A DNA stretch of 64,000 nt from Bradyrhizobium canariense (lineage in GTDB: Bacteria > Pseudomonadota > Alphaproteobacteria > Rhizobiales > Xanthobacteraceae). The position numbers and the translations under genes are program-made. Of the stretch, positions 1 through 64,000 are shown one piece after another; the first letter of the stretch is position 1; every line of letters starts with the position of its first letter. The notes under the pieces are model-generated. The model was not told where the DNA came from, made no database searches, and was given only the letters and a program-made list of their open reading frames with translations. The stretch spans positions 6,351,001-6,415,000 of the forward strand of contig NZ_LT629750.1 in the NCBI RefSeq assembly GCF_900105125.1. The letters run 5' to 3'.

Positions 1-16
1 CTTTCTATCGTATCGA

Positions 17-1723
17 TCACAAGAGGCCTAATTCTCCAGCTCGAGATACGGCCTCAGTCCGGGTGCTGACAGCTAACTTCAAAAAAATGCGCTTAATGTG
101 CGACTTGACCGTTTCAGGCGAGATATTGAGAGATTGAGCGACCCGTTTGTTGGCGAGACCGCGACTGATCAGTGCCAAGATCTCGCACTCTCGTGTGCTA
201 AGCCCGTCACTTGCTTTGCTCCATGGTTTGGCCGAAGCACGCTTTGCATCTCGAGCGTCAAGACACGCGGATAAGCTCCCGAGATAGGGAAGAAGAGCGC
301 GGTGCCCGCCTGGCTCGGGCCCTTGAGCATAGGCATAGGCCCGCTTCAGCAACGCACCGACCCCAGCCCCTCTGTCCATAAAGACCTGATAAAGTCCCGT
401 GCTTGAACCAACTTGAAGGGTTCGAAAAAATAATGTGTCGGCCTCGTGAGTTTCCCCGATATGCGCAAGCATGCCGGCCAGCTCAATCGCCAATTGACAG
501 GCGGTATAGAGCTCATGTCGCTCTAATGCTTGATGATAAAGCAGACGAAAAGCTGCCGCTGCTTCTATCGAAGGGGATTCAGCCCAGGAAACGCGCCAGT
601 ACGTAAGAGTGCGGCACCGTACAACCTCGGAGCGTCTATGGGCCGATCCGACGTTGTGGGTCTGGGCGGCGCGGTCGAGATGTTCGACGCAGGCGCGGGC
701 TTCGTTCAAGCGGCCCTCTTGCAGCAACAAGAGGGCTCGTTCAGCGATGCTCGCCGCGACGAGGCGAGGCCATCCGCGGCGGCCGCCCAGGGCCTCCGCC
801 TCCCGCAGCAGCAACGCCGCAAGGTCCCATTGCATCCTGTGTCTCGCTATCCGCGCGAGAACAAGATAGCCCCGCAAAGCGCACTCGACGGAGCCCTGCG
901 CACTGATCGCAGAAAGCTTGTCCCGGAGCATCACCTCAGCTGCGTCCAGATACCCTTCTTCATAGAGCACCTGTGCGGTCAGACACACCGGTAGAGCAGC
1001 CAATCCTGCGGCGGATCGGAGCCCAGCTTCGGAAATTTCTCGCGCATCGGACGCTAGGCGTGCCGCCGTCGTAAAATGCAATTGCTCAAGTTCCATGGCC
1101 GCCTCGATGGACAGGTTGAACACCGCCGAAAGCGTCTGCGATCGCCCAGTCCTCGCGTCAGGTGGCCACCGGGGTAAAGCATAAAAAGTTTCCAGTTCAC
1201 CCAGTTGCCAGTATAGAAAGTGACAAAGGGTAGATGCGACATGATGATCCTCACCATAGGCTGCCTTCTTAAGGCATGACTCTGCGATCGAGAGAGCGGC
1301 CAAGCTGTCATCCTCGAAGGCCAGGCCAACCGCGCGAAGGAGTTCTGTTGCAGCCCGAAACCGCTCCCCCACCTCGGTCGGCAAATCACCGATTTCCAGC
1401 TCGATCCGATCAATCTCAGCGAATGCCTCATTGATCTGCAACGCCAACATCATGCGCCAGGCCCTCGCCAAGCTGCGCCGGATCTGAGGCGCCGACGCGC
1501 CGGTGAGATTCCGTTGCGTCTTGCACCGCCCGCTTGTGCCGGGCGTCGTGATGGGCGCGGGGAGGCTCCGCGCGATGACCTGAATCAGGTTCGCGCCATC
1601 ATCAGGCAAGTGCCGCGGCCCGAATGCAGGTTTCTCAACCTCGCTCCACGGCGCAGTGAATCGAGACCCCCGGGGTCGAAGCGCGTCTTCGCTGCACGAT
1701 CCTAGAAAGCTCCCTTCCGCCAT
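17..1723 (-). CDS. LuxR/MalT-type transcriptional activator without an ATPase domain
   Basis: A 568-residue protein whose last 60 residues form a LuxR/GerE helix-turn-helix (LSTRECEILALI, then NISPETVKSHIKRI). The middle (roughly residues 85-480) is alanine- and leucine-rich helical sequence like the TPR-type sensor region of MalT/LAL regulators. LAL proteins are normally about 850-900 residues with an N-terminal Walker ATPase; no P-loop is visible here, so this is a short or N-truncated version. An AGGA sequence 7 bases before the ATG supports the start; M91 is an alternative. It sits beside a group of promoters sharing a MalT-box-like G-tract operator and is the best local candidate for their activator (inference). 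Ligand unknown. Confidence 0.8.
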   Translation of the reverse strand: MAEGSFLGSCSEDALRPRGSRFTAPWSEVEKPAFGPRHLPDDGANLIQVIARSLPAPITTPGTSGRCKTQRNLTGASAPQIRRSLARAWRMMLALQINEAFAEIDRIELEIGDLPTEVGERFRAATELLRAVGLAFEDDSLAALSIAESCLKKAAYGEDHHVASTLCHFLYWQLGELETFYALPRWPPDARTGRSQTLSAVFNLSIEAAMELEQLHFTTAARLASDAREISEAGLRSAAGLAALPVCLTAQVLYEEGYLDAAEVMLRDKLSAISAQGSVECALRGYLVLARIARHRMQWDLAALLLREAEALGGRRGWPRLVAASIAERALLLLQEGRLNEARACVEHLDRAAQTHNVGSAHRRSEVVRCRTLTYWRVSWAESPSIEAAAAFRLLYHQALERHELYTACQLAIELAGMLAHIGETHEADTLFFRTLQVGSSTGLYQVFMDRGAGVGALLKRAYAYAQGPEPGGHRALLPYLGSLSACLDARDAKRASAKPWSKASDGLSTRECEILALISRGLANKRVAQSLNISPETVKSHIKRIFLKLAVSTRTEAVSRAGELGLL

Positions 1724-1763
1724 AGCATGATCCTGATGCGGTCAGTGACAAGGGAGCCGCGGG

Positions 1764-1784
1764 GCCGACCGCCAGTCGGTCGGC
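1764..1784. promoter_or_regulatory. Perfect 8-bp inverted repeat upstream of the LuxR-type gene
   Basis: GCCGACCG, five bases, then CGGTCGGC. It lies about 40 bases upstream of the LuxR-type start codon, so it could be an operator or a leader hairpin. There is no T-tract, so a terminator is unlikely. Function not shown. Confidence 0.35.
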
Positions 1785-2032
1785 GCCACTAGTACCGACG
1801 AAACGCCCAGCAGTCGTGATTTCGAGGTATTTTTCTGGTAAAGATTTGGTATTGTTTCGTATTGGTTCCACCCTCTTCCCAAGTTACGTCTCTTATAGAT
1901 GCCGCTGCGAGTTTAACCGGAACGTTGCATTTCGATTGGACCATCGTCGAGGCGGCGGGACCGACGATGTCAGAAGCGCCCCCCTTCCTTGCCGGGCATT
2001 CCCTTTGGGCCGAAGCAGCCGTCGGCTGCGCC

Positions 2033-2072
2033 CCCCCATTTCATAAGCTTACTCCCCCGTAGAGGGGATTGG
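2033..2072 (+). promoter_or_regulatory. Composite C5-N16-C5-N4-G-tract operator, copy 1
   Basis: Distal C tract ending at 2037, 16-base spacer, CCCCC at 2054-2058, GTAG, AGGGG at 2063-2067, then ATTGG. Same layout and spacing as six other copies in this window. The G-side points at the MucR-like gene starting about 197 bases downstream. Confidence 0.6.
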
Positions 2073-2266
2073 TGACGCCCTGCGTGATGCCCAAGATTCA
2101 AATGCATCTCTTCCGGTGTCGGGAGCGCCCGGCCGATGTCGTGCCGATCGCGTCGACGACAGGGTCTTTGTGGCGTGCTCACGCTCGCGGGCGACTATGC
2201 TGAAGTCGGGAGCAATCCCTTCGCGGCGTCGCTGCTCGAACGATCTGGCGCACCGAGGAGTCGGTT

Positions 2267-2680
2267 ATGGCGATTGTAGCCAACCTGACGGAACTGACCG
2301 CGATCATCGTCGCTTCGTTCGTCTCCAACAACACGCTCAAGGCTAGTGAAATTCCTGCTCTGATCGTGTCGACCCACAACGCGCTTCTCCACATTGATGC
2401 TGTCCCGCAAACTTCGAGCGGCCGCGAGAAGCCCGCCGTTCCGGTGTGGGAATCCATTACCGACGAATACCTGGTCTGTTTAGACGATGGGAAAAGGCTG
2501 CGGACTCTCAAGCGCTATCTCAAGCGCAAATTCTCGCTTTCGCCCGATGAGTACCGGAAAAAGTGGGGGCTTCCGGAGGACTACCCGATGGTGGCGCCTG
2601 GGTACGCCGAACTGCGCTCAAGAATTGCGAAGCGAAAAACGAGGGAAGCATCCAACGCGCCGGAATCTCGCACAAGCTAA
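2267..2680 (+). CDS. MucR/Ros-family regulator lacking zinc-binding histidines
   Basis: A 137-residue protein with the MucR/Ros architecture. The N-terminal half resembles the oligomerisation part, and YLVCLDDGKRLRTLKRYL followed by SLSPDEYRKKWGLP and DYPMVAP matches the C-terminal DNA-binding core. In Ros the zinc site is Cys-x2-Cys/Asp plus two histidines. Here the first cysteine and an aspartate are present, but the expected histidines of KRHLxTHH are Tyr and Lys/Phe, so classical zinc coordination is impossible. Zinc-free members are known in Mesorhizobium (Ml proteins), so it may still bind DNA. GAGGAG six bases before the ATG fixes the start. One copy of the shared operator lies upstream. 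Confidence 0.85.
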   Translation: MAIVANLTELTAIIVASFVSNNTLKASEIPALIVSTHNALLHIDAVPQTSSGREKPAVPVWESITDEYLVCLDDGKRLRTLKRYLKRKFSLSPDEYRKKWGLPEDYPMVAPGYAELRSRIAKRKTREASNAPESRTS

Positions 2681-2755
2681 GCCCCTTGTACCGATCCATC
2701 TGTCTGACCCGGACGAACGGTCGTCCCCTTGCGACGCTCCGTTTCGCCGCGCCAT

Positions 2756-2796
2756 CCCCCGCCTTACAGGATCTGCCCCCCATCGGGGGGATAGGG
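2756..2796 (+). promoter_or_regulatory. Composite C5-N16-C5-N4-G5 operator, copy 2 (cyo promoter)
   Basis: CCCCC at 2756-2760, 16-base spacer, CCCCC at 2777-2781, ATCG, GGGGG at 2786-2790, then ATAGGG. It lies about 160 bases before the cyoA start with the G-side toward the gene. The core is nearly identical to copies 3 and 7. Confidence 0.7.
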
Positions 2797-2952
2797 CGTC
2801 ATATCGGATTCGACCATGATCCGTCTCGGCGATGCGCTGAGGGGCGGACCGGTCACCGGCCAAGGTGCTTGTCAGAAGATTCCCTCGTTGGCAGCGGGGC
2901 AGCGGGCGTCGCTCGCGAACACTGTCAGCTAGCCGAGTTTGGAGAGCGAGCA

Positions 2953-3825
2953 TTGCAGAGCGCGGTGGCCACTAAGGTAGTTCGAGGCGCCATTCTCGTA
3001 TCGTCGGCGCTTCTGCTCTGCTCGTGCAGTGAAGGCGTCCTCGATCCACACGGTCCGATTGGTAAGGCCGAACGTGTCATTCTCTGCGACGCCACGGCCA
3101 TCATGCTCGCGGTCGTCGTGCCGGTCATCCTGCTGACGCTAGGCTTCGCGTGGTGGTTTCGCGCAAGCAACAAGCGGGCGCGCTACCTACCCGAGTGGGA
3201 GTATTCCGGCCGGATCGAGATGATCGTCTGGTCGATCCCGGCTCTTGTCGTCCTGTTTCTCGGGGGCATTGCTTGGATTGGTGCGCACGAACTTGATCCT
3301 CCCAAGCCAATCACATCGGCCCAGGCGCCGCTCGACGTGGAAGTCGTCTCGCTCGACTGGAAGTGGTTGTTCATCTATCCGACCCAGGGCATCGCGAGCG
3401 TCAACCGCCTGGTCGTGCCGGTAGGAACCCCGATCCGGTTCCGCCTCACGTCGGCCAGCGTGATGAACTCGTTCTTCATCCCCCAGCTTGGCAGCCAAAT
3501 CTACATCATGCCCGGCATGACAACCCGCCTGAACCTGCAGGCGGACCGTCCCGGCGTCTACAAGGGCCTGTCTGCACAGTTCAGCGGCGAAGGCTTTTCG
3601 GATATGCGTTTCGACCTGGCGGCCGTGCCCCAGGATCAATTCGAGGCTTGGGTGAAGGCTGCCAAGACCCAGGGCGGCATGCTCGATTCGGCCTCCTACA
3701 GCGCTCTTGCACGCCCAAGCAAAGCGATTGCGCCGACGACCTACGCTGGCGTCTCCCCCGGACTGTTCGAAACTGCCTCGGCCCGCAGTACCGGCGCTGA
3801 GCTCCCGCCGCATCAGGAGCACTGA
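2953..3825 (+). CDS. cyoA: Cytochrome bo-type ubiquinol oxidase subunit II
   Basis: Subunit II of the proton-pumping quinol oxidase. A TTG start with GGAG six bases upstream gives a 290-residue lipoprotein precursor (E. coli CyoA is 315). The leader ends in LLLCSC, so Cys25 is the probable lipidated residue. Two membrane helices follow, then the cupredoxin domain with the CyoA signatures [25 protein letters not shown] and [10 protein letters not shown]. The copper ligands of CuA-type subunit II are absent, which marks quinol rather than cytochrome c as the donor. It is the first gene of cyoABCD. The frame stays open further upstream, but that stretch has no CyoA-like sequence. Confidence 0.93.
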
Positions 3826-3826
3826 C

Positions 3827-5809
3827 ATGCTGGGTAAGCTCACATGGGCGGCGATCCCGTTCGATCAGCCGATAGTCATGATCGCCTCGGCCGGGGTCGC
3901 GATCGTCATCGCCGGCATCCTTGGCCTCGTCACCTTAAAAGGGTGGTGGCCCTATTTGTGGCGCGAGTGGATCACCAGCGTCGATCACAAGCGCATCGGC
4001 GTGATGTATGTGCTCCTTGCCCTGGTGATGCTGGTTCGCGGCTTCGCCGACGCGATCATGATGCGCACCCAGCTCGCCCTCGCCGCGGGCGGCGCACCAG
4101 GCTTCCTTCCGCCCGAGCACTACAATCAGATCTTCTCAGCGCACGGGACGATCATGATTTTCTTCGTCGCCATGCCGTTCGTGATCGGCCTGATGAACTT
4201 TGCAGTGCCGTTGCAACTCGGTGTACGCGATGTCGCCTTCCCCGTGCTCAACAACGTCAGCTTCTGGCTGACGGCCGCCGGTGTACTTCTGATCAACCTG
4301 TCGCTGTTCATCGGTGAGTTCGCGCGCACGGGCTGGCTGGCCTATCCGCCCCTCAGCGAGACCGCTTTCTCCCCGGGCGTCGGTGTCGATTATTATCTTT
4401 GGTCGTTGCAGATCTCCGGCCTCGGCACCTTGCTGTCCGGAATCAATCTCACCACGACCATCCTGAAGCTTCGGGCTCCGGGGATGGGCTATATGCGCAT
4501 GCCGATCTTCTGCTGGACGGCGCTCGCCGCCAATCTCCTCATCGTTGCCTCATTCCCGGTCATGACCGCAACCTTCGCGATGTTGCTGCTCGACCGCTAC
4601 TGTGACTTTCATTTCTTCACGACGAGCGCCGGCGGCAATCCGATGATGTACATCAACCTCATCTGGATATGGGGCCACCCGGAAGTCTACATCCTGATCC
4701 TGCCGGCCTTCGGCGTATACTCCGAAGTCGTCGCGACCTTCTCCGGCAAACCGTTGTTCGGCTACCGCTCCATGGTCATGGCGACAATGGCAATTTGCGT
4801 CCTCTCGTTCCTGGTCTGGCTGCACCACTTCTTCACCATGGGCGCCGGCGCAGACGTAAACGGCTTCTTCGGCATCATGACGATGATCATCGCGGTGCCA
4901 ACCGGCGTCAAAGTGTTCAACTGGCTCTTCACGCTCTACGGCGGGCGCATCCGCTTCACCGTTCCGGTCTACTGGGCGCTTGGCTTCATGGTCACCTTCG
5001 TGCTCGGCGGCATGACCGGCGTGCTGATGGCGATCCCACCGGCCGACTTCGTCCTGCACAACAGCCTCTTCCTGGTCGCGCATTTCCACAACACCGCGAT
5101 CGGTGGTGTCGTGTTCGGCGTCTTCGCCGGCTACACTTATTGGTTCCCCAAGGCCTTCGGTTTCAAGCTCGATGAGCGACTGGGCAAGGCGATTTTCTGG
5201 TGCTGGTTCCTCGGTTTCTACCTCGCCTTCATGCCGCTCTATGCGCTGGGTCTGATGGGCGCTACCCGGCGAATGCAGCACTATCCGGACACGCACTGGC
5301 AGCCCCTAATGCTTGTAGCCCTGTCGGGCGCGGTGTTGATCCTCTTCGGCATCGGCCTGACCGTGGTTCAACTGGTCGTCAGCATTCGAAGGCGTGACCT
5401 CAACCGCGATTTGATCGGCGACCCCTGGAACGGCCGCACTCTCGAATGGTCCACACCTTCTCCACCGCCGCCTTGGAATTTCGCTCTCTCGCCGCAGATC
5501 AACGGCACCGACGCCTATTGGGCTGCGAAACAGCGCGGACACGAGGCGGAACAAGTCGCTGTCGCGCGTGCCTACGTCCCGGTGCATTTGCCGCGCAACA
5601 ACCCCACAGGTTTCTTCCTCGCTTTCTTCGCCGTTGTGCTCGGCTTCGCGCTCATCTGGCACATCTGGTGGATGGCGATCGCCGGCTTGATGGGTTCTTT
5701 GGCTGTCGTGCTCGTCCAAGCCTGGCGCACGAGCGGTGAGACCGACATTTCTTCAAGGGAGGTCGCAGCGTTCTACGAAGCGCATGCGGCCAGGGAGGGC
5801 GCCGTATGA
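3827..5809 (+). CDS. cyoB: Cytochrome bo-type ubiquinol oxidase subunit I
   Basis: Catalytic haem-copper subunit, 660 residues (E. coli CyoB 663). Numbering matches E. coli: low-spin haem ligands His106 and His421, CuB ligands His284, His333 and His334 with the cross-linking Tyr288, high-spin haem ligand His419, K-channel Lys362, and quinol-site residues Arg71, Asp75, His98 and Gln101. It therefore reduces oxygen with electrons from ubiquinol while pumping protons across the inner membrane. The ATG follows the cyoA stop by one base. Its last four bases overlap the start of cyoC (ATGA). Confidence 0.96.
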
Positions 5810-6426
5810 CCGTCGCGGATCAAGCCCTCTCGAGTCCCGAGGCCGTTCCCCTCTCAATGAGAGGCCCCGCATCGACCAGCGTTGTTGTCGGCTACGGCTT
5901 CTGGCTGTTCCTGCTATCCGACATCGTCATCTTCGCTGCTCTCTTTGCTGCCTACGCGGTGCTGGGTGGCGAGACGAACGGCGGTCCGCCCGGCGCAGAG
6001 CTTTTCGACAAAACGCATGTCTTCATCGAGACCGCCTGCCTGCTCGCCTCCAGCGTCACATGCGGCTTCGGTTCGATGGCTGTACAGCAGCGCAACAAGC
6101 TCGGGACATATCTGTGGATGACGGCCACCTTTGTCCTCGGTGCGTCCTTCTTGAGCCTCGAGGGATCCGAATTCGCCGGTATGGTCGCCGCGGGAAACAC
6201 CCCCTCGCGAAGCGCCTTCCTTTCTGCGTTCTTTGCGCTCGTCGGCACGCACGGTTTGCATGTCGCCGCCGGCCTGTTCTGGCTCGTCATCATGATGCTG
6301 CAGGTTACGACGCTCGGCTTTCAGCCCATGGTGAGGCGTCGCTTCTTCTGCTTCAGCTTGTTCTGGCACGCGCTCGACATCGTCTGGATCGGCGTCTTCA
6401 CAATCGTCTATCTGGGAGCACGCTGA
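5806..6426 (+). CDS. cyoC: Cytochrome bo-type ubiquinol oxidase subunit III
   Basis: 206 residues with five hydrophobic segments. It contains the conserved subunit-III pattern of a glutamate-bearing helix near [15 protein letters not shown] and the late block [14 protein letters not shown], which is typical of CyoC. It is translationally coupled to cyoB (ATGA overlap) and to cyoD (the final A of its TGA begins the next ATG). It stabilises the haem-copper core; no catalytic residues are expected. Confidence 0.94.
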
Positions 6427-6800
6427 TGCATGATGAAACGAACGCGCAAGGCGAAGCGCCCGGGGTCAGCGAGAACAGCCACGGCAGCCCGCGCAGCTAC
6501 CTCATTGGGCTTGGCTTTGCCACGATCCTGACGCTCGCTTCGTTTTGGGCGTCGTCGACCCACGTCATCTATGCGCCAGGCGTCCCTGTCCTCCTGGCGG
6601 TCCTCGCTATCGCGCAGATGGGAATCCACCTCGTCTTCTTCTTGCAAATCTCCACCGCGCCCGACCAGACGAACAACTTTCTGGCCCTAGCATTTGGCAT
6701 TTTCGTAGTCGGGCTCACCGTGTTCGGGTCAATGATCATCATGGCCAATCTCAACCACGGGATGATGCCTATGGATCGCCTGATGCAAATGCAGCGCTAG
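6426..6800 (+). CDS. cyoD: Cytochrome bo-type ubiquinol oxidase subunit IV
   Basis: 124-residue protein with a polar N-terminus and three membrane helices. The block HVIYAPGVPVLLAVLAIAQ followed by HLVFFLQIS is the CyoD pattern. It is the last gene of the operon; no cyoE (haem O synthase) follows, so haem modification must be supplied from elsewhere in the genome. It overlaps cyoC by one base. Confidence 0.93.
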   Translation: MHDETNAQGEAPGVSENSHGSPRSYLIGLGFATILTLASFWASSTHVIYAPGVPVLLAVLAIAQMGIHLVFFLQISTAPDQTNNFLALAFGIFVVGLTVFGSMIIMANLNHGMMPMDRLMQMQR

Positions 6801-7124
6801 CCAAATCTCGTCACGTCGCGAGGCCATGCTTTCGACCGCGTGCGGAGGGGTTCGATCTGAGCCGGTCCCCCGATCGGCTAATACGGCGTTGGGCAAAAAG
6901 GCGTCGTCCAGCACGGGCCGGTCTGCGAGTTGAGGCGTGTTGGCCGCTCTCGGTCCCTTCAGCGAAAGTTATCGGGCGGTTCCCCCGAATTGGACCGCTC
7001 GACCCCCGTCAGGGGGATGGGGTGTTTGGTGCTTCCGAAGCAGTATGCAGGCTGCGGTCGCGATACCGGTCGTGTCGCGGTCAACGATGTCAGAAACGAT
7101 CTCTAGACCCGAGAAGGCTCGACT
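6801..7124. other. Intergenic region cyoD to hydrolase
   Basis: 324 bases without a gene. The only structure I see is the composite operator at 6982-7022, which belongs to the downstream hydrolase. No convincing terminator hairpin follows cyoD. Confidence 0.6.
6982..7022 (+). promoter_or_regulatory. Composite C5-N16-C5-N4-G5 operator, copy 3
   Basis: CCCCC at 6982-6986, 16-base spacer, CCCCC at 7003-7007, GTCA, GGGGG at 7012-7016, then ATGGGG. About 105 bases before the hydrolase start, G-side toward the gene. GGTT directly precedes the distal C tract, as in copy 7. Confidence 0.7.
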
Positions 7125-8009
7125 ATGCGCAAGGACATTTCCTTTCTCAGCGATGGCCGAAAGCTTGTCGGTCACCTCTACCTACCCGATGGAGATCTAG
7201 GCCAAGCGAAGCCACCTGCCGTCATTGTGGTCGGGGCGTCGTCAGGGACGAAGGGACAGACACCAACGGTCTATTCCGAACGCTTGGTCCAACTGGGATA
7301 TGCAGCCCTTATTTTCGACCACTCCACGTATGGCGAAAGCGAGGGCGCTCCGCGCTGTGATGAGGACCCATTCGCCAAATCCGAGGACATTAAATGGGCG
7401 GTCACGTTTCTGGCCGGCTGCTCAGAGGTTGATCCGGGCCGAATTGGGGCAGTTGGGGTGTGTGGAGGGGGCGGCTTCGTGCCGTACACAGCTGTGGCAG
7501 ATCGGCGGATCAAGGCGGTGGCTATGGTCAGCAGTATTCCTGACTTGCGTAGCACATTGACCGACGGTTTCGCAGGTGACTGGCACGATCTGATGCGTGT
7601 AGCTCTGGCGGCGCGTGAAGAGTTCGCTCGAGGCGGCGACCCGCAGTACGTGCCATTCATGCCTCCGGGGCAACAGAGCGTTTGGGTGGAGAACGGCAAG
7701 AAGTACTACCTGACCGATCGCAATCCGGATCAAAAATGGCAGAACCAGACGCTCCTATGGTCGTTCGACAAGATGCTTCAGTTCTCTGCGCTCGACATTA
7801 TTCAGTTGCTGGCGCCGACCCCGCTTCTAGTCATCGCCGGCTCCGAGGCTGAGACGTTGGCGCAGAGCGAGGCCGCCTATGCGAAGGCGAGAGAGCCGAA
7901 GGAACTCTTCATCATTGAGGGCGGTTGCCATTTTGACTTTTACGATAGACCTGAGTACGTCGATCCCGCTGTCATCAGGATCGACAAATTCCTGAGGGCC
8001 CACCTCTGA
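7125..8009 (+). CDS. Dienelactone-hydrolase-like alpha/beta hydrolase with cysteine nucleophile
   Basis: 294 residues, alpha/beta-hydrolase fold of the DLH/YcjY type. After the oxyanion region (IVVGASSGTKGQ) comes an unusual nucleophile elbow, GVCGGGG, with Cys113 where most hydrolases have serine. Cysteine is the nucleophile in true dienelactone hydrolases. The late acid and histidine are plausibly in LLVIAGSEAE and EGGCHFDFYD. It is monocistronic, and preceded by its own copy of the shared operator, so it is probably co-expressed with the quinol oxidase and dehydrogenase operons. The substrate is not identifiable; an ester or lactone is likely. Confidence 0.8.
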   Translation: MRKDISFLSDGRKLVGHLYLPDGDLGQAKPPAVIVVGASSGTKGQTPTVYSERLVQLGYAALIFDHSTYGESEGAPRCDEDPFAKSEDIKWAVTFLAGCSEVDPGRIGAVGVCGGGGFVPYTAVADRRIKAVAMVSSIPDLRSTLTDGFAGDWHDLMRVALAAREEFARGGDPQYVPFMPPGQQSVWVENGKKYYLTDRNPDQKWQNQTLLWSFDKMLQFSALDIIQLLAPTPLLVIAGSEAETLAQSEAAYAKAREPKELFIIEGGCHFDFYDRPEYVDPAVIRIDKFLRAHL

Positions 8010-8170
8010 GCGACTGCTTGACCGCCAGATAATGTTCGAAGCGCTGGGCGGTTCAAAGTGTCATTCACTTCGGAAAAAGGCGCCCGTGCAGCGACGCGAC
8101 GATTGGCACCGGCGCTAGCCACGCGCATCCATCCAAAAATCCCGCGCGATAGAGCCTTCTCTAGAACAGT

Positions 8171-8458
8171 TCATCCGGCAGCCTGCGGCGACAACAGATC
8201 GGCAAGACCGATGTTTCGGTAGATTTCCCGGCGCATTCGGTCTGCGACGGTGTTCACGACCTCGGCGCCGTCCTGCGACGGATCAATATGGACACCTTCC
8301 GACTCGATCCTCGCAATCACAGCCTCGGCCGACGCGGCATTGCCGGCATAATTCACGACGACGGCAAAGCCATCTTTGCCGAGGCGTTCAGCCACAGCAG
8401 CGCCGATGCCGCCGGACGCGCCTGTGACGATTGCAACTTTTAATGTCTGGCCGGTCAT
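8171..8458 (-). pseudogene. Truncated short-chain dehydrogenase/reductase
   Basis: The first 55-60 residues are a clear SDR N-terminus: VAIVTGASGGIGAAVAERL (cofactor glycine motif) and VVNYAGNAASAE. An intact SDR is about 250 residues, with an NNAG strand and a YxxxK catalytic motif. Here the frame leaves the family after about residue 60 and ends with an unrelated tail (DGAEVVNTVADRMRREIY) at about 95 residues. A large internal deletion that joined two genes would explain this. The ATG at 8458 has AAGAGA upstream. It follows the dehydrogenase operon on the same strand, about 50 bases after the cytochrome gene. Confidence 0.6.
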
Positions 8459-8505
8459 GACGAAATTCTCTTGTGTAGACGCCGTTGTTGCCGATCCGAG
8501 CACGG

Positions 8506-9834
8506 CTATTCGTTTGGCCTCATCGCCTTGCGCACGCGGGCTACATCGCCGATCGTGGTAGAAGAGGCGTGGTTGCCCCAGCTCGTGCGAATGAAATTCA
8601 CCAAATCCGCTAGGTCCTGATCCGAGAGGCGCTTGGCGAAGCTCGGCATCACGAATTGCGCAGGTGCACCGCCTGTCCGGGGCGTGCTCGAACCTTGCAA
8701 AATGATCGAGATCAGCGAGATCGGGTTTTCTGCCTGGACGACGCCGTTGCCTGCCAAGCGGGGAAAGACGCGGTCATACCCCATCCCATCCGGGCGATGG
8801 CAGGCGGCGCAGCTGTCGAGATAGGCCATGGATCCCGGTTTGCTTGCATCGCCGTTTTTAAGCGCGTTGTGAACAGCGGGGTCATAGACGAAAGGACTAG
8901 CTTCGCCGTCGTGGTCACTGCGGATGGATTTGAGATACTTCGCGGCCGCCAGCGCGTCCGCATCACTCATATATTGGGTACTATGAACGATGACGTCGCG
9001 CATGGAGCCGAAGGCGATGCCCTTGGAGCTTGCTCCGCCCTTGAGGAATTGCGCCAGCTCTTCGACACCCCAATCACCAAGCGTTCCGGGCCCACCGTTT
9101 CGAAGGCTTGGTGCGAAAAAGTTCTCGATTACCGCGCCTGACAGATAGGCCGAGCCGTTCTTTGGCGTCGTCGCCTTGAGCTGCATGGTGATGGCGCGGG
9201 GCGTATGACACTCGCCGCAATGGCCTAAGCCCTCAACAAAATAGGCGCCCCTCGCAACCTCGGCATTCAAGCCGGCTGAAGGTTGGAAAGGTGTAGGCTT
9301 GGGTGCGAAGAGCCAGCGCCAGTAGGTTAGCGGCCAACGCATCGAAAGCGGGAAAGGGATTTCACTCGGGCGGTTCGGAACGACCGCTGCAGGGACGCCC
9401 TGCCGGAAATAGGCATATAGCGCGGCAACGTCCCCAGGCGTCGTGTTGTAGTACGACGTGAAAGGCATCGCCGGGTAAAGCGTATGTCCGCCGGCGACGC
9501 CAAACCGAAGGGCCCGATCGAAGTCAGCCAGGCTGAAGCGTCCGATCCCGTGTATAGGGTCCGGCGTGATGTTCGTCGTGTAGATGGCGCCGATCGGCGT
9601 GACCATACGAAGACCGCCGGAGTAGGGCGGTTCACCGGGGATGCTGTGGCAGGCGGCGCAATCGCCAAGCCCGGCAAGGTAGGCACCCCGCGCGACTACG
9701 TCCGGCGTCGCCGAGGGCGCCGCGAGCTGAGCCTCCCCCGTATACCGGTCCCCGACATAGGATATCCCCATCGCCAACAGGAGCCCCGCCACCCAGACTA
9801 TGCAGACGGCGAGAATGCGGGTCTTCCACCTCAT
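8506..9834 (-). CDS. Triple-haem cytochrome c subunit of a membrane GMC dehydrogenase
   Basis: 442 residues with one N-terminal membrane anchor/signal and three CxxCH haem c sites: CAACH at 59-63, CGECH at 206-210 and CAACH at 342-346. This is the layout of the cytochrome subunit of gluconate 2-dehydrogenase and related alcohol, sorbitol or fructose dehydrogenases. It passes electrons from the flavoprotein to ubiquinone at the periplasmic face. Its start overlaps the GMC subunit stop (ATGA). It is the last gene of a three-gene operon. The matching quinol oxidase is encoded at 2953-6800. Confidence 0.92.
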   Translation of the reverse strand: MRWKTRILAVCIVWVAGLLLAMGISYVGDRYTGEAQLAAPSATPDVVARGAYLAGLGDCAACHSIPGEPPYSGGLRMVTPIGAIYTTNITPDPIHGIGRFSLADFDRALRFGVAGGHTLYPAMPFTSYYNTTPGDVAALYAYFRQGVPAAVVPNRPSEIPFPLSMRWPLTYWRWLFAPKPTPFQPSAGLNAEVARGAYFVEGLGHCGECHTPRAITMQLKATTPKNGSAYLSGAVIENFFAPSLRNGGPGTLGDWGVEELAQFLKGGASSKGIAFGSMRDVIVHSTQYMSDADALAAAKYLKSIRSDHDGEASPFVYDPAVHNALKNGDASKPGSMAYLDSCAACHRPDGMGYDRVFPRLAGNGVVQAENPISLISIILQGSSTPRTGGAPAQFVMPSFAKRLSDQDLADLVNFIRTSWGNHASSTTIGDVARVRKAMRPNE

Positions 9835-11609
9835 GCCGGCACCAGAGGGCCGGGTGATTTGAGGTAGCTATCGCGGATCTTCGCGGCCGAAAAATAGGCA
9901 AGACCAGCAAGCAGTCCGGTCGGGTTGTATCCGATGTTCTGCGGAAAGGCCGAGGCGCCGTAGATGAAGAGATTGGAAACATCCCAACTCTGCGAATAGC
10001 GATTGATCACACTGTTCGAGGGGTCGGTTCCGATGATCGCGCCGCCGGTGGTGTGCGTCGTCTGATAGATGCGCGCATCGTAAGCCATGCCTGGTCGCAG
10101 GACGAGCGTCGCGTGCTTCTCAGGTTTCATTACGCGGACGATCTCCTCCATTTTGGAGGCAGAGTACGCAGCCATTTTGTATTCGTTGTCGTGCCAGTCG
10201 AACGTGATGCGCAGGAGCGGCAAGCCGTGCGCATCCTTGTAGGTCGGGTCGAGAGAAAGATAGCGGTCCCGGTACGACATCACGGTTCCAAGGGTGCCGA
10301 GCGGTGCGGAGTGCCGATAGTGCTTGCGGATACCGGCCTTCCAGCCCGCTCCCCAGTGTGGAACGTCGGGCGGGAGCATCATCTGATCGATTGGCCGCCC
10401 ACCAGTGCCGCCGGCAAAGATCTGCGATCCACCGATGAAACCGAGGCCGCTATGATCGAAATGGTCGGAGTTAAACTCGTCGATGACGCGCTGGCCGGCG
10501 GACCCAGCTCCTATGAAGGGGTTGATCTCGACATCTTCGCTGAAATAGGCCGCCGTCTGGGCGCACATCTGATAAGCGTAGTTCTTCCCCACCAAGCCCT
10601 CACCCGTTGTCGGGCTATAGGGCACCCCTATTCCGGAGAGCAGGAGCAGCCGCACGTTGTGCATCTGGAAGGCGGAGAGGATGACGAGGTCCGCGGGCTG
10701 CTCGACCTCGGCGCCGCTATCATCGACGTACAACGCGCCTGTTGCGATCTTCCCGCTGCTGTCCCGAAGGATCTTGGTGACATAGGCACCGGTCCTCACC
10801 TCGAGGTTAGGTCGGTCAACAAGGATTGGCAGGATGGATGTCTGCGGCGATGCCTTGGAGTAAAGGAAACACCCGAAGCGCTCGCAGAAGCCGCACAGAT
10901 TGCAGGGTCCGAGCCTCACGCCATAGGGATTTGTGTAGGCGATCGAACTGTTCGCCGATGGGATTGGAAAGGCTTTGTAGCCTAGCTCCGCCGTGGCCTT
11001 CTCAAACAACCTGGCCACCTCGATCGGCGGCAGCGGCGGTGTAGGAAATTCATCGCTGCGCGGCCCCTCGAACGGATTCCCGCCTTGCCGGATTGAGCCG
11101 CGCAGGTTTCCGGCGACACCCGAGACCGCGCAGACCTTTTCGAAATGATCGAAATGGGGCTCCAGCTCCTCGAAGGTCACCGGATAGTCCTGGATCGTCA
11201 TATCCTGCGGGATCGCGCTCTTGCCGTAGCGCTCTTCGATGTGGCTGCGCAGCCGCAAATCTTCCGGCGACGCGCGCCAAAGCTGTCCGTTCCAATGGAC
11301 GCCAGCGCCGCCGACGCCATTGCCGAGAACGAACGACCCATATTTGCGATACGGAGCGGCCACGTCGTTGAGGCTGTGACGGATGGTCACCGTTTCTTTC
11401 GCCAGGGGTTGCCAGAGATCACCCCGCACCCCGTACTTCAGCTCATCCGCAATCCGCGGATATTCAAAGTCGGGCGACGTGTCCCTGGCTGGGCCGCGCT
11501 CGAGCGCTACGACCGATAGACCAGCATCTGTCAGCGTTTTCGCCATGATCGCGCCGGCCCAGCCATAGCCGATGATGACAGCGTCTACCCGCTTCCGACG
11601 CTCAGCCAT
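9831..11609 (-). CDS. GMC-family FAD dehydrogenase (gluconate 2-dehydrogenase-like large subunit)
   Basis: 592-residue flavoprotein. The N-terminus AVIIGYGWAGAIMAKTL with ALERG is the FAD-binding Rossmann motif, GNGVGGAGVHWNG is a GMC signature, and the C-terminal block with HTTGGAIIGTDPSNSVINRY is typical of the membrane-bound gluconate dehydrogenase branch. A four-cysteine cluster (CNLCGFCERFGC, about residue 260) suggests a bound metal centre, as found in several enzymes of this branch. ATGA overlaps join it to both neighbours. It probably oxidises a polyol, sugar acid or alcohol in the periplasm and hands electrons to the cytochrome subunit. Substrate unknown. Confidence 0.92.
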   Translation of the reverse strand: MAERRKRVDAVIIGYGWAGAIMAKTLTDAGLSVVALERGPARDTSPDFEYPRIADELKYGVRGDLWQPLAKETVTIRHSLNDVAAPYRKYGSFVLGNGVGGAGVHWNGQLWRASPEDLRLRSHIEERYGKSAIPQDMTIQDYPVTFEELEPHFDHFEKVCAVSGVAGNLRGSIRQGGNPFEGPRSDEFPTPPLPPIEVARLFEKATAELGYKAFPIPSANSSIAYTNPYGVRLGPCNLCGFCERFGCFLYSKASPQTSILPILVDRPNLEVRTGAYVTKILRDSSGKIATGALYVDDSGAEVEQPADLVILSAFQMHNVRLLLLSGIGVPYSPTTGEGLVGKNYAYQMCAQTAAYFSEDVEINPFIGAGSAGQRVIDEFNSDHFDHSGLGFIGGSQIFAGGTGGRPIDQMMLPPDVPHWGAGWKAGIRKHYRHSAPLGTLGTVMSYRDRYLSLDPTYKDAHGLPLLRITFDWHDNEYKMAAYSASKMEEIVRVMKPEKHATLVLRPGMAYDARIYQTTHTTGGAIIGTDPSNSVINRYSQSWDVSNLFIYGASAFPQNIGYNPTGLLAGLAYFSAAKIRDSYLKSPGPLVPA

Positions 11610-12304
11610 CAGCCGCGCGCTCCGCTGATGGCGACTGGACCATAGGGATAGGCGCGGCCAGCCTGGTCGATCCAGTCTGTGAAATCCGCACGCGCGCCGG
11701 GAAAGCCGATCCACTTCCACGCCGCCATGCCGCGGTTCCCGCCGTAGAGCGGATCAGCGAAGTAGCCCTCCTTGGCATTTGCGAGCAGCTGGCCGAAGAA
11801 GACGGGCGCGGGGACTGTCGTGAACCTTACCGCGTTCTTTTCCATCCCATCGAGGAGCCGGTCCTGATCGCCGGCCGGCAATTCCGCGAACGTCTTTCCC
11901 AGCGTTTTGCGGGCTTCGACGTTCGCGGCCGCGATGCCGAGCCTGTAGATCTCACGCGGGGCATAACGAAGTTGGTAGCCCAAGGACGGCGGGACATCCG
12001 TCAGAAAGGGCCCAGCCAAGTAGAAATATGCGCCATGCCCATAGGGCATTTCCATTTGGCGATCGATGAACTCCGGAACTCCGGCCTCAATCCCCCCCGG
12101 GCCAGGACCTTCAGACGGGATGAGGCGACCGACCGCCGCGCGAACAAATGCCCACTCATCCGCGCTGAAAAAAGTCGGCGCGTATGCGGTAGCGCCATCC
12201 CCACTCCTTGGTGAACATCCCGCCAGTCCCGACAGAACCGCGGTCGCCACAGGGGCGGCTCCCAACAGCAGGCTTCGTCTGTCTATCGAAAGACCCTTCG
12301 CCAT
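11609..12304 (-). CDS. Gluconate 2-dehydrogenase subunit 3-like protein, Tat-exported
   Basis: 231 residues beginning with a twin-arginine leader (DRRSLLLGAAPVATAVLSG) that ends in a lipobox-like LAGC. The body matches the gluconate 2-dehydrogenase subunit 3 family (FSADEWAFVRAAVGRLIPSEG and VPEFIDRQM). In such complexes the small Tat subunit carries the cofactor-loaded flavoprotein across the membrane, since the large subunit has no signal of its own. It is the first gene of the operon and overlaps the GMC gene by ATGA. The ATG at 12304 is chosen because the upstream frame lacks signal-peptide character. Confidence 0.88.
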   Translation of the reverse strand: MAKGLSIDRRSLLLGAAPVATAVLSGLAGCSPRSGDGATAYAPTFFSADEWAFVRAAVGRLIPSEGPGPGGIEAGVPEFIDRQMEMPYGHGAYFYLAGPFLTDVPPSLGYQLRYAPREIYRLGIAAANVEARKTLGKTFAELPAGDQDRLLDGMEKNAVRFTTVPAPVFFGQLLANAKEGYFADPLYGGNRGMAAWKWIGFPGARADFTDWIDQAGRAYPYGPVAISGARG

Positions 12305-12610
12305 GTGTATTGTTCCTCGATCTACGTTTCCGTCGATGTCGCCTTCACCCTGGACGCATTCTGATCCGACGCCGTCGCGATAGCTGAACGCTGCCGGCCG
12401 CCCGGAAGCTGGCGGCTCTCCGCCGACGCAACGCATCTGTCGCGCCCAAGGAGACTGCCGGTGGCGCGTCGTCGTCTGTATCCCCCTTATGGGGGGAACG
12501 AGATTCAAGATCGGGGGGACGGTATTGTCTCAGCCCGATGTCGACATCTCATGGCGTGGTCAGGTCGGAGGGAGGCCCACTACGATGCATGCGCCAGGAC
12601 AGTGCGACTC
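12305..12610. other. Intergenic region upstream of the GMC dehydrogenase operon
   Basis: 306 bases between the dehydrogenase operon and the end of the next hydrolase gene. Contains operator copy 4 at 12476-12518; nothing else recognised. Confidence 0.6.
12476..12518 (-). promoter_or_regulatory. Composite operator, copy 4 (GMC dehydrogenase promoter)
   Basis: Read on the minus strand: a C6 tract (12513-12518), 16 bases, a C6 tract (12491-12496), ATAA, GGGGG (12482-12486), then AT. Spacing to the five Cs nearest the core is one base longer than in the other copies because both tracts have six Cs. It lies about 175 bases before the Tat subunit start, with the G-side toward the gene. Confidence 0.65.
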
Positions 12611-13810
12611 TCATCCCAGGACCTCATCGAGCCAATCGAAGATGGTCTGGCCCGCAAGGCGCATGGCCCCCATGTGACAATGCGTCGAGGCGCCTTGGGC
12701 GCGCGTCAGGGTCACCAGCTTGTGCGGAGCTTTCAGCCCATCGGCAACCTTCTGCGCCTGGCCCTTCAGGAACGCGTCCTCCTCGGCTTCAAGGATCAGG
12801 GTCGGTGCCTCGATGCGATCGATGATGCCTTCGAGCGTGTAGTCAGCGCTTTTGCGCAGGTAGTCTCCGAACGAGGTGGCGCCGGTCGTCCAGACGCCAT
12901 TGCGCATTGCCCAGCGGGCATTGGTGCTCTTCTGCATGAAGAGCTGCATCACCTGGTCGACGGCCTCGTCCTTGTCGCCGGCTCGCACCCATTCGGTGAC
13001 GAAGCCGGGCAGCAGCGCGGCGTTAGCGTCGAAGAAGTCATACATGCCATCGTCGAGGATTAGGGCGGCCGGGCGCTTGTCGAAGGCTGCGGCGCGGGCG
13101 ATCAGCTGGGCGCCGAGGCTATAGCCGAAGGGGACGAGCTTGTCGGAGGCGAATTCCGGGCGCTTTTGTGCGTAGTCGAGAACTGGGCCGAGAACGGCTT
13201 CCCAGTCGTGACGGAAGACGAGCTTGTCGTCCCGCAGCGCGCTGCCCTGGCCCGGCCCGTCGAAGGCGATGACGTTGTAGCCCCGCCGCAGCGCAGCCGC
13301 GCCGATGGCGAACCAGGCCTCCTCGCGCGTCGAGTCGAAGCCATTATTGTAGACGATCGTCGGGCGGGGCTTACCGCTGTCGTCGACCAGGAACAGATAA
13401 GCAGGCAGGCTGCCGTCGCCATAGGGGATGCGCACGTCCTCGACCGGCGTGTCGAACAGGGCTCCTGCCTTGAGGAAGGTGTCGCGGGACTTCGCGGTCA
13501 GCCCGGTCACTTCCGGATCGTTCCAGGCATCGTCGCGGCGATAGAATTCGGCGGCACGATAATAGTTGGAAGCGCGCAGGAACGCTTCTCGGGCGCTGAC
13601 CTTATGCCCCGCCGCGAACGACGCCTCGCCAGCCGCCTCGATCCGGGCCGCGAGCGCCTTCCATTCGCGATGCCAGGCCGCCTCGTCGCCCTCGCCGATC
13701 TTCTCGGCGGTCACGATGATCTCGCCAAGATCGGCGCCGCCGTCCACCGCGAAACCTGCAGCGCGCAGCGTCTCGAAGGAGAAGGACTCATCCTCAAACA
13801 GGAATTTCAT
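12611..13810 (-). CDS. Alpha/beta hydrolase of the 2,6-dihydropseudooxynicotine-hydrolase type
   Basis: 399 residues. An N-terminal helical cap (about residues 40-125, with SAREAFLRASNYYRAAEFY) precedes an alpha/beta-hydrolase domain. The nucleophile elbow is GYSLGA with Ser231, the acid is probably in LILEAEEDAFL, and the histidine in ASTHCHMGA. The cap-plus-hydrolase layout resembles the C-C hydrolase of nicotine breakdown and FrsA/DUF1100-type esterases, so cleavage of a C-C or ester bond is likely. The ATG start agrees with family N-termini; the open frame extends further upstream without similarity. Operator copy 5 precedes it. Confidence 0.8.
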   Translation of the reverse strand: MKFLFEDESFSFETLRAAGFAVDGGADLGEIIVTAEKIGEGDEAAWHREWKALAARIEAAGEASFAAGHKVSAREAFLRASNYYRAAEFYRRDDAWNDPEVTGLTAKSRDTFLKAGALFDTPVEDVRIPYGDGSLPAYLFLVDDSGKPRPTIVYNNGFDSTREEAWFAIGAAALRRGYNVIAFDGPGQGSALRDDKLVFRHDWEAVLGPVLDYAQKRPEFASDKLVPFGYSLGAQLIARAAAFDKRPAALILDDGMYDFFDANAALLPGFVTEWVRAGDKDEAVDQVMQLFMQKSTNARWAMRNGVWTTGATSFGDYLRKSADYTLEGIIDRIEAPTLILEAEEDAFLKGQAQKVADGLKAPHKLVTLTRAQGASTHCHMGAMRLAGQTIFDWLDEVLG

Positions 13811-13943
13811 GTGGCTCGCCCGGTTGGCTTCCGTCGCCGGCCGAGTGGATCTCGATCGTCTTCCGGAAGCTGGCAACTCTCCCGGCCGCGACGCCGCCGT
13901 CACGCCATCGGAGCTAGGCAGACTGCAGCGTCGACGTCTGCAC

Positions 13944-13984
13944 CTCTATCCCCCTTATGGGGGAAGGTGCCTCAGGAATGGGGG
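13944..13984 (-). promoter_or_regulatory. Composite operator, copy 5
   Basis: Minus-strand reading: CCCCC (13980-13984), 16-base spacer, CCCCC (13959-13963), ATAA, GGGGG (13950-13954), then ATAG. About 137 bases before the hydrolase start, G-side toward the gene. Confidence 0.7.
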
Positions 13985-14081
13985 CACGAGTTCGTTTCAG
14001 TCCGAAACGACAGCGTCCCTATCGTGCGAAGCAAGAGCTCCCGGTTCTGCCGAGTTACCCAATCGTCGCACGACGCGAAAC

Positions 14082-15494
14082 CTATGGCTGCGGGGCGGCG
14101 GCGGAGACAATCGTGCGCTGCTGTTCAGTCGGGCCGGTCCATCCACCGCCGCTGGCTTGATACAAGGCCACTGCCGAATTTAGGCGATCGGTGTGCACTT
14201 GAATAAGCGTGAGACGAACAGAAAGCAGGCTACGCTGGGCATCCAGCTGATCGAGATACGGTGAATAACCTGCGCGGTAGCGATTGGTCGCCAGCGTCAA
14301 TGTTCGCGCGAGAATATCGCGCTGCGCAATGAGCGAGCGCTCCTGCTCAGCATTGTGCTGAACAGCCGCTAATCCATCTTCAACTTCACGAAACGCGACA
14401 AGCGCGGCCTTCCGATAGGCAAAGGCGGCTTGGTCTCGCCGGGCCACAGCAGCGTCCTGCTGCGCCTGCAATCGCCCACTATCGAACAACGGTGCGAGGA
14501 TGCTGCCGCCCAGCGCCCATATTGCTATCGGACTAGCCGCAACCAGCGTCGAACCAACAAGGCCGCCTGATGCCGTGAGGCGAACGTCCGGCATGAAGGC
14601 CGCACGAGCAGAATCCAACGCATGGTCCGTGGCAACGAGCTGGAACTCCGCCGCAGCGATGTCGGGGCGTCTGCGCAATAGGCTTGCTGGAAGCGACACG
14701 GGCACAGATGGAGCGCTTAATCCATCAATGCCCTTGCCACGGGCGATCCCCTGAGGGTTCTCCCCTAGGAGAAGGTTGAGACCGTCCTCCTGGCGAGCGA
14801 TCGCCAGCTCCGTGGCGGGGATCAGCTGGACTGTCGCTTCGTATTCGGCCTGAGCCTGCGCGAGATCCAGTTGGCTCGAATAGCCAGCAGCTGCTCGCCT
14901 GCGCGCGATTTCCAACTCTGCCTTTCGCGCCGCCAATGTCTCCCGCAGAACTATGATGCGAGCGTCCAGGGCTCGCAGCGTGATATAGCCGCTGGCTGCC
15001 GATGATGCGACCGCCAACCTGACGTTGTCGTGGGCCGCCTCGCTTGACAACATCACGCCGCGCGCCGCTTCGCTGGCTTGAGCCAGTTTACCGAAAAGAT
15101 CGAGGTCGAGCGCCGCCTGAACTTCACCTTGGCCCGCTGTCTGAATCTCAGGAATTCCGAAACCGGGGTTGACGCTCCGGCTGCGACCGCCTTCCGCGCT
15201 CGCGCCAATATTGGGAAGTCGTTGCGCGCGTGACAGATTGAAGTCGGCCCGCGCCTCAGCAACCCTTGTGGCAGCGATGGCAACGTCGACGTTGTTGGTG
15301 AGCGCTGTTTCCACAACCCGTTGGAGCGTCGGATCGCCAAACGCCAGCCACCAATTTGGATCGACGTCGCCCGTAGCCTCCTTTCCGTGCCAAGCCGTCG
15401 GCGGCGAGACAGCCGCCTGTGGCGGTGGCATCGACCTAGGTCCGGCACAGGCCGCTAGCATCAACGGAACAAGAACCGCCGCCCGCCGTGTCAC
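14082..15494 (-). CDS. RND-type outer-membrane efflux lipoprotein (NodT/OprM family)
   Basis: 470 residues. A short lipoprotein leader (LVPLMLAAC) places the lipidated cysteine near residue 16. The rest shows the two-fold repeated helical/beta layout of TolC-like factors: WWLAFGDPTLQRVVETALTN, RVAEARADFNLSRAQRLP, LRRRPDIAAAEFQL and FREVEDGLAAVQHN. It forms the outer-membrane channel of a tripartite pump. The start is GTG and overlaps the adaptor gene stop (GTGA). It is the third and last gene of the operon. Confidence 0.9.
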   Translation of the reverse strand: MTRRAAVLVPLMLAACAGPRSMPPPQAAVSPPTAWHGKEATGDVDPNWWLAFGDPTLQRVVETALTNNVDVAIAATRVAEARADFNLSRAQRLPNIGASAEGGRSRSVNPGFGIPEIQTAGQGEVQAALDLDLFGKLAQASEAARGVMLSSEAAHDNVRLAVASSAASGYITLRALDARIIVLRETLAARKAELEIARRRAAAGYSSQLDLAQAQAEYEATVQLIPATELAIARQEDGLNLLLGENPQGIARGKGIDGLSAPSVPVSLPASLLRRRPDIAAAEFQLVATDHALDSARAAFMPDVRLTASGGLVGSTLVAASPIAIWALGGSILAPLFDSGRLQAQQDAAVARRDQAAFAYRKAALVAFREVEDGLAAVQHNAEQERSLIAQRDILARTLTLATNRYRAGYSPYLDQLDAQRSLLSVRLTLIQVHTDRLNSAVALYQASGGGWTGPTEQQRTIVSAAAPQP

Positions 15495-16609
15495 GACGGC
15501 CCACCTGTATCGACACGCACCTCGACAGACATGCCCGGTCGAAGTCGCGGCGCGAGGGCTTGTCCTGGATTTATGGAAATCCGAACACCGATCCGCTGGG
15601 GGACTTTCACAAAGTTGCCGGTCGCGTTGTCCGGTTTCAGCACCGAAAATTCGGAGGCTGCGGCTGGCGACAATTCCTCGACGCGACCCGCGAGACGCGC
15701 GCTATCAAGCCCGTCGACAGTGAAGCTTACCTTCTGCCCCACCCGCATGTGAGCTGTTTGCGCTTCCTTGAAAGCAGCTATGATCCACCGATCAGCAGGA
15801 ACCAATGAGGTGAGCTGTGTCCCATTGGTTACGTACTGGCCTACCCGGACGCCGATTTCACCCAACTGCCCCGGCTCAACCGCACGTATCGTCGTGTGGC
15901 CGAGGTCAATGAGTGCTGCGTCGAGCTGCGCGCGCGCTGCGGCCACCTGCGCTTCCAAACCGCCTCGCGCGACGTCGATGGTGAGCACGTTCTGTCGGGC
16001 GACTTCCTGACCAGACACCGACTGTCCAAGCTGCGCTTCCACCTGAGCAAGAGCCGCTTTCGTCTGATCACGCTCGCGGATCGAGATCGATCCGTCGCCC
16101 ACGAGCTGGCCTGCACGCGCCATGTCGGCTTTTCCACGCAAGAGCTGCGCCCTTGCGCTTGCCACCGCAGCAGCCTGTCCCTGAAGCGACGCCTCGGCTG
16201 ACGCCTTGGCCTGGCGATTGTTGGCGAGCGCTGCCTCTGCGGCCGAAAGGTTTGCCTGCGCCATGTCGACTTTGGCGCGGTAAGAACTCTCGTCGATGCG
16301 GACGAGAACGTCCCCGGCCCGGACGGTCTGGTAGTCACGAACTTCGACTGCGATGACGTAGCCACTTACCTGTGGAGAAATAACGGCGGTCCGACCGCGT
16401 ACATAAGCGTTTTCCGTCACCTGGACTGAACCGGTGAACGGAAGTAAGTCCCATGCCCGCATGATGGTGAAGATGGCCGCGCACCCGACGGCCAGAATTG
16501 CCACGAGGACCAACGGATGTTTTCGCGCCGGTCGCCAGTGCGCGGTGGGAGCCGGGCCTTCGGACGATTCGCCTGCGCCGCTGGGCGCCGCCTCGGAAGC
16601 TTCGGTCAT
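15491..16609 (-). CDS. HlyD/EmrA-type membrane fusion protein
   Basis: 372 residues with a cytosolic N-terminus, one membrane helix (HPLVLVAILAVGCAAIFTIM), a biotinyl-lipoyl-like domain (VSGYVIAVEVRDYQTVRAGD), a coiled-coil hairpin (about residues 100-200, rich in A, Q and R) and a C-terminal beta-barrel. This is the EmrA pattern. It bridges the MFS pump and the outer-membrane channel in the same operon. The ATG at 16609 overlaps the MFS stop by four bases. Confidence 0.9.
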   Translation of the reverse strand: MTEASEAAPSGAGESSEGPAPTAHWRPARKHPLVLVAILAVGCAAIFTIMRAWDLLPFTGSVQVTENAYVRGRTAVISPQVSGYVIAVEVRDYQTVRAGDVLVRIDESSYRAKVDMAQANLSAAEAALANNRQAKASAEASLQGQAAAVASARAQLLRGKADMARAGQLVGDGSISIRERDQTKAALAQVEAQLGQSVSGQEVARQNVLTIDVARGGLEAQVAAARAQLDAALIDLGHTTIRAVEPGQLGEIGVRVGQYVTNGTQLTSLVPADRWIIAAFKEAQTAHMRVGQKVSFTVDGLDSARLAGRVEELSPAAASEFSVLKPDNATGNFVKVPQRIGVRISINPGQALAPRLRPGMSVEVRVDTGGPS

Positions 16610-18264
16610 GCTGCTATCCGCTTCACGTTCGATCCACCACGGATAGAGCGAAGAACAACGAGCCAACCCACGTAGAGCGCCGTGCCAAACGCAAGCAAAG
16701 CGAGCAGCCGAAATACGTCGTTGAACGCTAAGATGCTTGCTTGCTGCATGAGCGAATTACCGAGAAGCGACGCTCCTTCGGCGCCGCCGAGCGACGGGTC
16801 GACAATGACCGGGCTTAGCGCTCTGGCTCCGCTTTGAAGGCGATCGAGCACTTGCGGATTGCTCGCGAGCAGATCCTCCGACAATGCGGCGGCATGCGCA
16901 TGTATTTGTATGACCTGATAGCTGCCCACGACCGCTGATCCGGCGAGGGCGCCCACATTCTGCGTGATACTGAACAAGACCACGAGCGTGATCAAATGGT
17001 CGGGGCCCTTCCGTATCAACTGAAGGAACCCGAAAAGAAGCGCCGGGCCAACAAACAACGTGGTTCCAAAACCGATGAGCGCCTGACTCAAATAGAGTTG
17101 CGGAGGACGAGTGAGGCTTGTTGCTTGACTGTCCATGAGCGCGCCGATCGCGATCAAAACCGCTGCCGCAATGACTTGATAGGGAATCCTTTGCTCCGAT
17201 AGCGTCAGAGCGGCCGTCACCAGACCTAGAGCCATGGCCAGAATGACGATCCAAAACAGCGTATGCAGTTGATCGTTGTTTAAGCCGCCGGAAAACAAAA
17301 GCCCGACCGATCCAAAGGTCTGCTCGGCCAGCGCCAACCGCACAAGAAGTGCTATCGCGGCGAACCGGAGCATTCCGATTGTTCCGAGCCACTCAAAGTG
17401 CACGAGCGGATTTTGACGGGTGGTCTCGATTGCGGCCGCGAGCATGAATAACGGGACAGCGGCGATGAGCATCCAGCCAAGCCAGGGTGTGTCCGTCCAC
17501 CAGAGCACGCGACCCAACCCAAGGACGGCGCAGCTGAGCAGCATTGCCGACACAACACACGCGATCGTCAAAAAATCGAGCCGCTCAAATGCCCTGCTGC
17601 GTTGACTTGGTGGCAGTGGAAAAAGCGAGATGCTCGTAAGAACGCAAAGCCCCACTGCAAGTTCGATTAGATGTAAGCCTTGCCAATGATCTACCGCCAA
17701 TAATTCGACAGGCACGAGACGTGCTAAGGGTGAACCGAGCTGTGGGAGACTGACGCCAAATAGCAAAGCAAGCGGTCTTACCTTCGCCGGAAAAACCTGG
17801 AGAAAGTAGTAGACTGAGAGGCTGACCAGGGCCGCCCCCATAAGGCCGTTTACGGCCCGAACCAGCACAGCCATGCCGAAACTGGGAATGGCGATTTGAG
17901 CTACGGCAACAGCCGAGTAGCAGATTAGAATTGCATAGGTGACAGCCGGGATGCCGAATTGAATACGGGCCTTAACAAGTGTGAGATTGCCGCTAGCGTT
18001 CATGGCGTAGAAAATCGCCGGAAGCCAACTCGCTTGTGCAACGTATAGACCAAGCGATCCCGAGATGGTGCCCACATTCACACTTGTGAGCGCGTTTGGG
18101 AAACTCGTGGCGATCCCGACGAGTGTACCGGTGGCCGCATAACCTACACGCCGCCAAGGATTGTGGCGGGGAGCAAACGGAGACCCCGGAAAAGTTGGCG
18201 CCTCGTCTGGTGCGAACTGGTAATTTGTATTTGCCAGGCGCTCCTCGGTCACGTCTCTGCCCAT
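16606..18264 (-). CDS. DHA2/EmrB-type MFS efflux transporter
   Basis: 552 residues, mostly hydrophobic, with about fourteen apparent membrane segments as in the DHA2 drug:proton antiporter group. It lies upstream of and overlaps an EmrA-like adaptor, and the NodT-like channel follows, so the operon encodes an EmrAB-TolC-type exporter. The N-terminal 40 residues are cytosolic. Some DHA2 signature residues are less conserved than in E. coli EmrB, so the substrate cannot be guessed beyond a hydrophobic or weakly acidic compound. Operator copy 6 lies upstream. Confidence 0.85.
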   Translation of the reverse strand: MGRDVTEERLANTNYQFAPDEAPTFPGSPFAPRHNPWRRVGYAATGTLVGIATSFPNALTSVNVGTISGSLGLYVAQASWLPAIFYAMNASGNLTLVKARIQFGIPAVTYAILICYSAVAVAQIAIPSFGMAVLVRAVNGLMGAALVSLSVYYFLQVFPAKVRPLALLFGVSLPQLGSPLARLVPVELLAVDHWQGLHLIELAVGLCVLTSISLFPLPPSQRSRAFERLDFLTIACVVSAMLLSCAVLGLGRVLWWTDTPWLGWMLIAAVPLFMLAAAIETTRQNPLVHFEWLGTIGMLRFAAIALLVRLALAEQTFGSVGLLFSGGLNNDQLHTLFWIVILAMALGLVTAALTLSEQRIPYQVIAAAVLIAIGALMDSQATSLTRPPQLYLSQALIGFGTTLFVGPALLFGFLQLIRKGPDHLITLVVLFSITQNVGALAGSAVVGSYQVIQIHAHAAALSEDLLASNPQVLDRLQSGARALSPVIVDPSLGGAEGASLLGNSLMQQASILAFNDVFRLLALLAFGTALYVGWLVVLRSIRGGSNVKRIAA

Positions 18265-18378
18265 CAGCGATAGAAGTTGCCGGCGGCAACCGTGGCAGGC
18301 CGAGACGGCGTGGGATCTCAGAACGAGCCGCCTCTACCCTGACTGCGACCATGATGGCGTCCAAGCTACGGAGGCGGC

Positions 18379-18415
18379 ATCCCCTATAAGGGTGGGCGAG
18401 CGCCAAAACCGGGGG
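18379..18415 (-). promoter_or_regulatory. Composite operator, copy 6 (efflux operon), degenerate
   Basis: Minus-strand reading: CCCCC (18411-18415), 16-base spacer, CACCC, TTAT, AGGGG, then ATG. The inner palindrome is weaker than in other copies, but the spacing is exact. About 114 bases before the MFS start. Confidence 0.55.
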
Positions 18416-18689
18416 AGGTCTAGCAGCTGTCCCCGGATCCGTCGGACTGTGTTCCGTAGATTTGAAATCGAATCGTCGCTACCTGCGCCGTCGTCACGAA
18501 AAGCATACCCGCAATGCGCTCTTCACGATTTTGGTGCGGGCGATCCCGACTCGAACCGACACGCATCGCTGCGGCGGATTTCGAAGGAAACGCGGTTCCA
18601 CCGGACTGAAATTTCAACTCAAGCATTGATTCAAACGAGTCCTGAGCCTGGATGCGGGTAGGTCCGTTCCGGTATGGGCTCTGACGGTT

Positions 18690-18729
18690 CCCCCAAACAG
18701 GACGAAGCGCCCCCCATCGGGGGGATAGG
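18690..18729 (+). promoter_or_regulatory. Composite operator, copy 7 (FAH/decarboxylase)
   Basis: CCCCC (18690-18694), 16-base spacer, CCCCC (18711-18715), ATCG, GGGGG (18720-18724), then ATAGGA. Core identical to copy 2. About 70 bases before the first FAH start codon. Confidence 0.7.
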
Positions 18730-18796
18730 ACCAACGGCGCATTTAATGCACCCTACATAAGGCTGTAGCCATCATCGCCTCTCCCGCGGAGCAGAT

Positions 18797-19735
18797 ATGA
18801 GGGGCAAATTTGAGCCAACCGTCCTGGAGCATTTCGGCGTTATGAAGATCATCGGTTTCAATACCAAGGGGGCCGCCCATCTCGGCGTCGTGGAAGGTGA
18901 AGAGGTAATTGATCTTCAGGCGGTCGATCCGAGCCTGCCGAATGATCTTGCCGAACTGCTCAGGCGTAACAACGGAGATCTGACATCACTCAAGGCTTTG
19001 GCTCAGCGGGCGCCGTTCAACGCACGCCGGCCGCTCGATGGTGTCGACTACGCGTTGCCCGTGGCGCGGCCTGGCAAGATCATCTGCCTCGGAGTCAACT
19101 ATCGTGAGCACCTCCAGGAGGCGTTCCATGGCGACCGCTTCGAGGCGTCTCCGACGATCTTCATGCGGTGCCCCAGTTCGCTGCTCTCGCACGGCCGTCC
19201 GATCATCCGTCCCAAGGTTAGCGCGACGCTCGACTACGAAGCCGAAATGGTCGTGGTGATCGGCAAGCGCGCCAAGCATCTCGATGTGTCCAATGCGCTG
19301 TCCTGCATCGCCGGCTATTCATGTGCCAATGATGGTTCGATCCGGGAGTTCCAGGGCAAGACCACGCAATGGGACATGGGAAAGAACTTTGATGCAACGG
19401 GGGCTTTCGGTCCCTGGATGGTCACCGCAGACGATCTTCCTCCCGGTGGAAAGGGACTGAAGATCGAGTGTCGACTCAATGGCACGGTCATGCAGTCCGA
19501 CAATACCGAAAACATGATTTTCCCGGTGGCGGAGAGCATCGCTTATATCACGCAAGGCATGACGCTGGAACCCGGCGATATCATCATGACCGGAACGCCA
19601 TCGGGTGTCGGCCTTGCCCGCAAGCCCCCGGTTTGGATGAAGGCCGGCGACATATGCGAGATCGAGATAGAGGGAATCGGCGTGCTCTCGAACGCGATCG
19701 CAGACGAAAGCAACTCAACCGGTTCCCTGAATTGA
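18797..19735 (+). CDS. Fumarylacetoacetate-hydrolase-family C-C hydrolase/isomerase
   Basis: 312 residues (297 if translation begins at the ATG at 18842, where family similarity starts). The ATG at 18797 has GGAG five bases upstream, which favours the longer form. The C-terminal FAH domain is clear: PGKIICLGVNYREHLQEA, then the metal-binding set DYEAEMVVVIGK and CANDGSIREFQ, and GDIIMTGTPSGVG. Family members cleave acylpyruvates or 1,3-diketo acids, or isomerise ring-cleavage products with Mg2+. Its neighbour encodes an acetoacetate-decarboxylase-type enzyme, so together they may process a beta-keto acid from ring breakdown (inference). Confidence 0.88.
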   Translation: MRGKFEPTVLEHFGVMKIIGFNTKGAAHLGVVEGEEVIDLQAVDPSLPNDLAELLRRNNGDLTSLKALAQRAPFNARRPLDGVDYALPVARPGKIICLGVNYREHLQEAFHGDRFEASPTIFMRCPSSLLSHGRPIIRPKVSATLDYEAEMVVVIGKRAKHLDVSNALSCIAGYSCANDGSIREFQGKTTQWDMGKNFDATGAFGPWMVTADDLPPGGKGLKIECRLNGTVMQSDNTENMIFPVAESIAYITQGMTLEPGDIIMTGTPSGVGLARKPPVWMKAGDICEIEIEGIGVLSNAIADESNSTGSLN

Positions 19736-19816
19736 AGATGTGCGAGCGCGCAGCAAGCACCCAGAACAGTCTTGCGACCGGCGACGCGTTCAAACGCTCG
19801 ATGGAGGTTTGATTAG

Positions 19817-20611
19817 ATGACCAGCACGGGATCTACAGGAGGCCTCTTCAACATTGGATCTCCGGATGCGCGGCCGCTATCGGCGCAACGAGTCCGTGAA
19901 GAAGCCTTTGCGATGCCCATTCACCAGCCGGCGTTCGGTCGCTCACCCAGTTGGTTTCTGGATCGCCCCGCGCTGACGGTCACCTATCGGACGGACATGG
20001 ATCTGGCGCGCGCCATCGTGCCGGAGCCGCTGGTGGTCAAGGACCCGCTGGTCAGTCTCGCCTTTCTCTACATGGTGGCCCCGGGGATCGGCGACTATTA
20101 CGAATTTGCTCAGAGCATCACATGCTTTCTCGGCGACGAAGAGGTCAGCTTTCGGCCGCTGATGGTGGCGGAGAATGTCACCGCGATCATCATGGGGCGC
20201 GAGGTGTTGGGCCTGCCGAAAAAGTACGGGCATCCGCGCGTTGGCCAGAACGGAAGCTCCTACGTCGGTACGCTGGAATGTGACGGCTCGCTCGTTGCCC
20301 GAGCAAGCATGGCTTACAAGTACCAGGACGTTCCAGCCGAACGAGCCATGAAGGCGCTCGCGCGTCCGAGCGTCGTATTGAAGATCGTCCCGGACGTCGA
20401 TGGGCGGCCACGCATAGCCGACCTAGTGCGATTTGAATATTCCGACATCACGCTGAAGGGTGCTTGGACCGGGCCGGGCAGTGTCGACCTATTTCATCAT
20501 GAGGCAGCCCCGCTTGCCGCGTTGCCGGTAAGGGAGGTCGTCTCCATAGTCCATACGCTCAGCGACAGCCTGCTTCGGCCGGGCACATCGGTCCATGACT
20601 ATCTCAAGTGA
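19817..20611 (+). CDS. Acetoacetate-decarboxylase-family protein
   Basis: 264 residues with the ADC-family core. The motif MGREVLGLPKKYGHP supplies the adjacent lysines (135-136) that form and tune the Schiff base in acetoacetate decarboxylase. DPLVSLAFLYMVAPGIGDY and FRPLMVAENVTA are also family-typical. Members of this branch act on acetoacetate or on larger beta-keto acids, and some are aldolase-dehydratases. It lies 81 bases after the FAH gene and is probably co-transcribed from operator copy 7. Confidence 0.82.
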   Translation: MTSTGSTGGLFNIGSPDARPLSAQRVREEAFAMPIHQPAFGRSPSWFLDRPALTVTYRTDMDLARAIVPEPLVVKDPLVSLAFLYMVAPGIGDYYEFAQSITCFLGDEEVSFRPLMVAENVTAIIMGREVLGLPKKYGHPRVGQNGSSYVGTLECDGSLVARASMAYKYQDVPAERAMKALARPSVVLKIVPDVDGRPRIADLVRFEYSDITLKGAWTGPGSVDLFHHEAAPLAALPVREVVSIVHTLSDSLLRPGTSVHDYLK

Positions 20612-20704
20612 AATCGGGCCGATGCCGGAGTGCGCGGCTGCGGCAGCGTTGATCTTCTTGCGATGAAGAATTGATGGCTCGCCCAAGGCGAAGGGAACGA
20701 AGCT

Positions 20705-21571
20705 GTGGAAGAGAAGTCGATCAGCCACCACCGGTGTGTCGTAAACGGCATTAAATTCCACTACGCCGAAGCCGGTGAAGGACCGCCGGTCATTCTGCTG
20801 CATGGCTTTCCCGAAACCTCCTATGCGTGGCGGTATCAAATCGATGCCTTGAAGACGCGCTATCGGCTCATTGTGCCGGATCTGCGTGGGTACGGCGCGA
20901 CCGATAAGGCGCCCACCGGGTACGACAAACGCACCATGGCAAACGACATCCGCGCTCTCATGTCCAACCTCGGCATCAAGCGGGCGGCCATCGTCGCCCA
21001 CGATCGTGGGGCTCGCGTCGGGCTGCGGCTCGCCAAGGACCATCCCGACGCCGTTGCTCGCTTTGCAGCGCTGGATAATATCCCGACGCGTTTGCTCTTT
21101 GGCATGATGAACGCCCGCGTGGCGCAAGCAAGTTGGTTCTTCTTGTTCCAAGGAGTCAGGGACCTGCCGGAGGCGCTCATCCAGGGACGAGAAGAGATCT
21201 GGCTGCGCTATATCCTGACCAGTTGGACTTACGATCCGGAAGCGCTCAGCGATATCGACATCGCGACCTATGTCCGCGCCTACGCGCAGCCCGGAGGGCT
21301 TCGCGGTGCGTTCGAGGACTATCGGGCCTGGCGAGAAGACGTCGCTCAGGACGAAGAAGACAAGGATATCAAGCTGCGTTGCCCCACCCTTGCCCTGTGG
21401 GGAAGCGAGTTCGAGGCGGCGAAGATGGTCGACATGGTCGAACTCTGGCGGGGCCTCGCCGAGGATCTCACGACAGCGCCGATCGCTTGGGCCGGACATC
21501 TTCCCCACGAGGAGCGGCCGGCGGAAGTCAACGCGGCGCTCGAGTCCTTCCTCGCACCCTGGCAGGGCTGA
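20705..21571 (+). CDS. Haloacetate-dehalogenase/epoxide-hydrolase-like alpha/beta hydrolase
   Basis: 288 residues; GTG start preceded by AAGGGAACG. The nucleophile elbow AHDRGAR gives Asp100 with Arg101 and Arg104, the arrangement of fluoroacetate dehalogenase, and the late histidine is in AGHLPHEE. The halide pocket of true haloacetate dehalogenases uses a His-Trp pair in the cap; here it reads Ser143-Trp144 (QASWFF), so the histidine is missing. An epoxide hydrolase or a relaxed dehalogenase is equally possible. It follows the decarboxylase on the same strand after 93 bases. Confidence 0.75.
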   Translation: MEEKSISHHRCVVNGIKFHYAEAGEGPPVILLHGFPETSYAWRYQIDALKTRYRLIVPDLRGYGATDKAPTGYDKRTMANDIRALMSNLGIKRAAIVAHDRGARVGLRLAKDHPDAVARFAALDNIPTRLLFGMMNARVAQASWFFLFQGVRDLPEALIQGREEIWLRYILTSWTYDPEALSDIDIATYVRAYAQPGGLRGAFEDYRAWREDVAQDEEDKDIKLRCPTLALWGSEFEAAKMVDMVELWRGLAEDLTTAPIAWAGHLPHEERPAEVNAALESFLAPWQG

Positions 21572-21720
21572 CGGCAGCGCGGGCCCAAAATGAGCGAGCG
21601 CATCGCCCGAACTCAGATTGCACGATCTATCGATAGGCCAGCATTCAACGGAATCTGTTGGGCACGCGCATATGTTGCGACCGTCCATTGCGATTTCCGG
21701 GAACCAGAAGGAGTTGCACC

Positions 21721-23442
21721 ATGACGCAGACGGCTGCGCACTTTATCGCGGCGACGCTGGAGAAGGCTGGCGTCAAGCGGATTTACGGCGTCGTCGGCGA
21801 CTCGCTCAACGGCTTTACGGAGGCATTGCGAGCGCGCGGCGCAATTGAATGGAAGCACGTTCGGCATGAAGAGGCGGCGGCGTTCGCGGCTGGCGCCGAG
21901 GCCCAACTGACTGGCGAACTGACTGTGTGCGCAGGGAGTTGCGGGCCTGGAAATTTGCATCTGATCAATGGCCTCTTTGACTGCCATCGCAGCGGCGCGC
22001 CGGTCCTGGCCATCGCAGCGCACATCCCCAGCAGCGAGATCGGCATCGACTACTTCCAGGCGACGCACCCGGAGATCCTGTTCAAGGAGTGCAGCCACTA
22101 CGTCGAGCTGGTGTCGAATCCCGCCCAGCTGCCGCAGATTCTCCAGCGCGCCATGCGCATCGCGATCGCGAAGCGGGGCGTGGCCGTCGTCGTCATCTCT
22201 GGCGACACGGCCTTGCAGCCCCTGGCCGCGGCGCCAGCCGATTGGATCGCACCCGCGAAACCCGATCTCCGACCCGATCCCGACGAATTGTTGCGGCTCG
22301 CCGACCTCCTCAACGGCGCCAGCTCCGTGACGATACTTTGCGGGGCCGGTTGTGCCGGTGCGCATGCCGAGGTCGTGGCCGTTGCGGGCAAGCTTAAAGC
22401 GCCGATCGTCCATGCCTTACGCGGCAAGGAGCACGTCGAATACGACAACCCGTACGATGTAGGCATGACAGGTTTCGTCGGCTTTTCGTCCGGCTATGCG
22501 GCCATGAAGGAGTGCGACGTGCTGCTGATGCTGGGGACGGATTTCCCCTATCGGCAATTCTATCCCGAGCACGCGCGAATCGCTCAGGTCGATGTCCGGC
22601 CCGAAGCCTTGGGTAATCGGTGCAAGCTGACGCTTGGTCTACTGGGTGACGTTCGACAGACGCTGTTGGCTCTAGCGCCGCTTTTGTCGGAAAATATCGA
22701 TTCCCGGCATCTCGATAACGCTGTCGAACACTACAGGCATGCCCGCGCGGGCATGGATGCCCTTGCAGAGAGCGGTCCGAAGAGCACGGTGATCCATCCG
22801 CAATATGTGACCCGCCTGATAAGCGAACTGGCGGGCGACGATACCGTGTTCACCTGCGATGTCGGCACACCCACCGTCTGGGCCGCCCGGTATCTCAAGA
22901 TGAACGGCAGACGTCGTCTGCTCGGTTCATTCAATCACGGATCAATGGCCAATGCCCTGCTGCAGGCAATTGGCGCCCAGGCCGCATTTCCAAAGCGCCA
23001 GGTCATCTCGCTGTCGGGGGACGGCGGCTTCAGCATGATGATGGGTGACTTTATATCACTAACGCAGCTTGGCCTGCCGATCAAAGTCGTGGTGCTCAAC
23101 AACGGTACTCTCGGCTTTGTCGAGATGGAGATGAAGGCGAACGGCTTCCTGGACACGGGATGCGACCTCAAGAATCCAAATTTTGCCGCGATGGCTGAGG
23201 CGATGGGCATCAAGGGCGTTCGTGTTGAGCAGCCACAGGATCTGAGGGATGCGCTGGCGGAGGTGCTCAGCCATGATGGTCCGGCTCTCATCGATGTTGT
23301 CAGCGCGCGCCAGGAATTGGTTATGCCGCCGAAGACGACGTTCGACCAGGCTCACCAATTCGGTCTGTTTCTGATCAAGGCAGTGCTCAACGGCCGCGCG
23401 GACGAACTGGTCGACCTTGCGAAGGTCAACCTCACGCGCTGA
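21721..23442 (+). CDS. poxB: Pyruvate dehydrogenase (quinone), PoxB type
   Basis: 573 residues, practically the length of E. coli PoxB (572), with long matching blocks: [73 protein letters not shown] and the ThDP motif [11 protein letters not shown] ending in VVLNN. The glutamate of RHEEAAAF activates the thiamine. PoxB oxidatively decarboxylates pyruvate to acetate and CO2 and reduces ubiquinone at the inner membrane, so it feeds the quinol oxidase encoded upstream. The N-terminal ATG is set by family alignment. No shared operator is seen directly upstream. Confidence 0.93.
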
Positions 23443-23554
23443 TCGCCTCAGCTGACCAGATGATTGCCTAGTCAAGATCTGAACGTGAGGCAGGCGAGGT
23501 ATTACAGACGGCTAAAGCACGTTCAACGTCTGACCACCAGAAGGGAGTAGTTAC

Positions 23555-24379
23555 GTGCCTACGATCGCGACCAAAGATAGTACTGAGATCTTTTACAAAG
23601 ACTGGGGCTGGGGACAGCCGATCGTATTCAGCCATGGATGGCCGCTCTCGGCAGATGACTGGGATACTCAGATGCTGTTCTTTCTGGGCAAGGGCTTTCG
23701 CGTCATTGCCCACGACCGGCGCGGTCATGGCCGTTCGAGCCAGACGGACGGTGGCCATGACATGGATCATTATGCCGATGACCTGGCGACGCTGACCGCC
23801 CATTTGGACTTGAAGGACGCCGTGCATGTCGGCCATTCAACCGGCGGCGGTGAAGTCGTCCACTACATTGCGCGCCATGGCGAAAGCCGTGTGGCCAAGG
23901 CAGCGCTTATCGCCGCCGTGCCGCCGTTGATGGTCAAGACGGAAGCCAATCCGGGCGGCCTTCCAAAGGAGATCTTCGACGGGCTTCAGGCGCAACTCGC
24001 CGCTAACCGGTCTCAGTTCTATTACGACCTGCCGGCCGGCCCCTTTTACGGTTACAACAGGCCTGGCGTGAAGGCGTCTGTGCCGGTGATCTGGAATTGG
24101 TGGCGCCAAGGCATGATGGGCGGCGCTAAGGCCCACTATGACGGCATCGTCGCCTTTTCCCAGACCGACTTCACAGAAGACCTCAAGACGATCTCCGTCC
24201 CCGTTCTGGTGATGCACGGCGATGATGACCAGATCGTACCTTACGCCGATTCCGGACCGCTCTCGGCGAAGCTCTTAAAGAACGGCGTACTTAAAACCTA
24301 CAAGGGCTTTCCGCACGGGATGCCGACGACTGAAGCCGACACCATCAACAGCGACCTGCTCGCTTTCATTAAAAGCTGA
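23555..24379 (+). CDS. Non-haem chloroperoxidase-like alpha/beta hydrolase
   Basis: 274 residues with the compact alpha/beta-hydrolase pattern of cofactor-free haloperoxidases/perhydrolases: [25 protein letters not shown], nucleophile elbow [10 protein letters not shown] with Ser95, acid in [11 protein letters not shown], and histidine in FPHGMPTT. Members catalyse perhydrolysis or ester hydrolysis; the halogenation activity is a side effect. The GTG start follows AGAAGGGAG at seven bases. It lies 112 bases after poxB on the same strand. Confidence 0.85.
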
Positions 24380-24595
24380 GAAGTGGCCCCGGCCGGAGCA
24401 TCCGACACCCCGCTCTGGATCGCCGGGGAGATCGTCAGCCGGGCCGCGCGCCTGGAGGCCGTGACGCAAAAGCTGCGGCCAAGGGAACCCAGTTCGGCGC
24501 ACGGCGTCCCAAGCAGCAGCAGGCTGCAGGGAGCGACGCGTGCTGGTTGCCGGTGCCACTGCCGAGGCGGCGAACGGCGGCGATCGAATTTCCGC

Positions 24596-24892
24596 CTATG
24601 CGCTATTTCGGCGATCGCTCCAGTGGAACGTCAACGCTTCGCGAAACGCGAACCGCTTCAGATGCTCCTCCACGACGTCCTGGAGTCGGGGAAGACTTGC
24701 AGGATCAATGGATGAAACGACGACCACGAGGCGTTCGTCTTCGGCGTCGAGCACGCAACGGCCCAGCGGCAGGGCGATCTCGCCGTGTGAGGGGGTGAAG
24801 TCGACCACGAACCTGTGGCTCCAGTGCTTGCACAGTTGCTGGAGGCTGCGGCTGGCGAATTTTGTGTGAATCTCAGCGCGACGCTCAGGCAT
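24596..24892 (-). CDS. DUF2218 domain protein
   Basis: 98 residues. The pattern LQQLCKHWSHRFVVDFTPSHG, LPLGRCVLDAED and VVEEHLKRFAFREALTFHW is that of the small DUF2218 family found next to iron-uptake and redox genes in proteobacteria; its function is not known. Its start overlaps the end of the upstream glutathionyl-hydroquinone reductase gene by eight bases, so the two are translationally coupled. Confidence 0.8.
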   Translation of the reverse strand: MPERRAEIHTKFASRSLQQLCKHWSHRFVVDFTPSHGEIALPLGRCVLDAEDERLVVVVSSIDPASLPRLQDVVEEHLKRFAFREALTFHWSDRRNSA

Positions 24893-25886
24893 GGTGGCGC
24901 TCCCGGCTTTCAGAACTCAGCGACATAGTTGCGCCAGGCTCGGTCAGATCGGGACCGACAGGTACGATGCCGTTCGGGTTGAGCGCCTTGATGGAGTAGT
25001 AACCGCGCTTGATGTGATCGATGTTGACCGTTTCTTTAACCCCTGGCGCCGCGAGCACGTGGGCGAGATACGCGCTAAGCGAGGCGTAGTCCTTGAGCCG
25101 GCGAAGGTTGCATTTGAACAGGCCATGGTATGCCGCATCGAATCGCACGAGCGTTACGAAGAGGCGTAGGTCCGCTTCTGTCAGCCGCTCGCCGAACAGC
25201 AGCGGTCCGCGCTCGCGAAGGCGTATTTCCAGCTCGTCGAGCATGGTGAATACGTCGGCGAACGCCGCTTCATAGGCAGTTTGCGTCGTGGCGAAACCAG
25301 CGCGATAGACGCCATTGTTGAGCCGACTATAGACTTGAGCGTTGAGCGCATCGATTTCGATGCGGAGGTCACGGGGATAGAGGTCGAAGGCCGGATCCGC
25401 CAACGCACCGAATCCAGAATTGAACATTCGCAGGATGTCTGCGGATTCGTTGTTGACGATCGTTTTGCGACGCTTGTCCCAAAGAACAGGGACGGTGGCG
25501 CGCCCGGTGTAATGTGGGTCGGCGCGCGTGTAGATTTCGTGCAGGTGGGTCGCGTGATTCAGTGCGTCCCTGTCGCTACCTGGATAGTCGCCGAAGCCCC
25601 AACCCTCTTCTGTCAGAGCGGGCTCGACAACGGCCACCGACACGATGTCTTCGAGCCCTTTGAGCTTGCGCGCGATGAGTGTTCGTGAAGCCCAGGGGCA
25701 GGTCAGCGCGACATAGAGGTGATAACGTCCAGCCTCCGCGCCGAAGCCGGCCTGCCCCGTCGGGCCGGCGGTCCCGTCCAGCGTGATCCAGTGACGGAAG
25801 CTGGAGGTCTGGCGCACGAAGCCGCCATTGTCATCGACGGCCTGGACCGGTTGCCAGCTTGCCGTCCATTTGCCGTTCACAAGCAT
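24885..25886 (-). CDS. S-glutathionyl-hydroquinone reductase (YqjG/ECM4-type GST)
   Basis: 333 residues. The TCPWASR motif puts the catalytic cysteine at residue 63, the same number as in E. coli YqjG. WGFGDYPGSD, TVPVLWDKRRKTIVNNES and the C-terminal helical domain with FGERLTEADLRLFVTLVRFDAAY are typical of this Xi-class GST. It reduces glutathionyl-hydroquinones and thus helps detoxify quinones from aromatic breakdown. It is followed by the DUF2218 gene. Confidence 0.9.
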   Translation of the reverse strand: MLVNGKWTASWQPVQAVDDNGGFVRQTSSFRHWITLDGTAGPTGQAGFGAEAGRYHLYVALTCPWASRTLIARKLKGLEDIVSVAVVEPALTEEGWGFGDYPGSDRDALNHATHLHEIYTRADPHYTGRATVPVLWDKRRKTIVNNESADILRMFNSGFGALADPAFDLYPRDLRIEIDALNAQVYSRLNNGVYRAGFATTQTAYEAAFADVFTMLDELEIRLRERGPLLFGERLTEADLRLFVTLVRFDAAYHGLFKCNLRRLKDYASLSAYLAHVLAAPGVKETVNIDHIKRGYYSIKALNPNGIVPVGPDLTEPGATMSLSSESRERHHA

Positions 25887-26089
25887 GGTTCGAACTCCAT
25901 CGTGGTCCGGCCTCAAGCCGGGCGGGGGATTTGGTTGGAGGCGCAGGACATGGCGTTCCAGCGCAGAGGGAAGGCCGGAGCCTCTCAGGCGTCCGACTTT
26001 CGCAGCTGTAGTCTGAACACCTGCCGCTAGGCGCTATCGGTGCGGCGGCGGGCGTTCAATTCGTGCGACGCTTCGATTGAGTGAAGCGC

Positions 26090-26539
26090 TCAGGTCGATA
26101 GCCCATGGCGCGTCTTCTGACCGCCGGGCGTCAAGGCGAACGTCGGCGTCGGCTTGAGCGCCAATGCGCCGTCGCCGAGCAGGGCCTGCACGACCAGCGC
26201 GACGATCCAGAAGGCGGGGAATTCCCAGCCGCCGTTCGGATTGTTGAAGAAGAAGCCGTTTGCGGCGTGGACCGTGACGATCGCGCCCAACAGGGTCGGA
26301 ATGCCGACCAGGGCAGTGAACCGAGTCCAAATCCCGAGGATGAGGCTGACCCCCGCCATGAACTCGACCAGCATGGTGGCGTAGGCAAGCGCCGGCGGCA
26401 GGCCGAGGGATGCAAAGTATTTCGCCGTGCCCGCGGGGGTGAAGACGAAGAACTTGAGCCCGTCATGGGCGAGGAACAGAATGCCCAGCGTCACGCGCAG
26501 GGCCAGGGTGGCGTAGGGAGCGGTGCGGGTGTCGATCAT
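26090..26539 (-). CDS. DoxX-family membrane protein
   Basis: 149 residues with four hydrophobic helices and the DoxX pattern LRVTLGILFLAHDGLKFF, FMAGVSLILGIWTRF and TVHAANGFFFNN. DoxX-family proteins are often beside redox and quinone-handling genes; the biochemical role is unsettled. It lies downstream of a LysR regulator on the same strand and upstream of the GST pair. The ATG at 26539 starts where family similarity begins. Confidence 0.85.
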   Translation of the reverse strand: MIDTRTAPYATLALRVTLGILFLAHDGLKFFVFTPAGTAKYFASLGLPPALAYATMLVEFMAGVSLILGIWTRFTALVGIPTLLGAIVTVHAANGFFFNNPNGGWEFPAFWIVALVVQALLGDGALALKPTPTFALTPGGQKTRHGLST

Positions 26540-26656
26540 GGCGCGATTTCCTTCGGCTGGATTGATGTGTCGCCTGGAAGATGCGCCCATTCGAACCGGG
26601 TGATTATCCGGTCATTTCGGGGGTATTTAATTCCATATTGGAAGGCGTGACCTTCA

Positions 26657-27562
26657 CTAGCCTCGATCCCATGACGGCTCGCCGCGGTAGCGGGAGACTA
26701 AGAAATCGAGCAGCACGCGGACCTTGAGCGCCAGATGGCGACCTGGAGGGTAGAGCACATAGAGAGCGACCGGCTCGCCCTCGAACGCGCATAGCAACGG
26801 CCGAAGCGAGCCGGATCGAAAACTGGCTCCGGCGACGAAGCTGGGCACGCGCGCGATTCCAAGCCCGGCCTCCGCCGCCGCGATACAGGCATCCGCGTTT
26901 GAGAAGCGCAGCGGCCCCGTGACAGGCACGGTTTGCTCATCATTATCCGTCGAGAACTGCCAGTTCCCGGGATCTCGGAAATTGGTGTCGACGATGCAAT
27001 CGTGCTCCGTGAGATCAGCCGGCGCTTTGGGTTCGCCGCGCGTTTCCAAATACGCAGGAGCAGCGGCTAGCACGATCCTCACATCGCACAGCTTCCTGGC
27101 AATGAGACTGCTGTCGCCGGGCTTGCCGATGCGAATAGCCGCATCGAAGCCCTCGTCGACAAGATTCACGATCCGATCCGAAAAGCTCACATCGAGCTGA
27201 ACGCCGGGATAGGTCCGAGCAAAGTCGATCAAAACAGGCGCCAGTTGCGCGGTTCCGAAGGAGATGGGCGCGGTTAGCCGTAGGCGCCCCGTGGGCGCGC
27301 CAGAGGCGTTGCGTACCGACGCATCCAACGCATCGAATTCATCGAGTAGCGCCTTGATCCGCTCGTAATAGGCCCGGCCGACTTCCGTGGGCGAAAGCGC
27401 GCGCGTCGTGCGCTTAATAAGCTGAACGCCGAGATCCGCTTCAAGCTTCGAGACGAGCTTGGAAGCCTGTCCACTACTGGCGCCGAGTCGTTCGGCGGCG
27501 CCCGCGAAGCTGCCAATCTCCAGCACCGCGACAAACATGCGGTCACAATCCAGTCGCTCCAT
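26657..27562 (-). CDS. LysR-family transcriptional regulator
   Basis: 301 residues. N-terminal winged helix (MFVAVLEIGSFAGAAERLG, then SKLVSKLEADLGVQLIKRTT) and a substrate-binding-type effector domain (TGRLRLTAPISFG, FDAAIRIGKPGDSS). It belongs to the CrgA/PA0477-like group, which often controls an adjacent DoxX or oxidoreductase operon, so DoxX and the GST pair are the likely targets. All lie on the same strand, with 117 bases to DoxX. Confidence 0.88.
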   Translation of the reverse strand: MERLDCDRMFVAVLEIGSFAGAAERLGASSGQASKLVSKLEADLGVQLIKRTTRALSPTEVGRAYYERIKALLDEFDALDASVRNASGAPTGRLRLTAPISFGTAQLAPVLIDFARTYPGVQLDVSFSDRIVNLVDEGFDAAIRIGKPGDSSLIARKLCDVRIVLAAAPAYLETRGEPKAPADLTEHDCIVDTNFRDPGNWQFSTDNDEQTVPVTGPLRFSNADACIAAAEAGLGIARVPSFVAGASFRSGSLRPLLCAFEGEPVALYVLYPPGRHLALKVRVLLDFLVSRYRGEPSWDRG

Positions 27563-27815
27563 CAACACGTTCCATTGTGGCTGCAATCGCCAAAGAATAT
27601 AAATATTTGCGCGGATTCGGGAAGTAATATCCCGGCGGGAGACCGGAGGCCGCTCGGGCATTGGGATGGGAGGCCGGCCCGAATGGCGTCGCGATCAGCG
27701 CGCCGTCCAGCGCTATACCCACGTCTTGTGGGATCGGGCCGGCCCGTCCGGCGTCGGATCACACCGGCTGTCACCAATCGAGCGGTGCATGATGCCGAGG
27801 TCACTCCCTGTGCGC

Positions 27816-27965
27816 CTGAACTTTTACACCTATTGGCGGCAGGCCAAGCGGCTCAAGACCCTTAAAGGTCTCACGCCCTACGAATACATCTGCAGGGCCT
27901 GGAGAAAAGAGCCCGAACGATTCACCCTCAATCCGCTCCAGCGAATGCCGGGACTAAACACCTAG
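27816..27965 (+). pseudogene. C-terminal remnant of an IS481-family transposase
   Basis: About 50 residues ending in AKRLKTLKGLTPYEYI, then RAWRKEPERFTLNP and MPGLNT, the very C-terminus of IS481-type integrases (DDE, rve core). The catalytic domain is absent; upstream sequence in the same frame is unrelated. No terminal inverted repeats are evident. It marks an old insertion at the boundary between the left and right halves of the window. Confidence 0.75.
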
Positions 27966-27982
27966 GGAGCGCCACCTAGTAC

Positions 27983-28285
27983 TCATCTGCGAACCCGTGC
28001 TGCCGCCGCTTTCCGAGCCAAGACGGCTTTTTCGAGCAGATCCTTGTCCCCTTTGATGCGGATGACTTTATCGTCGACCTCGATCACGTCGATCAGAGAT
28101 TGAAGATAGGCTTTGCGAAACGCCATGGAACCGTTGGTCAAGGTGTCCCGCATCTTGCGTCCGAACTCTTCGATCCGTCCCGGGTCAATTCTGATTTGAA
28201 GTCCTTCATGTGATTTTGCACGTTCAAGGGCTGATTTGGCGAGGTTGTTTCTGGTGCGAAACTGGTGCGGTTCGGCTGTAGGTTT
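27983..28285 (-). pseudogene. C-terminal remnant of a serine recombinase
   Basis: A 100-codon open stretch without a proper start, closed upstream by an in-frame TGA. It contains ALERAKSHEGLQIRIDPGRI and SMAFRKAYLQSLIDVIEVDD followed by KVIRIKGDKDLLEKAV, the recognisable tail of large serine recombinases (the helical and beta segment after the zinc ribbon). Catalytic and zinc-ribbon domains are missing. It lies tail to tail with the transposase remnant, 18 bases away. Confidence 0.65.
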
Positions 28286-28406
28286 TCAGTACACAGCAAA
28301 AGAGCGTTGGGGACAGTCAAGGTAAGTTCCAATCGCGAAATCAGCATGCTTGAGATCAAGATGCCGAACTAACGACTGTCGTCTTGGACCGGTCCGGTAC
28401 CCGTTC

Positions 28407-30584
28407 TCATGTCTCGCCGAGTACCGGCCCTTTGCCGGTAAAAGCTGCAAGGACGTTGGCCGTAAGACGCGATAGGCCGTTGTCGCAACCGTTCCAGGCG
28501 AGCGCGCCGCCGTAGGTGATCGAACCCACCGAGAAGACCCAGCCGCCACCATCGATCGGAAACAGGACCAAGTCCGACCTCACCATGTCCGGTCGCTGTG
28601 CGCCTCCTTGATCGGGCAACGACAGGGTCAAGTCCTCGATGACGAGTTGATATTCGTTGCCAAGCCCGGTTGACGTCCCGAGCACGTAGGCGTGTTCGGG
28701 ACTGCCGAGCGCGATGTCGAACCTGTCGACCTCGTCGCCAACGGCGCCGCCGAGCACATATCCGTAGTCGCCCACAATCGTCTCGGTCACACCGGTGAAC
28801 AGACTTGCCGCGGGTGAGTTGTAGCTTGCGTCCAGGCGCCGATAGCCGCAGCCCTTGGACCATCCCTCCGACGCAAAGCCGACACCGAGCATCTTGTTGG
28901 GCGCGCGCCCCCGCGAGCGCCAGATGCCGCCCGCTTCCGAAGTCGCGACGTGGGTCCGCTCGCCATAGGGCGCATCCCAGCATCGTGTGCCGCTATTATC
29001 GCGACGCACCTCGATAACCCACGGCTTTCCTTCGAATTGGCTGGTGACCCAGTAGAATCCGTTGCCGCCGAGGTACATGATCCTTCCGCCCTCGTTGAGG
29101 TATCCATCCAGGATGTCGAGGCCCTTGCGCGTCCAGTATTCCGGGTGCGAACCGGTGACGATGGTCGCATAGCGATTGGTGAGTGCACGTCCGTCGCGCT
29201 CGAAATCCTCGTCAGTCGCGACGTGGTACTCGATGCCGACATGTTCCAACCATTCGATGATGTACATGTCGACGGAAAAATGGCGGTAGGAGCCGGTCAA
29301 CCAGTTTGGAAAGCCGGGCCGTACGTTGAACAGGGGCCGCCTGCGGCTTGAATAACGAACCGGTGTCCCGTCGGCATGGGTGTCGTAGCAGGACCGACCG
29401 GGCTCGGGATGGGAGAAAAGGTACTGCTCGTCTTCCGGGACAATCTTGTCGTGCGGCATCACCGACGAAAAATCGAGCGAAGCAAGATGATCGTTGGCGT
29501 AGGCGAGGTAGGTATTGGTCGGTACCAGGAACAGCACCGGTGCGGTGCTGCCAGGCTTGGCCCTGACGAACAACGGGAAATGGTTGCGGCTCTGGCTGGC
29601 CTCGAGCCGGACGGCATAGATGCCGCTCGGAAGCGTATCCGGCAGCGTGAACTCGAAATCGTACTCCCATCCGGCATCGACCATGTCGTCGTCGTGAAAT
29701 TGCAGCGCGCAGTATTGATGCGGGACTTCGATGAACGAATCGCTGCGTCCATCCCAGTTGCGTCCGGTGACGCCCCGCTCGACACCATTCACCAGGCGCC
29801 CCGGGACACCCCCGGCGAAGTCGGGCTCAATCGCTTCGGCCGCGAAATCCTTGCCGAGCTTCCAGGCTGCCCACGCGGATTGGGTATTCTTTCCCGCGTG
29901 CTGCGCCGCGACCTGCTCGGCCGATGGTTTGGTCAGATGCAGCGTTGGAGAATCGATCTTGCCGTTGAAGGGCTGCTGCGGTGATCCGGATGGCCCGATC
30001 CCGGAAGTGGCGAGCAGCAGTGTGTCGGACGTGGCGGTCGCGCCCGTCGCGACGGCGATCGTTCGGTGTGCGCCGGTCTTGCCGTCAAGGCGCTTCAAGT
30101 CGATCGACGCTTCACCATTTCCGAGCGTGACCAGGATCGAATACCAGTGCTTGGCAACAATAGCGCCGGGAATAGTCGCCAGCGTCTTGTCTTTCGCACG
30201 AAGCGCGAGTTCGCCCGATACAATCACCAGCGCGATGTCGCCGAGCGACCAGATCGCCTGAAGCGTCTTGCGCTCCGGCACCGTTGGCCATGCCCAGCAA
30301 TGAAGGCTGATCGTGCGATCTGCGATCGGGGCTGGAAGGGGGAATTCCGCGTACGATCCGACCATCGTCGTCTGCAGGCGGCCAGGGACCGTCCTGTCGA
30401 GCACCGATGAAAAATCGATGACCTGTCCTTCGACATGGTCTCCCTGCGCGGGGCCGGAGACGAGCCGCACCAGACTCGCACGGATGGTCTTGTGCGGCGT
30501 GCTGATCGCAAGCCGGGCGACGTCGCCCGGTTGGCACGACCATTCCTCGAAATAGGCTTGAATGTCCACGGACGCGACTCCCAC
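28407..30584 (-). CDS. N,N-dimethylformamidase large-subunit homologue
   Basis: About 725 residues, close to the 760 of the DMFase large (beta) subunit. An N-terminal jelly-roll/lectin-like half (about residues 1-240) precedes the catalytic half with the family blocks LFLVPTNTYLAYANDH, YDTHADGTPVRYSSRRRPL, VTGSHPEYWT and EGGRIMYLGGNGFYWV. DMFase hydrolyses N-substituted formamides to formate and an amine with a mononuclear iron held by tyrosines and a glutamate. The roughly 130-residue small subunit is not found nearby. The frame opens with GTG; a second GTG at 30569 has a better ribosome site (GGGAG). It is the last gene of a three-gene minus-strand run. Confidence 0.82.
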   Translation of the reverse strand: MGVASVDIQAYFEEWSCQPGDVARLAISTPHKTIRASLVRLVSGPAQGDHVEGQVIDFSSVLDRTVPGRLQTTMVGSYAEFPLPAPIADRTISLHCWAWPTVPERKTLQAIWSLGDIALVIVSGELALRAKDKTLATIPGAIVAKHWYSILVTLGNGEASIDLKRLDGKTGAHRTIAVATGATATSDTLLLATSGIGPSGSPQQPFNGKIDSPTLHLTKPSAEQVAAQHAGKNTQSAWAAWKLGKDFAAEAIEPDFAGGVPGRLVNGVERGVTGRNWDGRSDSFIEVPHQYCALQFHDDDMVDAGWEYDFEFTLPDTLPSGIYAVRLEASQSRNHFPLFVRAKPGSTAPVLFLVPTNTYLAYANDHLASLDFSSVMPHDKIVPEDEQYLFSHPEPGRSCYDTHADGTPVRYSSRRRPLFNVRPGFPNWLTGSYRHFSVDMYIIEWLEHVGIEYHVATDEDFERDGRALTNRYATIVTGSHPEYWTRKGLDILDGYLNEGGRIMYLGGNGFYWVTSQFEGKPWVIEVRRDNSGTRCWDAPYGERTHVATSEAGGIWRSRGRAPNKMLGVGFASEGWSKGCGYRRLDASYNSPAASLFTGVTETIVGDYGYVLGGAVGDEVDRFDIALGSPEHAYVLGTSTGLGNEYQLVIEDLTLSLPDQGGAQRPDMVRSDLVLFPIDGGGWVFSVGSITYGGALAWNGCDNGLSRLTANVLAAFTGKGPVLGET

Positions 30585-30745
30585 CGGAACTTCGGCTCGG
30601 AAATCGGCGGGATGTGTCCGAACCTCGCGCCATTCTTGACAGATTGACGATGCGCGGGGAGGGCCTGCACCGGCTTTCTGGAGTCGTGGAGCAACAACAC
30701 TGGAGCCAAGGAAAGGTAGGCGTTGATACCGAGGGTTGGATCCGG

Positions 30746-31729
30746 CTAGAGCCCCCGGAGAAACCGCTCACCCATCGCGACGGTGCCTTCCGTATAATCC
30801 GTTCCCAGCTGGCGTGCCGTCTCGGTGTCCGAATGCGATGCTATCCAGGCCGTCAACAGCATTCTTCTCAGCATCACGAAAGCCGGCAGCATGGCCTCAT
30901 CGGCTTTCGATACGGGGGCAATCTTGCGATATCCTTCGAGCCAGGCATTTTGCAGGTCGGCTACAACAGGCTCATGTTCCATGAAGCTTACAGCCGCGGC
31001 GAAATCGTAGAAGAACCAGGAAAAGCCGCAGTCGTCGAAATCGATGATGCCGAGCCTTTCTCCGTCGACCATGAGGTTTGCGAGACGCAGATCGGCATGC
31101 ACCAGGCCGAACCGGTGGCTATTCTGTCCGTAAGCGTGGACGCGCTGCGCCAGCGCATCGGCGACCCGCTGCAGAAGTTGCCGGTCGGCATTGCGAAGCC
31201 CCAGTGCCGCGTGCCAGTCGCCCCAGAGGGGGCGTGCACCCAGCATGGCATCGAAGTCCCAGGTCTTGCGCTGGAAAGCGGCTGTTCTCTTCCACGATCG
31301 GCTGTGCTCGTGAAGCCGGGCGGTCAGTGTGCCAAGCTTGAGGAACCAGGTGGATAGCGAAGCAGCGGGATCGGGCTCGCGCCCGCTCATGTGCTCGAAA
31401 GCCACCACCTGACGCATCGATCCGTTCAGCGGCACGTCACAAAGCAGCAGGCCGTCGCGGTCCGAGAGCGGTCGCGGCGTGACGATTACCTTTTCCGCGA
31501 TCAGCGCATCGATCCACGACAGTTCCGAAACAATCTCCTCCGGCGAGTGATAGCCGATCCGCTGCACCCGCAGGACCAGTCGCTGTCCCGAGGAGGAATC
31601 CTCTGCGAGAAACGTCGTGTTTTCGGAATGGCTGAGAAATGTGAGCGTGGCACAGGTCGACATGCCCCATCGCGGCAGCGCGGCGCTTAGTTCGGACCGA
31701 ATGGTTTCGATGATGGCGGCGGTCATCAT
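30746..31729 (-). CDS. APH-family phosphotransferase (kinase)
   Basis: 327 residues of the aminoglycoside phosphotransferase/homoserine-kinase-like fold: nucleotide-site region TTFLAEDSSSGQRLVLRVQ, catalytic loop LVHADLRLANLMV and metal aspartate IIDFDDCG. The family phosphorylates hydroxyls of small molecules (choline, homoserine, hydroxylysine, methylthioribose). It follows the HAD phosphatase gene with a one-base overlap and precedes the formamidase gene, so the three are probably one operon. The acceptor is unknown. Confidence 0.82.
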   Translation of the reverse strand: MMTAAIIETIRSELSAALPRWGMSTCATLTFLSHSENTTFLAEDSSSGQRLVLRVQRIGYHSPEEIVSELSWIDALIAEKVIVTPRPLSDRDGLLLCDVPLNGSMRQVVAFEHMSGREPDPAASLSTWFLKLGTLTARLHEHSRSWKRTAAFQRKTWDFDAMLGARPLWGDWHAALGLRNADRQLLQRVADALAQRVHAYGQNSHRFGLVHADLRLANLMVDGERLGIIDFDDCGFSWFFYDFAAAVSFMEHEPVVADLQNAWLEGYRKIAPVSKADEAMLPAFVMLRRMLLTAWIASHSDTETARQLGTDYTEGTVAMGERFLRGL

Positions 31730-32580
31730 CAGGCGGCTCCGGTCTCCTCCGAAACCACGTCGACGAGGTCGAGCAGGCTCGTTATGATTCGCTCGGGCAC
31801 CACGCCCGTCACGGCGTTGAATGGAACGTCGCTGGCGATCAGGATGGTGCGCAGGCCGGCACGCTGGCCTGCCACGATATCGGTCGCGATCTGGTCGCCG
31901 ATCATCACCGTCTCTTCTTTCCTTGTGCCCAGATGCTTAAGTGCCTGCTCGATCATGAATGGATGTGGCTTGCCGACCACGATCGGGGTTGCACTCGGCA
32001 CAGCCGCAGCCACCGCCGCCGTCAATACGCCGACGCAGGGGTCGTAACCGTCATGCACGGGCGTGAGCACGTCGGGATTGGTTGCGATGACCGTCGCACC
32101 CGCCAGGGCGGCGCGGATTGCGCCACGCAGCTTGGCGTAGTTCAGCCCGGCATCGAACCCGAGAACCACGACCTCCGCATCCGTCCCGGTCAGGCGATAT
32201 CCGGATTCCTCAAGCGCCTCGAGCAAAGGCTGTTCGCCGATCGCGAAAACCGGCGTTCCTGGCCGCCAGCGCTGTTGAAGCAGGATGCTCACCGCGGAAA
32301 TGGTGTTGAAGACCTGTGCTGCCGTTGCCGGAATGCCCATGCCGTTCAGCTTCGCTGCAAACTGCGCCGCGGACTTGGTCGAATTGTTGGTGACGAACGC
32401 GTAGGGCACGCCGCGTTCGTGCCAGCCGCGAAACGCCTGAACCGAACCTGGGATCGGATCGTCGTCTCGATAGGCCACGCCATCAAGGTCCGAGATGATG
32501 CCGCGAATAGGGCGGTTCGCACGGGAAGCACGCTGTTGCAATTCTGATATTCCGTTGATGTCAGTTCTCGTCGCCATCAT
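31729..32580 (-). CDS. HAD-superfamily IIA phosphatase (NagD-like)
   Basis: 283 residues. Motif I SDLDGVAYRDD gives nucleophile Asp31 and acid Asp33. VTNNSTKSAAQ, VVGKPHPFMIEQAL and MIGDQIATDIVAG are the other NagD/class-IIA signatures. The family dephosphorylates small phosphometabolites. It is the first gene of the minus-strand run HAD, kinase, formamidase, and is divergent from the peptide-type transporter operon. Confidence 0.87.
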   Translation of the reverse strand: MMATRTDINGISELQQRASRANRPIRGIISDLDGVAYRDDDPIPGSVQAFRGWHERGVPYAFVTNNSTKSAAQFAAKLNGMGIPATAAQVFNTISAVSILLQQRWRPGTPVFAIGEQPLLEALEESGYRLTGTDAEVVVLGFDAGLNYAKLRGAIRAALAGATVIATNPDVLTPVHDGYDPCVGVLTAAVAAAVPSATPIVVGKPHPFMIEQALKHLGTRKEETVMIGDQIATDIVAGQRAGLRTILIASDVPFNAVTGVVPERIITSLLDLVDVVSEETGAA

Positions 32581-32877
32581 AGGTCGTCCGCGCCAAACCG
32601 TTGTTCTGGCCGTCCATCATTCGTGTGCTGCACACCAGAAAGGCGAGGTGCCTCGGAGTTGAGCGTCGCGTTGCCGCGGCTCGGGAATCGTAGCGTGGAC
32701 GGCTATTCCCGGGAGCGTGAGCAACGAAATGGTGGAGCAGCAGGATTTAGGCGTCCGCGCCGTTTGGTCTACGCTTTGCAAGTCGCCAAGCAAGTTGCCG
32801 ACGGCGATAGAAACGGCTGAGAGCCTCGCGACCCGAGCAGTTCCAGCGTTTGCTGAAATCATCGAGGGGATTTTGAC

Positions 32878-34440
32878 ATGATCAACCGCAGAGACGTGAT
32901 GTTGGGTGGGGTTGCCGGCGCCGCGGCGCTTGGCTTGGGGCGGATCAATCCCGATTTTCTGGTGAACTCCGCTTTCGCCGCCGAAGGCAAGACGCTGCGC
33001 TTCCTCGGTGCGGAGGCGCTTACCGGCAACTGGGACCCGACCACTCACACCAATCTCGGTCAGATTATTGTCGAGGGTTTCGTCTTCGGATATCTCACGC
33101 GGGCGCCGATGAAGCCGGAGAAGCCGGACGAACTGATATTCGAACTGGCTGAATCGATGAAGCCGATCGACACCTACACGATGGAAGTGAAGCTGCGAAA
33201 AGGCATCAAGTTCCACGACGGCTCGCCGTTCACGGCCGCGGATGTGAAGGCCTCCTATGAATATGGCTGCCTGCCTGATCGCCCGGCGCAATGGTATCCG
33301 GGCCTTGTCGCGATCGACGTGGTCGATGACTATACATGCCATATCAACACCAAGGCGCAGGGCTATCCGGCAACACTCTATTATTATCTTTCGTCCTTTC
33401 TCCCGATCCTGTCGGCCAAGGACGTTGCCAACAAGGCGCAATTGTCGGCGCGCATGAACGGCACGGGGCCGTATAAATATGTCGAGCAGAAGGGCGATAC
33501 GACGGTCCTGACCGCGAATACGGACTACTTCCTCGGTTCGCCCAAGATTCCAGGTGTCGAGTATCATTTCGTTGGCGACACGACGACGCGAACGCTCTCC
33601 CTTCTGAACGGCGAGGCCGATATCATCGAGCGGCTGGAGCAGGAGCAGGTCGAGACCATCTCGAAAGACCCACGCTTCAACATCTACAAGGCGGTGTCGG
33701 TCGAGAACAAATATCTCTTCTTCCGTTGTTCGAAGAAGCCGTTTGATGATCCGCGGGTACGCCTGGCGGCATGTTACTCGATCGACCGCAAGCAGGTCCT
33801 CGAGGTGCTCGGGATGTCCGGCACCTTCTCGAAGGCGCATATTTCACCGGTGAAGTTCGGTTATACCGAAGTTGCCGATTATCCGGAATTCGATCCGGCC
33901 AAGGCACAGAAGTTGCTCGCGGAAGCCGGCTTCCCCAAGGGGGAAGGTCTGCCCGAGCTGACCTATTACACCTCGGTCGGTTTCTATCCGAAAACGAAGG
34001 AATATGCCGAGCTGATTACGGGCATGCTTCAGGAGCAGGGTTTCAAGGTTAATCTCCAGACCCTCGAGGTCGCGGCCTGGGGCAACCTGCTTTATGACAA
34101 GCCCGGCGGCGGCGAGGGCAACATGATCGACTGCGGCTGGTGCACGGGCTCGCCCGAACCCGATCTGGTGCTGCGCACCCACTTCCATTCCTCGTCCAAG
34201 CGCATCACCGGCATCGTCGACAAGGAGATCGATGCGGTGCTGGACAAGGAGCACAATGCGGCCAGCATCGAGGAACGCAAGAAGATCCTCCAGACCGAAA
34301 CGCTTCCGACCATCGCCAGGAAGGCCCCGGCGCTTGCGCTGTTCACATCGGTCTTTATCCACGCTTACAGCAAGAAGCTGGAAGGCCTGTACATCTATCC
34401 AAATGGTCAGCAAGACATGACAAAGGCCACGCTGGCCTAA
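32878..34440 (+). CDS. Oligopeptide-type ABC transporter substrate-binding protein
   Basis: 520 residues with a Tat-like leader (NRRDVMLGGVAGAAALGLG, cleavage near AFAA). It is a family-5 solute-binding protein: GKTLRFLGAEALTGNWDPTT, VKLRKGIKFHDGSPFTAADV, DPRVRLAACYSIDR. Such proteins bind peptides, opines or other large polar ligands in the periplasm. It is the first gene of a four-gene importer operon; permeases and fused ATPase follow closely. Confidence 0.92.
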   Translation: MINRRDVMLGGVAGAAALGLGRINPDFLVNSAFAAEGKTLRFLGAEALTGNWDPTTHTNLGQIIVEGFVFGYLTRAPMKPEKPDELIFELAESMKPIDTYTMEVKLRKGIKFHDGSPFTAADVKASYEYGCLPDRPAQWYPGLVAIDVVDDYTCHINTKAQGYPATLYYYLSSFLPILSAKDVANKAQLSARMNGTGPYKYVEQKGDTTVLTANTDYFLGSPKIPGVEYHFVGDTTTRTLSLLNGEADIIERLEQEQVETISKDPRFNIYKAVSVENKYLFFRCSKKPFDDPRVRLAACYSIDRKQVLEVLGMSGTFSKAHISPVKFGYTEVADYPEFDPAKAQKLLAEAGFPKGEGLPELTYYTSVGFYPKTKEYAELITGMLQEQGFKVNLQTLEVAAWGNLLYDKPGGGEGNMIDCGWCTGSPEPDLVLRTHFHSSSKRITGIVDKEIDAVLDKEHNAASIEERKKILQTETLPTIARKAPALALFTSVFIHAYSKKLEGLYIYPNGQQDMTKATLA

Positions 34441-34515
34441 CGATTTCCTTGGCAGGCCGGATCGCTCCGGCCTGCCAGATACCCCGCTCGATGAAATGCA
34501 AGGTAGCTCTTCTCG

Positions 34516-35496
34516 ATGTTGATCCTGGAATTCCTGGTCAAACGGGTCGCGCAGGGCCTCCTGATCGTCTTCATCACCTCGCTCATCATCTTCACGTTGC
34601 TGCGCGTGGTTCCCGGCGATCCGGTGCGCCTGATCGTCGGCGGCATGGCGCCCCCCGACGTCGTCGAGAAGGTGGCGACCAAGATGGGGCTGCGCGATCC
34701 GATCATCGTGCAGTACGGCCGCTACATGCGGGGCCTGCTGCAGGGCGATCTCGGGCAGTCCTATCTGCGCCCGCGCAGCGGCATGATCGCAACCGGCGGG
34801 CAATATGTCGATCCGACCAAGTCCGACATGGCGCCGGTGACCGACCTCATTCTCGAACGCCTGCCATTCACGCTTCAACTGGGCGGCATGGCGTTGTTGT
34901 TCGCGCTGTTAATCTCGTTCCCGATCGGAATTGCCGGCGGGCTGAATCAGCACGGTTGGCAGAATGCGCTGGCTTTCGGCGTGCAGTCGCTGTTCGTGTC
35001 GATTCCCAATTTCTGGCTGGCGATCGTCCTGATCCTGTTCCTGTCGGTCAAGCTCAAGCTGCTGCCGGCGCTCGGTTACCAGGGATTTTCCTACGTCCTG
35101 CTGCCGGCCCTGGTGCTGTCGGTTGAGATTGCGCCTTTCATCATTCGCACGCTGACGACGTCGCTTGGCGAGGTGATGCAGGCGACCTTCATCGATGAGG
35201 CGCGGGTCCGCGGCTTGTCGCAGCGCCGCATCGTCTACTCCCACGCGTTGCGCAATGCGGCGGTACCGCTGGTCAATCTGCTGGGTATTCAGCTTTCGAC
35301 GCTGATCGGCGGCGTGCTCGTGATTGAGTACATTTTCGATTACCCCGGCCTCGGAAACCTGACGGTCGTCTCCGTCGTCGGGCGTGATTTTCCGGTGATC
35401 CAGGGCATTGCGATCACCACCAGCGCCGTGTTCGTCTTCATCAATATTATCGTGGATTTGGTCGCCTACATGATCGATCCTCGGGTGGAGATCTGA
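34516..35496 (+). CDS. ABC transporter permease, DppB type
   Basis: 326 residues, six membrane segments, N-terminal DppB block (FLVKRVAQGLLIVFITSLII and RVVPGDPVRLIVGG) and the EAA-loop region VRGLSQRRIVYSHALRNA. It pairs with the DppC-like permease two bases downstream. A roughly 30-residue periplasmic insert (YLRPRSGMIATGG) is longer than in E. coli DppB. Confidence 0.92.
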   Translation: MLILEFLVKRVAQGLLIVFITSLIIFTLLRVVPGDPVRLIVGGMAPPDVVEKVATKMGLRDPIIVQYGRYMRGLLQGDLGQSYLRPRSGMIATGGQYVDPTKSDMAPVTDLILERLPFTLQLGGMALLFALLISFPIGIAGGLNQHGWQNALAFGVQSLFVSIPNFWLAIVLILFLSVKLKLLPALGYQGFSYVLLPALVLSVEIAPFIIRTLTTSLGEVMQATFIDEARVRGLSQRRIVYSHALRNAAVPLVNLLGIQLSTLIGGVLVIEYIFDYPGLGNLTVVSVVGRDFPVIQGIAITTSAVFVFINIIVDLVAYMIDPRVEI

Positions 35497-35498
35497 TC

Positions 35499-36416
35499 AT
35501 GGCGGTCACCACGATCATTGCCGCCGAGCCTGAGCCAAAGCCGACGCGGATCCGGTCGGTCAATCGGCGCATTCTGCTTGGCGCATGGCGGACGCCGAGC
35601 TTTCGGATCGGTTTCTTCATCTTCGTGGCGCTTCTGCTGGCGTCGGCGATCTATCCGGAGCTGTCATCCGTCAGCGCCACCAAGATGGTCGTGAAGGATA
35701 AATTCCTTTCGCCGCTGTTTCTCGGTGACAAATGGGTCTGGGAGCATCCGTTGGGCACGGACCAACTCGGCCGCGATATGCTGATGCGATGCCTGATCGG
35801 GCTGCGTTACTCGCTGCTGGTCGGCATCATCACCGTGGTCCTGATTTTTATCATCGGCTGCGGCCTTGGCCTGTTCGCGGGTTTCAAGGGCAAATGGTGG
35901 GATACCGTGATCATGCGGATCACCGACGCGCAGCTGTCGATCCCAATGATCATTCTGGCCATCACCATCCTCGGCGTTTCCCGGCCGACGGTTCCGACGA
36001 TCATCATCGTTCTGGCGCTGTCAGGCTGGCCGCTCTATGCGCGGGTCGCCCGCAGTGCCGCCGTCGCCGAGCGCGGCAAGGAATATGTCCGGGGCTTGCG
36101 TGTTCTCGGGGCGGGGGACTGGCGCATTCTGCTGCTGTTCGCCGCTCCGAACATCCTGCCACCGATCGCGTTTGTCGCCGTGCTCGACGTTGCGCGCATG
36201 ATGATTTTCGAAGCCATCCTCGGCTTCCTGGGATTGGGGATCCAGCCGCCAACGCCGAGCTTTGGCAGCATGATCGCCGATTCCCGCAAATACCTGCTCA
36301 ACGCGTGGTGGATCGCCACCATGCCTGGCATATTTCTCGCCGTCGCGCTGACGTCGATCAATCTGATGGGATCGGCGCTCGAGAAAGCTCGCAACCGGAT
36401 CTACGGTGGTCTCTGA
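35499..36416 (+). CDS. ABC transporter permease, DppC type
   Basis: 305 residues with the DppC arrangement: cytosolic N-terminus, helix 1 at FRIGFFIFVALLLASAIY, DQLGRDMLMRCLIGLRYSLLVG, and EAA loop ERGKEYVRGLRVLGAGDWRI followed by LFAAPNILPP. It starts two bases after the DppB-type gene and ends one base before the ATPase gene. Confidence 0.92.
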   Translation: MAVTTIIAAEPEPKPTRIRSVNRRILLGAWRTPSFRIGFFIFVALLLASAIYPELSSVSATKMVVKDKFLSPLFLGDKWVWEHPLGTDQLGRDMLMRCLIGLRYSLLVGIITVVLIFIIGCGLGLFAGFKGKWWDTVIMRITDAQLSIPMIILAITILGVSRPTVPTIIIVLALSGWPLYARVARSAAVAERGKEYVRGLRVLGAGDWRILLLFAAPNILPPIAFVAVLDVARMMIFEAILGFLGLGIQPPTPSFGSMIADSRKYLLNAWWIATMPGIFLAVALTSINLMGSALEKARNRIYGGL

Positions 36417-36417
36417 C

Positions 36418-38238
36418 ATGGATCTCTCGCTCATTCTCGAAGTCAGCGATCTCACCGTCGGCCCCGTAACGCCGGGATCCCCTCCCATCCTCGATCGCAT
36501 CAGCCTGCGTCTGAACACGTCGGATATTTTCGGGATCTACGGCGAAAGTGGCGCAGGCAAGACCGTTCTCAGCCGGGCGCTGGCGAATTGGCTGCCGGAA
36601 AGCCTCGAATATCGTGCAGGCCAGGTCGCCTTTGCCGGCCACGATATTCTCAAGCCGGGGATCCAGGAGGTCCGCACCGGCCGCGACATCGCCTATATCG
36701 GCTCGAAGCCGCAGAGCGCGCTCGATCCGACGGTGCCGGTGGGAAGCCAGATCGCAGAGAAGCTGCACAGCGTCAGGCCGGAATGGTCTCGGCGCGAATG
36801 CCGTGAGCGGGTCATGCAGCTCCTGAGCGAGGTCCGCATTCCCTCGCCCAAGGAGCGCTACTGGGACTATCCATCGAAATTTTCCGGCGGCATGATGCAG
36901 CGCGCGATGATCGTCGATGCGATTTGCGCCGAGCCTGCGGTCCTGATCGCCGACAACGTGACGCAACCGCTGGACGTCACCATCGCGGCGCAGATCGTGG
37001 CGCTGCTCCACGATCTGTGCCTGCGTCACCGGATGGCGACAATCTATCTATCGTCCTCGCTGCCGACCCTCGGCCAGTTCGGCGACCGGACCGCCATTCT
37101 GCACCAGGGGCGGTTTATCGAGCAGCAGGCGTTCGCCGAACTGCTGGCCTCGCCGGCGACCGATTATACGCGCAAGGCGATCGCCAGCGTTCCACGCATG
37201 TGGTCAACGGCAGAGGGGCCGCTTGCCAGGCGTCAGGCGCAAGGCGAGGTGCCGCTGATGCAGGTGCAGAAGGTCTACCGGACCTATCGCGCCCGCAAGC
37301 GAGGCAGCTTCAACTCCTACAGCAATGTCCAGGCCGTTCGCGGCGTGACATTGGACATCATGCCGCGCGAGAATTTCGGCATCGTCGGCGAATCCGGCTG
37401 CGGCAAATCGACGTTGACCCGTCTGTTGGCCTGGCTGGAGGTCCCTGACCAGGGTAGCATCCTGCTCAACGGCACTTCGCTCGGCGGCCTGTCGCGGGGT
37501 GAACTGATCCGGAAGCGGAACGAATTCCAGCTCCTGCTGCAGGATCCCTACAATGCGCTGCCGCCCCGCACCACCGTCGGCCGCATGATTGAGGAAAGCC
37601 TGCTCATTCGCGGCAGGATCCCGCGGTCGGATTTGCGCCGCCGCGTGATCGCGGCGATGGCGGAGGTGGGTCTTGCAGCCGAACTCTACGATCAATTGCC
37701 CAATGCGCTCTCCACCGGCGAACGCCAGCGGATCTCGATCGCGCGGGCGCTTATCCTCGACCCCAAGCTCCTGATCCTTGACGAGACGTTGTCCGCGCTG
37801 GACCAGCGCGAGCAGGCCAGGCTGATCGATCTGTTCTCGAAGCTGCAGGAAAAGAACGACCTGACCTATGTCTTTATTTCGCACGATCTGGCGATGGTAC
37901 GGAAGGTCTGCACGCGGATTGCCGTGATGTATCTTGGCGAGATGGTCGAGATCGCCGACAATCGCGAACTGTTCTTCGACCCTCAGCATCCCTACACGAA
38001 GGCGCTGTTGTCGGCGGCACCGACGCTCGAGGACAAGTTGTTCAATCCCGGAGATTTCCTGCTGGAAGGGGAGCCACCCAGTCCGATCGACATTCCGGCG
38101 GGCTGCAGCTTCGCGTCGCGCTGCCCGAAGGCGTTCGGCCGCTGCCGCGTCGAAACCCCGAAACTGGTCGAGCATTCTCCCGGACGCCTTGCCGCCTGCC
38201 ATCTTCTCGATAGCGACGAAGCGAAAGCCGCAGCGTAG
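36418..38238 (+). CDS. Fused DppD-DppF-type ABC ATPase with a degenerate first half
   Basis: 606 residues containing two nucleotide-binding domains. The first (about 1-260) has Walker A GESGAGKT (42-49) and signature FSGGM. But the Q-loop position is Ser96, the Walker B glutamate is Asn180 (VLIADNVTQPLD), and the switch histidine is Ser213. The second (about 280-600) is intact: Walker A 324-331, Gln375, LSTGE 431-435, Glu456 and His489, with the C-terminal Opp/Dpp cysteine-containing tail (PAGCSFASRCPKAFGRC). Fused OppDF-like ATPases are common, but one with a catalytically dead half is not typical of this importer class. It completes the transporter operon. Confidence 0.9.
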   Translation: MDLSLILEVSDLTVGPVTPGSPPILDRISLRLNTSDIFGIYGESGAGKTVLSRALANWLPESLEYRAGQVAFAGHDILKPGIQEVRTGRDIAYIGSKPQSALDPTVPVGSQIAEKLHSVRPEWSRRECRERVMQLLSEVRIPSPKERYWDYPSKFSGGMMQRAMIVDAICAEPAVLIADNVTQPLDVTIAAQIVALLHDLCLRHRMATIYLSSSLPTLGQFGDRTAILHQGRFIEQQAFAELLASPATDYTRKAIASVPRMWSTAEGPLARRQAQGEVPLMQVQKVYRTYRARKRGSFNSYSNVQAVRGVTLDIMPRENFGIVGESGCGKSTLTRLLAWLEVPDQGSILLNGTSLGGLSRGELIRKRNEFQLLLQDPYNALPPRTTVGRMIEESLLIRGRIPRSDLRRRVIAAMAEVGLAAELYDQLPNALSTGERQRISIARALILDPKLLILDETLSALDQREQARLIDLFSKLQEKNDLTYVFISHDLAMVRKVCTRIAVMYLGEMVEIADNRELFFDPQHPYTKALLSAAPTLEDKLFNPGDFLLEGEPPSPIDIPAGCSFASRCPKAFGRCRVETPKLVEHSPGRLAACHLLDSDEAKAAA

Positions 38239-38249
38239 GTGGGTAACTT

Positions 38250-38273
38250 CGCCCGATACGCAATTTTCGGGCG
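38250..38273. terminator. Candidate bidirectional hairpin between convergent genes
   Basis: CGCCCGA, ten AT-rich bases, then TCGGGCG. It lies in the 43-base gap between the convergent transporter ATPase and amidase genes. There is no strong T tract, so activity is a guess from position. Confidence 0.4.
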
Positions 38274-38281
38274 CAACCGTC

Positions 38282-39688
38282 TCAGGCACGCGGATGAAAC
38301 GGCCAGTCCATGGTCAGGGATCGCAGCCCTTCAAGACTTTTCGTCAACTGCAATACGCCGAGATCGTCGAACCGGTGGCCAATGATCTGAACCCCGATCG
38401 GCAGATGCCGGCGGTCGAATGCCATGCAGATCGTGGAGGCGGGCTGGCAGGTCTGATTGAACATCGCGGTGAACAATGTATGCTCAAGCGGCTTTTCGCG
38501 CGAGACGCCGGGTTCCTCGGCCGGGAAATTCACCACGGCCAGCGTCGGTGCAATGACATAGTCCCAGCCTTCGAAGGCTGCGAGCATTGCGGCCTTCATC
38601 TTGCCGATCTGGCCGAGCGCCCGATAGAGATCGGCGCCGGAATGCCGTGCGCCGCCAAGGCACCATTCACGCACATAGGGGTTGATGTCGCGCTCGCTGT
38701 CGGTATGCGGCGGCAGCGAATTGTACTCGAGATAGCCGCGTACCTGGAGGAACAGGTCGATAGGCGCAATGGCGTCATAGTCGAGCGGGGAGATGAACGG
38801 CTCGACGATCGCGCCGGCGCCCGCGAGCAATTCGCCGGTAGCCTCCACCGCGTTGCGTACCGCGGCTTCGGGCTTCGCCCCAAAGCCCATGTCGGTGAGG
38901 ACGCCGATCTTCAGTCCCTTGACATCGCGACCGAGTCTTTCGTGATATCGCACGTCATCCGCGGGAAGGCTCCAGGTGTCACGTTCGTCCTGCCGGGTCA
39001 GCACCGTCAGCAGGCGGGCGATATCGTCGACGCTACGCCCCATGGGGCCGGCCATGCGCATGGTGTCAGCCGGAAGGTGAGGCACGCGCCCGTGGGTGGG
39101 CTTCAGTGATGCGAGACCGCAGTGGGCGGCCGGCAGCCGAACCGAGCCGGCAATGTCGGTTCCCACTGAAACGAATCCAGCGCCGGCAGCGATTGATGCG
39201 CCGGCCCCAGCCGATGATCCGCCGGTATTCCAGGCCAGCCCCCATGGATTGCGGGTGATGCCGTGCAGCGAACTGATACCGGATGCCATCAGGCCGCAAT
39301 CCGGCATGGTCGTCTTTGCAAAAATCACCGCTCCGGCTTCGCGAAGGGCAATGGCAGGTGGCGAGTCGTAGTTCGATGGCGGCTGCGAGCGGTTCGCCCC
39401 GATCCCGTGGAAATAAGGCCAGCCGACCATCGCGACGCTGTCCTTGACCGTCATGGGTACGCCATCAAGCGGCCCGAGCGCCGCCTTAGCCTTCCACCGC
39501 GCTTCCGACTGCCGCGCGCTCGCGATGGCTTGTTCGGGGCGAAAGCTGAACAGGGCGTTGATCGAGCCATTCACGGCCATGGAATGATTGATGACCGCTT
39601 GCAGAACCTCGACCGGCGAAAGCTCTCGCGATGCGTAAGCACCGGTCAGCCCGGCAAGGTTCATTCCGATCAGCTCTTCAGCAGACAT
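38282..39688 (-). CDS. Amidase-signature-family amidohydrolase
   Basis: 468 residues. It has the complete Ser-cisSer-Lys machinery: Lys82 in GVPMTVKDS, cis-serine Ser158 in GGSSAGAG, and nucleophile Ser182 in TDIAGSVR. It is related to GatA-like and aryl-acyl amidases and hydrolyses a C-N amide bond, releasing ammonia or an amine. It is divergent from the kinase pair at 39905. The ATG at 39688 fits the family N-terminus (MSAEELIGMNLAGLTGAY). Confidence 0.9.
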   Translation of the reverse strand: MSAEELIGMNLAGLTGAYASRELSPVEVLQAVINHSMAVNGSINALFSFRPEQAIASARQSEARWKAKAALGPLDGVPMTVKDSVAMVGWPYFHGIGANRSQPPSNYDSPPAIALREAGAVIFAKTTMPDCGLMASGISSLHGITRNPWGLAWNTGGSSAGAGASIAAGAGFVSVGTDIAGSVRLPAAHCGLASLKPTHGRVPHLPADTMRMAGPMGRSVDDIARLLTVLTRQDERDTWSLPADDVRYHERLGRDVKGLKIGVLTDMGFGAKPEAAVRNAVEATGELLAGAGAIVEPFISPLDYDAIAPIDLFLQVRGYLEYNSLPPHTDSERDINPYVREWCLGGARHSGADLYRALGQIGKMKAAMLAAFEGWDYVIAPTLAVVNFPAEEPGVSREKPLEHTLFTAMFNQTCQPASTICMAFDRRHLPIGVQIIGHRFDDLGVLQLTKSLEGLRSLTMDWPFHPRA

Positions 39689-39904
39689 GCATCCTCCGCG
39701 GCTTCCCGCCGGCTCTTCACCAGTTCGAATAGCGAATATCGCCCGCACTAGGGTAGGCCGCTGGTCGAACCGGCATGATTTCGTGGAGCAAGAGGCATCC
39801 CTTTTGCATCTGGATTGATCAAACTATCGATGAAACTGCCACGCGAGCTGGAATGCCGCGCGGAGCCTGACTGAAGCCAATATTGCGAAAGATCAGAGAT
39901 CGCC

Positions 39905-40861
39905 ATGAGTCAATCTGGAGCGGTTGTGACCACAATCCGCGATCGTATCGGGAGCCTGCCGGGGTGGGGGGCGGGAGATATCGTGATCGAACCCGCGATC
40001 CCCATTCTGGCGTCACCAAGTTGGCGAGGCGTCGACGGCTTCCCCTGGCGAGCCATCAACAAGTCGAATGGCGAGAGCATTTTCGTCAAGGTAATGGATC
40101 GCGACGCCGAGCTTTACATCGACGTACCCTGCGCCTTCCAGGCGGCGCAGCGTGCATCCGATCTTGGTATCGGCCCCAAGGTTGTTCTGGCTGACATCCA
40201 GGCGGGCATCCTCATCATGGAGGACCTGAACCACGGTTGGCGGGTGGGGACGCTCGAACGGATGCTCGAGCCAAAGATCGTCGATGCGGTGATGGCCGCG
40301 CGCCGCTTGTTCCAGGCGGGAAAGCCCTTGTCCAAACGGAAGGGTGTTTTTGACGAGATCGAGCACTTCTACGTGGCCGCGACGTCGGCAAAGGCCCAGA
40401 TTCCGACCGATACCGAATGGTTGGTCGCGGAATTGCGATTCGCAGCCGCGGCGTTTGGAGGTCTCGACACCACGCCGGTACCGATCCATGGCGACGGCAA
40501 CGTATCTAACATCCTGATCAGCGATGCCGGCGAAGTGCGCCTGATCGATTGGGATCGTGCCACTACGGCCGACCCGCTGGAAGACATCGGCAGCTTCCTG
40601 GTTGAGGCGTTCGACCAGGAGCCCGAAGCTCGGGACGCCTTCGCGCGCAATGCCGGAGCGTTCGACGAGGCGGCATTCAACCGCGCGCGCATCTATGGCG
40701 TCGCGGACGATCTGCGGTGGGGGTTGATCGGAGCGCTTCTTGCCGCCAAGTCGGCGCGCAATACGCTCGAGTTCTACAAATTTGCCAGTTGGCGCTTCTT
40801 GCGCTGCCGGATGGCAGTCCGCGAGCCGCGCTTCGGCGAGGCGCTTCGGAGGATTGCATGA
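39905..40861 (+). CDS. APH/choline-kinase-like phosphotransferase (first of a pair)
   Basis: 318 residues of the protein-kinase-like small-molecule kinase fold: IFVKVMDRDAELYIDV (ATP-lysine region), catalytic loop IHGDGNVSNILI and metal aspartate LIDWDRATTADP. It overlaps the next kinase gene by ATGA. The pair, plus a third APH protein at 30746, is unusual for one locus. A preceding amidase on the other strand shares the upstream region. Confidence 0.84.
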   Translation: MSQSGAVVTTIRDRIGSLPGWGAGDIVIEPAIPILASPSWRGVDGFPWRAINKSNGESIFVKVMDRDAELYIDVPCAFQAAQRASDLGIGPKVVLADIQAGILIMEDLNHGWRVGTLERMLEPKIVDAVMAARRLFQAGKPLSKRKGVFDEIEHFYVAATSAKAQIPTDTEWLVAELRFAAAAFGGLDTTPVPIHGDGNVSNILISDAGEVRLIDWDRATTADPLEDIGSFLVEAFDQEPEARDAFARNAGAFDEAAFNRARIYGVADDLRWGLIGALLAAKSARNTLEFYKFASWRFLRCRMAVREPRFGEALRRIA

Positions 40862-41817
40862 CGGTTCGCAGAAAGCTTGGCGAGGCGACAACCGTCCACG
40901 AACGCAATGTCGAAAGCGCTATTGAACGAGTGCCGCCGTGGCGCGGCAGGGAGGCCAGCTATACCCCGCTTGTCGGTGGTTTGATGAATCAGAACTGGCT
41001 GGTCGAAATTGCCGGCGATCCGCGCCGCTATTTCATCAAGGTGCCCGGCGAAGGTTCCGAAATGTTCATCGACCGGGTGGCCGCGAACGAGGCCGCACGC
41101 AACGCCCACGCTATGGGAATTGCGCCGGAAGTGATTTTCTTCGATGCCCGGGACGGCCTCGAAGTCAGCGAATTCCTCGAAGGCTATCGAGCTTGCACCA
41201 ATGGGGATTTTGGCGAATCCGCGATTCAGTCCGACGTTCTCAGCCTCTATCGCCGGCTGCATGCCGGGCCAAAGCTCAGCCTGACCAAGACGATCTTCGA
41301 CATGATCGAGGAGCACGTCGAACAGGGCCGCGAATTGGGCTCGCACTTTCCGCATGATATGTCCTGGATCATGCATCGCTACGGCCAGGCCAAGGCCGCA
41401 TTCATGGCATCCGGCCTCGACCTCGTACCCTGCTTCAACGACCCGATGCCCGGGAATTTCCTCGTTGGCGCAGAGTTGGGCGCCAGCCCCAAGCCAATGA
41501 AGCTGATCGATTACGAGTTCGCCTCGAACAACGAACGCAGTTATGAACTCGGCGTTCTCTTCGCCGAGATGTTCTTCGACGAACAACTAACGGAAGGCCT
41601 GATCGAGCAATATCTGGGCGCGGTGCGTCCCGAGATGGTCGCGCGGGTCATCGTCAACCGCGCGCTTGCCGACATCAAATGGGCGTCCTGGGCGGTCGTC
41701 AATCGCAAGCTCAAGGACTGGGATTTCGACTACCAGAAATACGGGGTGTGGAAATACATGCGGGCGCGCGACGTGATGTACGACCCCCGCTGGGAAAGCT
41801 GGCTGCGGATGGTCTGA
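40858..41817 (+). CDS. Choline/ethanolamine-kinase-like phosphotransferase (second of a pair)
   Basis: 319 residues. The catalytic loop CFNDPMPGNFLV and following LIDYEFASNNERSYELG match choline/ethanolamine kinases (LicA-like) better than aminoglycoside kinases; VGGLMNQNWLVEI and RYFIKVPG form the nucleotide site. A substrate with an amino-alcohol moiety is likely (family knowledge). It is translationally coupled to the previous kinase and convergent with the phosphatase-like gene, 26 bases away. Confidence 0.85.
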   Translation: MTVRRKLGEATTVHERNVESAIERVPPWRGREASYTPLVGGLMNQNWLVEIAGDPRRYFIKVPGEGSEMFIDRVAANEAARNAHAMGIAPEVIFFDARDGLEVSEFLEGYRACTNGDFGESAIQSDVLSLYRRLHAGPKLSLTKTIFDMIEEHVEQGRELGSHFPHDMSWIMHRYGQAKAAFMASGLDLVPCFNDPMPGNFLVGAELGASPKPMKLIDYEFASNNERSYELGVLFAEMFFDEQLTEGLIEQYLGAVRPEMVARVIVNRALADIKWASWAVVNRKLKDWDFDYQKYGVWKYMRARDVMYDPRWESWLRMV

Positions 41818-41843
41818 ATCGCTCTCGTTCAGCCGAAGTCCGA

Positions 41844-42635
41844 CTATTGCTGGAGGATTGCGAGTGCCTGCTGGAGCAAGGCCGCGTTGGCAGCCGCGAT
41901 CACCCGTCCGTCGGAATGGCGGGTTAGCGGCAGGCCCTCCCAATCGCAGATCACGCCTCCGGCGCCCTCGATCACCGGTACCAGCGCCATGAAATCGAAC
42001 GACTTCAGCGAGCATTCGACGACAAGGTCGCAATGCCCGGAGGCCAAAAGGCCGTATTGATAGCAATCGCCACCAAATCGTCTGAACATAGCCTTGCGGC
42101 TGAGTGCGTCGTAACGCGCCCAATCCTCCGGCGAAAAGAAATCCGGCGACGATGTGTAGATCTGCGCTTCTTCCAGATTGACGGCGCGGCTCACTCTGGC
42201 CGGCGCGTCGTTGAAGGTGGTGCCGCTCGGAGTGCCATACCATCGTTCCGCCAGCGCCGGCATGTCGATCATCCCCGCGATGACGGCTCCATTCCTTTCA
42301 TCCGCGAGAGCAATCAACGTTCCGAACAGCGGCATTCCGGAAATGAAGCTCTTCGTCCCATCGATCGGGTCGAGATACCAGGTATAGCGATCGCCCGGCG
42401 TTGATCCCGTTTCCTCGCCGAGGATGCCATGCTCGGGGAATCGCTTCGAAATCAACCGCCGCAATTCCTGTTCGATGGCCCGGTCCGCGATGGTGACCGG
42501 CGAAAGATCTGGCTTGCGCTCGAAGTCGATGTTCGACCGAAAGTGCGTTACCGCAATCCGGCCGGCGGCGTCGGCGAGGTCATGGAAGAACGAGGCCAAC
42601 TCGTTCTCGGACAACCTGTCTTGAATATCGTCCAA
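41844..42635 (-). CDS. Inositol-monophosphatase-family phosphatase (HisN-like)
   Basis: About 263 residues. It has the IMPase metal motifs: GEETGS, DPIDGTKSF (WYLDPIDGTKSFISGMPLFG) and DFMALVPVIEGAGGVICDWEG. The DxxDG-TKSF pattern and substrate region are closest to HisN-type histidinol-phosphatases and other Mg2+-dependent phosphatases. No ATG fits: the open frame begins at a TTG at 42668, but a TTG at 42635 has CCGGAG six bases upstream and is preferred. It is downstream of the AraC and DeoR genes on the same strand. Confidence 0.85.
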   Translation of the reverse strand: MDDIQDRLSENELASFFHDLADAAGRIAVTHFRSNIDFERKPDLSPVTIADRAIEQELRRLISKRFPEHGILGEETGSTPGDRYTWYLDPIDGTKSFISGMPLFGTLIALADERNGAVIAGMIDMPALAERWYGTPSGTTFNDAPARVSRAVNLEEAQIYTSSPDFFSPEDWARYDALSRKAMFRRFGGDCYQYGLLASGHCDLVVECSLKSFDFMALVPVIEGAGGVICDWEGLPLTRHSDGRVIAAANAALLQQALAILQQ

Positions 42636-42704
42636 TGGTCGCTCCGGAGAAGAAGCGCGCGGTCGCAATAGGCAGCGATACGTGTGGCGCAGGGGAAACG
42701 GTTT

Positions 42705-43721
42705 CTATGCGGTTTCGTGAAGCGACCGCCGCTCCCAATAGGGCGAGCCGAGACTGCCGCGTGGGGAAGACGGCACTCCCGGCGCAAGCAAGCCTTTCGG
42801 GGGCGCGTGCCGCGGATCCGTAGTCGGGTGAGGGGAGGCGTTGTGGGTCTGACGAGCGTCACGCGGCGCAACCCTGAAATGGCGGCTGAAACATCGCGAG
42901 AAGTGCGAGACGTTCTTGAAACCTACTTCGTAGGCGACCTCTGAAACTGTTCGGTGGCCTTTCGGGTCGGCAACGAGAATCTCATAAGCGCGTTGCAGGC
43001 GTTTGGTCTGGACGAACTGACTAACGGTCGTCTCATTGTCGTTGAACAGGCTGTAGAGATAGCTCAGGGAAATCCGGCTGCTCGCAGCGATCTTTTTCGG
43101 TGAGAGCGACTGATCGCTCAGATGGGTTTCGATGAAATCGACGATTCGGCGGCGCAAATGATAGCGCGCATTGCGAACGTCAGTTGCCGCGCCCCTGTCT
43201 TCTGAACCGATCGTCAGCGCGATGAAGCTGACGATTTCGGTCGCGAGCGCCTGGGGATTGGGCGGCGGAGAATTGATGAACAGTTCCGCAACGCTTCCGA
43301 TCATTCCCACCAGCAGGCGCGTCATCTGCTCGTTCGGCTTGAAGCGGCGGCTGACATGGTCTTCGATGGAGACCAGCCGTCCGCGCAATTCTGCCGCAGG
43401 AATGCGCACCATGAGCAGGCGGGTATTCTTGTCCGGCGAGAGTTCATAGAAGGCGAGTTCGCTGAGCAGAACGTACTCGCCGGATCTTGCCAGACCGGTA
43501 CGCCCGTCCTGGCTGAATGTCACGCCTCCCGCCAGCGGGAAGACTAGCAGATAGGAAGCGTCATGAACGCTGCCGACGCGCTCCCAGTTGCGGGCAAGAG
43601 ACCGATCCGGCTGGATGAATTCGAGATCAAGGCGGCCGATCCGGGTCTGCTGCGACGCTAGGGCTTCGTCGTCGAAGCCGGTGTATTCATCGCGCGGGAG
43701 AAGAGATGTCAGGCGTGCCAT
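42705..43721 (-). CDS. AraC-family transcriptional regulator
   Basis: 338 residues. The C-terminal double helix-turn-helix is clear: PKKIAASSRISLSYLYSLF and TVSEVAYEVGFKNVSHFSRCF. The N-terminal half resembles the AraC-binding-like (cupin) sensor of the FeaR/NikR-like group. A 45-residue proline-rich tail after the HTH is unusual. It lies 13 bases after the DeoR-type gene, so the two regulators are probably co-transcribed. Confidence 0.88.
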   Translation of the reverse strand: MARLTSLLPRDEYTGFDDEALASQQTRIGRLDLEFIQPDRSLARNWERVGSVHDASYLLVFPLAGGVTFSQDGRTGLARSGEYVLLSELAFYELSPDKNTRLLMVRIPAAELRGRLVSIEDHVSRRFKPNEQMTRLLVGMIGSVAELFINSPPPNPQALATEIVSFIALTIGSEDRGAATDVRNARYHLRRRIVDFIETHLSDQSLSPKKIAASSRISLSYLYSLFNDNETTVSQFVQTKRLQRAYEILVADPKGHRTVSEVAYEVGFKNVSHFSRCFSRHFRVAPRDARQTHNASPHPTTDPRHAPPKGLLAPGVPSSPRGSLGSPYWERRSLHETA

Positions 43722-43734
43722 GGCTTGGCCTTTC

Positions 43735-44574
43735 TCAGCGTTGGGCAACGATGGTTTCCGTTCCGGCTTCACGGAGGGCGGCTGCCATCGCTCCTTCCGG
43801 TTGCCGGTCGGTAACGAGGCGGTCGATATCGGTCCAATGCGCGAATACCGTCAGCGCGCGTTGGTCGAACTTGGTATGATCGGCGACGATGATGGCTTCC
43901 GCTGCCCGCCTCACCATCGCGCCATAAATGGCTCCGGCCTCGTCATCAGCATCGTTGATGCCGCGGGCGCTGATGCCTGTCGCGCTGACGATCGCGCGGT
44001 TGGCTTCATAACTATTGATGCTGGCGATCGTCTGCGTGCCGAATACATAGCCTTCCGTCGGATGATACCGGCCGGGACAGCAAAGTACGCGGATCGATGA
44101 ATTCACCGCCAGCGCGGCGGCGATCGCGTAGTCATGCGTGATCACCGTGATATCGCGGGCGCGGGATGCCAATCGTCTGGCGACATGGAATGTCGTTGCG
44201 CCGGCGGCCAGCATCAGAACTTCGTTTGGCAGGATGAGATCGGCGATGACGGCGGCGATCGCCTCCCGCTCGGCGATCATGATCGCCTTGCGGTCGGTGA
44301 GGGTGGGCTCGAGCGCGAACGGGCGGGACGCTCCGCCATAGGTGCGGTTGATGAGTTTCTGTTCCTGAAGTTCCATCAGGTCGCGTCGGATCGTTTCACC
44401 CGAGACGCCAAGCACTGCCGCGAGTTCCGAGGCCCGCAAGGTCGGAGCTGCCGTCAATTGCGAGATGATGTGTTTGTGACGCGCGAGCTTCGAGAGGCGA
44501 TCGCCTTCCGATTTTCGCGGCCGCTTGTCGGTCGCGGAGCCGTCGGTCGCTTGTAACTGCTCGCTCGTCATCAA
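43735..44574 (-). CDS. DeoR-family transcriptional repressor
   Basis: 279 residues. N-terminal DeoR winged helix (LARHKHIISQLTAAPTLRAS, then VSGETIRRDLMELQEQKLI) and sugar-phosphate-sensor domain (LPNEVLMLAAGATTFHVARRL, NDADDEAGAIYGAMVRRA). DeoR proteins usually sense phosphorylated intermediates, fitting the kinase-rich surroundings. It is divergent from the class-III aminotransferase-like gene; candidate operators lie in between. Confidence 0.9.
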   Translation of the reverse strand: MMTSEQLQATDGSATDKRPRKSEGDRLSKLARHKHIISQLTAAPTLRASELAAVLGVSGETIRRDLMELQEQKLINRTYGGASRPFALEPTLTDRKAIMIAEREAIAAVIADLILPNEVLMLAAGATTFHVARRLASRARDITVITHDYAIAAALAVNSSIRVLCCPGRYHPTEGYVFGTQTIASINSYEANRAIVSATGISARGINDADDEAGAIYGAMVRRAAEAIIVADHTKFDQRALTVFAHWTDIDRLVTDRQPEGAMAAALREAGTETIVAQR

Positions 44575-44664
44575 GCTGTCCTTGCAGCAGCGTCGGTCGC
44601 CGCAGGATCGGGCGACGCTTGCGGCTGTCTCTCGACAAATCCTTTCTCAGTCCATGTTGGATGT

Positions 44665-44681
44665 CCACATTAATTGTGTGG
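44665..44681. promoter_or_regulatory. Candidate DeoR operator palindrome
   Basis: CCACA, seven bases, TGTGG, about 90 bases upstream of the DeoR start. The octamer CCACATTA recurs at 44847-44854, next to the start of the divergent gene, where it forms GTGG-N6-CCAC. Paired sites around a divergent DeoR promoter are typical; binding is inferred. Confidence 0.4.
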
Positions 44682-44836
44682 CAGATTCCTCAAATTTTGG
44701 GCGGTGGAATGCCTGTTCTCTGCGCAGCTGAGCCAGTCGCCTGTATAATGGTTTGATTTTATGAACATTCTCTATGCTGCCGCGCGGCATATGACTGACG
44801 CTCCGATGTGTCGTGTCCGCCAACTGCTTTATTATT

Positions 44837-44854
44837 GTGGAGAGAGCCACATTA
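44837..44854. promoter_or_regulatory. Second candidate DeoR half-site pair
   Basis: GTGG, AGAGAG, CCACATTA, located between a TATAAT at 44743 and the downstream start codon. Shares CCACATTA with the palindrome at 44665. Confidence 0.3.
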
Positions 44855-44937
44855 TTCCAAATTGTTGGTTGGGAGTCGTCGGGGCACGAACGCTGCTTGC
44901 GCCGCTCCCGCCGGCGCCGATCGAGGAGGAGCGCGCG

Positions 44938-46281
44938 ATGCAGGAGGAAAAAGAAATCCTGGCGCTGAACGCCTTTGACCGCAGCAAGGTGTCCGCGATG
45001 GATGCTGCGCTGCGGGACGCCGTCGAGCGCCGCCTGCGGTCGTTCGGCTCGGCTTCGGTGCTGTTCTATCAGGAGCCGATCCGGATGGAGCGCGCCGAAG
45101 GCGTCTGGATGTTTGACGCCGAAGGCCGACGTTATCTTGATCTTTACAACAATGTCCCCTCGGTCGGGCATTCGCATCCGCGCGTCGTTGAAGCCATTCG
45201 GCGGCAGGCCGGTCGGCTGAATACCCACACGCGCTATCTCAACGACGTCGTCGATTCCTATGCAGAACGGCTGCTCGCAACGTTCCCGGCTGATATCGAT
45301 CATCTGGTTCTGACCTGCACCGGCAGCGAGGCGAATGATCTCGCGCTGCGGATTGCGAAGGTGGCGACCGGCGGTGCCGGCTTCGTCGTGACGGAAACGG
45401 CTTATCACGGCAATACCGCCGCGGTGACCGATGTGTCGCCATCGGCTCGCCCGGGGCAGCCCTTGCCTCCCCACGTTCGTATCGTTCCGGCGCCGGAGAT
45501 GTTTCGTGCCCCGATCGGTGATCTCGGCAAGCGTTTTGCCGAGAGTGTCGGCGGAGCCATCACGGACCTTGAGCAAAGCGGCATCGGCTTTGCGGGGCTG
45601 CTGGTCGATACGATCTTTTCAAGCGATGGGATCTATGCCGATCCGCCCGGCTTTCTCGCGCCCGTCGTCAAACTCGTGCATGAACGCCAAGGCCTGTTCA
45701 TTGCCGATGAGGTCCAGCCGGGTTTCGGGCGAACCGGAGCCGCGCTGTGGGGTTTCGCCCGGCATGGTGTCGTGCCTGACATCGTCACCATGGGAAAGCC
45801 CATGGGCAACGGCTTCCCGGTGGGCGGTGTGGCGACGCGCGCGGCATTGCTCGACCGGTTCGCCGCCGAGACGAAGTATTTCAACACATTCGGAGGCAAC
45901 CCGGTGGCTGCGGCAGCCGGGCTCGCGGTGCTCGATGTGATCGGGGACGAGGGGCTAATAGAAAATGCGCGGAAGATCGGCGGTTACGTTATGAACGGGC
46001 TCCGCGAGATCGGTAACCGCCACATCCAGATCGGTGATGTACGCGGCAGCGGACTGTTTATCGGGCTCGAACTCGTCCGTGATCGCGACGCGAAGACGCC
46101 GGCACCGGAGATCGCAAGCCAGCTCATTAACCGGCTTCGTCATCGAGGCATTCTCGTCGGCGCGGCCGGTCCCTACGGCAATACGCTGAAGATCCGTCCC
46201 CCGCTTTGCTTCACCAAGGACAATGCTGACATGTTCATCGCCGCCTGCGACGAGGTTCTGCGCGAGATTTGTCCAACCTGA
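44938..46281 (+). CDS. Class-III PLP enzyme resembling amino-alcohol-phosphate phospho-lyases
   Basis: 447 residues, fold-type I. PLP lysine is Lys287 in VTMGKPMGNGFP and the ring-nitrogen aspartate is Asp257 in FIADEVQPGFGR. The blocks LDLYNNVPSVGHSHPRVVEA, LNTHTRYL, GSEANDLALRIA, YFNTFGGNPVAAAAGLAVLD and LKIRPPLCFT are close to human AGXT2L1/AGXT2L2 (ethanolamine-phosphate and 5-phosphohydroxylysine phospho-lyases). That group eliminates phosphate and ammonia instead of transaminating. The kinases upstream could make its substrate. The ATG at 44938 follows a strong GGAGGAG ribosome site. An ordinary aminotransferase remains possible. Confidence 0.85.
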   Translation: MQEEKEILALNAFDRSKVSAMDAALRDAVERRLRSFGSASVLFYQEPIRMERAEGVWMFDAEGRRYLDLYNNVPSVGHSHPRVVEAIRRQAGRLNTHTRYLNDVVDSYAERLLATFPADIDHLVLTCTGSEANDLALRIAKVATGGAGFVVTETAYHGNTAAVTDVSPSARPGQPLPPHVRIVPAPEMFRAPIGDLGKRFAESVGGAITDLEQSGIGFAGLLVDTIFSSDGIYADPPGFLAPVVKLVHERQGLFIADEVQPGFGRTGAALWGFARHGVVPDIVTMGKPMGNGFPVGGVATRAALLDRFAAETKYFNTFGGNPVAAAAGLAVLDVIGDEGLIENARKIGGYVMNGLREIGNRHIQIGDVRGSGLFIGLELVRDRDAKTPAPEIASQLINRLRHRGILVGAAGPYGNTLKIRPPLCFTKDNADMFIAACDEVLREICPT

Positions 46282-46340
46282 CGAACGACGTCATTTTTGA
46301 TCGCGGTCCTGCAGAGCGGGATTGTGGAGACCCGAAAACC

Positions 46341-47708
46341 ATGGATTCGAGAAGTGTAAAAACCGCCGCAGATGCCCGTTCGCTGGTGGAGGCACGCGGC
46401 CTGTCCCACGTCAAGCTCGGGGTGGTGGATCTCGACGGCGTCATTCGCGGAAAGTACGTGGCGCGCGACAAGTTTTTCGACGCGTTGGAGCAGGGTTTCA
46501 AATTCTGCGATGTCATCTTTGGCTGGGACTCTCAAGACCAGCTCTACGATAAGTCCACGTTCACCGGATGGCACACCGCGTTTCCCGACGCGACCGCACG
46601 CATCGATCCGGCGACGTGTCGCGAGGTGCCGACCGAAGAAAACATGCTCTTTTTCCTGGGCGAGTTCGATGGCACGGCAGCGGAGCTCTGTCCGCGCCGG
46701 CTGCTTCGCCGTGTCGTGGACCGTGCCGCCGCCATGGGATTTGCCGCTACGGTCGCCGCTGAATTCGAATTCTTCGTGTTCGACGAAACACCCCACAGTA
46801 TCAGGGAAAAAGGCTACCGCGACCTCAAGAACCTGACGCCGGGCTGGTTCGGCTATTCGATGCTGCGATCATCGGTCGAGTCGAATTTTTATCAGGCGCT
46901 GCTCAAGCTCTGCGACGACATGGATATGCCGATCGAGGGGCTTCATACCGAAACCGGGCCGGGCGTGCTGGAAGCCGCTATCAAACATACCGACGCGCTC
47001 GCAGCGGCCGACCGCGCCGTGATCTTCAAGACGTTCGCCAAGGTGTGGGCGCAGCGCCAGGGCAAGATGATGACCTTCATGGCCAAATGGTCGAACGCCT
47101 ATCCGGGGCAATCGGGACATCTGCACCTTTCGATGCGCGACGGCGAAGGCAAGCCGGCGTTTCACGAAAGCGGGCGAGCGGGTGACATGTCCGATACCAT
47201 GCGCTGGTTTGTCGGTGGCCAGCAGGCGCTGATGCCCGAATTGCTGGCGATGGTGGCCTCCACGGTGAACAGCTACTCGCGCCTGATCCCGGGGTTCTGG
47301 GCACCGACCGACGCAACCTGGGGGATCGAGAATCGGACCTGCGCGCTACGCGTCATTCCCGGTTCGCCATCAAGCCAGCGTGTCGAGTACCGGATCGCGG
47401 CCGCCGACATCAATCCCTATGTCGCGATCGCCGCAGCGCTGGGCTCTGGCCTCTGGGGAATCGAAAACAGGATCGAACCTGGTGAGCCTGTCTCGGGTAA
47501 CGCCTATGACATGACGCATCCGGCGGCGCGCGCGTTGCCGCGCACGCTATCGGAGGCCGCGGACCGGCTTATCGCCTCACAGGCTGCTCGCAATCTGTTC
47601 GGCGATATCTTCGTCGATCACTATGCCATGACCCGCCACTGGGAGGAGCGCGAATTTCGCAAGGCGATCACCGACTGGGAACTGGCGCGCTATTTCGAAA
47701 TCATCTGA
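46341..47708 (+). CDS. Glutamine-synthetase-family gamma-glutamyl-amine ligase
   Basis: 455 residues. GS-type active-site blocks are present: AAEFEFFVFDE, HTETGPGVLEAAI, GQSGHLHLSM, and the late arginine block VEYRIAAADINPY. The N-terminal beta-grasp region (VVDLDGVIRGKYVAR) is of the PuuA/GlnA3-like kind rather than biosynthetic GlnA, and no adenylylation-tyrosine context is seen. Such enzymes join glutamate to an amine (putrescine, ethanolamine, isopropylamine) using ATP. It is followed by ALDH, ADH and a glutamine amidotransferase, the logic of the Puu and Ipu pathways. An upstream TTG at 46269 would add 24 residues. Confidence 0.87.
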   Translation: MDSRSVKTAADARSLVEARGLSHVKLGVVDLDGVIRGKYVARDKFFDALEQGFKFCDVIFGWDSQDQLYDKSTFTGWHTAFPDATARIDPATCREVPTEENMLFFLGEFDGTAAELCPRRLLRRVVDRAAAMGFAATVAAEFEFFVFDETPHSIREKGYRDLKNLTPGWFGYSMLRSSVESNFYQALLKLCDDMDMPIEGLHTETGPGVLEAAIKHTDALAAADRAVIFKTFAKVWAQRQGKMMTFMAKWSNAYPGQSGHLHLSMRDGEGKPAFHESGRAGDMSDTMRWFVGGQQALMPELLAMVASTVNSYSRLIPGFWAPTDATWGIENRTCALRVIPGSPSSQRVEYRIAAADINPYVAIAAALGSGLWGIENRIEPGEPVSGNAYDMTHPAARALPRTLSEAADRLIASQAARNLFGDIFVDHYAMTRHWEEREFRKAITDWELARYFEII

Positions 47709-47745
47709 AGCTGGCGTCCTTCGCCTCAAACCGAGTGGAATCATC

Positions 47746-49131
47746 GTGAACGACATTGTGTGCATCTCGCCGGTCGACGGCAGCGAAGTTGCCCGGCGGC
47801 GCATCGCATCGGATGGTGAAATTGCGCAGGCCCTGGCTGCAGCCAGGCAGGCGCAGCGGGAATGGTCCAGGGTGCCGCTGGCCGAGCGAAAGGCGAAAGT
47901 GCTCGCGTTCCTCGAGGTTTTGAGGACGCAGAACGACGAGATCGTACCCGAGCTTGCGATGCAAATGGGTCGGCCGGTGCGTTACGGCGGCGAGTTGCGA
48001 AGCCTGGAGGAGCGCGTCCGGGTTCTGGTCGAATTGAGCGACGAGGCGCTGGCGCCGACGACGCCCGCTGAACGGCCCGGCCTCCGGCGCATGATTAAAC
48101 GCGTGCCCGCGGGAATAGTGCTGGTGATCGCACCATGGAACTATCCGTATCTCACCGCCGTCAATGCCGTTGTTCCGGCGCTTCTGGCGGGCAACGCCGT
48201 CCTCCTGAAGCATGCCGCCCAGACCTTGCTGGTCGGTGAGCGTTTTCAGTCCGCCATGGACCTGGCCGGGTTGCCGAAGCATTTGTTCACCGCGCTAAAC
48301 CTCGATCACGGTGCCGCGGAAAAGCTGATCGCGTCCCGTTCCGTCGACCACGTGAACTTCACCGGTTCGGTCGCCGGCGGCCGCGCGATCGAACAGGCGG
48401 CGGCCGGCACTTTCACCACGCTTGGCCTTGAATTGGGCGGCAAGGATCCGGCTTACGTCAGGTCGGACGCGGACTTTGATTTTGCGGTCGAACAGCTTGT
48501 CGATGGTGCGTTTTACAATTCCGGCCAATGCTGCTGTGGCATCGAGCGCATCTATGTGCACGAGCAGGTCTACGATCGCTTTGTGGATGCATTCGCCGAT
48601 CTGACCTCGCGCTATCAGCTTGGAAGCCCGTTGGCGCAGGAGACGACGCTGGGCCCGATGGCCGCGGTGCGCTTTGCCGACACCGTCCGGGCGCATACAA
48701 GGGAGGCCCTGGTGCAGGGCGCGCGCCCCTTGATCGACGCGAAGCGTTTTTCCGCCAACAAGGCCGGAACGGCCTATCTGATGCCGCAGGTGCTGGTCGA
48801 TGTCGATCATACCATGCGGGTGATGATGGAGGAGAGCTTTGGCCCCGTCGTTGGGATCATGAAGGTGCCTTCCGATGAGGCGGCAGTCGAGCTGATGAAC
48901 GACAGTCCCTACGGCTTGACCGCTTCGGTCTGGACGGCGGATGTGGATGCAGCCGAGCGGATTGGCGACGGCATCGCCACCGGCACCGTCTTCATGAACC
49001 GCTGCGACTATGTCGATCCTTCGCTCGCATGGACCGGGGTCAAGGACACCGGCCGCGGCGCCAGCATGTCGCGCCTCGGCTTCGAGGCGCTGACCCGCCC
49101 CAAATCTTTTCATCTTCGCATCGAACACTGA
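47746..49131 (+). CDS. NAD(P)-dependent aldehyde dehydrogenase
   Basis: 461 residues (slightly short for the family). VIAPWNYPYLTAVNAVVPAL is the cofactor region, Glu229 sits in LELGGKD, and the catalytic cysteine is Cys263 in NSGQCCCG. EESFGPVVGIM and NRCDYVDPSLAWTG are typical of the succinate-semialdehyde/gamma-glutamylaminobutyraldehyde branch. GTG start, 37 bases after the GS-like gene. It would oxidise the aldehyde produced by amine oxidation or by the phospho-lyase. Confidence 0.92.
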   Translation: MNDIVCISPVDGSEVARRRIASDGEIAQALAAARQAQREWSRVPLAERKAKVLAFLEVLRTQNDEIVPELAMQMGRPVRYGGELRSLEERVRVLVELSDEALAPTTPAERPGLRRMIKRVPAGIVLVIAPWNYPYLTAVNAVVPALLAGNAVLLKHAAQTLLVGERFQSAMDLAGLPKHLFTALNLDHGAAEKLIASRSVDHVNFTGSVAGGRAIEQAAAGTFTTLGLELGGKDPAYVRSDADFDFAVEQLVDGAFYNSGQCCCGIERIYVHEQVYDRFVDAFADLTSRYQLGSPLAQETTLGPMAAVRFADTVRAHTREALVQGARPLIDAKRFSANKAGTAYLMPQVLVDVDHTMRVMMEESFGPVVGIMKVPSDEAAVELMNDSPYGLTASVWTADVDAAERIGDGIATGTVFMNRCDYVDPSLAWTGVKDTGRGASMSRLGFEALTRPKSFHLRIEH

Positions 49132-49140
49132 GAGCAGCAC

Positions 49141-50313
49141 ATGGCAGTTCAAATCACCGGGGCCTGGAATTTCCCCACACGCGTCGTCACTGGCGCCGGA
49201 CGCATTGCCGAGCTTCCCGACGCGTGCCGCACCTACGGTCTCACTCGGCCTTTGCTGGTGACCGATCGGGGCCTTGCGGAGAACGATCTGATAGCGGGCA
49301 TTGTTCGACGCGTTCGCGATGCCGGAATTCCGATCAGCGTCTTCTCGGACGTGAAGGGTAATCCGACCGAATCGAACTTGAATGCCGGTGTCGCCGCCTT
49401 CAAGGCCGGCGGTCATGACGGTGTTATTGCAGTGGGAGGCGGATCGGCCCTGGACGTCGGCAAGTGCGTGGCGTTCATGGTGGCGCAGTCCCGGCCGGTG
49501 TGGGATTTCGAGGATATCGGCGACTGGTGGACGCGGGCCAATACTGATGGAGTTGTCCCGATCATCGCCGTGCCGACGACGGCCGGGACGGGTTCCGAGG
49601 TTGGCCGCGCCGGCGTGATCACCCGCGAAGATACCCATGAAAAGAAGATCATCTTCCATCCCCTGATGATGCCCAAGATTGCCATCGAGGATCCCGAACT
49701 GGCCGTCGGGCTTTCGCCGTTCCTGACAATGGCGACTGGAATGGACGCGCTCGCCCACTGCTTTGAGGCTTATTGTGTGCAGGCGTTTCATCCGCTCGCC
49801 GACGGTGTGGCGCTCGAAGGAATCAGGATTATCGACACTTATTTGCCGCGCGCGGTCGAGAATGGTCGGGACCTCGAAGCCCGCGCCTATATGTTCGCCG
49901 CAGCTTCGATGGGGGCGACGGCGTTTCAGAAGGGGCTGGGAGCGATCCACTCGATCTCCCATCCCGTTGGGGCGCGCTACGATACCCATCACGGCCTTAC
50001 CAATGGCGTGGTCTTTCCCTATGTTCTCGCTTGCAACAGAGCGGCGATCGCCGACAAGATCCCGCACATCGCCCGCACGCTCGATCTGCCGGGGCGCGAT
50101 TTCGACGCGGTGCTTGCCTGGATACTGGCATTCCGGGACAAGCTCGGTGTGCCGCATACGCTGGCGGAGCTTGGTGTCAAGGAAGCGGATGCCCGGATGA
50201 TCGCGGCCGATGCGGTGAAGGATCCGACCGCAGGCGCCAATCCGCGGCAATTGACCGAGGCCGAGTTCGAGCAGCTTACGCTTGCGGCCATCCTTGGCGA
50301 TCTGGGAGGCTAG
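49141..50313 (+). CDS. Iron-containing alcohol dehydrogenase
   Basis: 390 residues of the Fe-ADH (group III) family: GGGSALDVGKCVAFM nucleotide loop, PTTAGTGSEVGRAGVI, and the metal-binding histidine region MDALAHCFEAYC, then AIHSISHPVGARYDTHHGL. It interconverts an alcohol and aldehyde with NAD(P). It lies nine bases after the ALDH gene and three bases before the amidotransferase gene, clearly one operon. Confidence 0.92.
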   Translation: MAVQITGAWNFPTRVVTGAGRIAELPDACRTYGLTRPLLVTDRGLAENDLIAGIVRRVRDAGIPISVFSDVKGNPTESNLNAGVAAFKAGGHDGVIAVGGGSALDVGKCVAFMVAQSRPVWDFEDIGDWWTRANTDGVVPIIAVPTTAGTGSEVGRAGVITREDTHEKKIIFHPLMMPKIAIEDPELAVGLSPFLTMATGMDALAHCFEAYCVQAFHPLADGVALEGIRIIDTYLPRAVENGRDLEARAYMFAAASMGATAFQKGLGAIHSISHPVGARYDTHHGLTNGVVFPYVLACNRAAIADKIPHIARTLDLPGRDFDAVLAWILAFRDKLGVPHTLAELGVKEADARMIAADAVKDPTAGANPRQLTEAEFEQLTLAAILGDLGG

Positions 50314-50316
50314 GCC

Positions 50317-51147
50317 GTGCTGCGGCTGCTTGTCATTGATGGTAACACGTCGGCTGGTCGCCGCCGTATTGCCGAATCCGCGGGCGCGACTCCGGCGGAG
50401 AGCTATGCTGCCGTGCTGCGCGCGATCGCCACGAATGCGATCGTCGACATCTGTACGCCGGCAGATGGCGACGGGACAACTCCGCAGCCGCTGGACTGCT
50501 ATGACGGCGTGGCGATCACCGGTTCATCGCTCAATATCTACCAGCGCGAAATCGAGTCGTTGCGGCAGATCGATTTTGTTCGCGAGGTGTTTGCGCGCGG
50601 CATTCCGATGTTCGGCTCGTGCTGGGGCCTGCAGCTTGCAGCCGTGGCGGCTGGCGGGGAAGTTGGATTAAACCCGGCCGGAAGAGAGGTTGCCTTCGCG
50701 CGCAAGATCGCACTGACCCCCGCTGGTGGCGATCATCCCATGCATGCGACGCGCGACGCCGTGTTCGATGCGCCGGCTATTCACAGTGACATCGTGACCC
50801 GGCTTCCCCAGGGCTCGATTGTCACCGCGCGCAATGCGATGAGCGAGATTCAAGCTGCGGAAATACGCCTCGGCCGCGGCGTGTTCTGGGGCGTGCAGTA
50901 CCACCCCGAATATGGGCTGCACGACGTCGCCGCCGTGATCCGGCGATATGGGCCGATGCTGGTGACCGAAGGCTTTTTCGTCGACGTCGCGGACCTGGAC
51001 CGTTATGCCGCCGATCTGTCCACCCTTGCGGCAAACCGGCAACGCCGCGATATCGCCTGGCGGCTTGGGTTCGGTGACGACATCATGAAGGAAAGCGTGC
51101 GGCAGATCGAATTGTCGAACTGGATCGCGTCTCTGGTGCGGAAATGA
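50317..51147 (+). CDS. Class-I glutamine amidotransferase-like gamma-glutamyl hydrolase
   Basis: 276 residues. The catalytic triad is Cys102 in FGSCWGLQ with His196 and Glu198 in GVQYHPEYG. There is no synthetase domain, so it acts alone as a hydrolase. In the Puu pathway PuuD, and in isopropylamine breakdown IpuF, related free-standing enzymes cut gamma-glutamyl groups off the processed substrate. Its stop overlaps the M20 gene start (ATGA). Confidence 0.85.
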   Translation: MLRLLVIDGNTSAGRRRIAESAGATPAESYAAVLRAIATNAIVDICTPADGDGTTPQPLDCYDGVAITGSSLNIYQREIESLRQIDFVREVFARGIPMFGSCWGLQLAAVAAGGEVGLNPAGREVAFARKIALTPAGGDHPMHATRDAVFDAPAIHSDIVTRLPQGSIVTARNAMSEIQAAEIRLGRGVFWGVQYHPEYGLHDVAAVIRRYGPMLVTEGFFVDVADLDRYAADLSTLAANRQRRDIAWRLGFGDDIMKESVRQIELSNWIASLVRK

Positions 51148-52370
51148 CCGAATTGCACGATCTCATCGCAACCTTTGCGGCGATCGGTTCGACCGGAGAC
51201 GGCGGGGTCTGCCGGCTGACGGCAACACCGCTTGATAAGGAGGCGCGGGATCTTTTTCTTCGCGAGATCAGCCGTCGCGGACTTCTTCCAAGGATCGATC
51301 CGATCGGAAACATGTTCGGTGTTGCGGTACTGGCGCCCGCATCGAAGGATGTCGTGATCGCGGGCTCTCATCTCGATTCCCAGCCAACGGGCGGCCGCTA
51401 CGACGGCTGCTACGGAGTCCTTGCGGGACTTCTTGCGGTGCAGGCGGTGCGCGATCGCGCCCTCGACAATCCCGGCACGGCGCGGCGTAACCTCGCGGTT
51501 GCGAATTGGACCAATGAGGAGGGCGCGCGTTTCCAGCCAAGCCTGACGGGCAGCTCGGTATTCGCCGGCAGTTTGTCGCTGGAACAGGCTTATGCGTGCA
51601 AGGACGGGGACGGCGTTACGCTTGGCGATGCTCTCGCCATGATCGGCTATCGCGGCGCGTCCCCAATGGAATTTGAGCCGGTACGCTATGTCGAGCTTCA
51701 TGTCGAGCAGGGCGACCTGCTGGAAGGTGAGGCTGCGGATATTGCGGCTGTCTCGGGAGCCTGGATGACGCGAAAGATCTCGGTGGTGTTCGAAGGCGAA
51801 GTCTCGCACACCGGTCCGACGCCGATGGGCCGGCGTCGCGATGCCCTGCGTGCCGCGGCGCGCGCCATTGAAGCGCTTTATAGCGAAGTCGAGCGCGCGA
51901 ATGCCGGCGCCCATGCCGCGGCGGCGCGCATCAGCGTTTTCCCGAACTCGCCCAATGTGGTCGCAGGCCGGGTTCGAGTCTGGTTTGAGGTCCGGCACGA
52001 CGATGAAGCGGTGGTGCTTGCGATCAGCGATCGTTTTCTGCAGCGAATTGAGAAGGAGGCGGGGGCGATCGGCGTCCAGATCTCGATCGCTGCCGATGAA
52101 CAAAGGGCCGCACCCATGCTCGACCCGGCCGGCTTCGATATGGTTCGCAGCGTCGCCGGCGATCTCGGAATGAAGGCGTTGGCGCTGAAGACGGTTACGG
52201 GGCACGACGCATTAGCGATCCAGAAGCGTATTCCGTCGTCTTTGATCTTTGTCCCAAGTCAGGGTGGACTGAGCCACAACCCGCGCGAGTTCACCGCGCC
52301 GGAGGCCCTCGATAAGGGTTACGAGGTGCTGGTGGAAACGCTGTGGCGCATGGTTACGGCAGAAGGCTGA
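51144..52370 (+). CDS. M20-family Zn hydrolase (N-carbamoyl-amino-acid/allantoate hydrolase type)
   Basis: 408 residues. Metal-binding block AGSHLDSQPTGGRYDGCYGV, general-base region NWTNEEGARFQPSLTGS, VELHVEQGDLLE, and C-terminal LSHNPREFT, all typical of the HyuC/AllC subgroup (beta-ureidopropionase, N-carbamoyl-L-amino acid hydrolase, allantoate amidohydrolase). It cuts a carbamoyl or amidine C-N bond. With hydantoinase genes 5 kb away, an N-carbamoyl substrate is plausible. It is the last gene of the operon that begins at 46341. Confidence 0.9.
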   Translation: MTELHDLIATFAAIGSTGDGGVCRLTATPLDKEARDLFLREISRRGLLPRIDPIGNMFGVAVLAPASKDVVIAGSHLDSQPTGGRYDGCYGVLAGLLAVQAVRDRALDNPGTARRNLAVANWTNEEGARFQPSLTGSSVFAGSLSLEQAYACKDGDGVTLGDALAMIGYRGASPMEFEPVRYVELHVEQGDLLEGEAADIAAVSGAWMTRKISVVFEGEVSHTGPTPMGRRRDALRAAARAIEALYSEVERANAGAHAAAARISVFPNSPNVVAGRVRVWFEVRHDDEAVVLAISDRFLQRIEKEAGAIGVQISIAADEQRAAPMLDPAGFDMVRSVAGDLGMKALALKTVTGHDALAIQKRIPSSLIFVPSQGGLSHNPREFTAPEALDKGYEVLVETLWRMVTAEG

Positions 52371-52530
52371 CCCGCACGGCTTGCAAAGATTTGCGCAGAT
52401 GAAGTGGTCAGACGATCAATCGGCGGTAGCGTTCTGCGACGGCGATCTGCACCTCGGTTCCGGAACTGAAGTTGAGCCGCTCAGATTTGACCAATCGTTT
52501 AAACTAGGCTCGGGACATCGACTCACAGCC

Positions 52531-52564
52531 GAAGGTCACAGGTTCAAATCCTGTCCCCGCAACC
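52531..52564 (+). other. 3' fragment of an initiator tRNA (tRNA-fMet), possible attachment site
   Basis: GAAGGTCACAGG followed by TTCAAATCCTGT and CCCCGCAACC is the variable loop, T-arm and 3' acceptor strand of alphaproteobacterial tRNA-fMet. The T-stem ACAGG/CCTGT is perfect. The 5' acceptor, D-arm and anticodon arm are missing and the terminal CCA reads CCG. tRNA 3' ends are the usual attachment core of genomic islands, so this may be an att scar (inference). Confidence 0.65.
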
Positions 52565-52585
52565 GCTTTTGTTATAACTCACTCA

Positions 52586-52611
52586 CCGTCCCGGTCTGAC
52601 CGCCGGGACGG
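52586..52611. terminator. Strong GC hairpin downstream of the tRNA fragment
   Basis: CCGTCCCGG, eight bases, CCGGGACGG: a perfect 9-bp stem 22 bases after the tRNA fragment. It could be the terminator once belonging to the complete tRNA or rRNA operon. No T tract follows. Confidence 0.45.
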
Positions 52612-52967
52612 GCATGATTCTTGCGGAATGCAGGGCGGGCGACGGAGCCGATCCTGCTGCTGCAAAGTGTGACCATGTCTCATCGAGAATGACAGGTGGA
52701 CATTTTCTCTCGATAGAGCATCCAGAGACGCTAATCGCGTGCGCTCATTCAGCTAAAGAGCGGGGAAGCAGATCGATATCGAAGAAAAAATCGCCGCTTA
52801 AATCTGGATCAGGAGTTCGAATCTCTTCGCGCACGGCATTTTGCCACCATTCAGAATAAAACTACCAACTCCCGAAACCAGGTGAGGTCGGTGTTCTCCA
52901 ACTGCAGAAACCCTTGGGCCACTAACCGCCTCACGCACAGGCGTGATCTTCGTCTGAGCTCGCTGGT

Positions 52968-53768
52968 TTACCGTGATCGCTCCACCTCAATAAATAGGTC
53001 AAGACCTATGAGCCTCTGCAGCAGCGCGATAAGGCCGATCGTAACCGCTACTAAAAAGGTAGAAATCGCAGCGACGACGGGGCTTGCGCTCTCCTGGATG
53101 TGCGCGAATATCCGAGTAGGAAGAGTCGTAGCGTCGGGCCCGACAAGAAAAATTGAAACCGTCACCTCATCAAACGAGATGATGAAGCTGAACAGCAGGG
53201 CTGTCACCAGGCCGGACCGCAGCAACGGCAGCGTGACAGTCCGGAAGACGTATCCCGGTTGCGCACCGAGGCTCATCGCCGCTTCCTCGATGCTGAGATC
53301 GAGCTTTCGCATCGAATTGAGCACCGGCCTGTAGGCGAATGGAATACACAGAATGACGTGCGCGAGCAGGATGCCGCTGTAGTGGCCAACCCAACCAACG
53401 GCGGCCAGCAAACCGAGCAATGCCACACCGATCGCGGCGTGCGGGAATAACAAGGGTGACAGCATCAGCGTATCGAACGCTGCCTTGCCCCGAAAGCGTA
53501 TGCGGGTCACCGCGAAGGCCGCGAGAAAGCTGAAAACGGTTGTGATGATCGCGACCACGACAGCGAGCGCGAAACTGACGGCTAGTGGCTTGAGCCACGC
53601 TTCGCTGGAGAGGAACTCCTGATACCAGCGGATTGAGAATTGCTGCGGCGGAAATTGCAGATATCCGGTTCGCGAGAAAGATGAAATCGCGACGATGACG
53701 ATCGGCGCCGGCAAGAACAGGAAAATGGCAGTTATCCATATCCGCCAAAGCATAAGTCCAGCGCGCAT
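52968..53768 (-). CDS. Spermidine/putrescine-type ABC permease (PotC-like)
   Basis: 266 residues with six membrane segments and the PotC EAA loop SIEEAAMSLGAQPGYVFRTVTLP. Helices include FLPAPIVIVAISSFS and SGLVTALLFSFIISFDEVTVSIF, typical of polyamine/Fe3+/2-aminoethylphosphonate importers. It begins two bases after the PotB-like gene. Last gene of a four-gene minus-strand importer operon. Confidence 0.9.
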   Translation of the reverse strand: MRAGLMLWRIWITAIFLFLPAPIVIVAISSFSRTGYLQFPPQQFSIRWYQEFLSSEAWLKPLAVSFALAVVVAIITTVFSFLAAFAVTRIRFRGKAAFDTLMLSPLLFPHAAIGVALLGLLAAVGWVGHYSGILLAHVILCIPFAYRPVLNSMRKLDLSIEEAAMSLGAQPGYVFRTVTLPLLRSGLVTALLFSFIISFDEVTVSIFLVGPDATTLPTRIFAHIQESASPVVAAISTFLVAVTIGLIALLQRLIGLDLFIEVERSR

Positions 53769-53770
53769 GC

Positions 53771-54607
53771 TCAGATCTCGCTGCCTTTCAGGCGTCGCGT
53801 CAGGCGTCGTTCGACGATTTGGAGCGGCCACACCACCAATATCGAGACCAGCATCAGGATCAACGCCATTGCGCCGGCCTTTGAGAAGTTGAACAGCTGG
53901 AAGACGTCCTGGTAGATCTGCGTGGATAACATTCCGTTGCGCGGGCCGCCCAGCAGCAGCGGCGTAATGATGGCGCCGGTGGACAGCAGGAAAACGATCG
54001 TGCTGCCGGCGATGACGCCAGGTATGCTGAGTGGAGCGACGACGCGCAGAAACGTCTCGACGCGCCCAGCACCGAGACTCATCGACGCCTCTTCGAGCGA
54101 GCGGTCGATCTGCATCAGCACAGTGAGGATTGAGATGATCATGAACGGGCAGAAGACATGGACGAGCCCGATCAAGACGCCGGTCTGGTTATAGAGAAGG
54201 CGCAGCGGCCCTTCCGCCAATCCTGTCCATATCAAGAGGCTGTTGAATGTACCTCGATTGCCGAGGATCACGATCCAGCCGTAGGTGCGCACGACGACGC
54301 TGACGAGCCACGGCAGAATGACAAGAATAAGTAAGACATTTCGCCAGCGTTTGGCGCGAGCGATTGCATAGGCCGCGGAAAAACCCAACACCAGGCAGAT
54401 CAGCGTGGTCTCGATCGCGGTCTCGATGGTATGTACGAGTACGTTGACATAATCGGCACGTGCGAAGAACGAACTGTAATTGCCGAGGCCGACTCGATTC
54501 TCGAACAGGAACGACTGCCATCCGAGCTGCAACAAGCCGTAAATGAATAGGCTCATCACCAGCCCGGCAGGCAGCAGCAACAGTAGGAACCAGCGACCGG
54601 GCTTCAT
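53771..54607 (-). CDS. Spermidine/putrescine-type ABC permease (PotB-like)
   Basis: 278 residues, six membrane segments. RTYGWIVILGNRGTFNSLLI and the EAA loop SLEEASMSLGAGRVETFLRVVAP are family hallmarks. Pairs with the PotC-like permease downstream and follows the binding-protein gene by 78 bases. Confidence 0.9.
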   Translation of the reverse strand: MKPGRWFLLLLLPAGLVMSLFIYGLLQLGWQSFLFENRVGLGNYSSFFARADYVNVLVHTIETAIETTLICLVLGFSAAYAIARAKRWRNVLLILVILPWLVSVVVRTYGWIVILGNRGTFNSLLIWTGLAEGPLRLLYNQTGVLIGLVHVFCPFMIISILTVLMQIDRSLEEASMSLGAGRVETFLRVVAPLSIPGVIAGSTIVFLLSTGAIITPLLLGGPRNGMLSTQIYQDVFQLFNFSKAGAMALILMLVSILVVWPLQIVERRLTRRLKGSEI

Positions 54608-54685
54608 GATTAAAACTGCGTCTCGGTCTCGTTGCGGTTGGGCCGGCAGGAACGCTGCCGGAGCTTGCCCGGCATTGTCCTGCGC

Positions 54686-55753
54686 CTATTTGGCGCGGGC
54701 GACGATCTGCTCTACCAGATTGACGCGTTCCTGCTGCTTGGCGGCGATGATGGCCCAGTCCGGCTGTATCAGTTTGCTTTTCAATTCGGCGAGCGGCATC
54801 CCAATCAGCTTCTCGGTCTCTGGTGGAAGCTTCGCGGTTTCGTTCAGCGGCATGTAGCCGGACATCTCAGTGGCCTTCAGCTGCCCTTCCGACTTTCCGA
54901 TGTAGTTCAGCCATTTCTTGGCCGTGTCGCGATCGAAGCTGCCTTTCGGGATCACGACGACGTAAGGCAGCATCAGCGAGCCCTCCTTTGGAATGACGAA
55001 TTCGACATTCTTCAGCCCTTCGCGCTTCATCTGCCAGATGCGGGTGGAGTAATAGGCGCCGGCAGCGACTTCGCCGCGTGTGAGCAATTGATTCATCTGC
55101 GCCATGGAGCTGAAAGTCGTCATGGCATTGTCGGCGATCTTTTCGAACAGCTTGGCGCCGGGCTCGATGTTGGTCTCGTTGCCGCCGGTGGCATAGGACA
55201 TGACGACGAGATCGTAGGTCGATGCATAAATAGGCCGATTCAACGCAATCTGGCCTTTCCATTTCGGCTTGGCGAGATCCTGCCACGATGTCATCTCGGA
55301 AGGTTTGGCAAGATCGGTATTGAGTGCGATGCCATAATACATGAAATAGACAGGCATTCCGATCAGTCGCCCATCCGGCGTCGTCAGCCGGTATTTCTCC
55401 GCGATATTTGCGATCTCCGGGAAATCCTTGGCGTCGAATGTCTCGATCAGCCCATCCTTGTACAAATTGGCGGCCTCAAAGAACGAAGCAATGATGGCAT
55501 TGTACTGTGGGGCACTCGCTTGCGCCCGCACCTGCGCTTCCGGATTAGGCACCTCAACGATCGTGACTGGTGTGCCGGTTGCCTCCTGATAGGGCTTGGC
55601 AAAGCTCTCTCGCCAGGTGTCGCTGACGCCACCGCCCCATGTCGCCATCACAACTTTTTGCGCGGCTGCGGGCACAGAGCTGACCGCCGTGCCGGAGACC
55701 ATCAGAAGTGCGATTGCAACCGCTTCCAGCCGCCGTTTTGATCCTGTCAGCAT
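54686..55753 (-). CDS. PotD/PotF-type periplasmic substrate-binding protein
   Basis: 355 residues with a cleavable leader ending near VPAAAQ. KVVMATWGGGVSDTWRESFAKPY, ASTYDLVVMSYATGG and KKWLNYIGKSEGQ are typical of the spermidine/putrescine-binding (SBP family 1) group, which also includes binders of other small organic cations. The ligand residues cannot be assigned without a structure. Lies 24 bases after the PotA-like gene. Confidence 0.9.
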   Translation of the reverse strand: MLTGSKRRLEAVAIALLMVSGTAVSSVPAAAQKVVMATWGGGVSDTWRESFAKPYQEATGTPVTIVEVPNPEAQVRAQASAPQYNAIIASFFEAANLYKDGLIETFDAKDFPEIANIAEKYRLTTPDGRLIGMPVYFMYYGIALNTDLAKPSEMTSWQDLAKPKWKGQIALNRPIYASTYDLVVMSYATGGNETNIEPGAKLFEKIADNAMTTFSSMAQMNQLLTRGEVAAGAYYSTRIWQMKREGLKNVEFVIPKEGSLMLPYVVVIPKGSFDRDTAKKWLNYIGKSEGQLKATEMSGYMPLNETAKLPPETEKLIGMPLAELKSKLIQPDWAIIAAKQQERVNLVEQIVARAK

Positions 55754-55777
55754 TTCGACTCCATTTTTAGTGCGTAC

Positions 55778-56878
55778 TCATGATGGCGTGTTTGGTATGG
55801 CGACTGTCGTTTCGTCGTTCCAATCCAGCGTGACCGTTTCGCCCAGCCTGAACTGCCGGGTGCTTCCCGCGCCGGAAGCCAGGGTCGCCAGAAATTTCTG
55901 ACCCTGGACGTCGATCGTGTAGCGGACGGCTGAGCCATAATATACTTCGTCACATATCGCTCCGGTGATGCCCGAGCCGTTCTCGTCCGCGTGACTGATC
56001 CGAACGTGTTCCGGGCGCACCGTCACGGTGAACGTCTTGGCGCCATTGATGGCAAAGCACGCGCGCGAGGCGATTGGCCGGGTGACGCCGAGATCGGTAA
56101 ACCGAAGCAAAACCTGGTCCAATTTTGTCCCAACGACCTCGGCTTCGATAAAATTGTTTTCGCCGACGAAACGCGCCACAAAGGATGTGGCGGGTGAATC
56201 GTAGATCGTCTGGGCATCGGCCAGTTGGACGACGCGCCCTTCATTCATCACGGCGATACGATCGGACATGCTGAGTGCTTCTTCCTGATCATGCGTCACG
56301 AAGATGAATGTGGTGCCGACACGTCGCTGCAAGCTTTTAAGTTCGACCTGCAACTGGCGGCGCAGTTTCAGGTCGAGCGCTCCGAGAGGTTCGTCGAGAA
56401 GCAGCACCTTGGGTTTCATGACCAGCGCACGCGCCAGCGCCACCCGCTGCCGTTGCCCGCCGGAGAGTTGATGCACTGAACGCTCGGTCAGATGCGCCAG
56501 GCCCACAAGTTCGAGTGCTTGTTCGACTTCGCCCGCGAGGGTCTTCTGCTCGGTTCGCCTCACCTTCAATCCGTAGCCGACGTTTTCGCCGACGGTTAGA
56601 TGCGGGAACAGCGCGAGATTCTGAAACACCATGCCGAGCGGACGCCGATAGGGAGGAAAGTCGGTCATGCGCTCGCCGGAAATAAAAATATCTCCGCTTG
56701 TCACCGTTTCGAAGCCAGCGATCATGCGCAGCAAGGTGGTCTTGCCGCATCCGGATGGGCCGAGAAGAGTTAGGAACTCACCGCTCTGCACCTGGAGATC
56801 GAGATCGTGCACCGCGACGAAGCCGGGAAAAGCTTTTCGCACGTGACGCACATCCAGGATCGGCGCATTGCCAGACAT
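55778..56878 (-). CDS. Spermidine/putrescine-type ABC ATPase (PotA-like)
   Basis: 366 residues. Walker A LLGPSGCGKTTLL, Q-loop MVFQNLALFPHLTV, signature LSGGQRQRVALARAL, Walker B LLLDEPLGALD and switch histidine FVTHDQEEAL are all intact. The C-terminal TOBE domain carries VRPEHVRISHADENG. First gene of the importer operon, divergent from the XRE-cupin regulator across about 110 bases. Confidence 0.93.
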   Translation of the reverse strand: MSGNAPILDVRHVRKAFPGFVAVHDLDLQVQSGEFLTLLGPSGCGKTTLLRMIAGFETVTSGDIFISGERMTDFPPYRRPLGMVFQNLALFPHLTVGENVGYGLKVRRTEQKTLAGEVEQALELVGLAHLTERSVHQLSGGQRQRVALARALVMKPKVLLLDEPLGALDLKLRRQLQVELKSLQRRVGTTFIFVTHDQEEALSMSDRIAVMNEGRVVQLADAQTIYDSPATSFVARFVGENNFIEAEVVGTKLDQVLLRFTDLGVTRPIASRACFAINGAKTFTVTVRPEHVRISHADENGSGITGAICDEVYYGSAVRYTIDVQGQKFLATLASGAGSTRQFRLGETVTLDWNDETTVAIPNTPS

Positions 56879-56985
56879 CAGGCTCCCACTCGCGGCATTC
56901 TTCACGGCGCTTTGATCGTCAGACCAAATCCCAACCTGAAGAAATGATCTCATAATTTTCGTTTGCGCAAGAGATTTTCATATGT

Positions 56986-57678
56986 ATGATAATTTTGCAG
57001 TCAAATTTTCACGCAGGCGGCTACACGGTGGCAGTTCTCGACGCGCTCGCTCCAGCTGAATCTGAAGCGTCCATTCACGAGATTGATGCGTTGTTGGGCA
57101 GCCGAATTCGGCGGTTGCGCAAAGCGCGCGAGCTGTCGTTGGCTGAAGTTGCCGCAAGAACGGCCTTCTCAATCGGATTCTTGAGTCAGATCGAGCGCGG
57201 GCTTTCGTCTGCTTCGGTGAAAGTTTTGGCAACGCTTGCTGACGCGTTGGGCACCAGTATAGCCAGCCTGTTCGATGAATCCGCCGATGAGGATAAGGAC
57301 CAGATCGTCGTTCGGATGGCGGACAGGAAAAATCTGCCTTTCGGCCGCACCGGTATTTTCAAGCAGCTTCTGACGCCATCTTCGATCGAGGCGCTGCTGC
57401 ACCTTTATGTCGTGGTGATTGAGCCGGAAGGATACACCGGAGACGATTCCTACGCGCATGAGGGCGAGGAGGCGGGACTCGTCCTCGAGGGATCGATCGA
57501 ATTGATTGTCGACGAGCAGCGCTTCACCCTCAACGAAGGTGACAGCTTTCGGTTTTCGAGCAAGCGCCCGCACCGCTTCCGCAGCGTCGGACGACGCAGC
57601 GCGCGCGTCATCTGGGTGAATGCGAAGACGGCAAAAGCGCAGGAAACCGGACCGAAAGCGCGAAGGAAGCAGTCATGA
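56986..57678 (+). CDS. XRE-family regulator with C-terminal cupin domain (PuuR-like)
   Basis: Up to 230 residues. N-terminal lambda-repressor-like HTH (RIRRLRKARELSLAEVAART, then GFLSQIERGLSSASVKVL) and a small cupin (EGYTGDDSYAHEGEEAGLVL, HRFRSVG). This is the PuuR-type layout that often controls polyamine or amino-acid catabolism. The true start is uncertain: ATG at 56986, or GTG at 57028 after AGGCGG. Divergent from the Pot-like importer and 80 bases before hydantoinase A, it probably controls both. Confidence 0.88.
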   Translation: MIILQSNFHAGGYTVAVLDALAPAESEASIHEIDALLGSRIRRLRKARELSLAEVAARTAFSIGFLSQIERGLSSASVKVLATLADALGTSIASLFDESADEDKDQIVVRMADRKNLPFGRTGIFKQLLTPSSIEALLHLYVVVIEPEGYTGDDSYAHEGEEAGLVLEGSIELIVDEQRFTLNEGDSFRFSSKRPHRFRSVGRRSARVIWVNAKTAKAQETGPKARRKQS

Positions 57679-57757
57679 TGTTTTTTCACGATTGTGAATC
57701 GTTGGTAGGAATGTGCTGCCTGCAAACAGGCGGCAGCGATAAAGCGTTGGAGATCAA

Positions 57758-59773
57758 ATGCGCGTTGGCGTCGAAATTGGCGGAACATTCACGGATCTGG
57801 TGTCGGTCGGACCAAACGGTGTCAACGTTACGAAAGTACCCAGCGTTCCGATACGGCCGGACGAAGGTGCGTTCGCAGCACTTGCGGTGGCCGGCATTGA
57901 ACTGGAAACGACGACTGATTTTGTTCACGGATCAACGGTTGCGACGAACGCGGTGCTGGAGCGAAAGGGCGGCAAGCTCGCCTTTCTGGTAACGCAGGGA
58001 TTTCGCGACATTCTGCTGATCCAGCGCCATGACCGGACGCGGATCTTCGATTTGTTCTACCAAAAGCCGGTGCCGCTCGTGGCCCGCCAGGATTCGTTCG
58101 AGATCCCGGAGCGCGTGCTTTCGGACGGTACCATCGAGCGCGCTTTCGACTGCGATGCGCTCACCCCGTCGCTGACGCAATTTCTCGAACGCGGCGGATA
58201 TGACGCCGTTGCGATCTGCCTCCTCAACGCGTTTGCAAATCCGACTCACGAGACGGCGGTCGCGGCGCTCGTCAAACGTCTCGCTCCCCATATCGAGGTG
58301 ACCATTTCTTATGACGTGACCCGAGAATTCCGCGAATACGAGCGCGCTTCGACGACGACGATTGCCGCATACGTTCAGCCAGTGATCTCGGCCTATCTGG
58401 GGCGGATCGAGGCGAAGCTCGCAGCTCAGAATTTTAAAGGTCATTTCAGCATCATGCAGTCGAACGGCGGCCGCATTCCGGCTGCCGCAATGCGACGGAG
58501 TGCCGTGACGGCACTCCTGTCGGGACCAGCCGCCGGGGTTGTCGGTGCGCTTCGGCACGTCGGTCTGTCCGGGTTCAGCGATATAATTACGCTCGATATC
58601 GGCGGGACCAGCGCCGACGTCTGTCTGGTGACGGACGGCAAGCCTCAACTTTTACGGGAGAGCAAAATCGGTGGCCTGCCCGTACAGATGCCGATGGTGG
58701 ACATCGCGACCATTGGCGCAGGTGGCGGCAGTATCGTGTGGATGGATGACGGTGGAATGTTGCGGGTGGGGCCCCGCAGCAGCGGCGCTCATCCCGGTCC
58801 TGCTTGCTACGGGCGCGGTGGAAATCTGCCGACCCTGACCGACGCACATGTGATCTGCGGACGACTGAGACCGGATGCACTGCTCGCAGGCTCGATGTCG
58901 CTCGATGCGGCAGCTTCGGAGCGGGTCTTTGCACCGCTGGCGTATAAATTGGGCATGTCCGTCGAAGTGCTTGCCGAAAGCGCCATACGCATCGCTACGG
59001 CGAATGTCGTCAGCGCAATCCGGGTGGTTTCCACCGAACGCGGGCGTGATCCCAGAGGGTATGCTCTCGTGCCGTTTGGTGGCGCGGGACCGCTGCACGC
59101 CGCGGATGTTGCGGATGCGCTGGAATTGGACACGGTCGTGGTTCCACCGAACGCCGGCGTTATCTCGGCCTACGGCCTTCTCGCGGCCGATTACTCAATC
59201 AACGAGAGTCAAACGCGTCGAACCCTGATCGACCACAACGCGGCGGATGTGGTGCGTGAAACGGTTCGCGCTCTGATGAAAGAACTCCACGGCCGCGCCG
59301 ATGCACTCGACCTTTCGGGCACACGGCTGTTCGATATCACGCTTGATATGCGTTTCGTGGGCCAGGCGTTCGAACTGGTGGTGCCGGTTGATCCGACCCA
59401 AATCGAGTCGGTTACTTCCGAAAGCCTGTTGGCGGCCTTTATGGCCGAACATCACAAGATCTATCGCCACGGCGCGGGCAGCCGTACGCAGGTGGAGATC
59501 GTGTCCTATCGCGCCGGCCTTCACGTCGCGCAGAAGGATATCCCGGCACTTGTGACGGGCGCGCTTCCCGATCGAGGCAAACGCACCGGGGCTGTATTCG
59601 AGCAAGGGCGGCGCATCGACGCGACAGTGTTGCCACGCTCTGCTTTCAGTGACGGGAATGCAGTCAACGGTCCGGCCGTCATCGAGGATTACACGACCAC
59701 TATCTGGATGCCGGCCGGATGGCGAGCAGAAGCCGATGGGCACGACAATCTAGTGATGAGGAAACTGCCATGA
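57758..59773 (+). CDS. hyuA: Hydantoinase/oxoprolinase family protein, subunit A
   Basis: 671 residues. N-terminal actin-like ATP site VEIGGTFTDLVSV, VHGSTVATNAVLERKGGK, GFRDILLIQRHDRTR, ILSGP-type block TALLSGPAAGVVGALRH, DIGGTSADVCLV and GAGGGSIVWMDDGG. Subunit A of ATP-dependent N-methylhydantoinases, 5-oxoprolinase and acetone carboxylase relatives. It activates a lactam or carbonyl substrate by phosphorylation. It overlaps the B subunit by ATGA. Confidence 0.92.
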   Translation: MRVGVEIGGTFTDLVSVGPNGVNVTKVPSVPIRPDEGAFAALAVAGIELETTTDFVHGSTVATNAVLERKGGKLAFLVTQGFRDILLIQRHDRTRIFDLFYQKPVPLVARQDSFEIPERVLSDGTIERAFDCDALTPSLTQFLERGGYDAVAICLLNAFANPTHETAVAALVKRLAPHIEVTISYDVTREFREYERASTTTIAAYVQPVISAYLGRIEAKLAAQNFKGHFSIMQSNGGRIPAAAMRRSAVTALLSGPAAGVVGALRHVGLSGFSDIITLDIGGTSADVCLVTDGKPQLLRESKIGGLPVQMPMVDIATIGAGGGSIVWMDDGGMLRVGPRSSGAHPGPACYGRGGNLPTLTDAHVICGRLRPDALLAGSMSLDAAASERVFAPLAYKLGMSVEVLAESAIRIATANVVSAIRVVSTERGRDPRGYALVPFGGAGPLHAADVADALELDTVVVPPNAGVISAYGLLAADYSINESQTRRTLIDHNAADVVRETVRALMKELHGRADALDLSGTRLFDITLDMRFVGQAFELVVPVDPTQIESVTSESLLAAFMAEHHKIYRHGAGSRTQVEIVSYRAGLHVAQKDIPALVTGALPDRGKRTGAVFEQGRRIDATVLPRSAFSDGNAVNGPAVIEDYTTTIWMPAGWRAEADGHDNLVMRKLP

Positions 59774-61443
59774 GCGTGCGTCAAGCCCGTCGATCTCCTG
59801 AAGCTGTCGAGAAGCTCAGTCCGGTAGACTATGCGATCATCAGCCAGGCGCTGATGTCCTCGGCGCGCGAAATGGGCGTCAACCTGTGTCGTTCGGCGTA
59901 TTCCACGATCGTGCGCGAGGCAAAGGATGCATCGACCGGGCTTCTCGATGCGTCAGGCGCGTCGGTGGCCCAGAGCGACGAACTCATTCCAATTCTCGTT
60001 GGCTCGCTGTCGCACACATTCCGGCATTGCGCGGCACAGACCCCCCCGACCGAACTCAAGGAAGGTGATTTCTACATCACCAACCATCCCTACCTCGGTG
60101 GCGGACAGCACCTGCAAGACATCTTCGTTTTCATGCCTATCTTTTTCCAGGGCGAACTTGTCGGCTTCAGTGCAGCGGTTGCGCATCATCTGGACATCGG
60201 TGGAGGTGCGCCGGGCATCACGACGGCGGCAACGGATTTCTATCAGGAAGGCCTGATTCTCCCTCCCACGAAGTATAATCTGGCGCGTGACTGGAACGGT
60301 GGACCGTTCGAGCGCCTGATGACCGCGAACGTCCGCGTTCCCGATCAGACCATCGGTGACATGAACTCTCAATTTGCCGCCTGCGGGACCGGCATCGCAC
60401 GCGTCCAGGAATTGTGCGCGCGGCACGGCGTGGCGAAGGTACGGGCTGCAATGAGCGAGATGCAGGAGTACGCCGAAAGACGGGTGCGCGCCGTGATCCA
60501 ATCCATTCCGGACGGCGTGTACGTCGGCGAGGACGCGGTCGATGATGATGGCCTTTCCGATACGCCGCTCCGGGTTCGCGCCACGGTGACCGTTAAAGGA
60601 GACGCTATCTCGGTGGACTACAGCGGTACGTGCGATCAGGTCGAAACCAACCTGAATGCGCCGTTCGCTTCAACCATCGGTGCTACGCTGTCGGCCCTCA
60701 AGTCTGCGCTCACCACGGATGACGTTCCCTATAACGAAGGCGTGTTCAGGGCGGTTACGATCTCGGCCCCGCTCGGGTCGCTGCTCAATCCACATTCGCC
60801 GGCGCCGGTGCGCGCACGCATGGAATCGATCTATCGCGCCTTCGATTGCGTGATCAAGGCATTGGGACAGGCCATCCCGGAACGGATCGCTGCATGCGGC
60901 TTCGATACGACCGTCGCAACCTGCCTCAGCAAACTCGACAAGGGGCGTTACCGCGTCTACCTCGAAATTCACAATGGAGGCTGGGGCGGGTCACCTCAGT
61001 ATGATGGGTGCGACGCTGTCGCCGGACCGTTGTCCAATTGCACCAACGTGCCGGTCGAAGCGCTCGACATGGATTTCGATTTTTTCCGCGTCGAAGGTTA
61101 TGGCCTGCTGGCGGACACAGGTGGCAGGGGCCGCCATCGCGGTGGTTTGGGCTTTTATCGGTCTTATCGGGTACTCAAAGACGGCGTTAAATTCGCCATT
61201 TATGCCGATCGTTTTCGAATTCCACCCTCCGGTCTTGCCGGCGGTGAGGACGGAACGACCGGCAGCTGCGAGATTCAACGCGGTGACGAGCGAATTCAGG
61301 TTCGGTCGAAAGATTCCGTCAAGTTGCTCAAGGGCGACCTGCTGGTGCTGAAAACAGGCGGCGGTGGCGGATATGGCCCGATTACCGAGCGTTCCAATGC
61401 GGCAATCGCTCGGGATCTGAGTGCAGGTTTCGTGACGGCTTGA
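59770..61443 (+). CDS. hyuB: Hydantoinase/oxoprolinase family protein, subunit B
   Basis: 557 residues. LSPVDYAIISQALMSSAREMG, EGDFYITNHPYLGGGQHLQD, HHLDIGGGAPG, IRATVTV-like RVRATVTVKGDAISVDYSGT and RGRHRGGLGF mark the HyuB partner. With HyuA it opens a hydantoin, oxoproline or related ring at the cost of ATP. Ring-opening of N-methylhydantoin would give an N-carbamoyl product, fitting the M20 hydrolase at 51144. Confidence 0.92.
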   Translation: MSVRQARRSPEAVEKLSPVDYAIISQALMSSAREMGVNLCRSAYSTIVREAKDASTGLLDASGASVAQSDELIPILVGSLSHTFRHCAAQTPPTELKEGDFYITNHPYLGGGQHLQDIFVFMPIFFQGELVGFSAAVAHHLDIGGGAPGITTAATDFYQEGLILPPTKYNLARDWNGGPFERLMTANVRVPDQTIGDMNSQFAACGTGIARVQELCARHGVAKVRAAMSEMQEYAERRVRAVIQSIPDGVYVGEDAVDDDGLSDTPLRVRATVTVKGDAISVDYSGTCDQVETNLNAPFASTIGATLSALKSALTTDDVPYNEGVFRAVTISAPLGSLLNPHSPAPVRARMESIYRAFDCVIKALGQAIPERIAACGFDTTVATCLSKLDKGRYRVYLEIHNGGWGGSPQYDGCDAVAGPLSNCTNVPVEALDMDFDFFRVEGYGLLADTGGRGRHRGGLGFYRSYRVLKDGVKFAIYADRFRIPPSGLAGGEDGTTGSCEIQRGDERIQVRSKDSVKLLKGDLLVLKTGGGGGYGPITERSNAAIARDLSAGFVTA

Positions 61444-61540
61444 CGTGCGGCCCTGTCGAGGTTGACCGCTGGGATAAGCACAACAGACGTCGTGAGGCGA
61501 CCACCTTATTTTCAATGAGAGCCTAAACTGCGGGGCGGAA

Positions 61541-62869
61541 ATGAAACGATCGGAAGTTTTTCACTCAGACTTCAAGCCCGAACCGTTTTGGTGGGAAGCC
61601 TATAAACCTGCCGCCGGACCGCAGGTAGACGTCCCGTCGCAGGTTCGCGTCGCTATCGTCGGCGGCGGTTACGCCGGCCTTGCTTGCGCGATCGAATTAG
61701 CCGACGCCGGAATTGAAAGTTGTGTGTTCGAAGCGGGCGAGCTTGGCATCGGTGCAAGCACGCGTAACGGCGGTGCGGTGAGTGGGGGCGTTAACATCGG
61801 AAAAAGCTTCACGGGTAAATCCGTCGAACTGCCGCCCGACCAGATGCAGGACATGTTGTCTTCTGCTGCCGACGCCTTCGGCCTCGTCGATAATCTGATC
61901 AAGCGTGAAAAAATCGAATGCCACTGGCAACACGGTGGTCGGTTCGTTGGGGCGTGGACGCCGAATGATTATGCCACCCTACAGGCAAGCGTCGCCAAGT
62001 TGAACGGTGCGGCCAAGTCGGGCAGTTACATGGTCCCACGTGAGCGTCAGCGTGAAGAAATCGGTTCCGACTATTACTACGGCGGCATGGTGGTCGAGCG
62101 ATCCGCCAACATGCATCCGGCGCTTTATTACAAAGGTCTGCTGGAGGCGGCGCGCCGGCGCGGCGTCACGATCTGCAGCATGACGCCGGTCAGGTCCATT
62201 ACGCGCAGTGGAAGCGGATGGTCGCTGAAAACCGCGCGCGGTGCCGTCGTCGCAGGCGATGTCGTGATCGCGACCAACGGGTATACCGGTGATGCGACGC
62301 CGAAGTTAAAGCGCAGGGTCGTTCCAATCGGAAGCCACATCATTGCCACGGAAGAGTTGCCGCCGGATCTGGCGGCGTCGCTCAGTCCCAAAGGTCGTAC
62401 GCTCGCCGACACCAAACGCGTGTTGTGCTATTATCGGATGTCACCTGACGGCCGTCGCATGATTTTCGGCGGACGGGCCCGGTTCACAACCGTCTCGCCG
62501 GAAGTGAGCGCACCGATCCTGCAGCGCTTCCTCACCGATCGGTTTCCCGAACTCAGGGGTGTCAAGGTGACCCACGCCTGGACGGGCAATGTTGCCTTCA
62601 CCTTCGATGCGCTGCCGCACACTGGTCTGATGGACGGCATGCATTACGCGCTCGGTTGCAATGGCAGCGGCATTGCCATGATGACCTACCTGGGCACCGA
62701 AACTGCTCGTCGGATCTCCGGACGCGCAAACCGGCCTTGCGGTTTCGAGCGCGAGGACTTTCCGGATTTCCCGCTGTACAATGGCAATCCAAATTGGGCT
62801 TTGCCGGCTATCGGGGCGTATTATCGGTTTCGCGATGGCTTGAGCCGGTTCCTGGCAAGGGATGCCTAA
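61541..62869 (+). CDS. FAD-dependent amine oxidase (PuuB/OrdL-like, DAO family)
   Basis: 442 residues. FAD motif VAIVGGGYAGLACAIELADAG, then EAGELGIGASTRNGGAVSGG (position of the histidine/cysteine flavin region in related oxidases), and C-terminal ALGCNGSGIAMMTYLG. It resembles gamma-glutamylputrescine oxidase and other D-amino-acid/sarcosine-oxidase-type enzymes. It could oxidise the gamma-glutamylated amine made by the ligase at 46341, completing a Puu-type set split over 16 kb. The start near 61541 follows GCGGGG. Confidence 0.85.
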   Translation: MKRSEVFHSDFKPEPFWWEAYKPAAGPQVDVPSQVRVAIVGGGYAGLACAIELADAGIESCVFEAGELGIGASTRNGGAVSGGVNIGKSFTGKSVELPPDQMQDMLSSAADAFGLVDNLIKREKIECHWQHGGRFVGAWTPNDYATLQASVAKLNGAAKSGSYMVPRERQREEIGSDYYYGGMVVERSANMHPALYYKGLLEAARRRGVTICSMTPVRSITRSGSGWSLKTARGAVVAGDVVIATNGYTGDATPKLKRRVVPIGSHIIATEELPPDLAASLSPKGRTLADTKRVLCYYRMSPDGRRMIFGGRARFTTVSPEVSAPILQRFLTDRFPELRGVKVTHAWTGNVAFTFDALPHTGLMDGMHYALGCNGSGIAMMTYLGTETARRISGRANRPCGFEREDFPDFPLYNGNPNWALPAIGAYYRFRDGLSRFLARDA

Positions 62870-63140
62870 GAGTATTGCCATTTAAGTCTGTGCCGACGTA
62901 GCCGAACGCTATTCGGAAAATCGGGCGAGGATTTTGTTTCGGAGGGGACGGCCAACGCCGGGGATCGACCGGTCAGGCAGTGTCAACTTCAATGTAATCA
63001 GGCGGCTCATCCCAATCCATAAGTTCCAGCGCGATAGATTCCCTGGCCTGTTTAAAACATTGTTGACGATGGCCAGCGGATCGAAATCTGAACGTGGAAA
63101 CGGACAGAGCGGGGTGCGTTGGCCGCGCTCATCAGCTTTC

Positions 63141-63293
63141 GATCGAGGAGCAATTGGGGAGGCCCGGGAGGACATCCGCTCGCTGGTTGGCGAGGTGGTG
63201 ATAACCCCCGGCTACAAGCGGGGTGAGAGCCACGCCATCCTACGCGGCGAGTTGATGGCTATTCTCGATCTTGCCGCCGGCCGTCGAAGGTCT
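63141..63293 (+). pseudogene. Serine-recombinase C-terminal remnant, plus strand
   Basis: About 50 codons including EAREDIRSLVGEVVITPG and HAILRGELMAILDLAAG, the pattern IRSLI-x-x-V-x-x-x-P-G then L-x-G-x-L-A-x-I-L seen at the end of large serine recombinases. The catalytic and zinc-ribbon parts are absent. Confidence 0.6.
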
Positions 63294-63387
63294 CCCAAGC
63301 CGGAAGTTATAACAAACGCGCTTGCGTGTCCCGAAACCACCGATACCGACACTCCCGTAACGAAAGCCGCGGGAGTTCCGCGTTTCC

Positions 63388-63465
63388 GGGTCTTTCAGTG
63401 GCTTGTGCTTCGATCCAACCGAGGATCGTGCCCAATTCGCCATGCAATATAGCGTCAATTTCGCC
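63388..63465 (-). pseudogene. Serine-recombinase tail remnant, minus strand
   Basis: About 26 codons reading GEIDAILHGELGTILGWIEA, the same tail motif as the plus-strand remnant 100 bases away but inverted. Too short for certainty. Confidence 0.4.
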
Positions 63466-63578
63466 CGGTCGACTTGTCCAGAATAGCTGGCTCAGAGCCG
63501 ATGGCAAACAGCGCGACGGACGATTAGAGGCCATTGCCCCGAGCCGTTCCGACAGTGAGTCGTGCATTGATATATTGA

Positions 63579-64000
63579 TTATGGCACCTTTTCGTAGACG
63601 ACGCGACCGCCCACCATTGTCTTCAACACGACGATGTCCTTGATATTCTCTTCATCGATCGTGAGGAGGTCGTCCGAGAGGATTGCAAGGTCAGCCAGCT
63701 TGCCAACCTCGATCGAGCCGGTCTTATGCTCCGAGAACGAATACCAGGATGCCGAACTCGTATAGAGGCGCAGCGCTTCCTCGCGGCTGATGGCCTGCGC
63801 GGGACCGTACACCGTACCGCTGATGTCCTTGCGTGTGATGCTGATGGACATGTTGATGAATGGGTTGAGTGGGTTGATTGGATAATCGGTGCCCTGCGCC
63901 ACCGCATTCAGTCCCATGTGATCGATCATGTCGCGCGCCGGGATGGCGCGGTCCGCCGTTTCCTTGCCGAGGAAGCGTGCGATGGTCGAGGCCTTGTCCC
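63579..64000 (-). CDS. YtcJ-like amidohydrolase, partial (5' end beyond the window)
   Basis: C-terminal 140 residues of an amidohydrolase-family-3 protein. The frame is open to the window edge (ARFLGKETADRAIPARDMID). LNAVAQGTDYPINPLNPF is the late metal/substrate loop, followed by ISREEALRLYTSSASWYSF and GSIEVGKLADLAILSDDLL, the usual composite-domain tail. Such enzymes hydrolyse C-N bonds of cyclic or linear amides. It is convergent with the FAD oxidase, across the recombinase remnants. Confidence 0.85.
   Translation of the reverse strand, partial: DKASTIARFLGKETADRAIPARDMIDHMGLNAVAQGTDYPINPLNPFINMSISITRKDISGTVYGPAQAISREEALRLYTSSASWYSFSEHKTGSIEVGKLADLAILSDDLLTIDEENIKDIVVLKTMVGGRVVYEKVP

Follow-up and report, generated by a model that had tools for sequence, protein, structure and literature searches.

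In the prevailing view, STAND proteins, a class that includes receptors of apoptosis and immunity, signal through multimerisation driven by the NOD. MalT of Escherichia coli has 901 aa, and work by Vidal-Ingigliardi from 1991 is said to have placed its boxes in direct repeat. It is described as a STAND protein that is switched by ATP and maltotriose and multimerises through its NOD. Its G-rich box, GGGGA(T/G)GAGG, lies at the −35 region according to PMC7567727, the same paper that describes a 51-gene island for MalT (ACSP50_3915) of Actinoplanes sp. SE50/110, with a distance of 34.4 ± 1.0 nt from box end to transcription start. PMC3161199 gave no details of MalT boxes.

Here we examined a window of Bradyrhizobium canariense (the whole stretch of 64,000 nucleotides that was analysed), in which a regulator gene at 17–1723 adjoins seven putative operators. 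The regulator resembles E. coli MalT in its TPR domain III (1HZ4) and LuxR HTH, but unlike E. coli MalT it has no NOD, and its putative operator, in which a palindrome is joined by a direct box at a distance of two turns, is also unlike that of E. coli. The spacing of the boxes differs likewise from that of the E. coli MalT direct repeats. The locus shares with Actinoplanes SE50/110 a MalT-like LuxR regulator, a palindromic box on the −35 (here predicted) and a regulon in one island (PMC7567727); the comparison covered regulator type, box, island and predicted geometry. On the other hand, the Actinoplanes palindrome, TCATCC-N5-GGATGA at 17 starts, differs from the C5/G5 form found here, and the accessible text mentions no third tract (PMC7567727). 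The preliminary description of this DNA knew of no operator with such a layout; this held for the presence of a third tract and for the C5/G5 form, neither of which was found described in the literature searched, but not for a MalT palindrome on the −35 in one island, which PMC7567727 already reports.

A MalT-like regulator lacking the NOD

The regulator has 568 aa as an ORF and 478 aa in the protein-database call P0001. Pfam detected a C-terminal LuxR/GerE HTH (PF00196, 64.1 bits) and a TPR_MalT match of 41.6 bits, under the curated cut-off of 45, and the top Foldseek match was MalT domain III (1HZ4, TM-score 0.84 by target length, E 4e-6), the TPR sensor of MalT. No AAA or NB-ARC domain was found by Pfam in the 568 aa, so that the N-terminal NOD (NBD-HD-WHD) of MalT is absent, and the score against the NCBIfam MalT equivalog NF003420 was 69.1 bits vs a cut-off of 537. 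The MalT-type regulator proposed earlier at 17–1723 is thus right as to the domain III fold and the LuxR HTH, but it is not a normal MalT, since the ATPase half is missing. Homology to full-length relatives begins at residue ~77–85, within the C-terminal half of the relatives, and residues 1–70 are predicted to be disordered.

Scoring of 7996 candidates yielded 306 homologues, the best 119 of which, the window's own aside, have 476–633 aa and are 52–65% identical, many over the whole length; 17 aligned homologues have 504–632 aa and 51–65% identity. The regulator belongs to a family of ~560-aa proteins. A truncated or decayed gene was considered and rejected because of the same-size homologues, 119 of them listed at 476–633 aa.

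Seven operators and their promoter geometry

We scored the 37-mer CCCCC-N16-CCCCC-N4-GGGGGAT in the window at ≤3 mismatches and obtained 10 matches, three of which repeat a site with the register moved by one base, vs a mean of 0.35 and a maximum of 3 in the shuffled window. Seven C5-N16/17-C5-N4-G5-AT sites lie within 2033–18726 (Table 1). All seven sites of the preliminary description were real, although its minus-strand positions 12476 and 13944 were off by 4 and become 12480 and 13948; its layout was borne out, the single N17 copy being operator 4 (12480–12517), and so were the AGGGG variants at 2033 and 18379. As it had also claimed, the G-side faces the target gene in 7/7 sites. For every operator we found an in-frame start codon downstream of the predicted transcription start.

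Table 1. Coordinates of the regulator, the putative operators and the predicted target genes in the window
Feature	Position	Strand	Details
Regulator with TPR superhelix resembling MalT domain III and LuxR/GerE HTH, no NOD ATPase	17..1723	−	Pfam, Foldseek, homologues
Second conserved element	1845..1864	+	regulator's side of intergenic region
Operator 1	2033-2069 (whole 2033..2097)	+	1 mismatch (AGGGG); −10-like CAAGAT 2092-2097; mucR-like promoter
ROS/MUCR-family regulator, 137 aa	2267..2680	+	Pfam PF05443; homologues in G720a, G928
Operator 2	2756-2792 (whole 2756..2820)	+	0 mismatches; −10-like CATGAT 2815-2820; cyo promoter
cyoABCD quinol oxidase operon	2953..6800	+	COX2 Pfam; 59-83% identity to G720a cyo ORFs; reading frame
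Operator 3	6982-7018 (whole 6982..7046)	+	0 mismatches; −10-like CAGTAT 7041-7046; hydrolase promoter
Alpha/beta hydrolase (DLH-like)	7125..8009	+	Pfam
Gluconate 2-dehydrogenase subunit 3-like, GMC oxidoreductase, cytochrome c operon	8506..12508	−	ORF extents
Operator 4	12480-12517 (whole 12452..12517)	−	1 mismatch at N16, 0 at N17; −10-like CAGTCT 12452-12457; GMC dehydrogenase operon
Alpha/beta hydrolase, weakly FrsA-like	12611..13903	−	candidate starts 13903 or 13876
Operator 5	13948-13984 (whole 13920..13984)	−	0 mismatches; −10-like CAGTCT 13920-13925; hydrolase promoter
Efflux operon: weakly EmrB-like MFS, HlyD adaptor, OEP channel	14082..18264	−	start 18264
Operator 6	18379-18415 (whole 18351..18415)	−	2 mismatches (CACCC, AGGGG); −10-like CATCAT 18351-18356; efflux operon
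Operator 7	18690-18726 (whole 18690..18754)	+	0 mismatches; −10-like CACCCT 18749-18754; FAH/ADC operon
FAH-family hydrolase + acetoacetate decarboxylase-family protein operon	18797..20611	+	start 18797

For cyoA we chose the in-frame TTG at 2953, with GGAGAG at 2941, and the first gene of the GMC dehydrogenase operon probably starts at 12436 or 12304. The genes behind operators 3 and 5, earlier named a Cys-hydrolase and a C-C hydrolase, both gave alpha/beta-hydrolase Pfam matches. Each of the complete short-MalT loci (window, G720a and G928) has a single copy of the second conserved element in Table 1, the pattern of which was derived from those same three loci.

In 7/7 sites the distal and middle tracts have the same orientation, as in the MalT-type arrangement of at least two boxes in direct repeat, and their C-runs start 20–23 bp apart, about two helical turns, so that both would be exposed on one face of the helix. 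The proximal boxes agree with the E. coli MalT consensus at 7–9 of 10 positions vs a background mean of 6.0 for GGGG-anchored 10-mers, and beyond GGGGAT the likeness is modest.

A further element, CANNNT, spans +23 to +28 nt after GGGGGAT in all seven island sites, with C, A and T at +23, +24 and +28 being the sole invariant columns among the first 60; none of 20,000 circular shifts aligned as well. CANNNT looks like a −10 element; if it is one, the G-box would fall on the −35 region and transcription would start ~34 nt after the box. MalT-type promoters have 34–35 nt between box end and start, and the predicted 34-nt geometry fits the value published for Actinoplanes MalT. Of 10 independent sites taken from other genomes, five have CANNNT at +23 (background 0.011; P = 4e-8), two have it at +24 and the remaining 3 at neither position.

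Distribution of the motif

We scanned the genome (7.84 Mb) with the backwards pattern as control, and the 37-mer at ≤3 mismatches gave 28 matches vs 2. Eight of them have ≤2 mismatches, namely the seven island sites and C1:1394497(−), which has no −10-like element and is separated by ~350 bp from the nearest following ORF of its strand; the remaining 20 carry 3 mismatches, and three of these are island sites read in a shifted register. An exact search of the 7.84 Mb for the inner palindrome CCCCCNNNNGGGGGAT gave 6 copies, of which the island holds 5, and the backwards control gave 0. The composite C5-N4-G5-AT-N22-CANNNT occurs at 0–1 mismatch in 6 places, all in the island, and the seventh island site is among 13 matches with 2 mismatches; at 3 mismatches there were 116 places vs 36 for the control, many of the extra ones being REP-like. 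A genome-wide regulon was therefore rejected, as the composite site at 0–1 mismatch is restricted to the island. The genome-wide scan suggested in the preliminary description thus found an operator motif that, at ≤2 mismatches, is confined to one gene island with C1:1394497 as the one exception.

Among 385 alphaproteobacterial genomes, the exact motif was found only in the window's genome, G928 and G819 (backwards control 0), and the short-MalT gene in the window's genome, G720 and G928, with a contig-end fragment in G819; all three exact-motif genomes therefore carry a short MalT, G819 as a fragment. When the window's genome is excluded, the motif is present in 2/3 short-MalT carriers vs 0/381 others (hypergeometric P ~4e-5, calculated by hand). 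Searches of the G720 family (n = 5) and the G928 family (n = 39) and a phylum scan (n = 398) gave no further short-MalT loci beyond the G819 fragment and one known full-length locus.

A Rhodospirillales MAG (G720a, contig JAQGIE010000112.1) keeps the order regulator, site, mucR-like gene, site, cyoABCD, so the expected conservation at orthologous promoters was found at the mucR-like and cyo genes. Its sites precede the mucR-like gene, cyo, poxB, an HlyD/FUSC/OEP efflux operon and a 452-aa ORF, whereas no poxB operator was found in the window. By eye, the alignment of the mucR–cyo gap between window and MAG is clearest at the operator, just downstream of it and at the putative −10. The mucR-like homologues of G720a and G928 are 62–63% identical and are likewise preceded by a site in the corresponding position; in the scored scan of G928, one backwards match equals the weaker sites of that genome.

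Full-length MalT relatives (31–37% identity over the C-terminal half) have the same operator beside their gene in 20/21 loci, i.e. in 18/19 genus loci, whose 18 site-bearing members are orthologues worth about one lineage, in G720b and in Methylobacterium soli (L113). There is one site per locus, except for two in L113 at a loose criterion. By first start codon these relatives have 883–980 aa, mostly 916, and they differ from the window in that AAA is present in the one scanned and CANNNT is absent from +23 and +24 in both loci checked. No site was found in 24.9 kb at one genus homologue (G449a, 36–37% identical), at two full-length homologues of 29–30% identity (L114, L117), or in the short flanks of four of 25–30% identity (L035–L037, L039).

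Looser three-tract palindromes occur near unrelated LuxR genes (12/100 control loci, 13 matches in 1.25 Mb), and the backwards control of the regulator loci gave 1 match in 1.05 Mb, so a single loose match proves little. A general LuxR-HTH code, with C5-N4-G5 near any LuxR gene with the SPETVKSH helix, was rejected because several of the control palindromes lie just beyond gene ends and are terminator-like.

Proposed mechanism and alternative readings

The seven sites are probably the operator of the adjoining NOD-less MalT-type activator, which would bind three boxes at each promoter and activate in class II fashion. A shared operator read by this protein had been suggested before, and it is supported by the co-occurrence of motif and gene, in 3/3 motif genomes and 20/21 full-length loci, and by the same promoters in the MAG. 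The three G-rich half-sites would be a proximal GGGGGAT directed towards the gene, a middle box in inverted orientation that forms the palindrome C5-N4-G5 with it, and a distal box oriented like the middle one, and they would have to be filled without a NOD oligomerisation module. The proximal box would stand in for a −35 element, with CANNNT 23 nt past it serving as the −10, and RNA polymerase would be recruited as by MalT, with transcription starting ~34 nt past the box. The regulator may thereby drive a local regulon of the MucR-like gene, quinol oxidase, membrane GMC dehydrogenase, hydrolases, efflux and FAH/ADC genes, which gives a predicted regulon to an uncharacterised oxidase/dehydrogenase/efflux island, and operator plus promoter geometry provide a sequence signature for finding other such systems.

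More tentatively, a mostly metagenomic MalT lineage may have dropped the STAND ATPase switch and kept the class II geometry, the multimer being either templated by the three-box operator or delegated to a separate STAND ATPase. A natural activator with sensor and DNA-binding domain, without NOD and with a defined operator, would let the purpose of the ATPase be asked directly.

It is unlikely, though the best of the alternatives, that the short MalT acts only with a neighbouring STAND ATPase (Trans_reg_C + AAA_16, about 1024 aa, by Pfam in the one G928 copy), the complex reading the operator or the STAND protein reading part of it. In G928, G720a and L115, such a gene or homologue is encoded behind the short-MalT gene in the same direction, no more than ~50 bp away or overlapping it, and full-length-MalT loci likewise have STAND neighbours; each of the five genus loci inspected has a STAND/OmpR-type gene in divergent orientation. 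In the window's genome, however, the homologue has a convergent orientation and is broken up into three frames, yet the window's seven operators are the cleanest set, and the G720a homologue is in two ORFs.

Reading of the operator by the MucR-like protein (2267–2680), which would autoregulate and control the cluster, appears quite improbable. A site is present at the mucR-like promoter of each of the three complete short-MalT loci, but the full-length-MalT loci hold the same operator without a mucR-like gene (0/19 genus loci, none in G720b and L113; pieces of 15–40 kb each), so MucR would not be the common reader. MucR-type proteins bind AT-rich DNA, and the site geometry is of the MalT-box type.

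That the palindromes are terminators or dispersed REP-like repeats can practically be dismissed, for although terminator-like C5-N4-G5 palindromes do follow LuxR genes elsewhere and the window's genome contains dispersed copies of a REP-like CCCCCTTGCGGGGGAG repeat, the seven sites are upstream of genes in one orientation, their spacers are unlike, they have a third tract and CANNNT at a fixed position, they recur at orthologous promoters, and the REP-like copies end in GAG, not GAT.

The operator and its putative reader

We located by pattern scan all seven copies of the three-tract operator (C5-N16/17-C5-N4-G5-AT) reported in the preliminary description, five at the positions first reported and two minus-strand ones at corrected positions (see the table). 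As that description would have it, the motif was rarer in shuffled sequence, since with up to three mismatches the window held ten matches (three being register shifts) vs 0.35 after dinucleotide shuffling. In the genome, searched as a single contig of 7,841,944 bases, eight places were found with up to two mismatches, so that, one place excepted, the motif keeps to the seven-site gene region (the island). The inner palindrome (C5-N4-G5) with AT had six exact genome copies, five inside the island, and its pattern read backwards, as a control, had zero matches in the whole genome. The C-run starts lie 20–23 bp apart in the window and 20–25 bp apart over 36 tabulated sites. A REP-like repeat, CCCCCTTGCGGGGGAGGG...AGGGAGGGGGGT, is dispersed through the genome, and because of it C5-N4-G5 searches pick up false matches. 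Near unrelated LuxR genes, a loose three-tract criterion gave 13 matches in 12 of 100 control loci, because terminator-like C5-N4-G5 palindromes are common enough; the backwards control gave 1 match in 1.05 Mb of regulator loci, and one backwards match in the scored scan of genome G928, scoring 17, equalled its weakest listed operator.

The short MalT-type regulator of the window (short-MalT) has a LuxR HTH and MalT-type TPRs, and no ATPase domain was found in domain profile searches. A broken gene was rejected, as the homologues listed besides it (119 of 306) are 476–633 aa long and 17 of them aligned at 51–65% identity. Its AlphaFold model (mean pLDDT 77.6, residues 1–70 disordered) best matched MalT domain III (1HZ4). 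The protein is the putative reader of the operator. With the short-MalT profile at E <= 1e-60, the 385-genome class sample yielded the window's own genome (G000), G720 and G928, while exact motif carriers in this sample were the own genome, G928 and G819; G720 has five copies, each one departure from exact. In G819, the family scan surfaced a short-MalT fragment at a contig end (residues 435–567, E 8e-60, narrowly missing the class-scan cut-off), 55% identical to the window protein, 59–61% to the G928 and G720a short-MalT and only 43% to the full-length MalT of G720b, the second locus of G720. The pattern C5-N16-C5-N5-G4-AT, which cannot detect the site spacing of full-length MalT (e.g. G138, a member of the sample), had no match outside the own genome in the 296-genome family scan. 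By our count, about six independent lineages carry the operator, the genus loci together being one. Judged by its genes, which encode a membrane GMC dehydrogenase, a quinol oxidase, efflux proteins and FAH/ADC hydrolases, the island may serve the oxidative use of some small organic compound, or its detoxification.

Conserved promoters and the downstream element

The proposed conservation in orthologous promoters was borne out in G720a (Rhodospirillales MAG RYN_451, from L112), where sites recur before the mucR-like gene and cyo in the order regulator, site, mucR-like, site, cyoABCD, site, poxB, with identities to the window of 63% (mucR-like), 59–83% (cyoABCD) and 73% (poxB). Other G720a sites lie upstream of a HlyD/FUSC/OEP efflux operon and of a 452-aa ORF. 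By eye, the mucR-cyo gaps of the window and G720a agree at the operator, the bases directly 3′ of it and the putative -10. The G720a poxB has an operator, and none was found by scored scan at the poxB-type pyruvate dehydrogenase gene of the window. In G928, a site lies between the divergent regulator and mucR-like gene, with others at acyl-CoA dehydrogenase and AraC genes and a weaker one at a Mo-oxidoreductase gene. The G819 site is upstream of a homologue (63%) of this acyl-CoA dehydrogenase, and the site beside G720b full-length MalT likewise precedes a homologue (74%).

Coordinates of operator copies and other features (window numbering unless a genome or its contig C1 is named)
Feature	Position	Strand	CANNNT version
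Short-MalT gene	17-1723	-	
Element TTYGGTMTTGTTYSGYRTTG	1845-1864	+	
Element TTYGGTMTTGTTYSGYRTTG, G720a	16964	+	
Element TTYGGTMTTGTTYSGYRTTG, G928	17447	-	
Operator 1	2033	+	CAAGAT
mucR-like gene	2267-2680		
Operator 2	2756	+	CATGAT
cyoABCD	2953-6800		
Operator 3	6982	+	CAGTAT
Operator 4	12480 (corrected)	-	CAGTCT
Operator 5	13948 (corrected)	-	CAGTCT
Operator 6	18379	-	CATCAT
Operator 7	18690	+	CACCCT
poxB-type gene	21658-23442		
Match outside the island	C1:1394497		
STAND homologue	G000:C1:6347871-6350911		
REP-like repeat, examples	G000:C1:4786669, 5013861, 6319004		

All seven window sites have CANNNT at exactly +23 to +28 past GGGGGAT, its C, A and T being the sole invariant columns among the first 60 downstream (0/20,000 circular shifts equalled this). 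Among ten other-genome sites, picked before CANNNT was looked at, it occurred at +23 in five (G720a mucR-like, cyo and poxB; G928 acyl-CoA dehydrogenase and Mo-oxidoreductase promoters) and at +24 in two (G720a 452-aa ORF; G928 mucR-like gene), against a background of 0.011, and was missing from both positions at the HlyD (G720a), AraC (G928) and G819 sites. It was also missing at both full-length-MalT sites checked (G720b, L113). The composite of inner palindrome and CANNNT (C5-N4-G5-AT-N22-CANNNT), with 0–1 mismatch, has six genome occurrences, every one in the island. Sigma-70 most needs A at the second and T at the sixth position of the -10 element. CANNNT would be a putative -10; if it is taken as -12 to -7, GGGGGAT falls on the -35 region (-41 to -35) and the predicted start 34 nt past it. 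Each of the seven predicted starts has a start codon downstream.

Passages in PMC7567727 describe an Actinoplanes MalT-like activator whose palindrome, TCATCC-N5-GGATGA, lies over -35 at 17 starts, all within one 51-gene region, its distance to the start being 34.4 +/- 1.0 nt. The E. coli MalT box is given there as GGGGA(T/G)GAGG at -34.5/-35.5. Going by these passages, the window system would retain the promoter geometry at its predicted starts and, unlike the published MalT systems compared, has a third tract. E. coli MalT is a STAND protein whose multimerisation accompanying promoter binding is, in the relevant passages of PMC10427625 and PMC6468293, NOD-driven, whereas the window regulator has no NOD. 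A literature search, with subscription journals mostly outside its scope, found no description of the operator or of NOD-less MalT proteins.

The conserved element TTYGGTMTTGTTYSGYRTTG, with TTCGGT-like repeats ~11 bp apart, occurs once per complete short-MalT locus, on the regulator side of the intergenic region, and may be a site of the MucR-like protein or of the STAND/OmpR-type neighbour. Directly left of the window, a STAND homologue (52–62%), convergent to the regulator, is split across three reading frames; in G928 and G720a its counterpart follows the short-MalT gene.

Full-length MalT relatives

The genus scan (265 genomes, E <= 1e-25) gave 19 loci apart from our own, 18 of which have one site, and G449a had none in 24.9 kb. 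In the five measured, the site lies 28–29 bp from the regulator start, its G-side facing a divergent STAND/OmpR-type gene. Sites are also present in G720b and Methylobacterium soli L113, and were found neither at the remoter L114 and L117 nor in the short flanks of L035–L037 and L039. No mucR-like gene was found in the 19 genus pieces, G720b or L113. Motif scans detected no operator at the cyo promoters of the G317, G324, G314 and G323 loci. In these four (the domain scan covering G317 alone), full-length MalT clusters with a cyo operon, several STAND/OmpR giants and an AraC gene. In G317, G314 and G323 the cluster also takes in two acetoacetate decarboxylase-family genes, which did not show up in G324.
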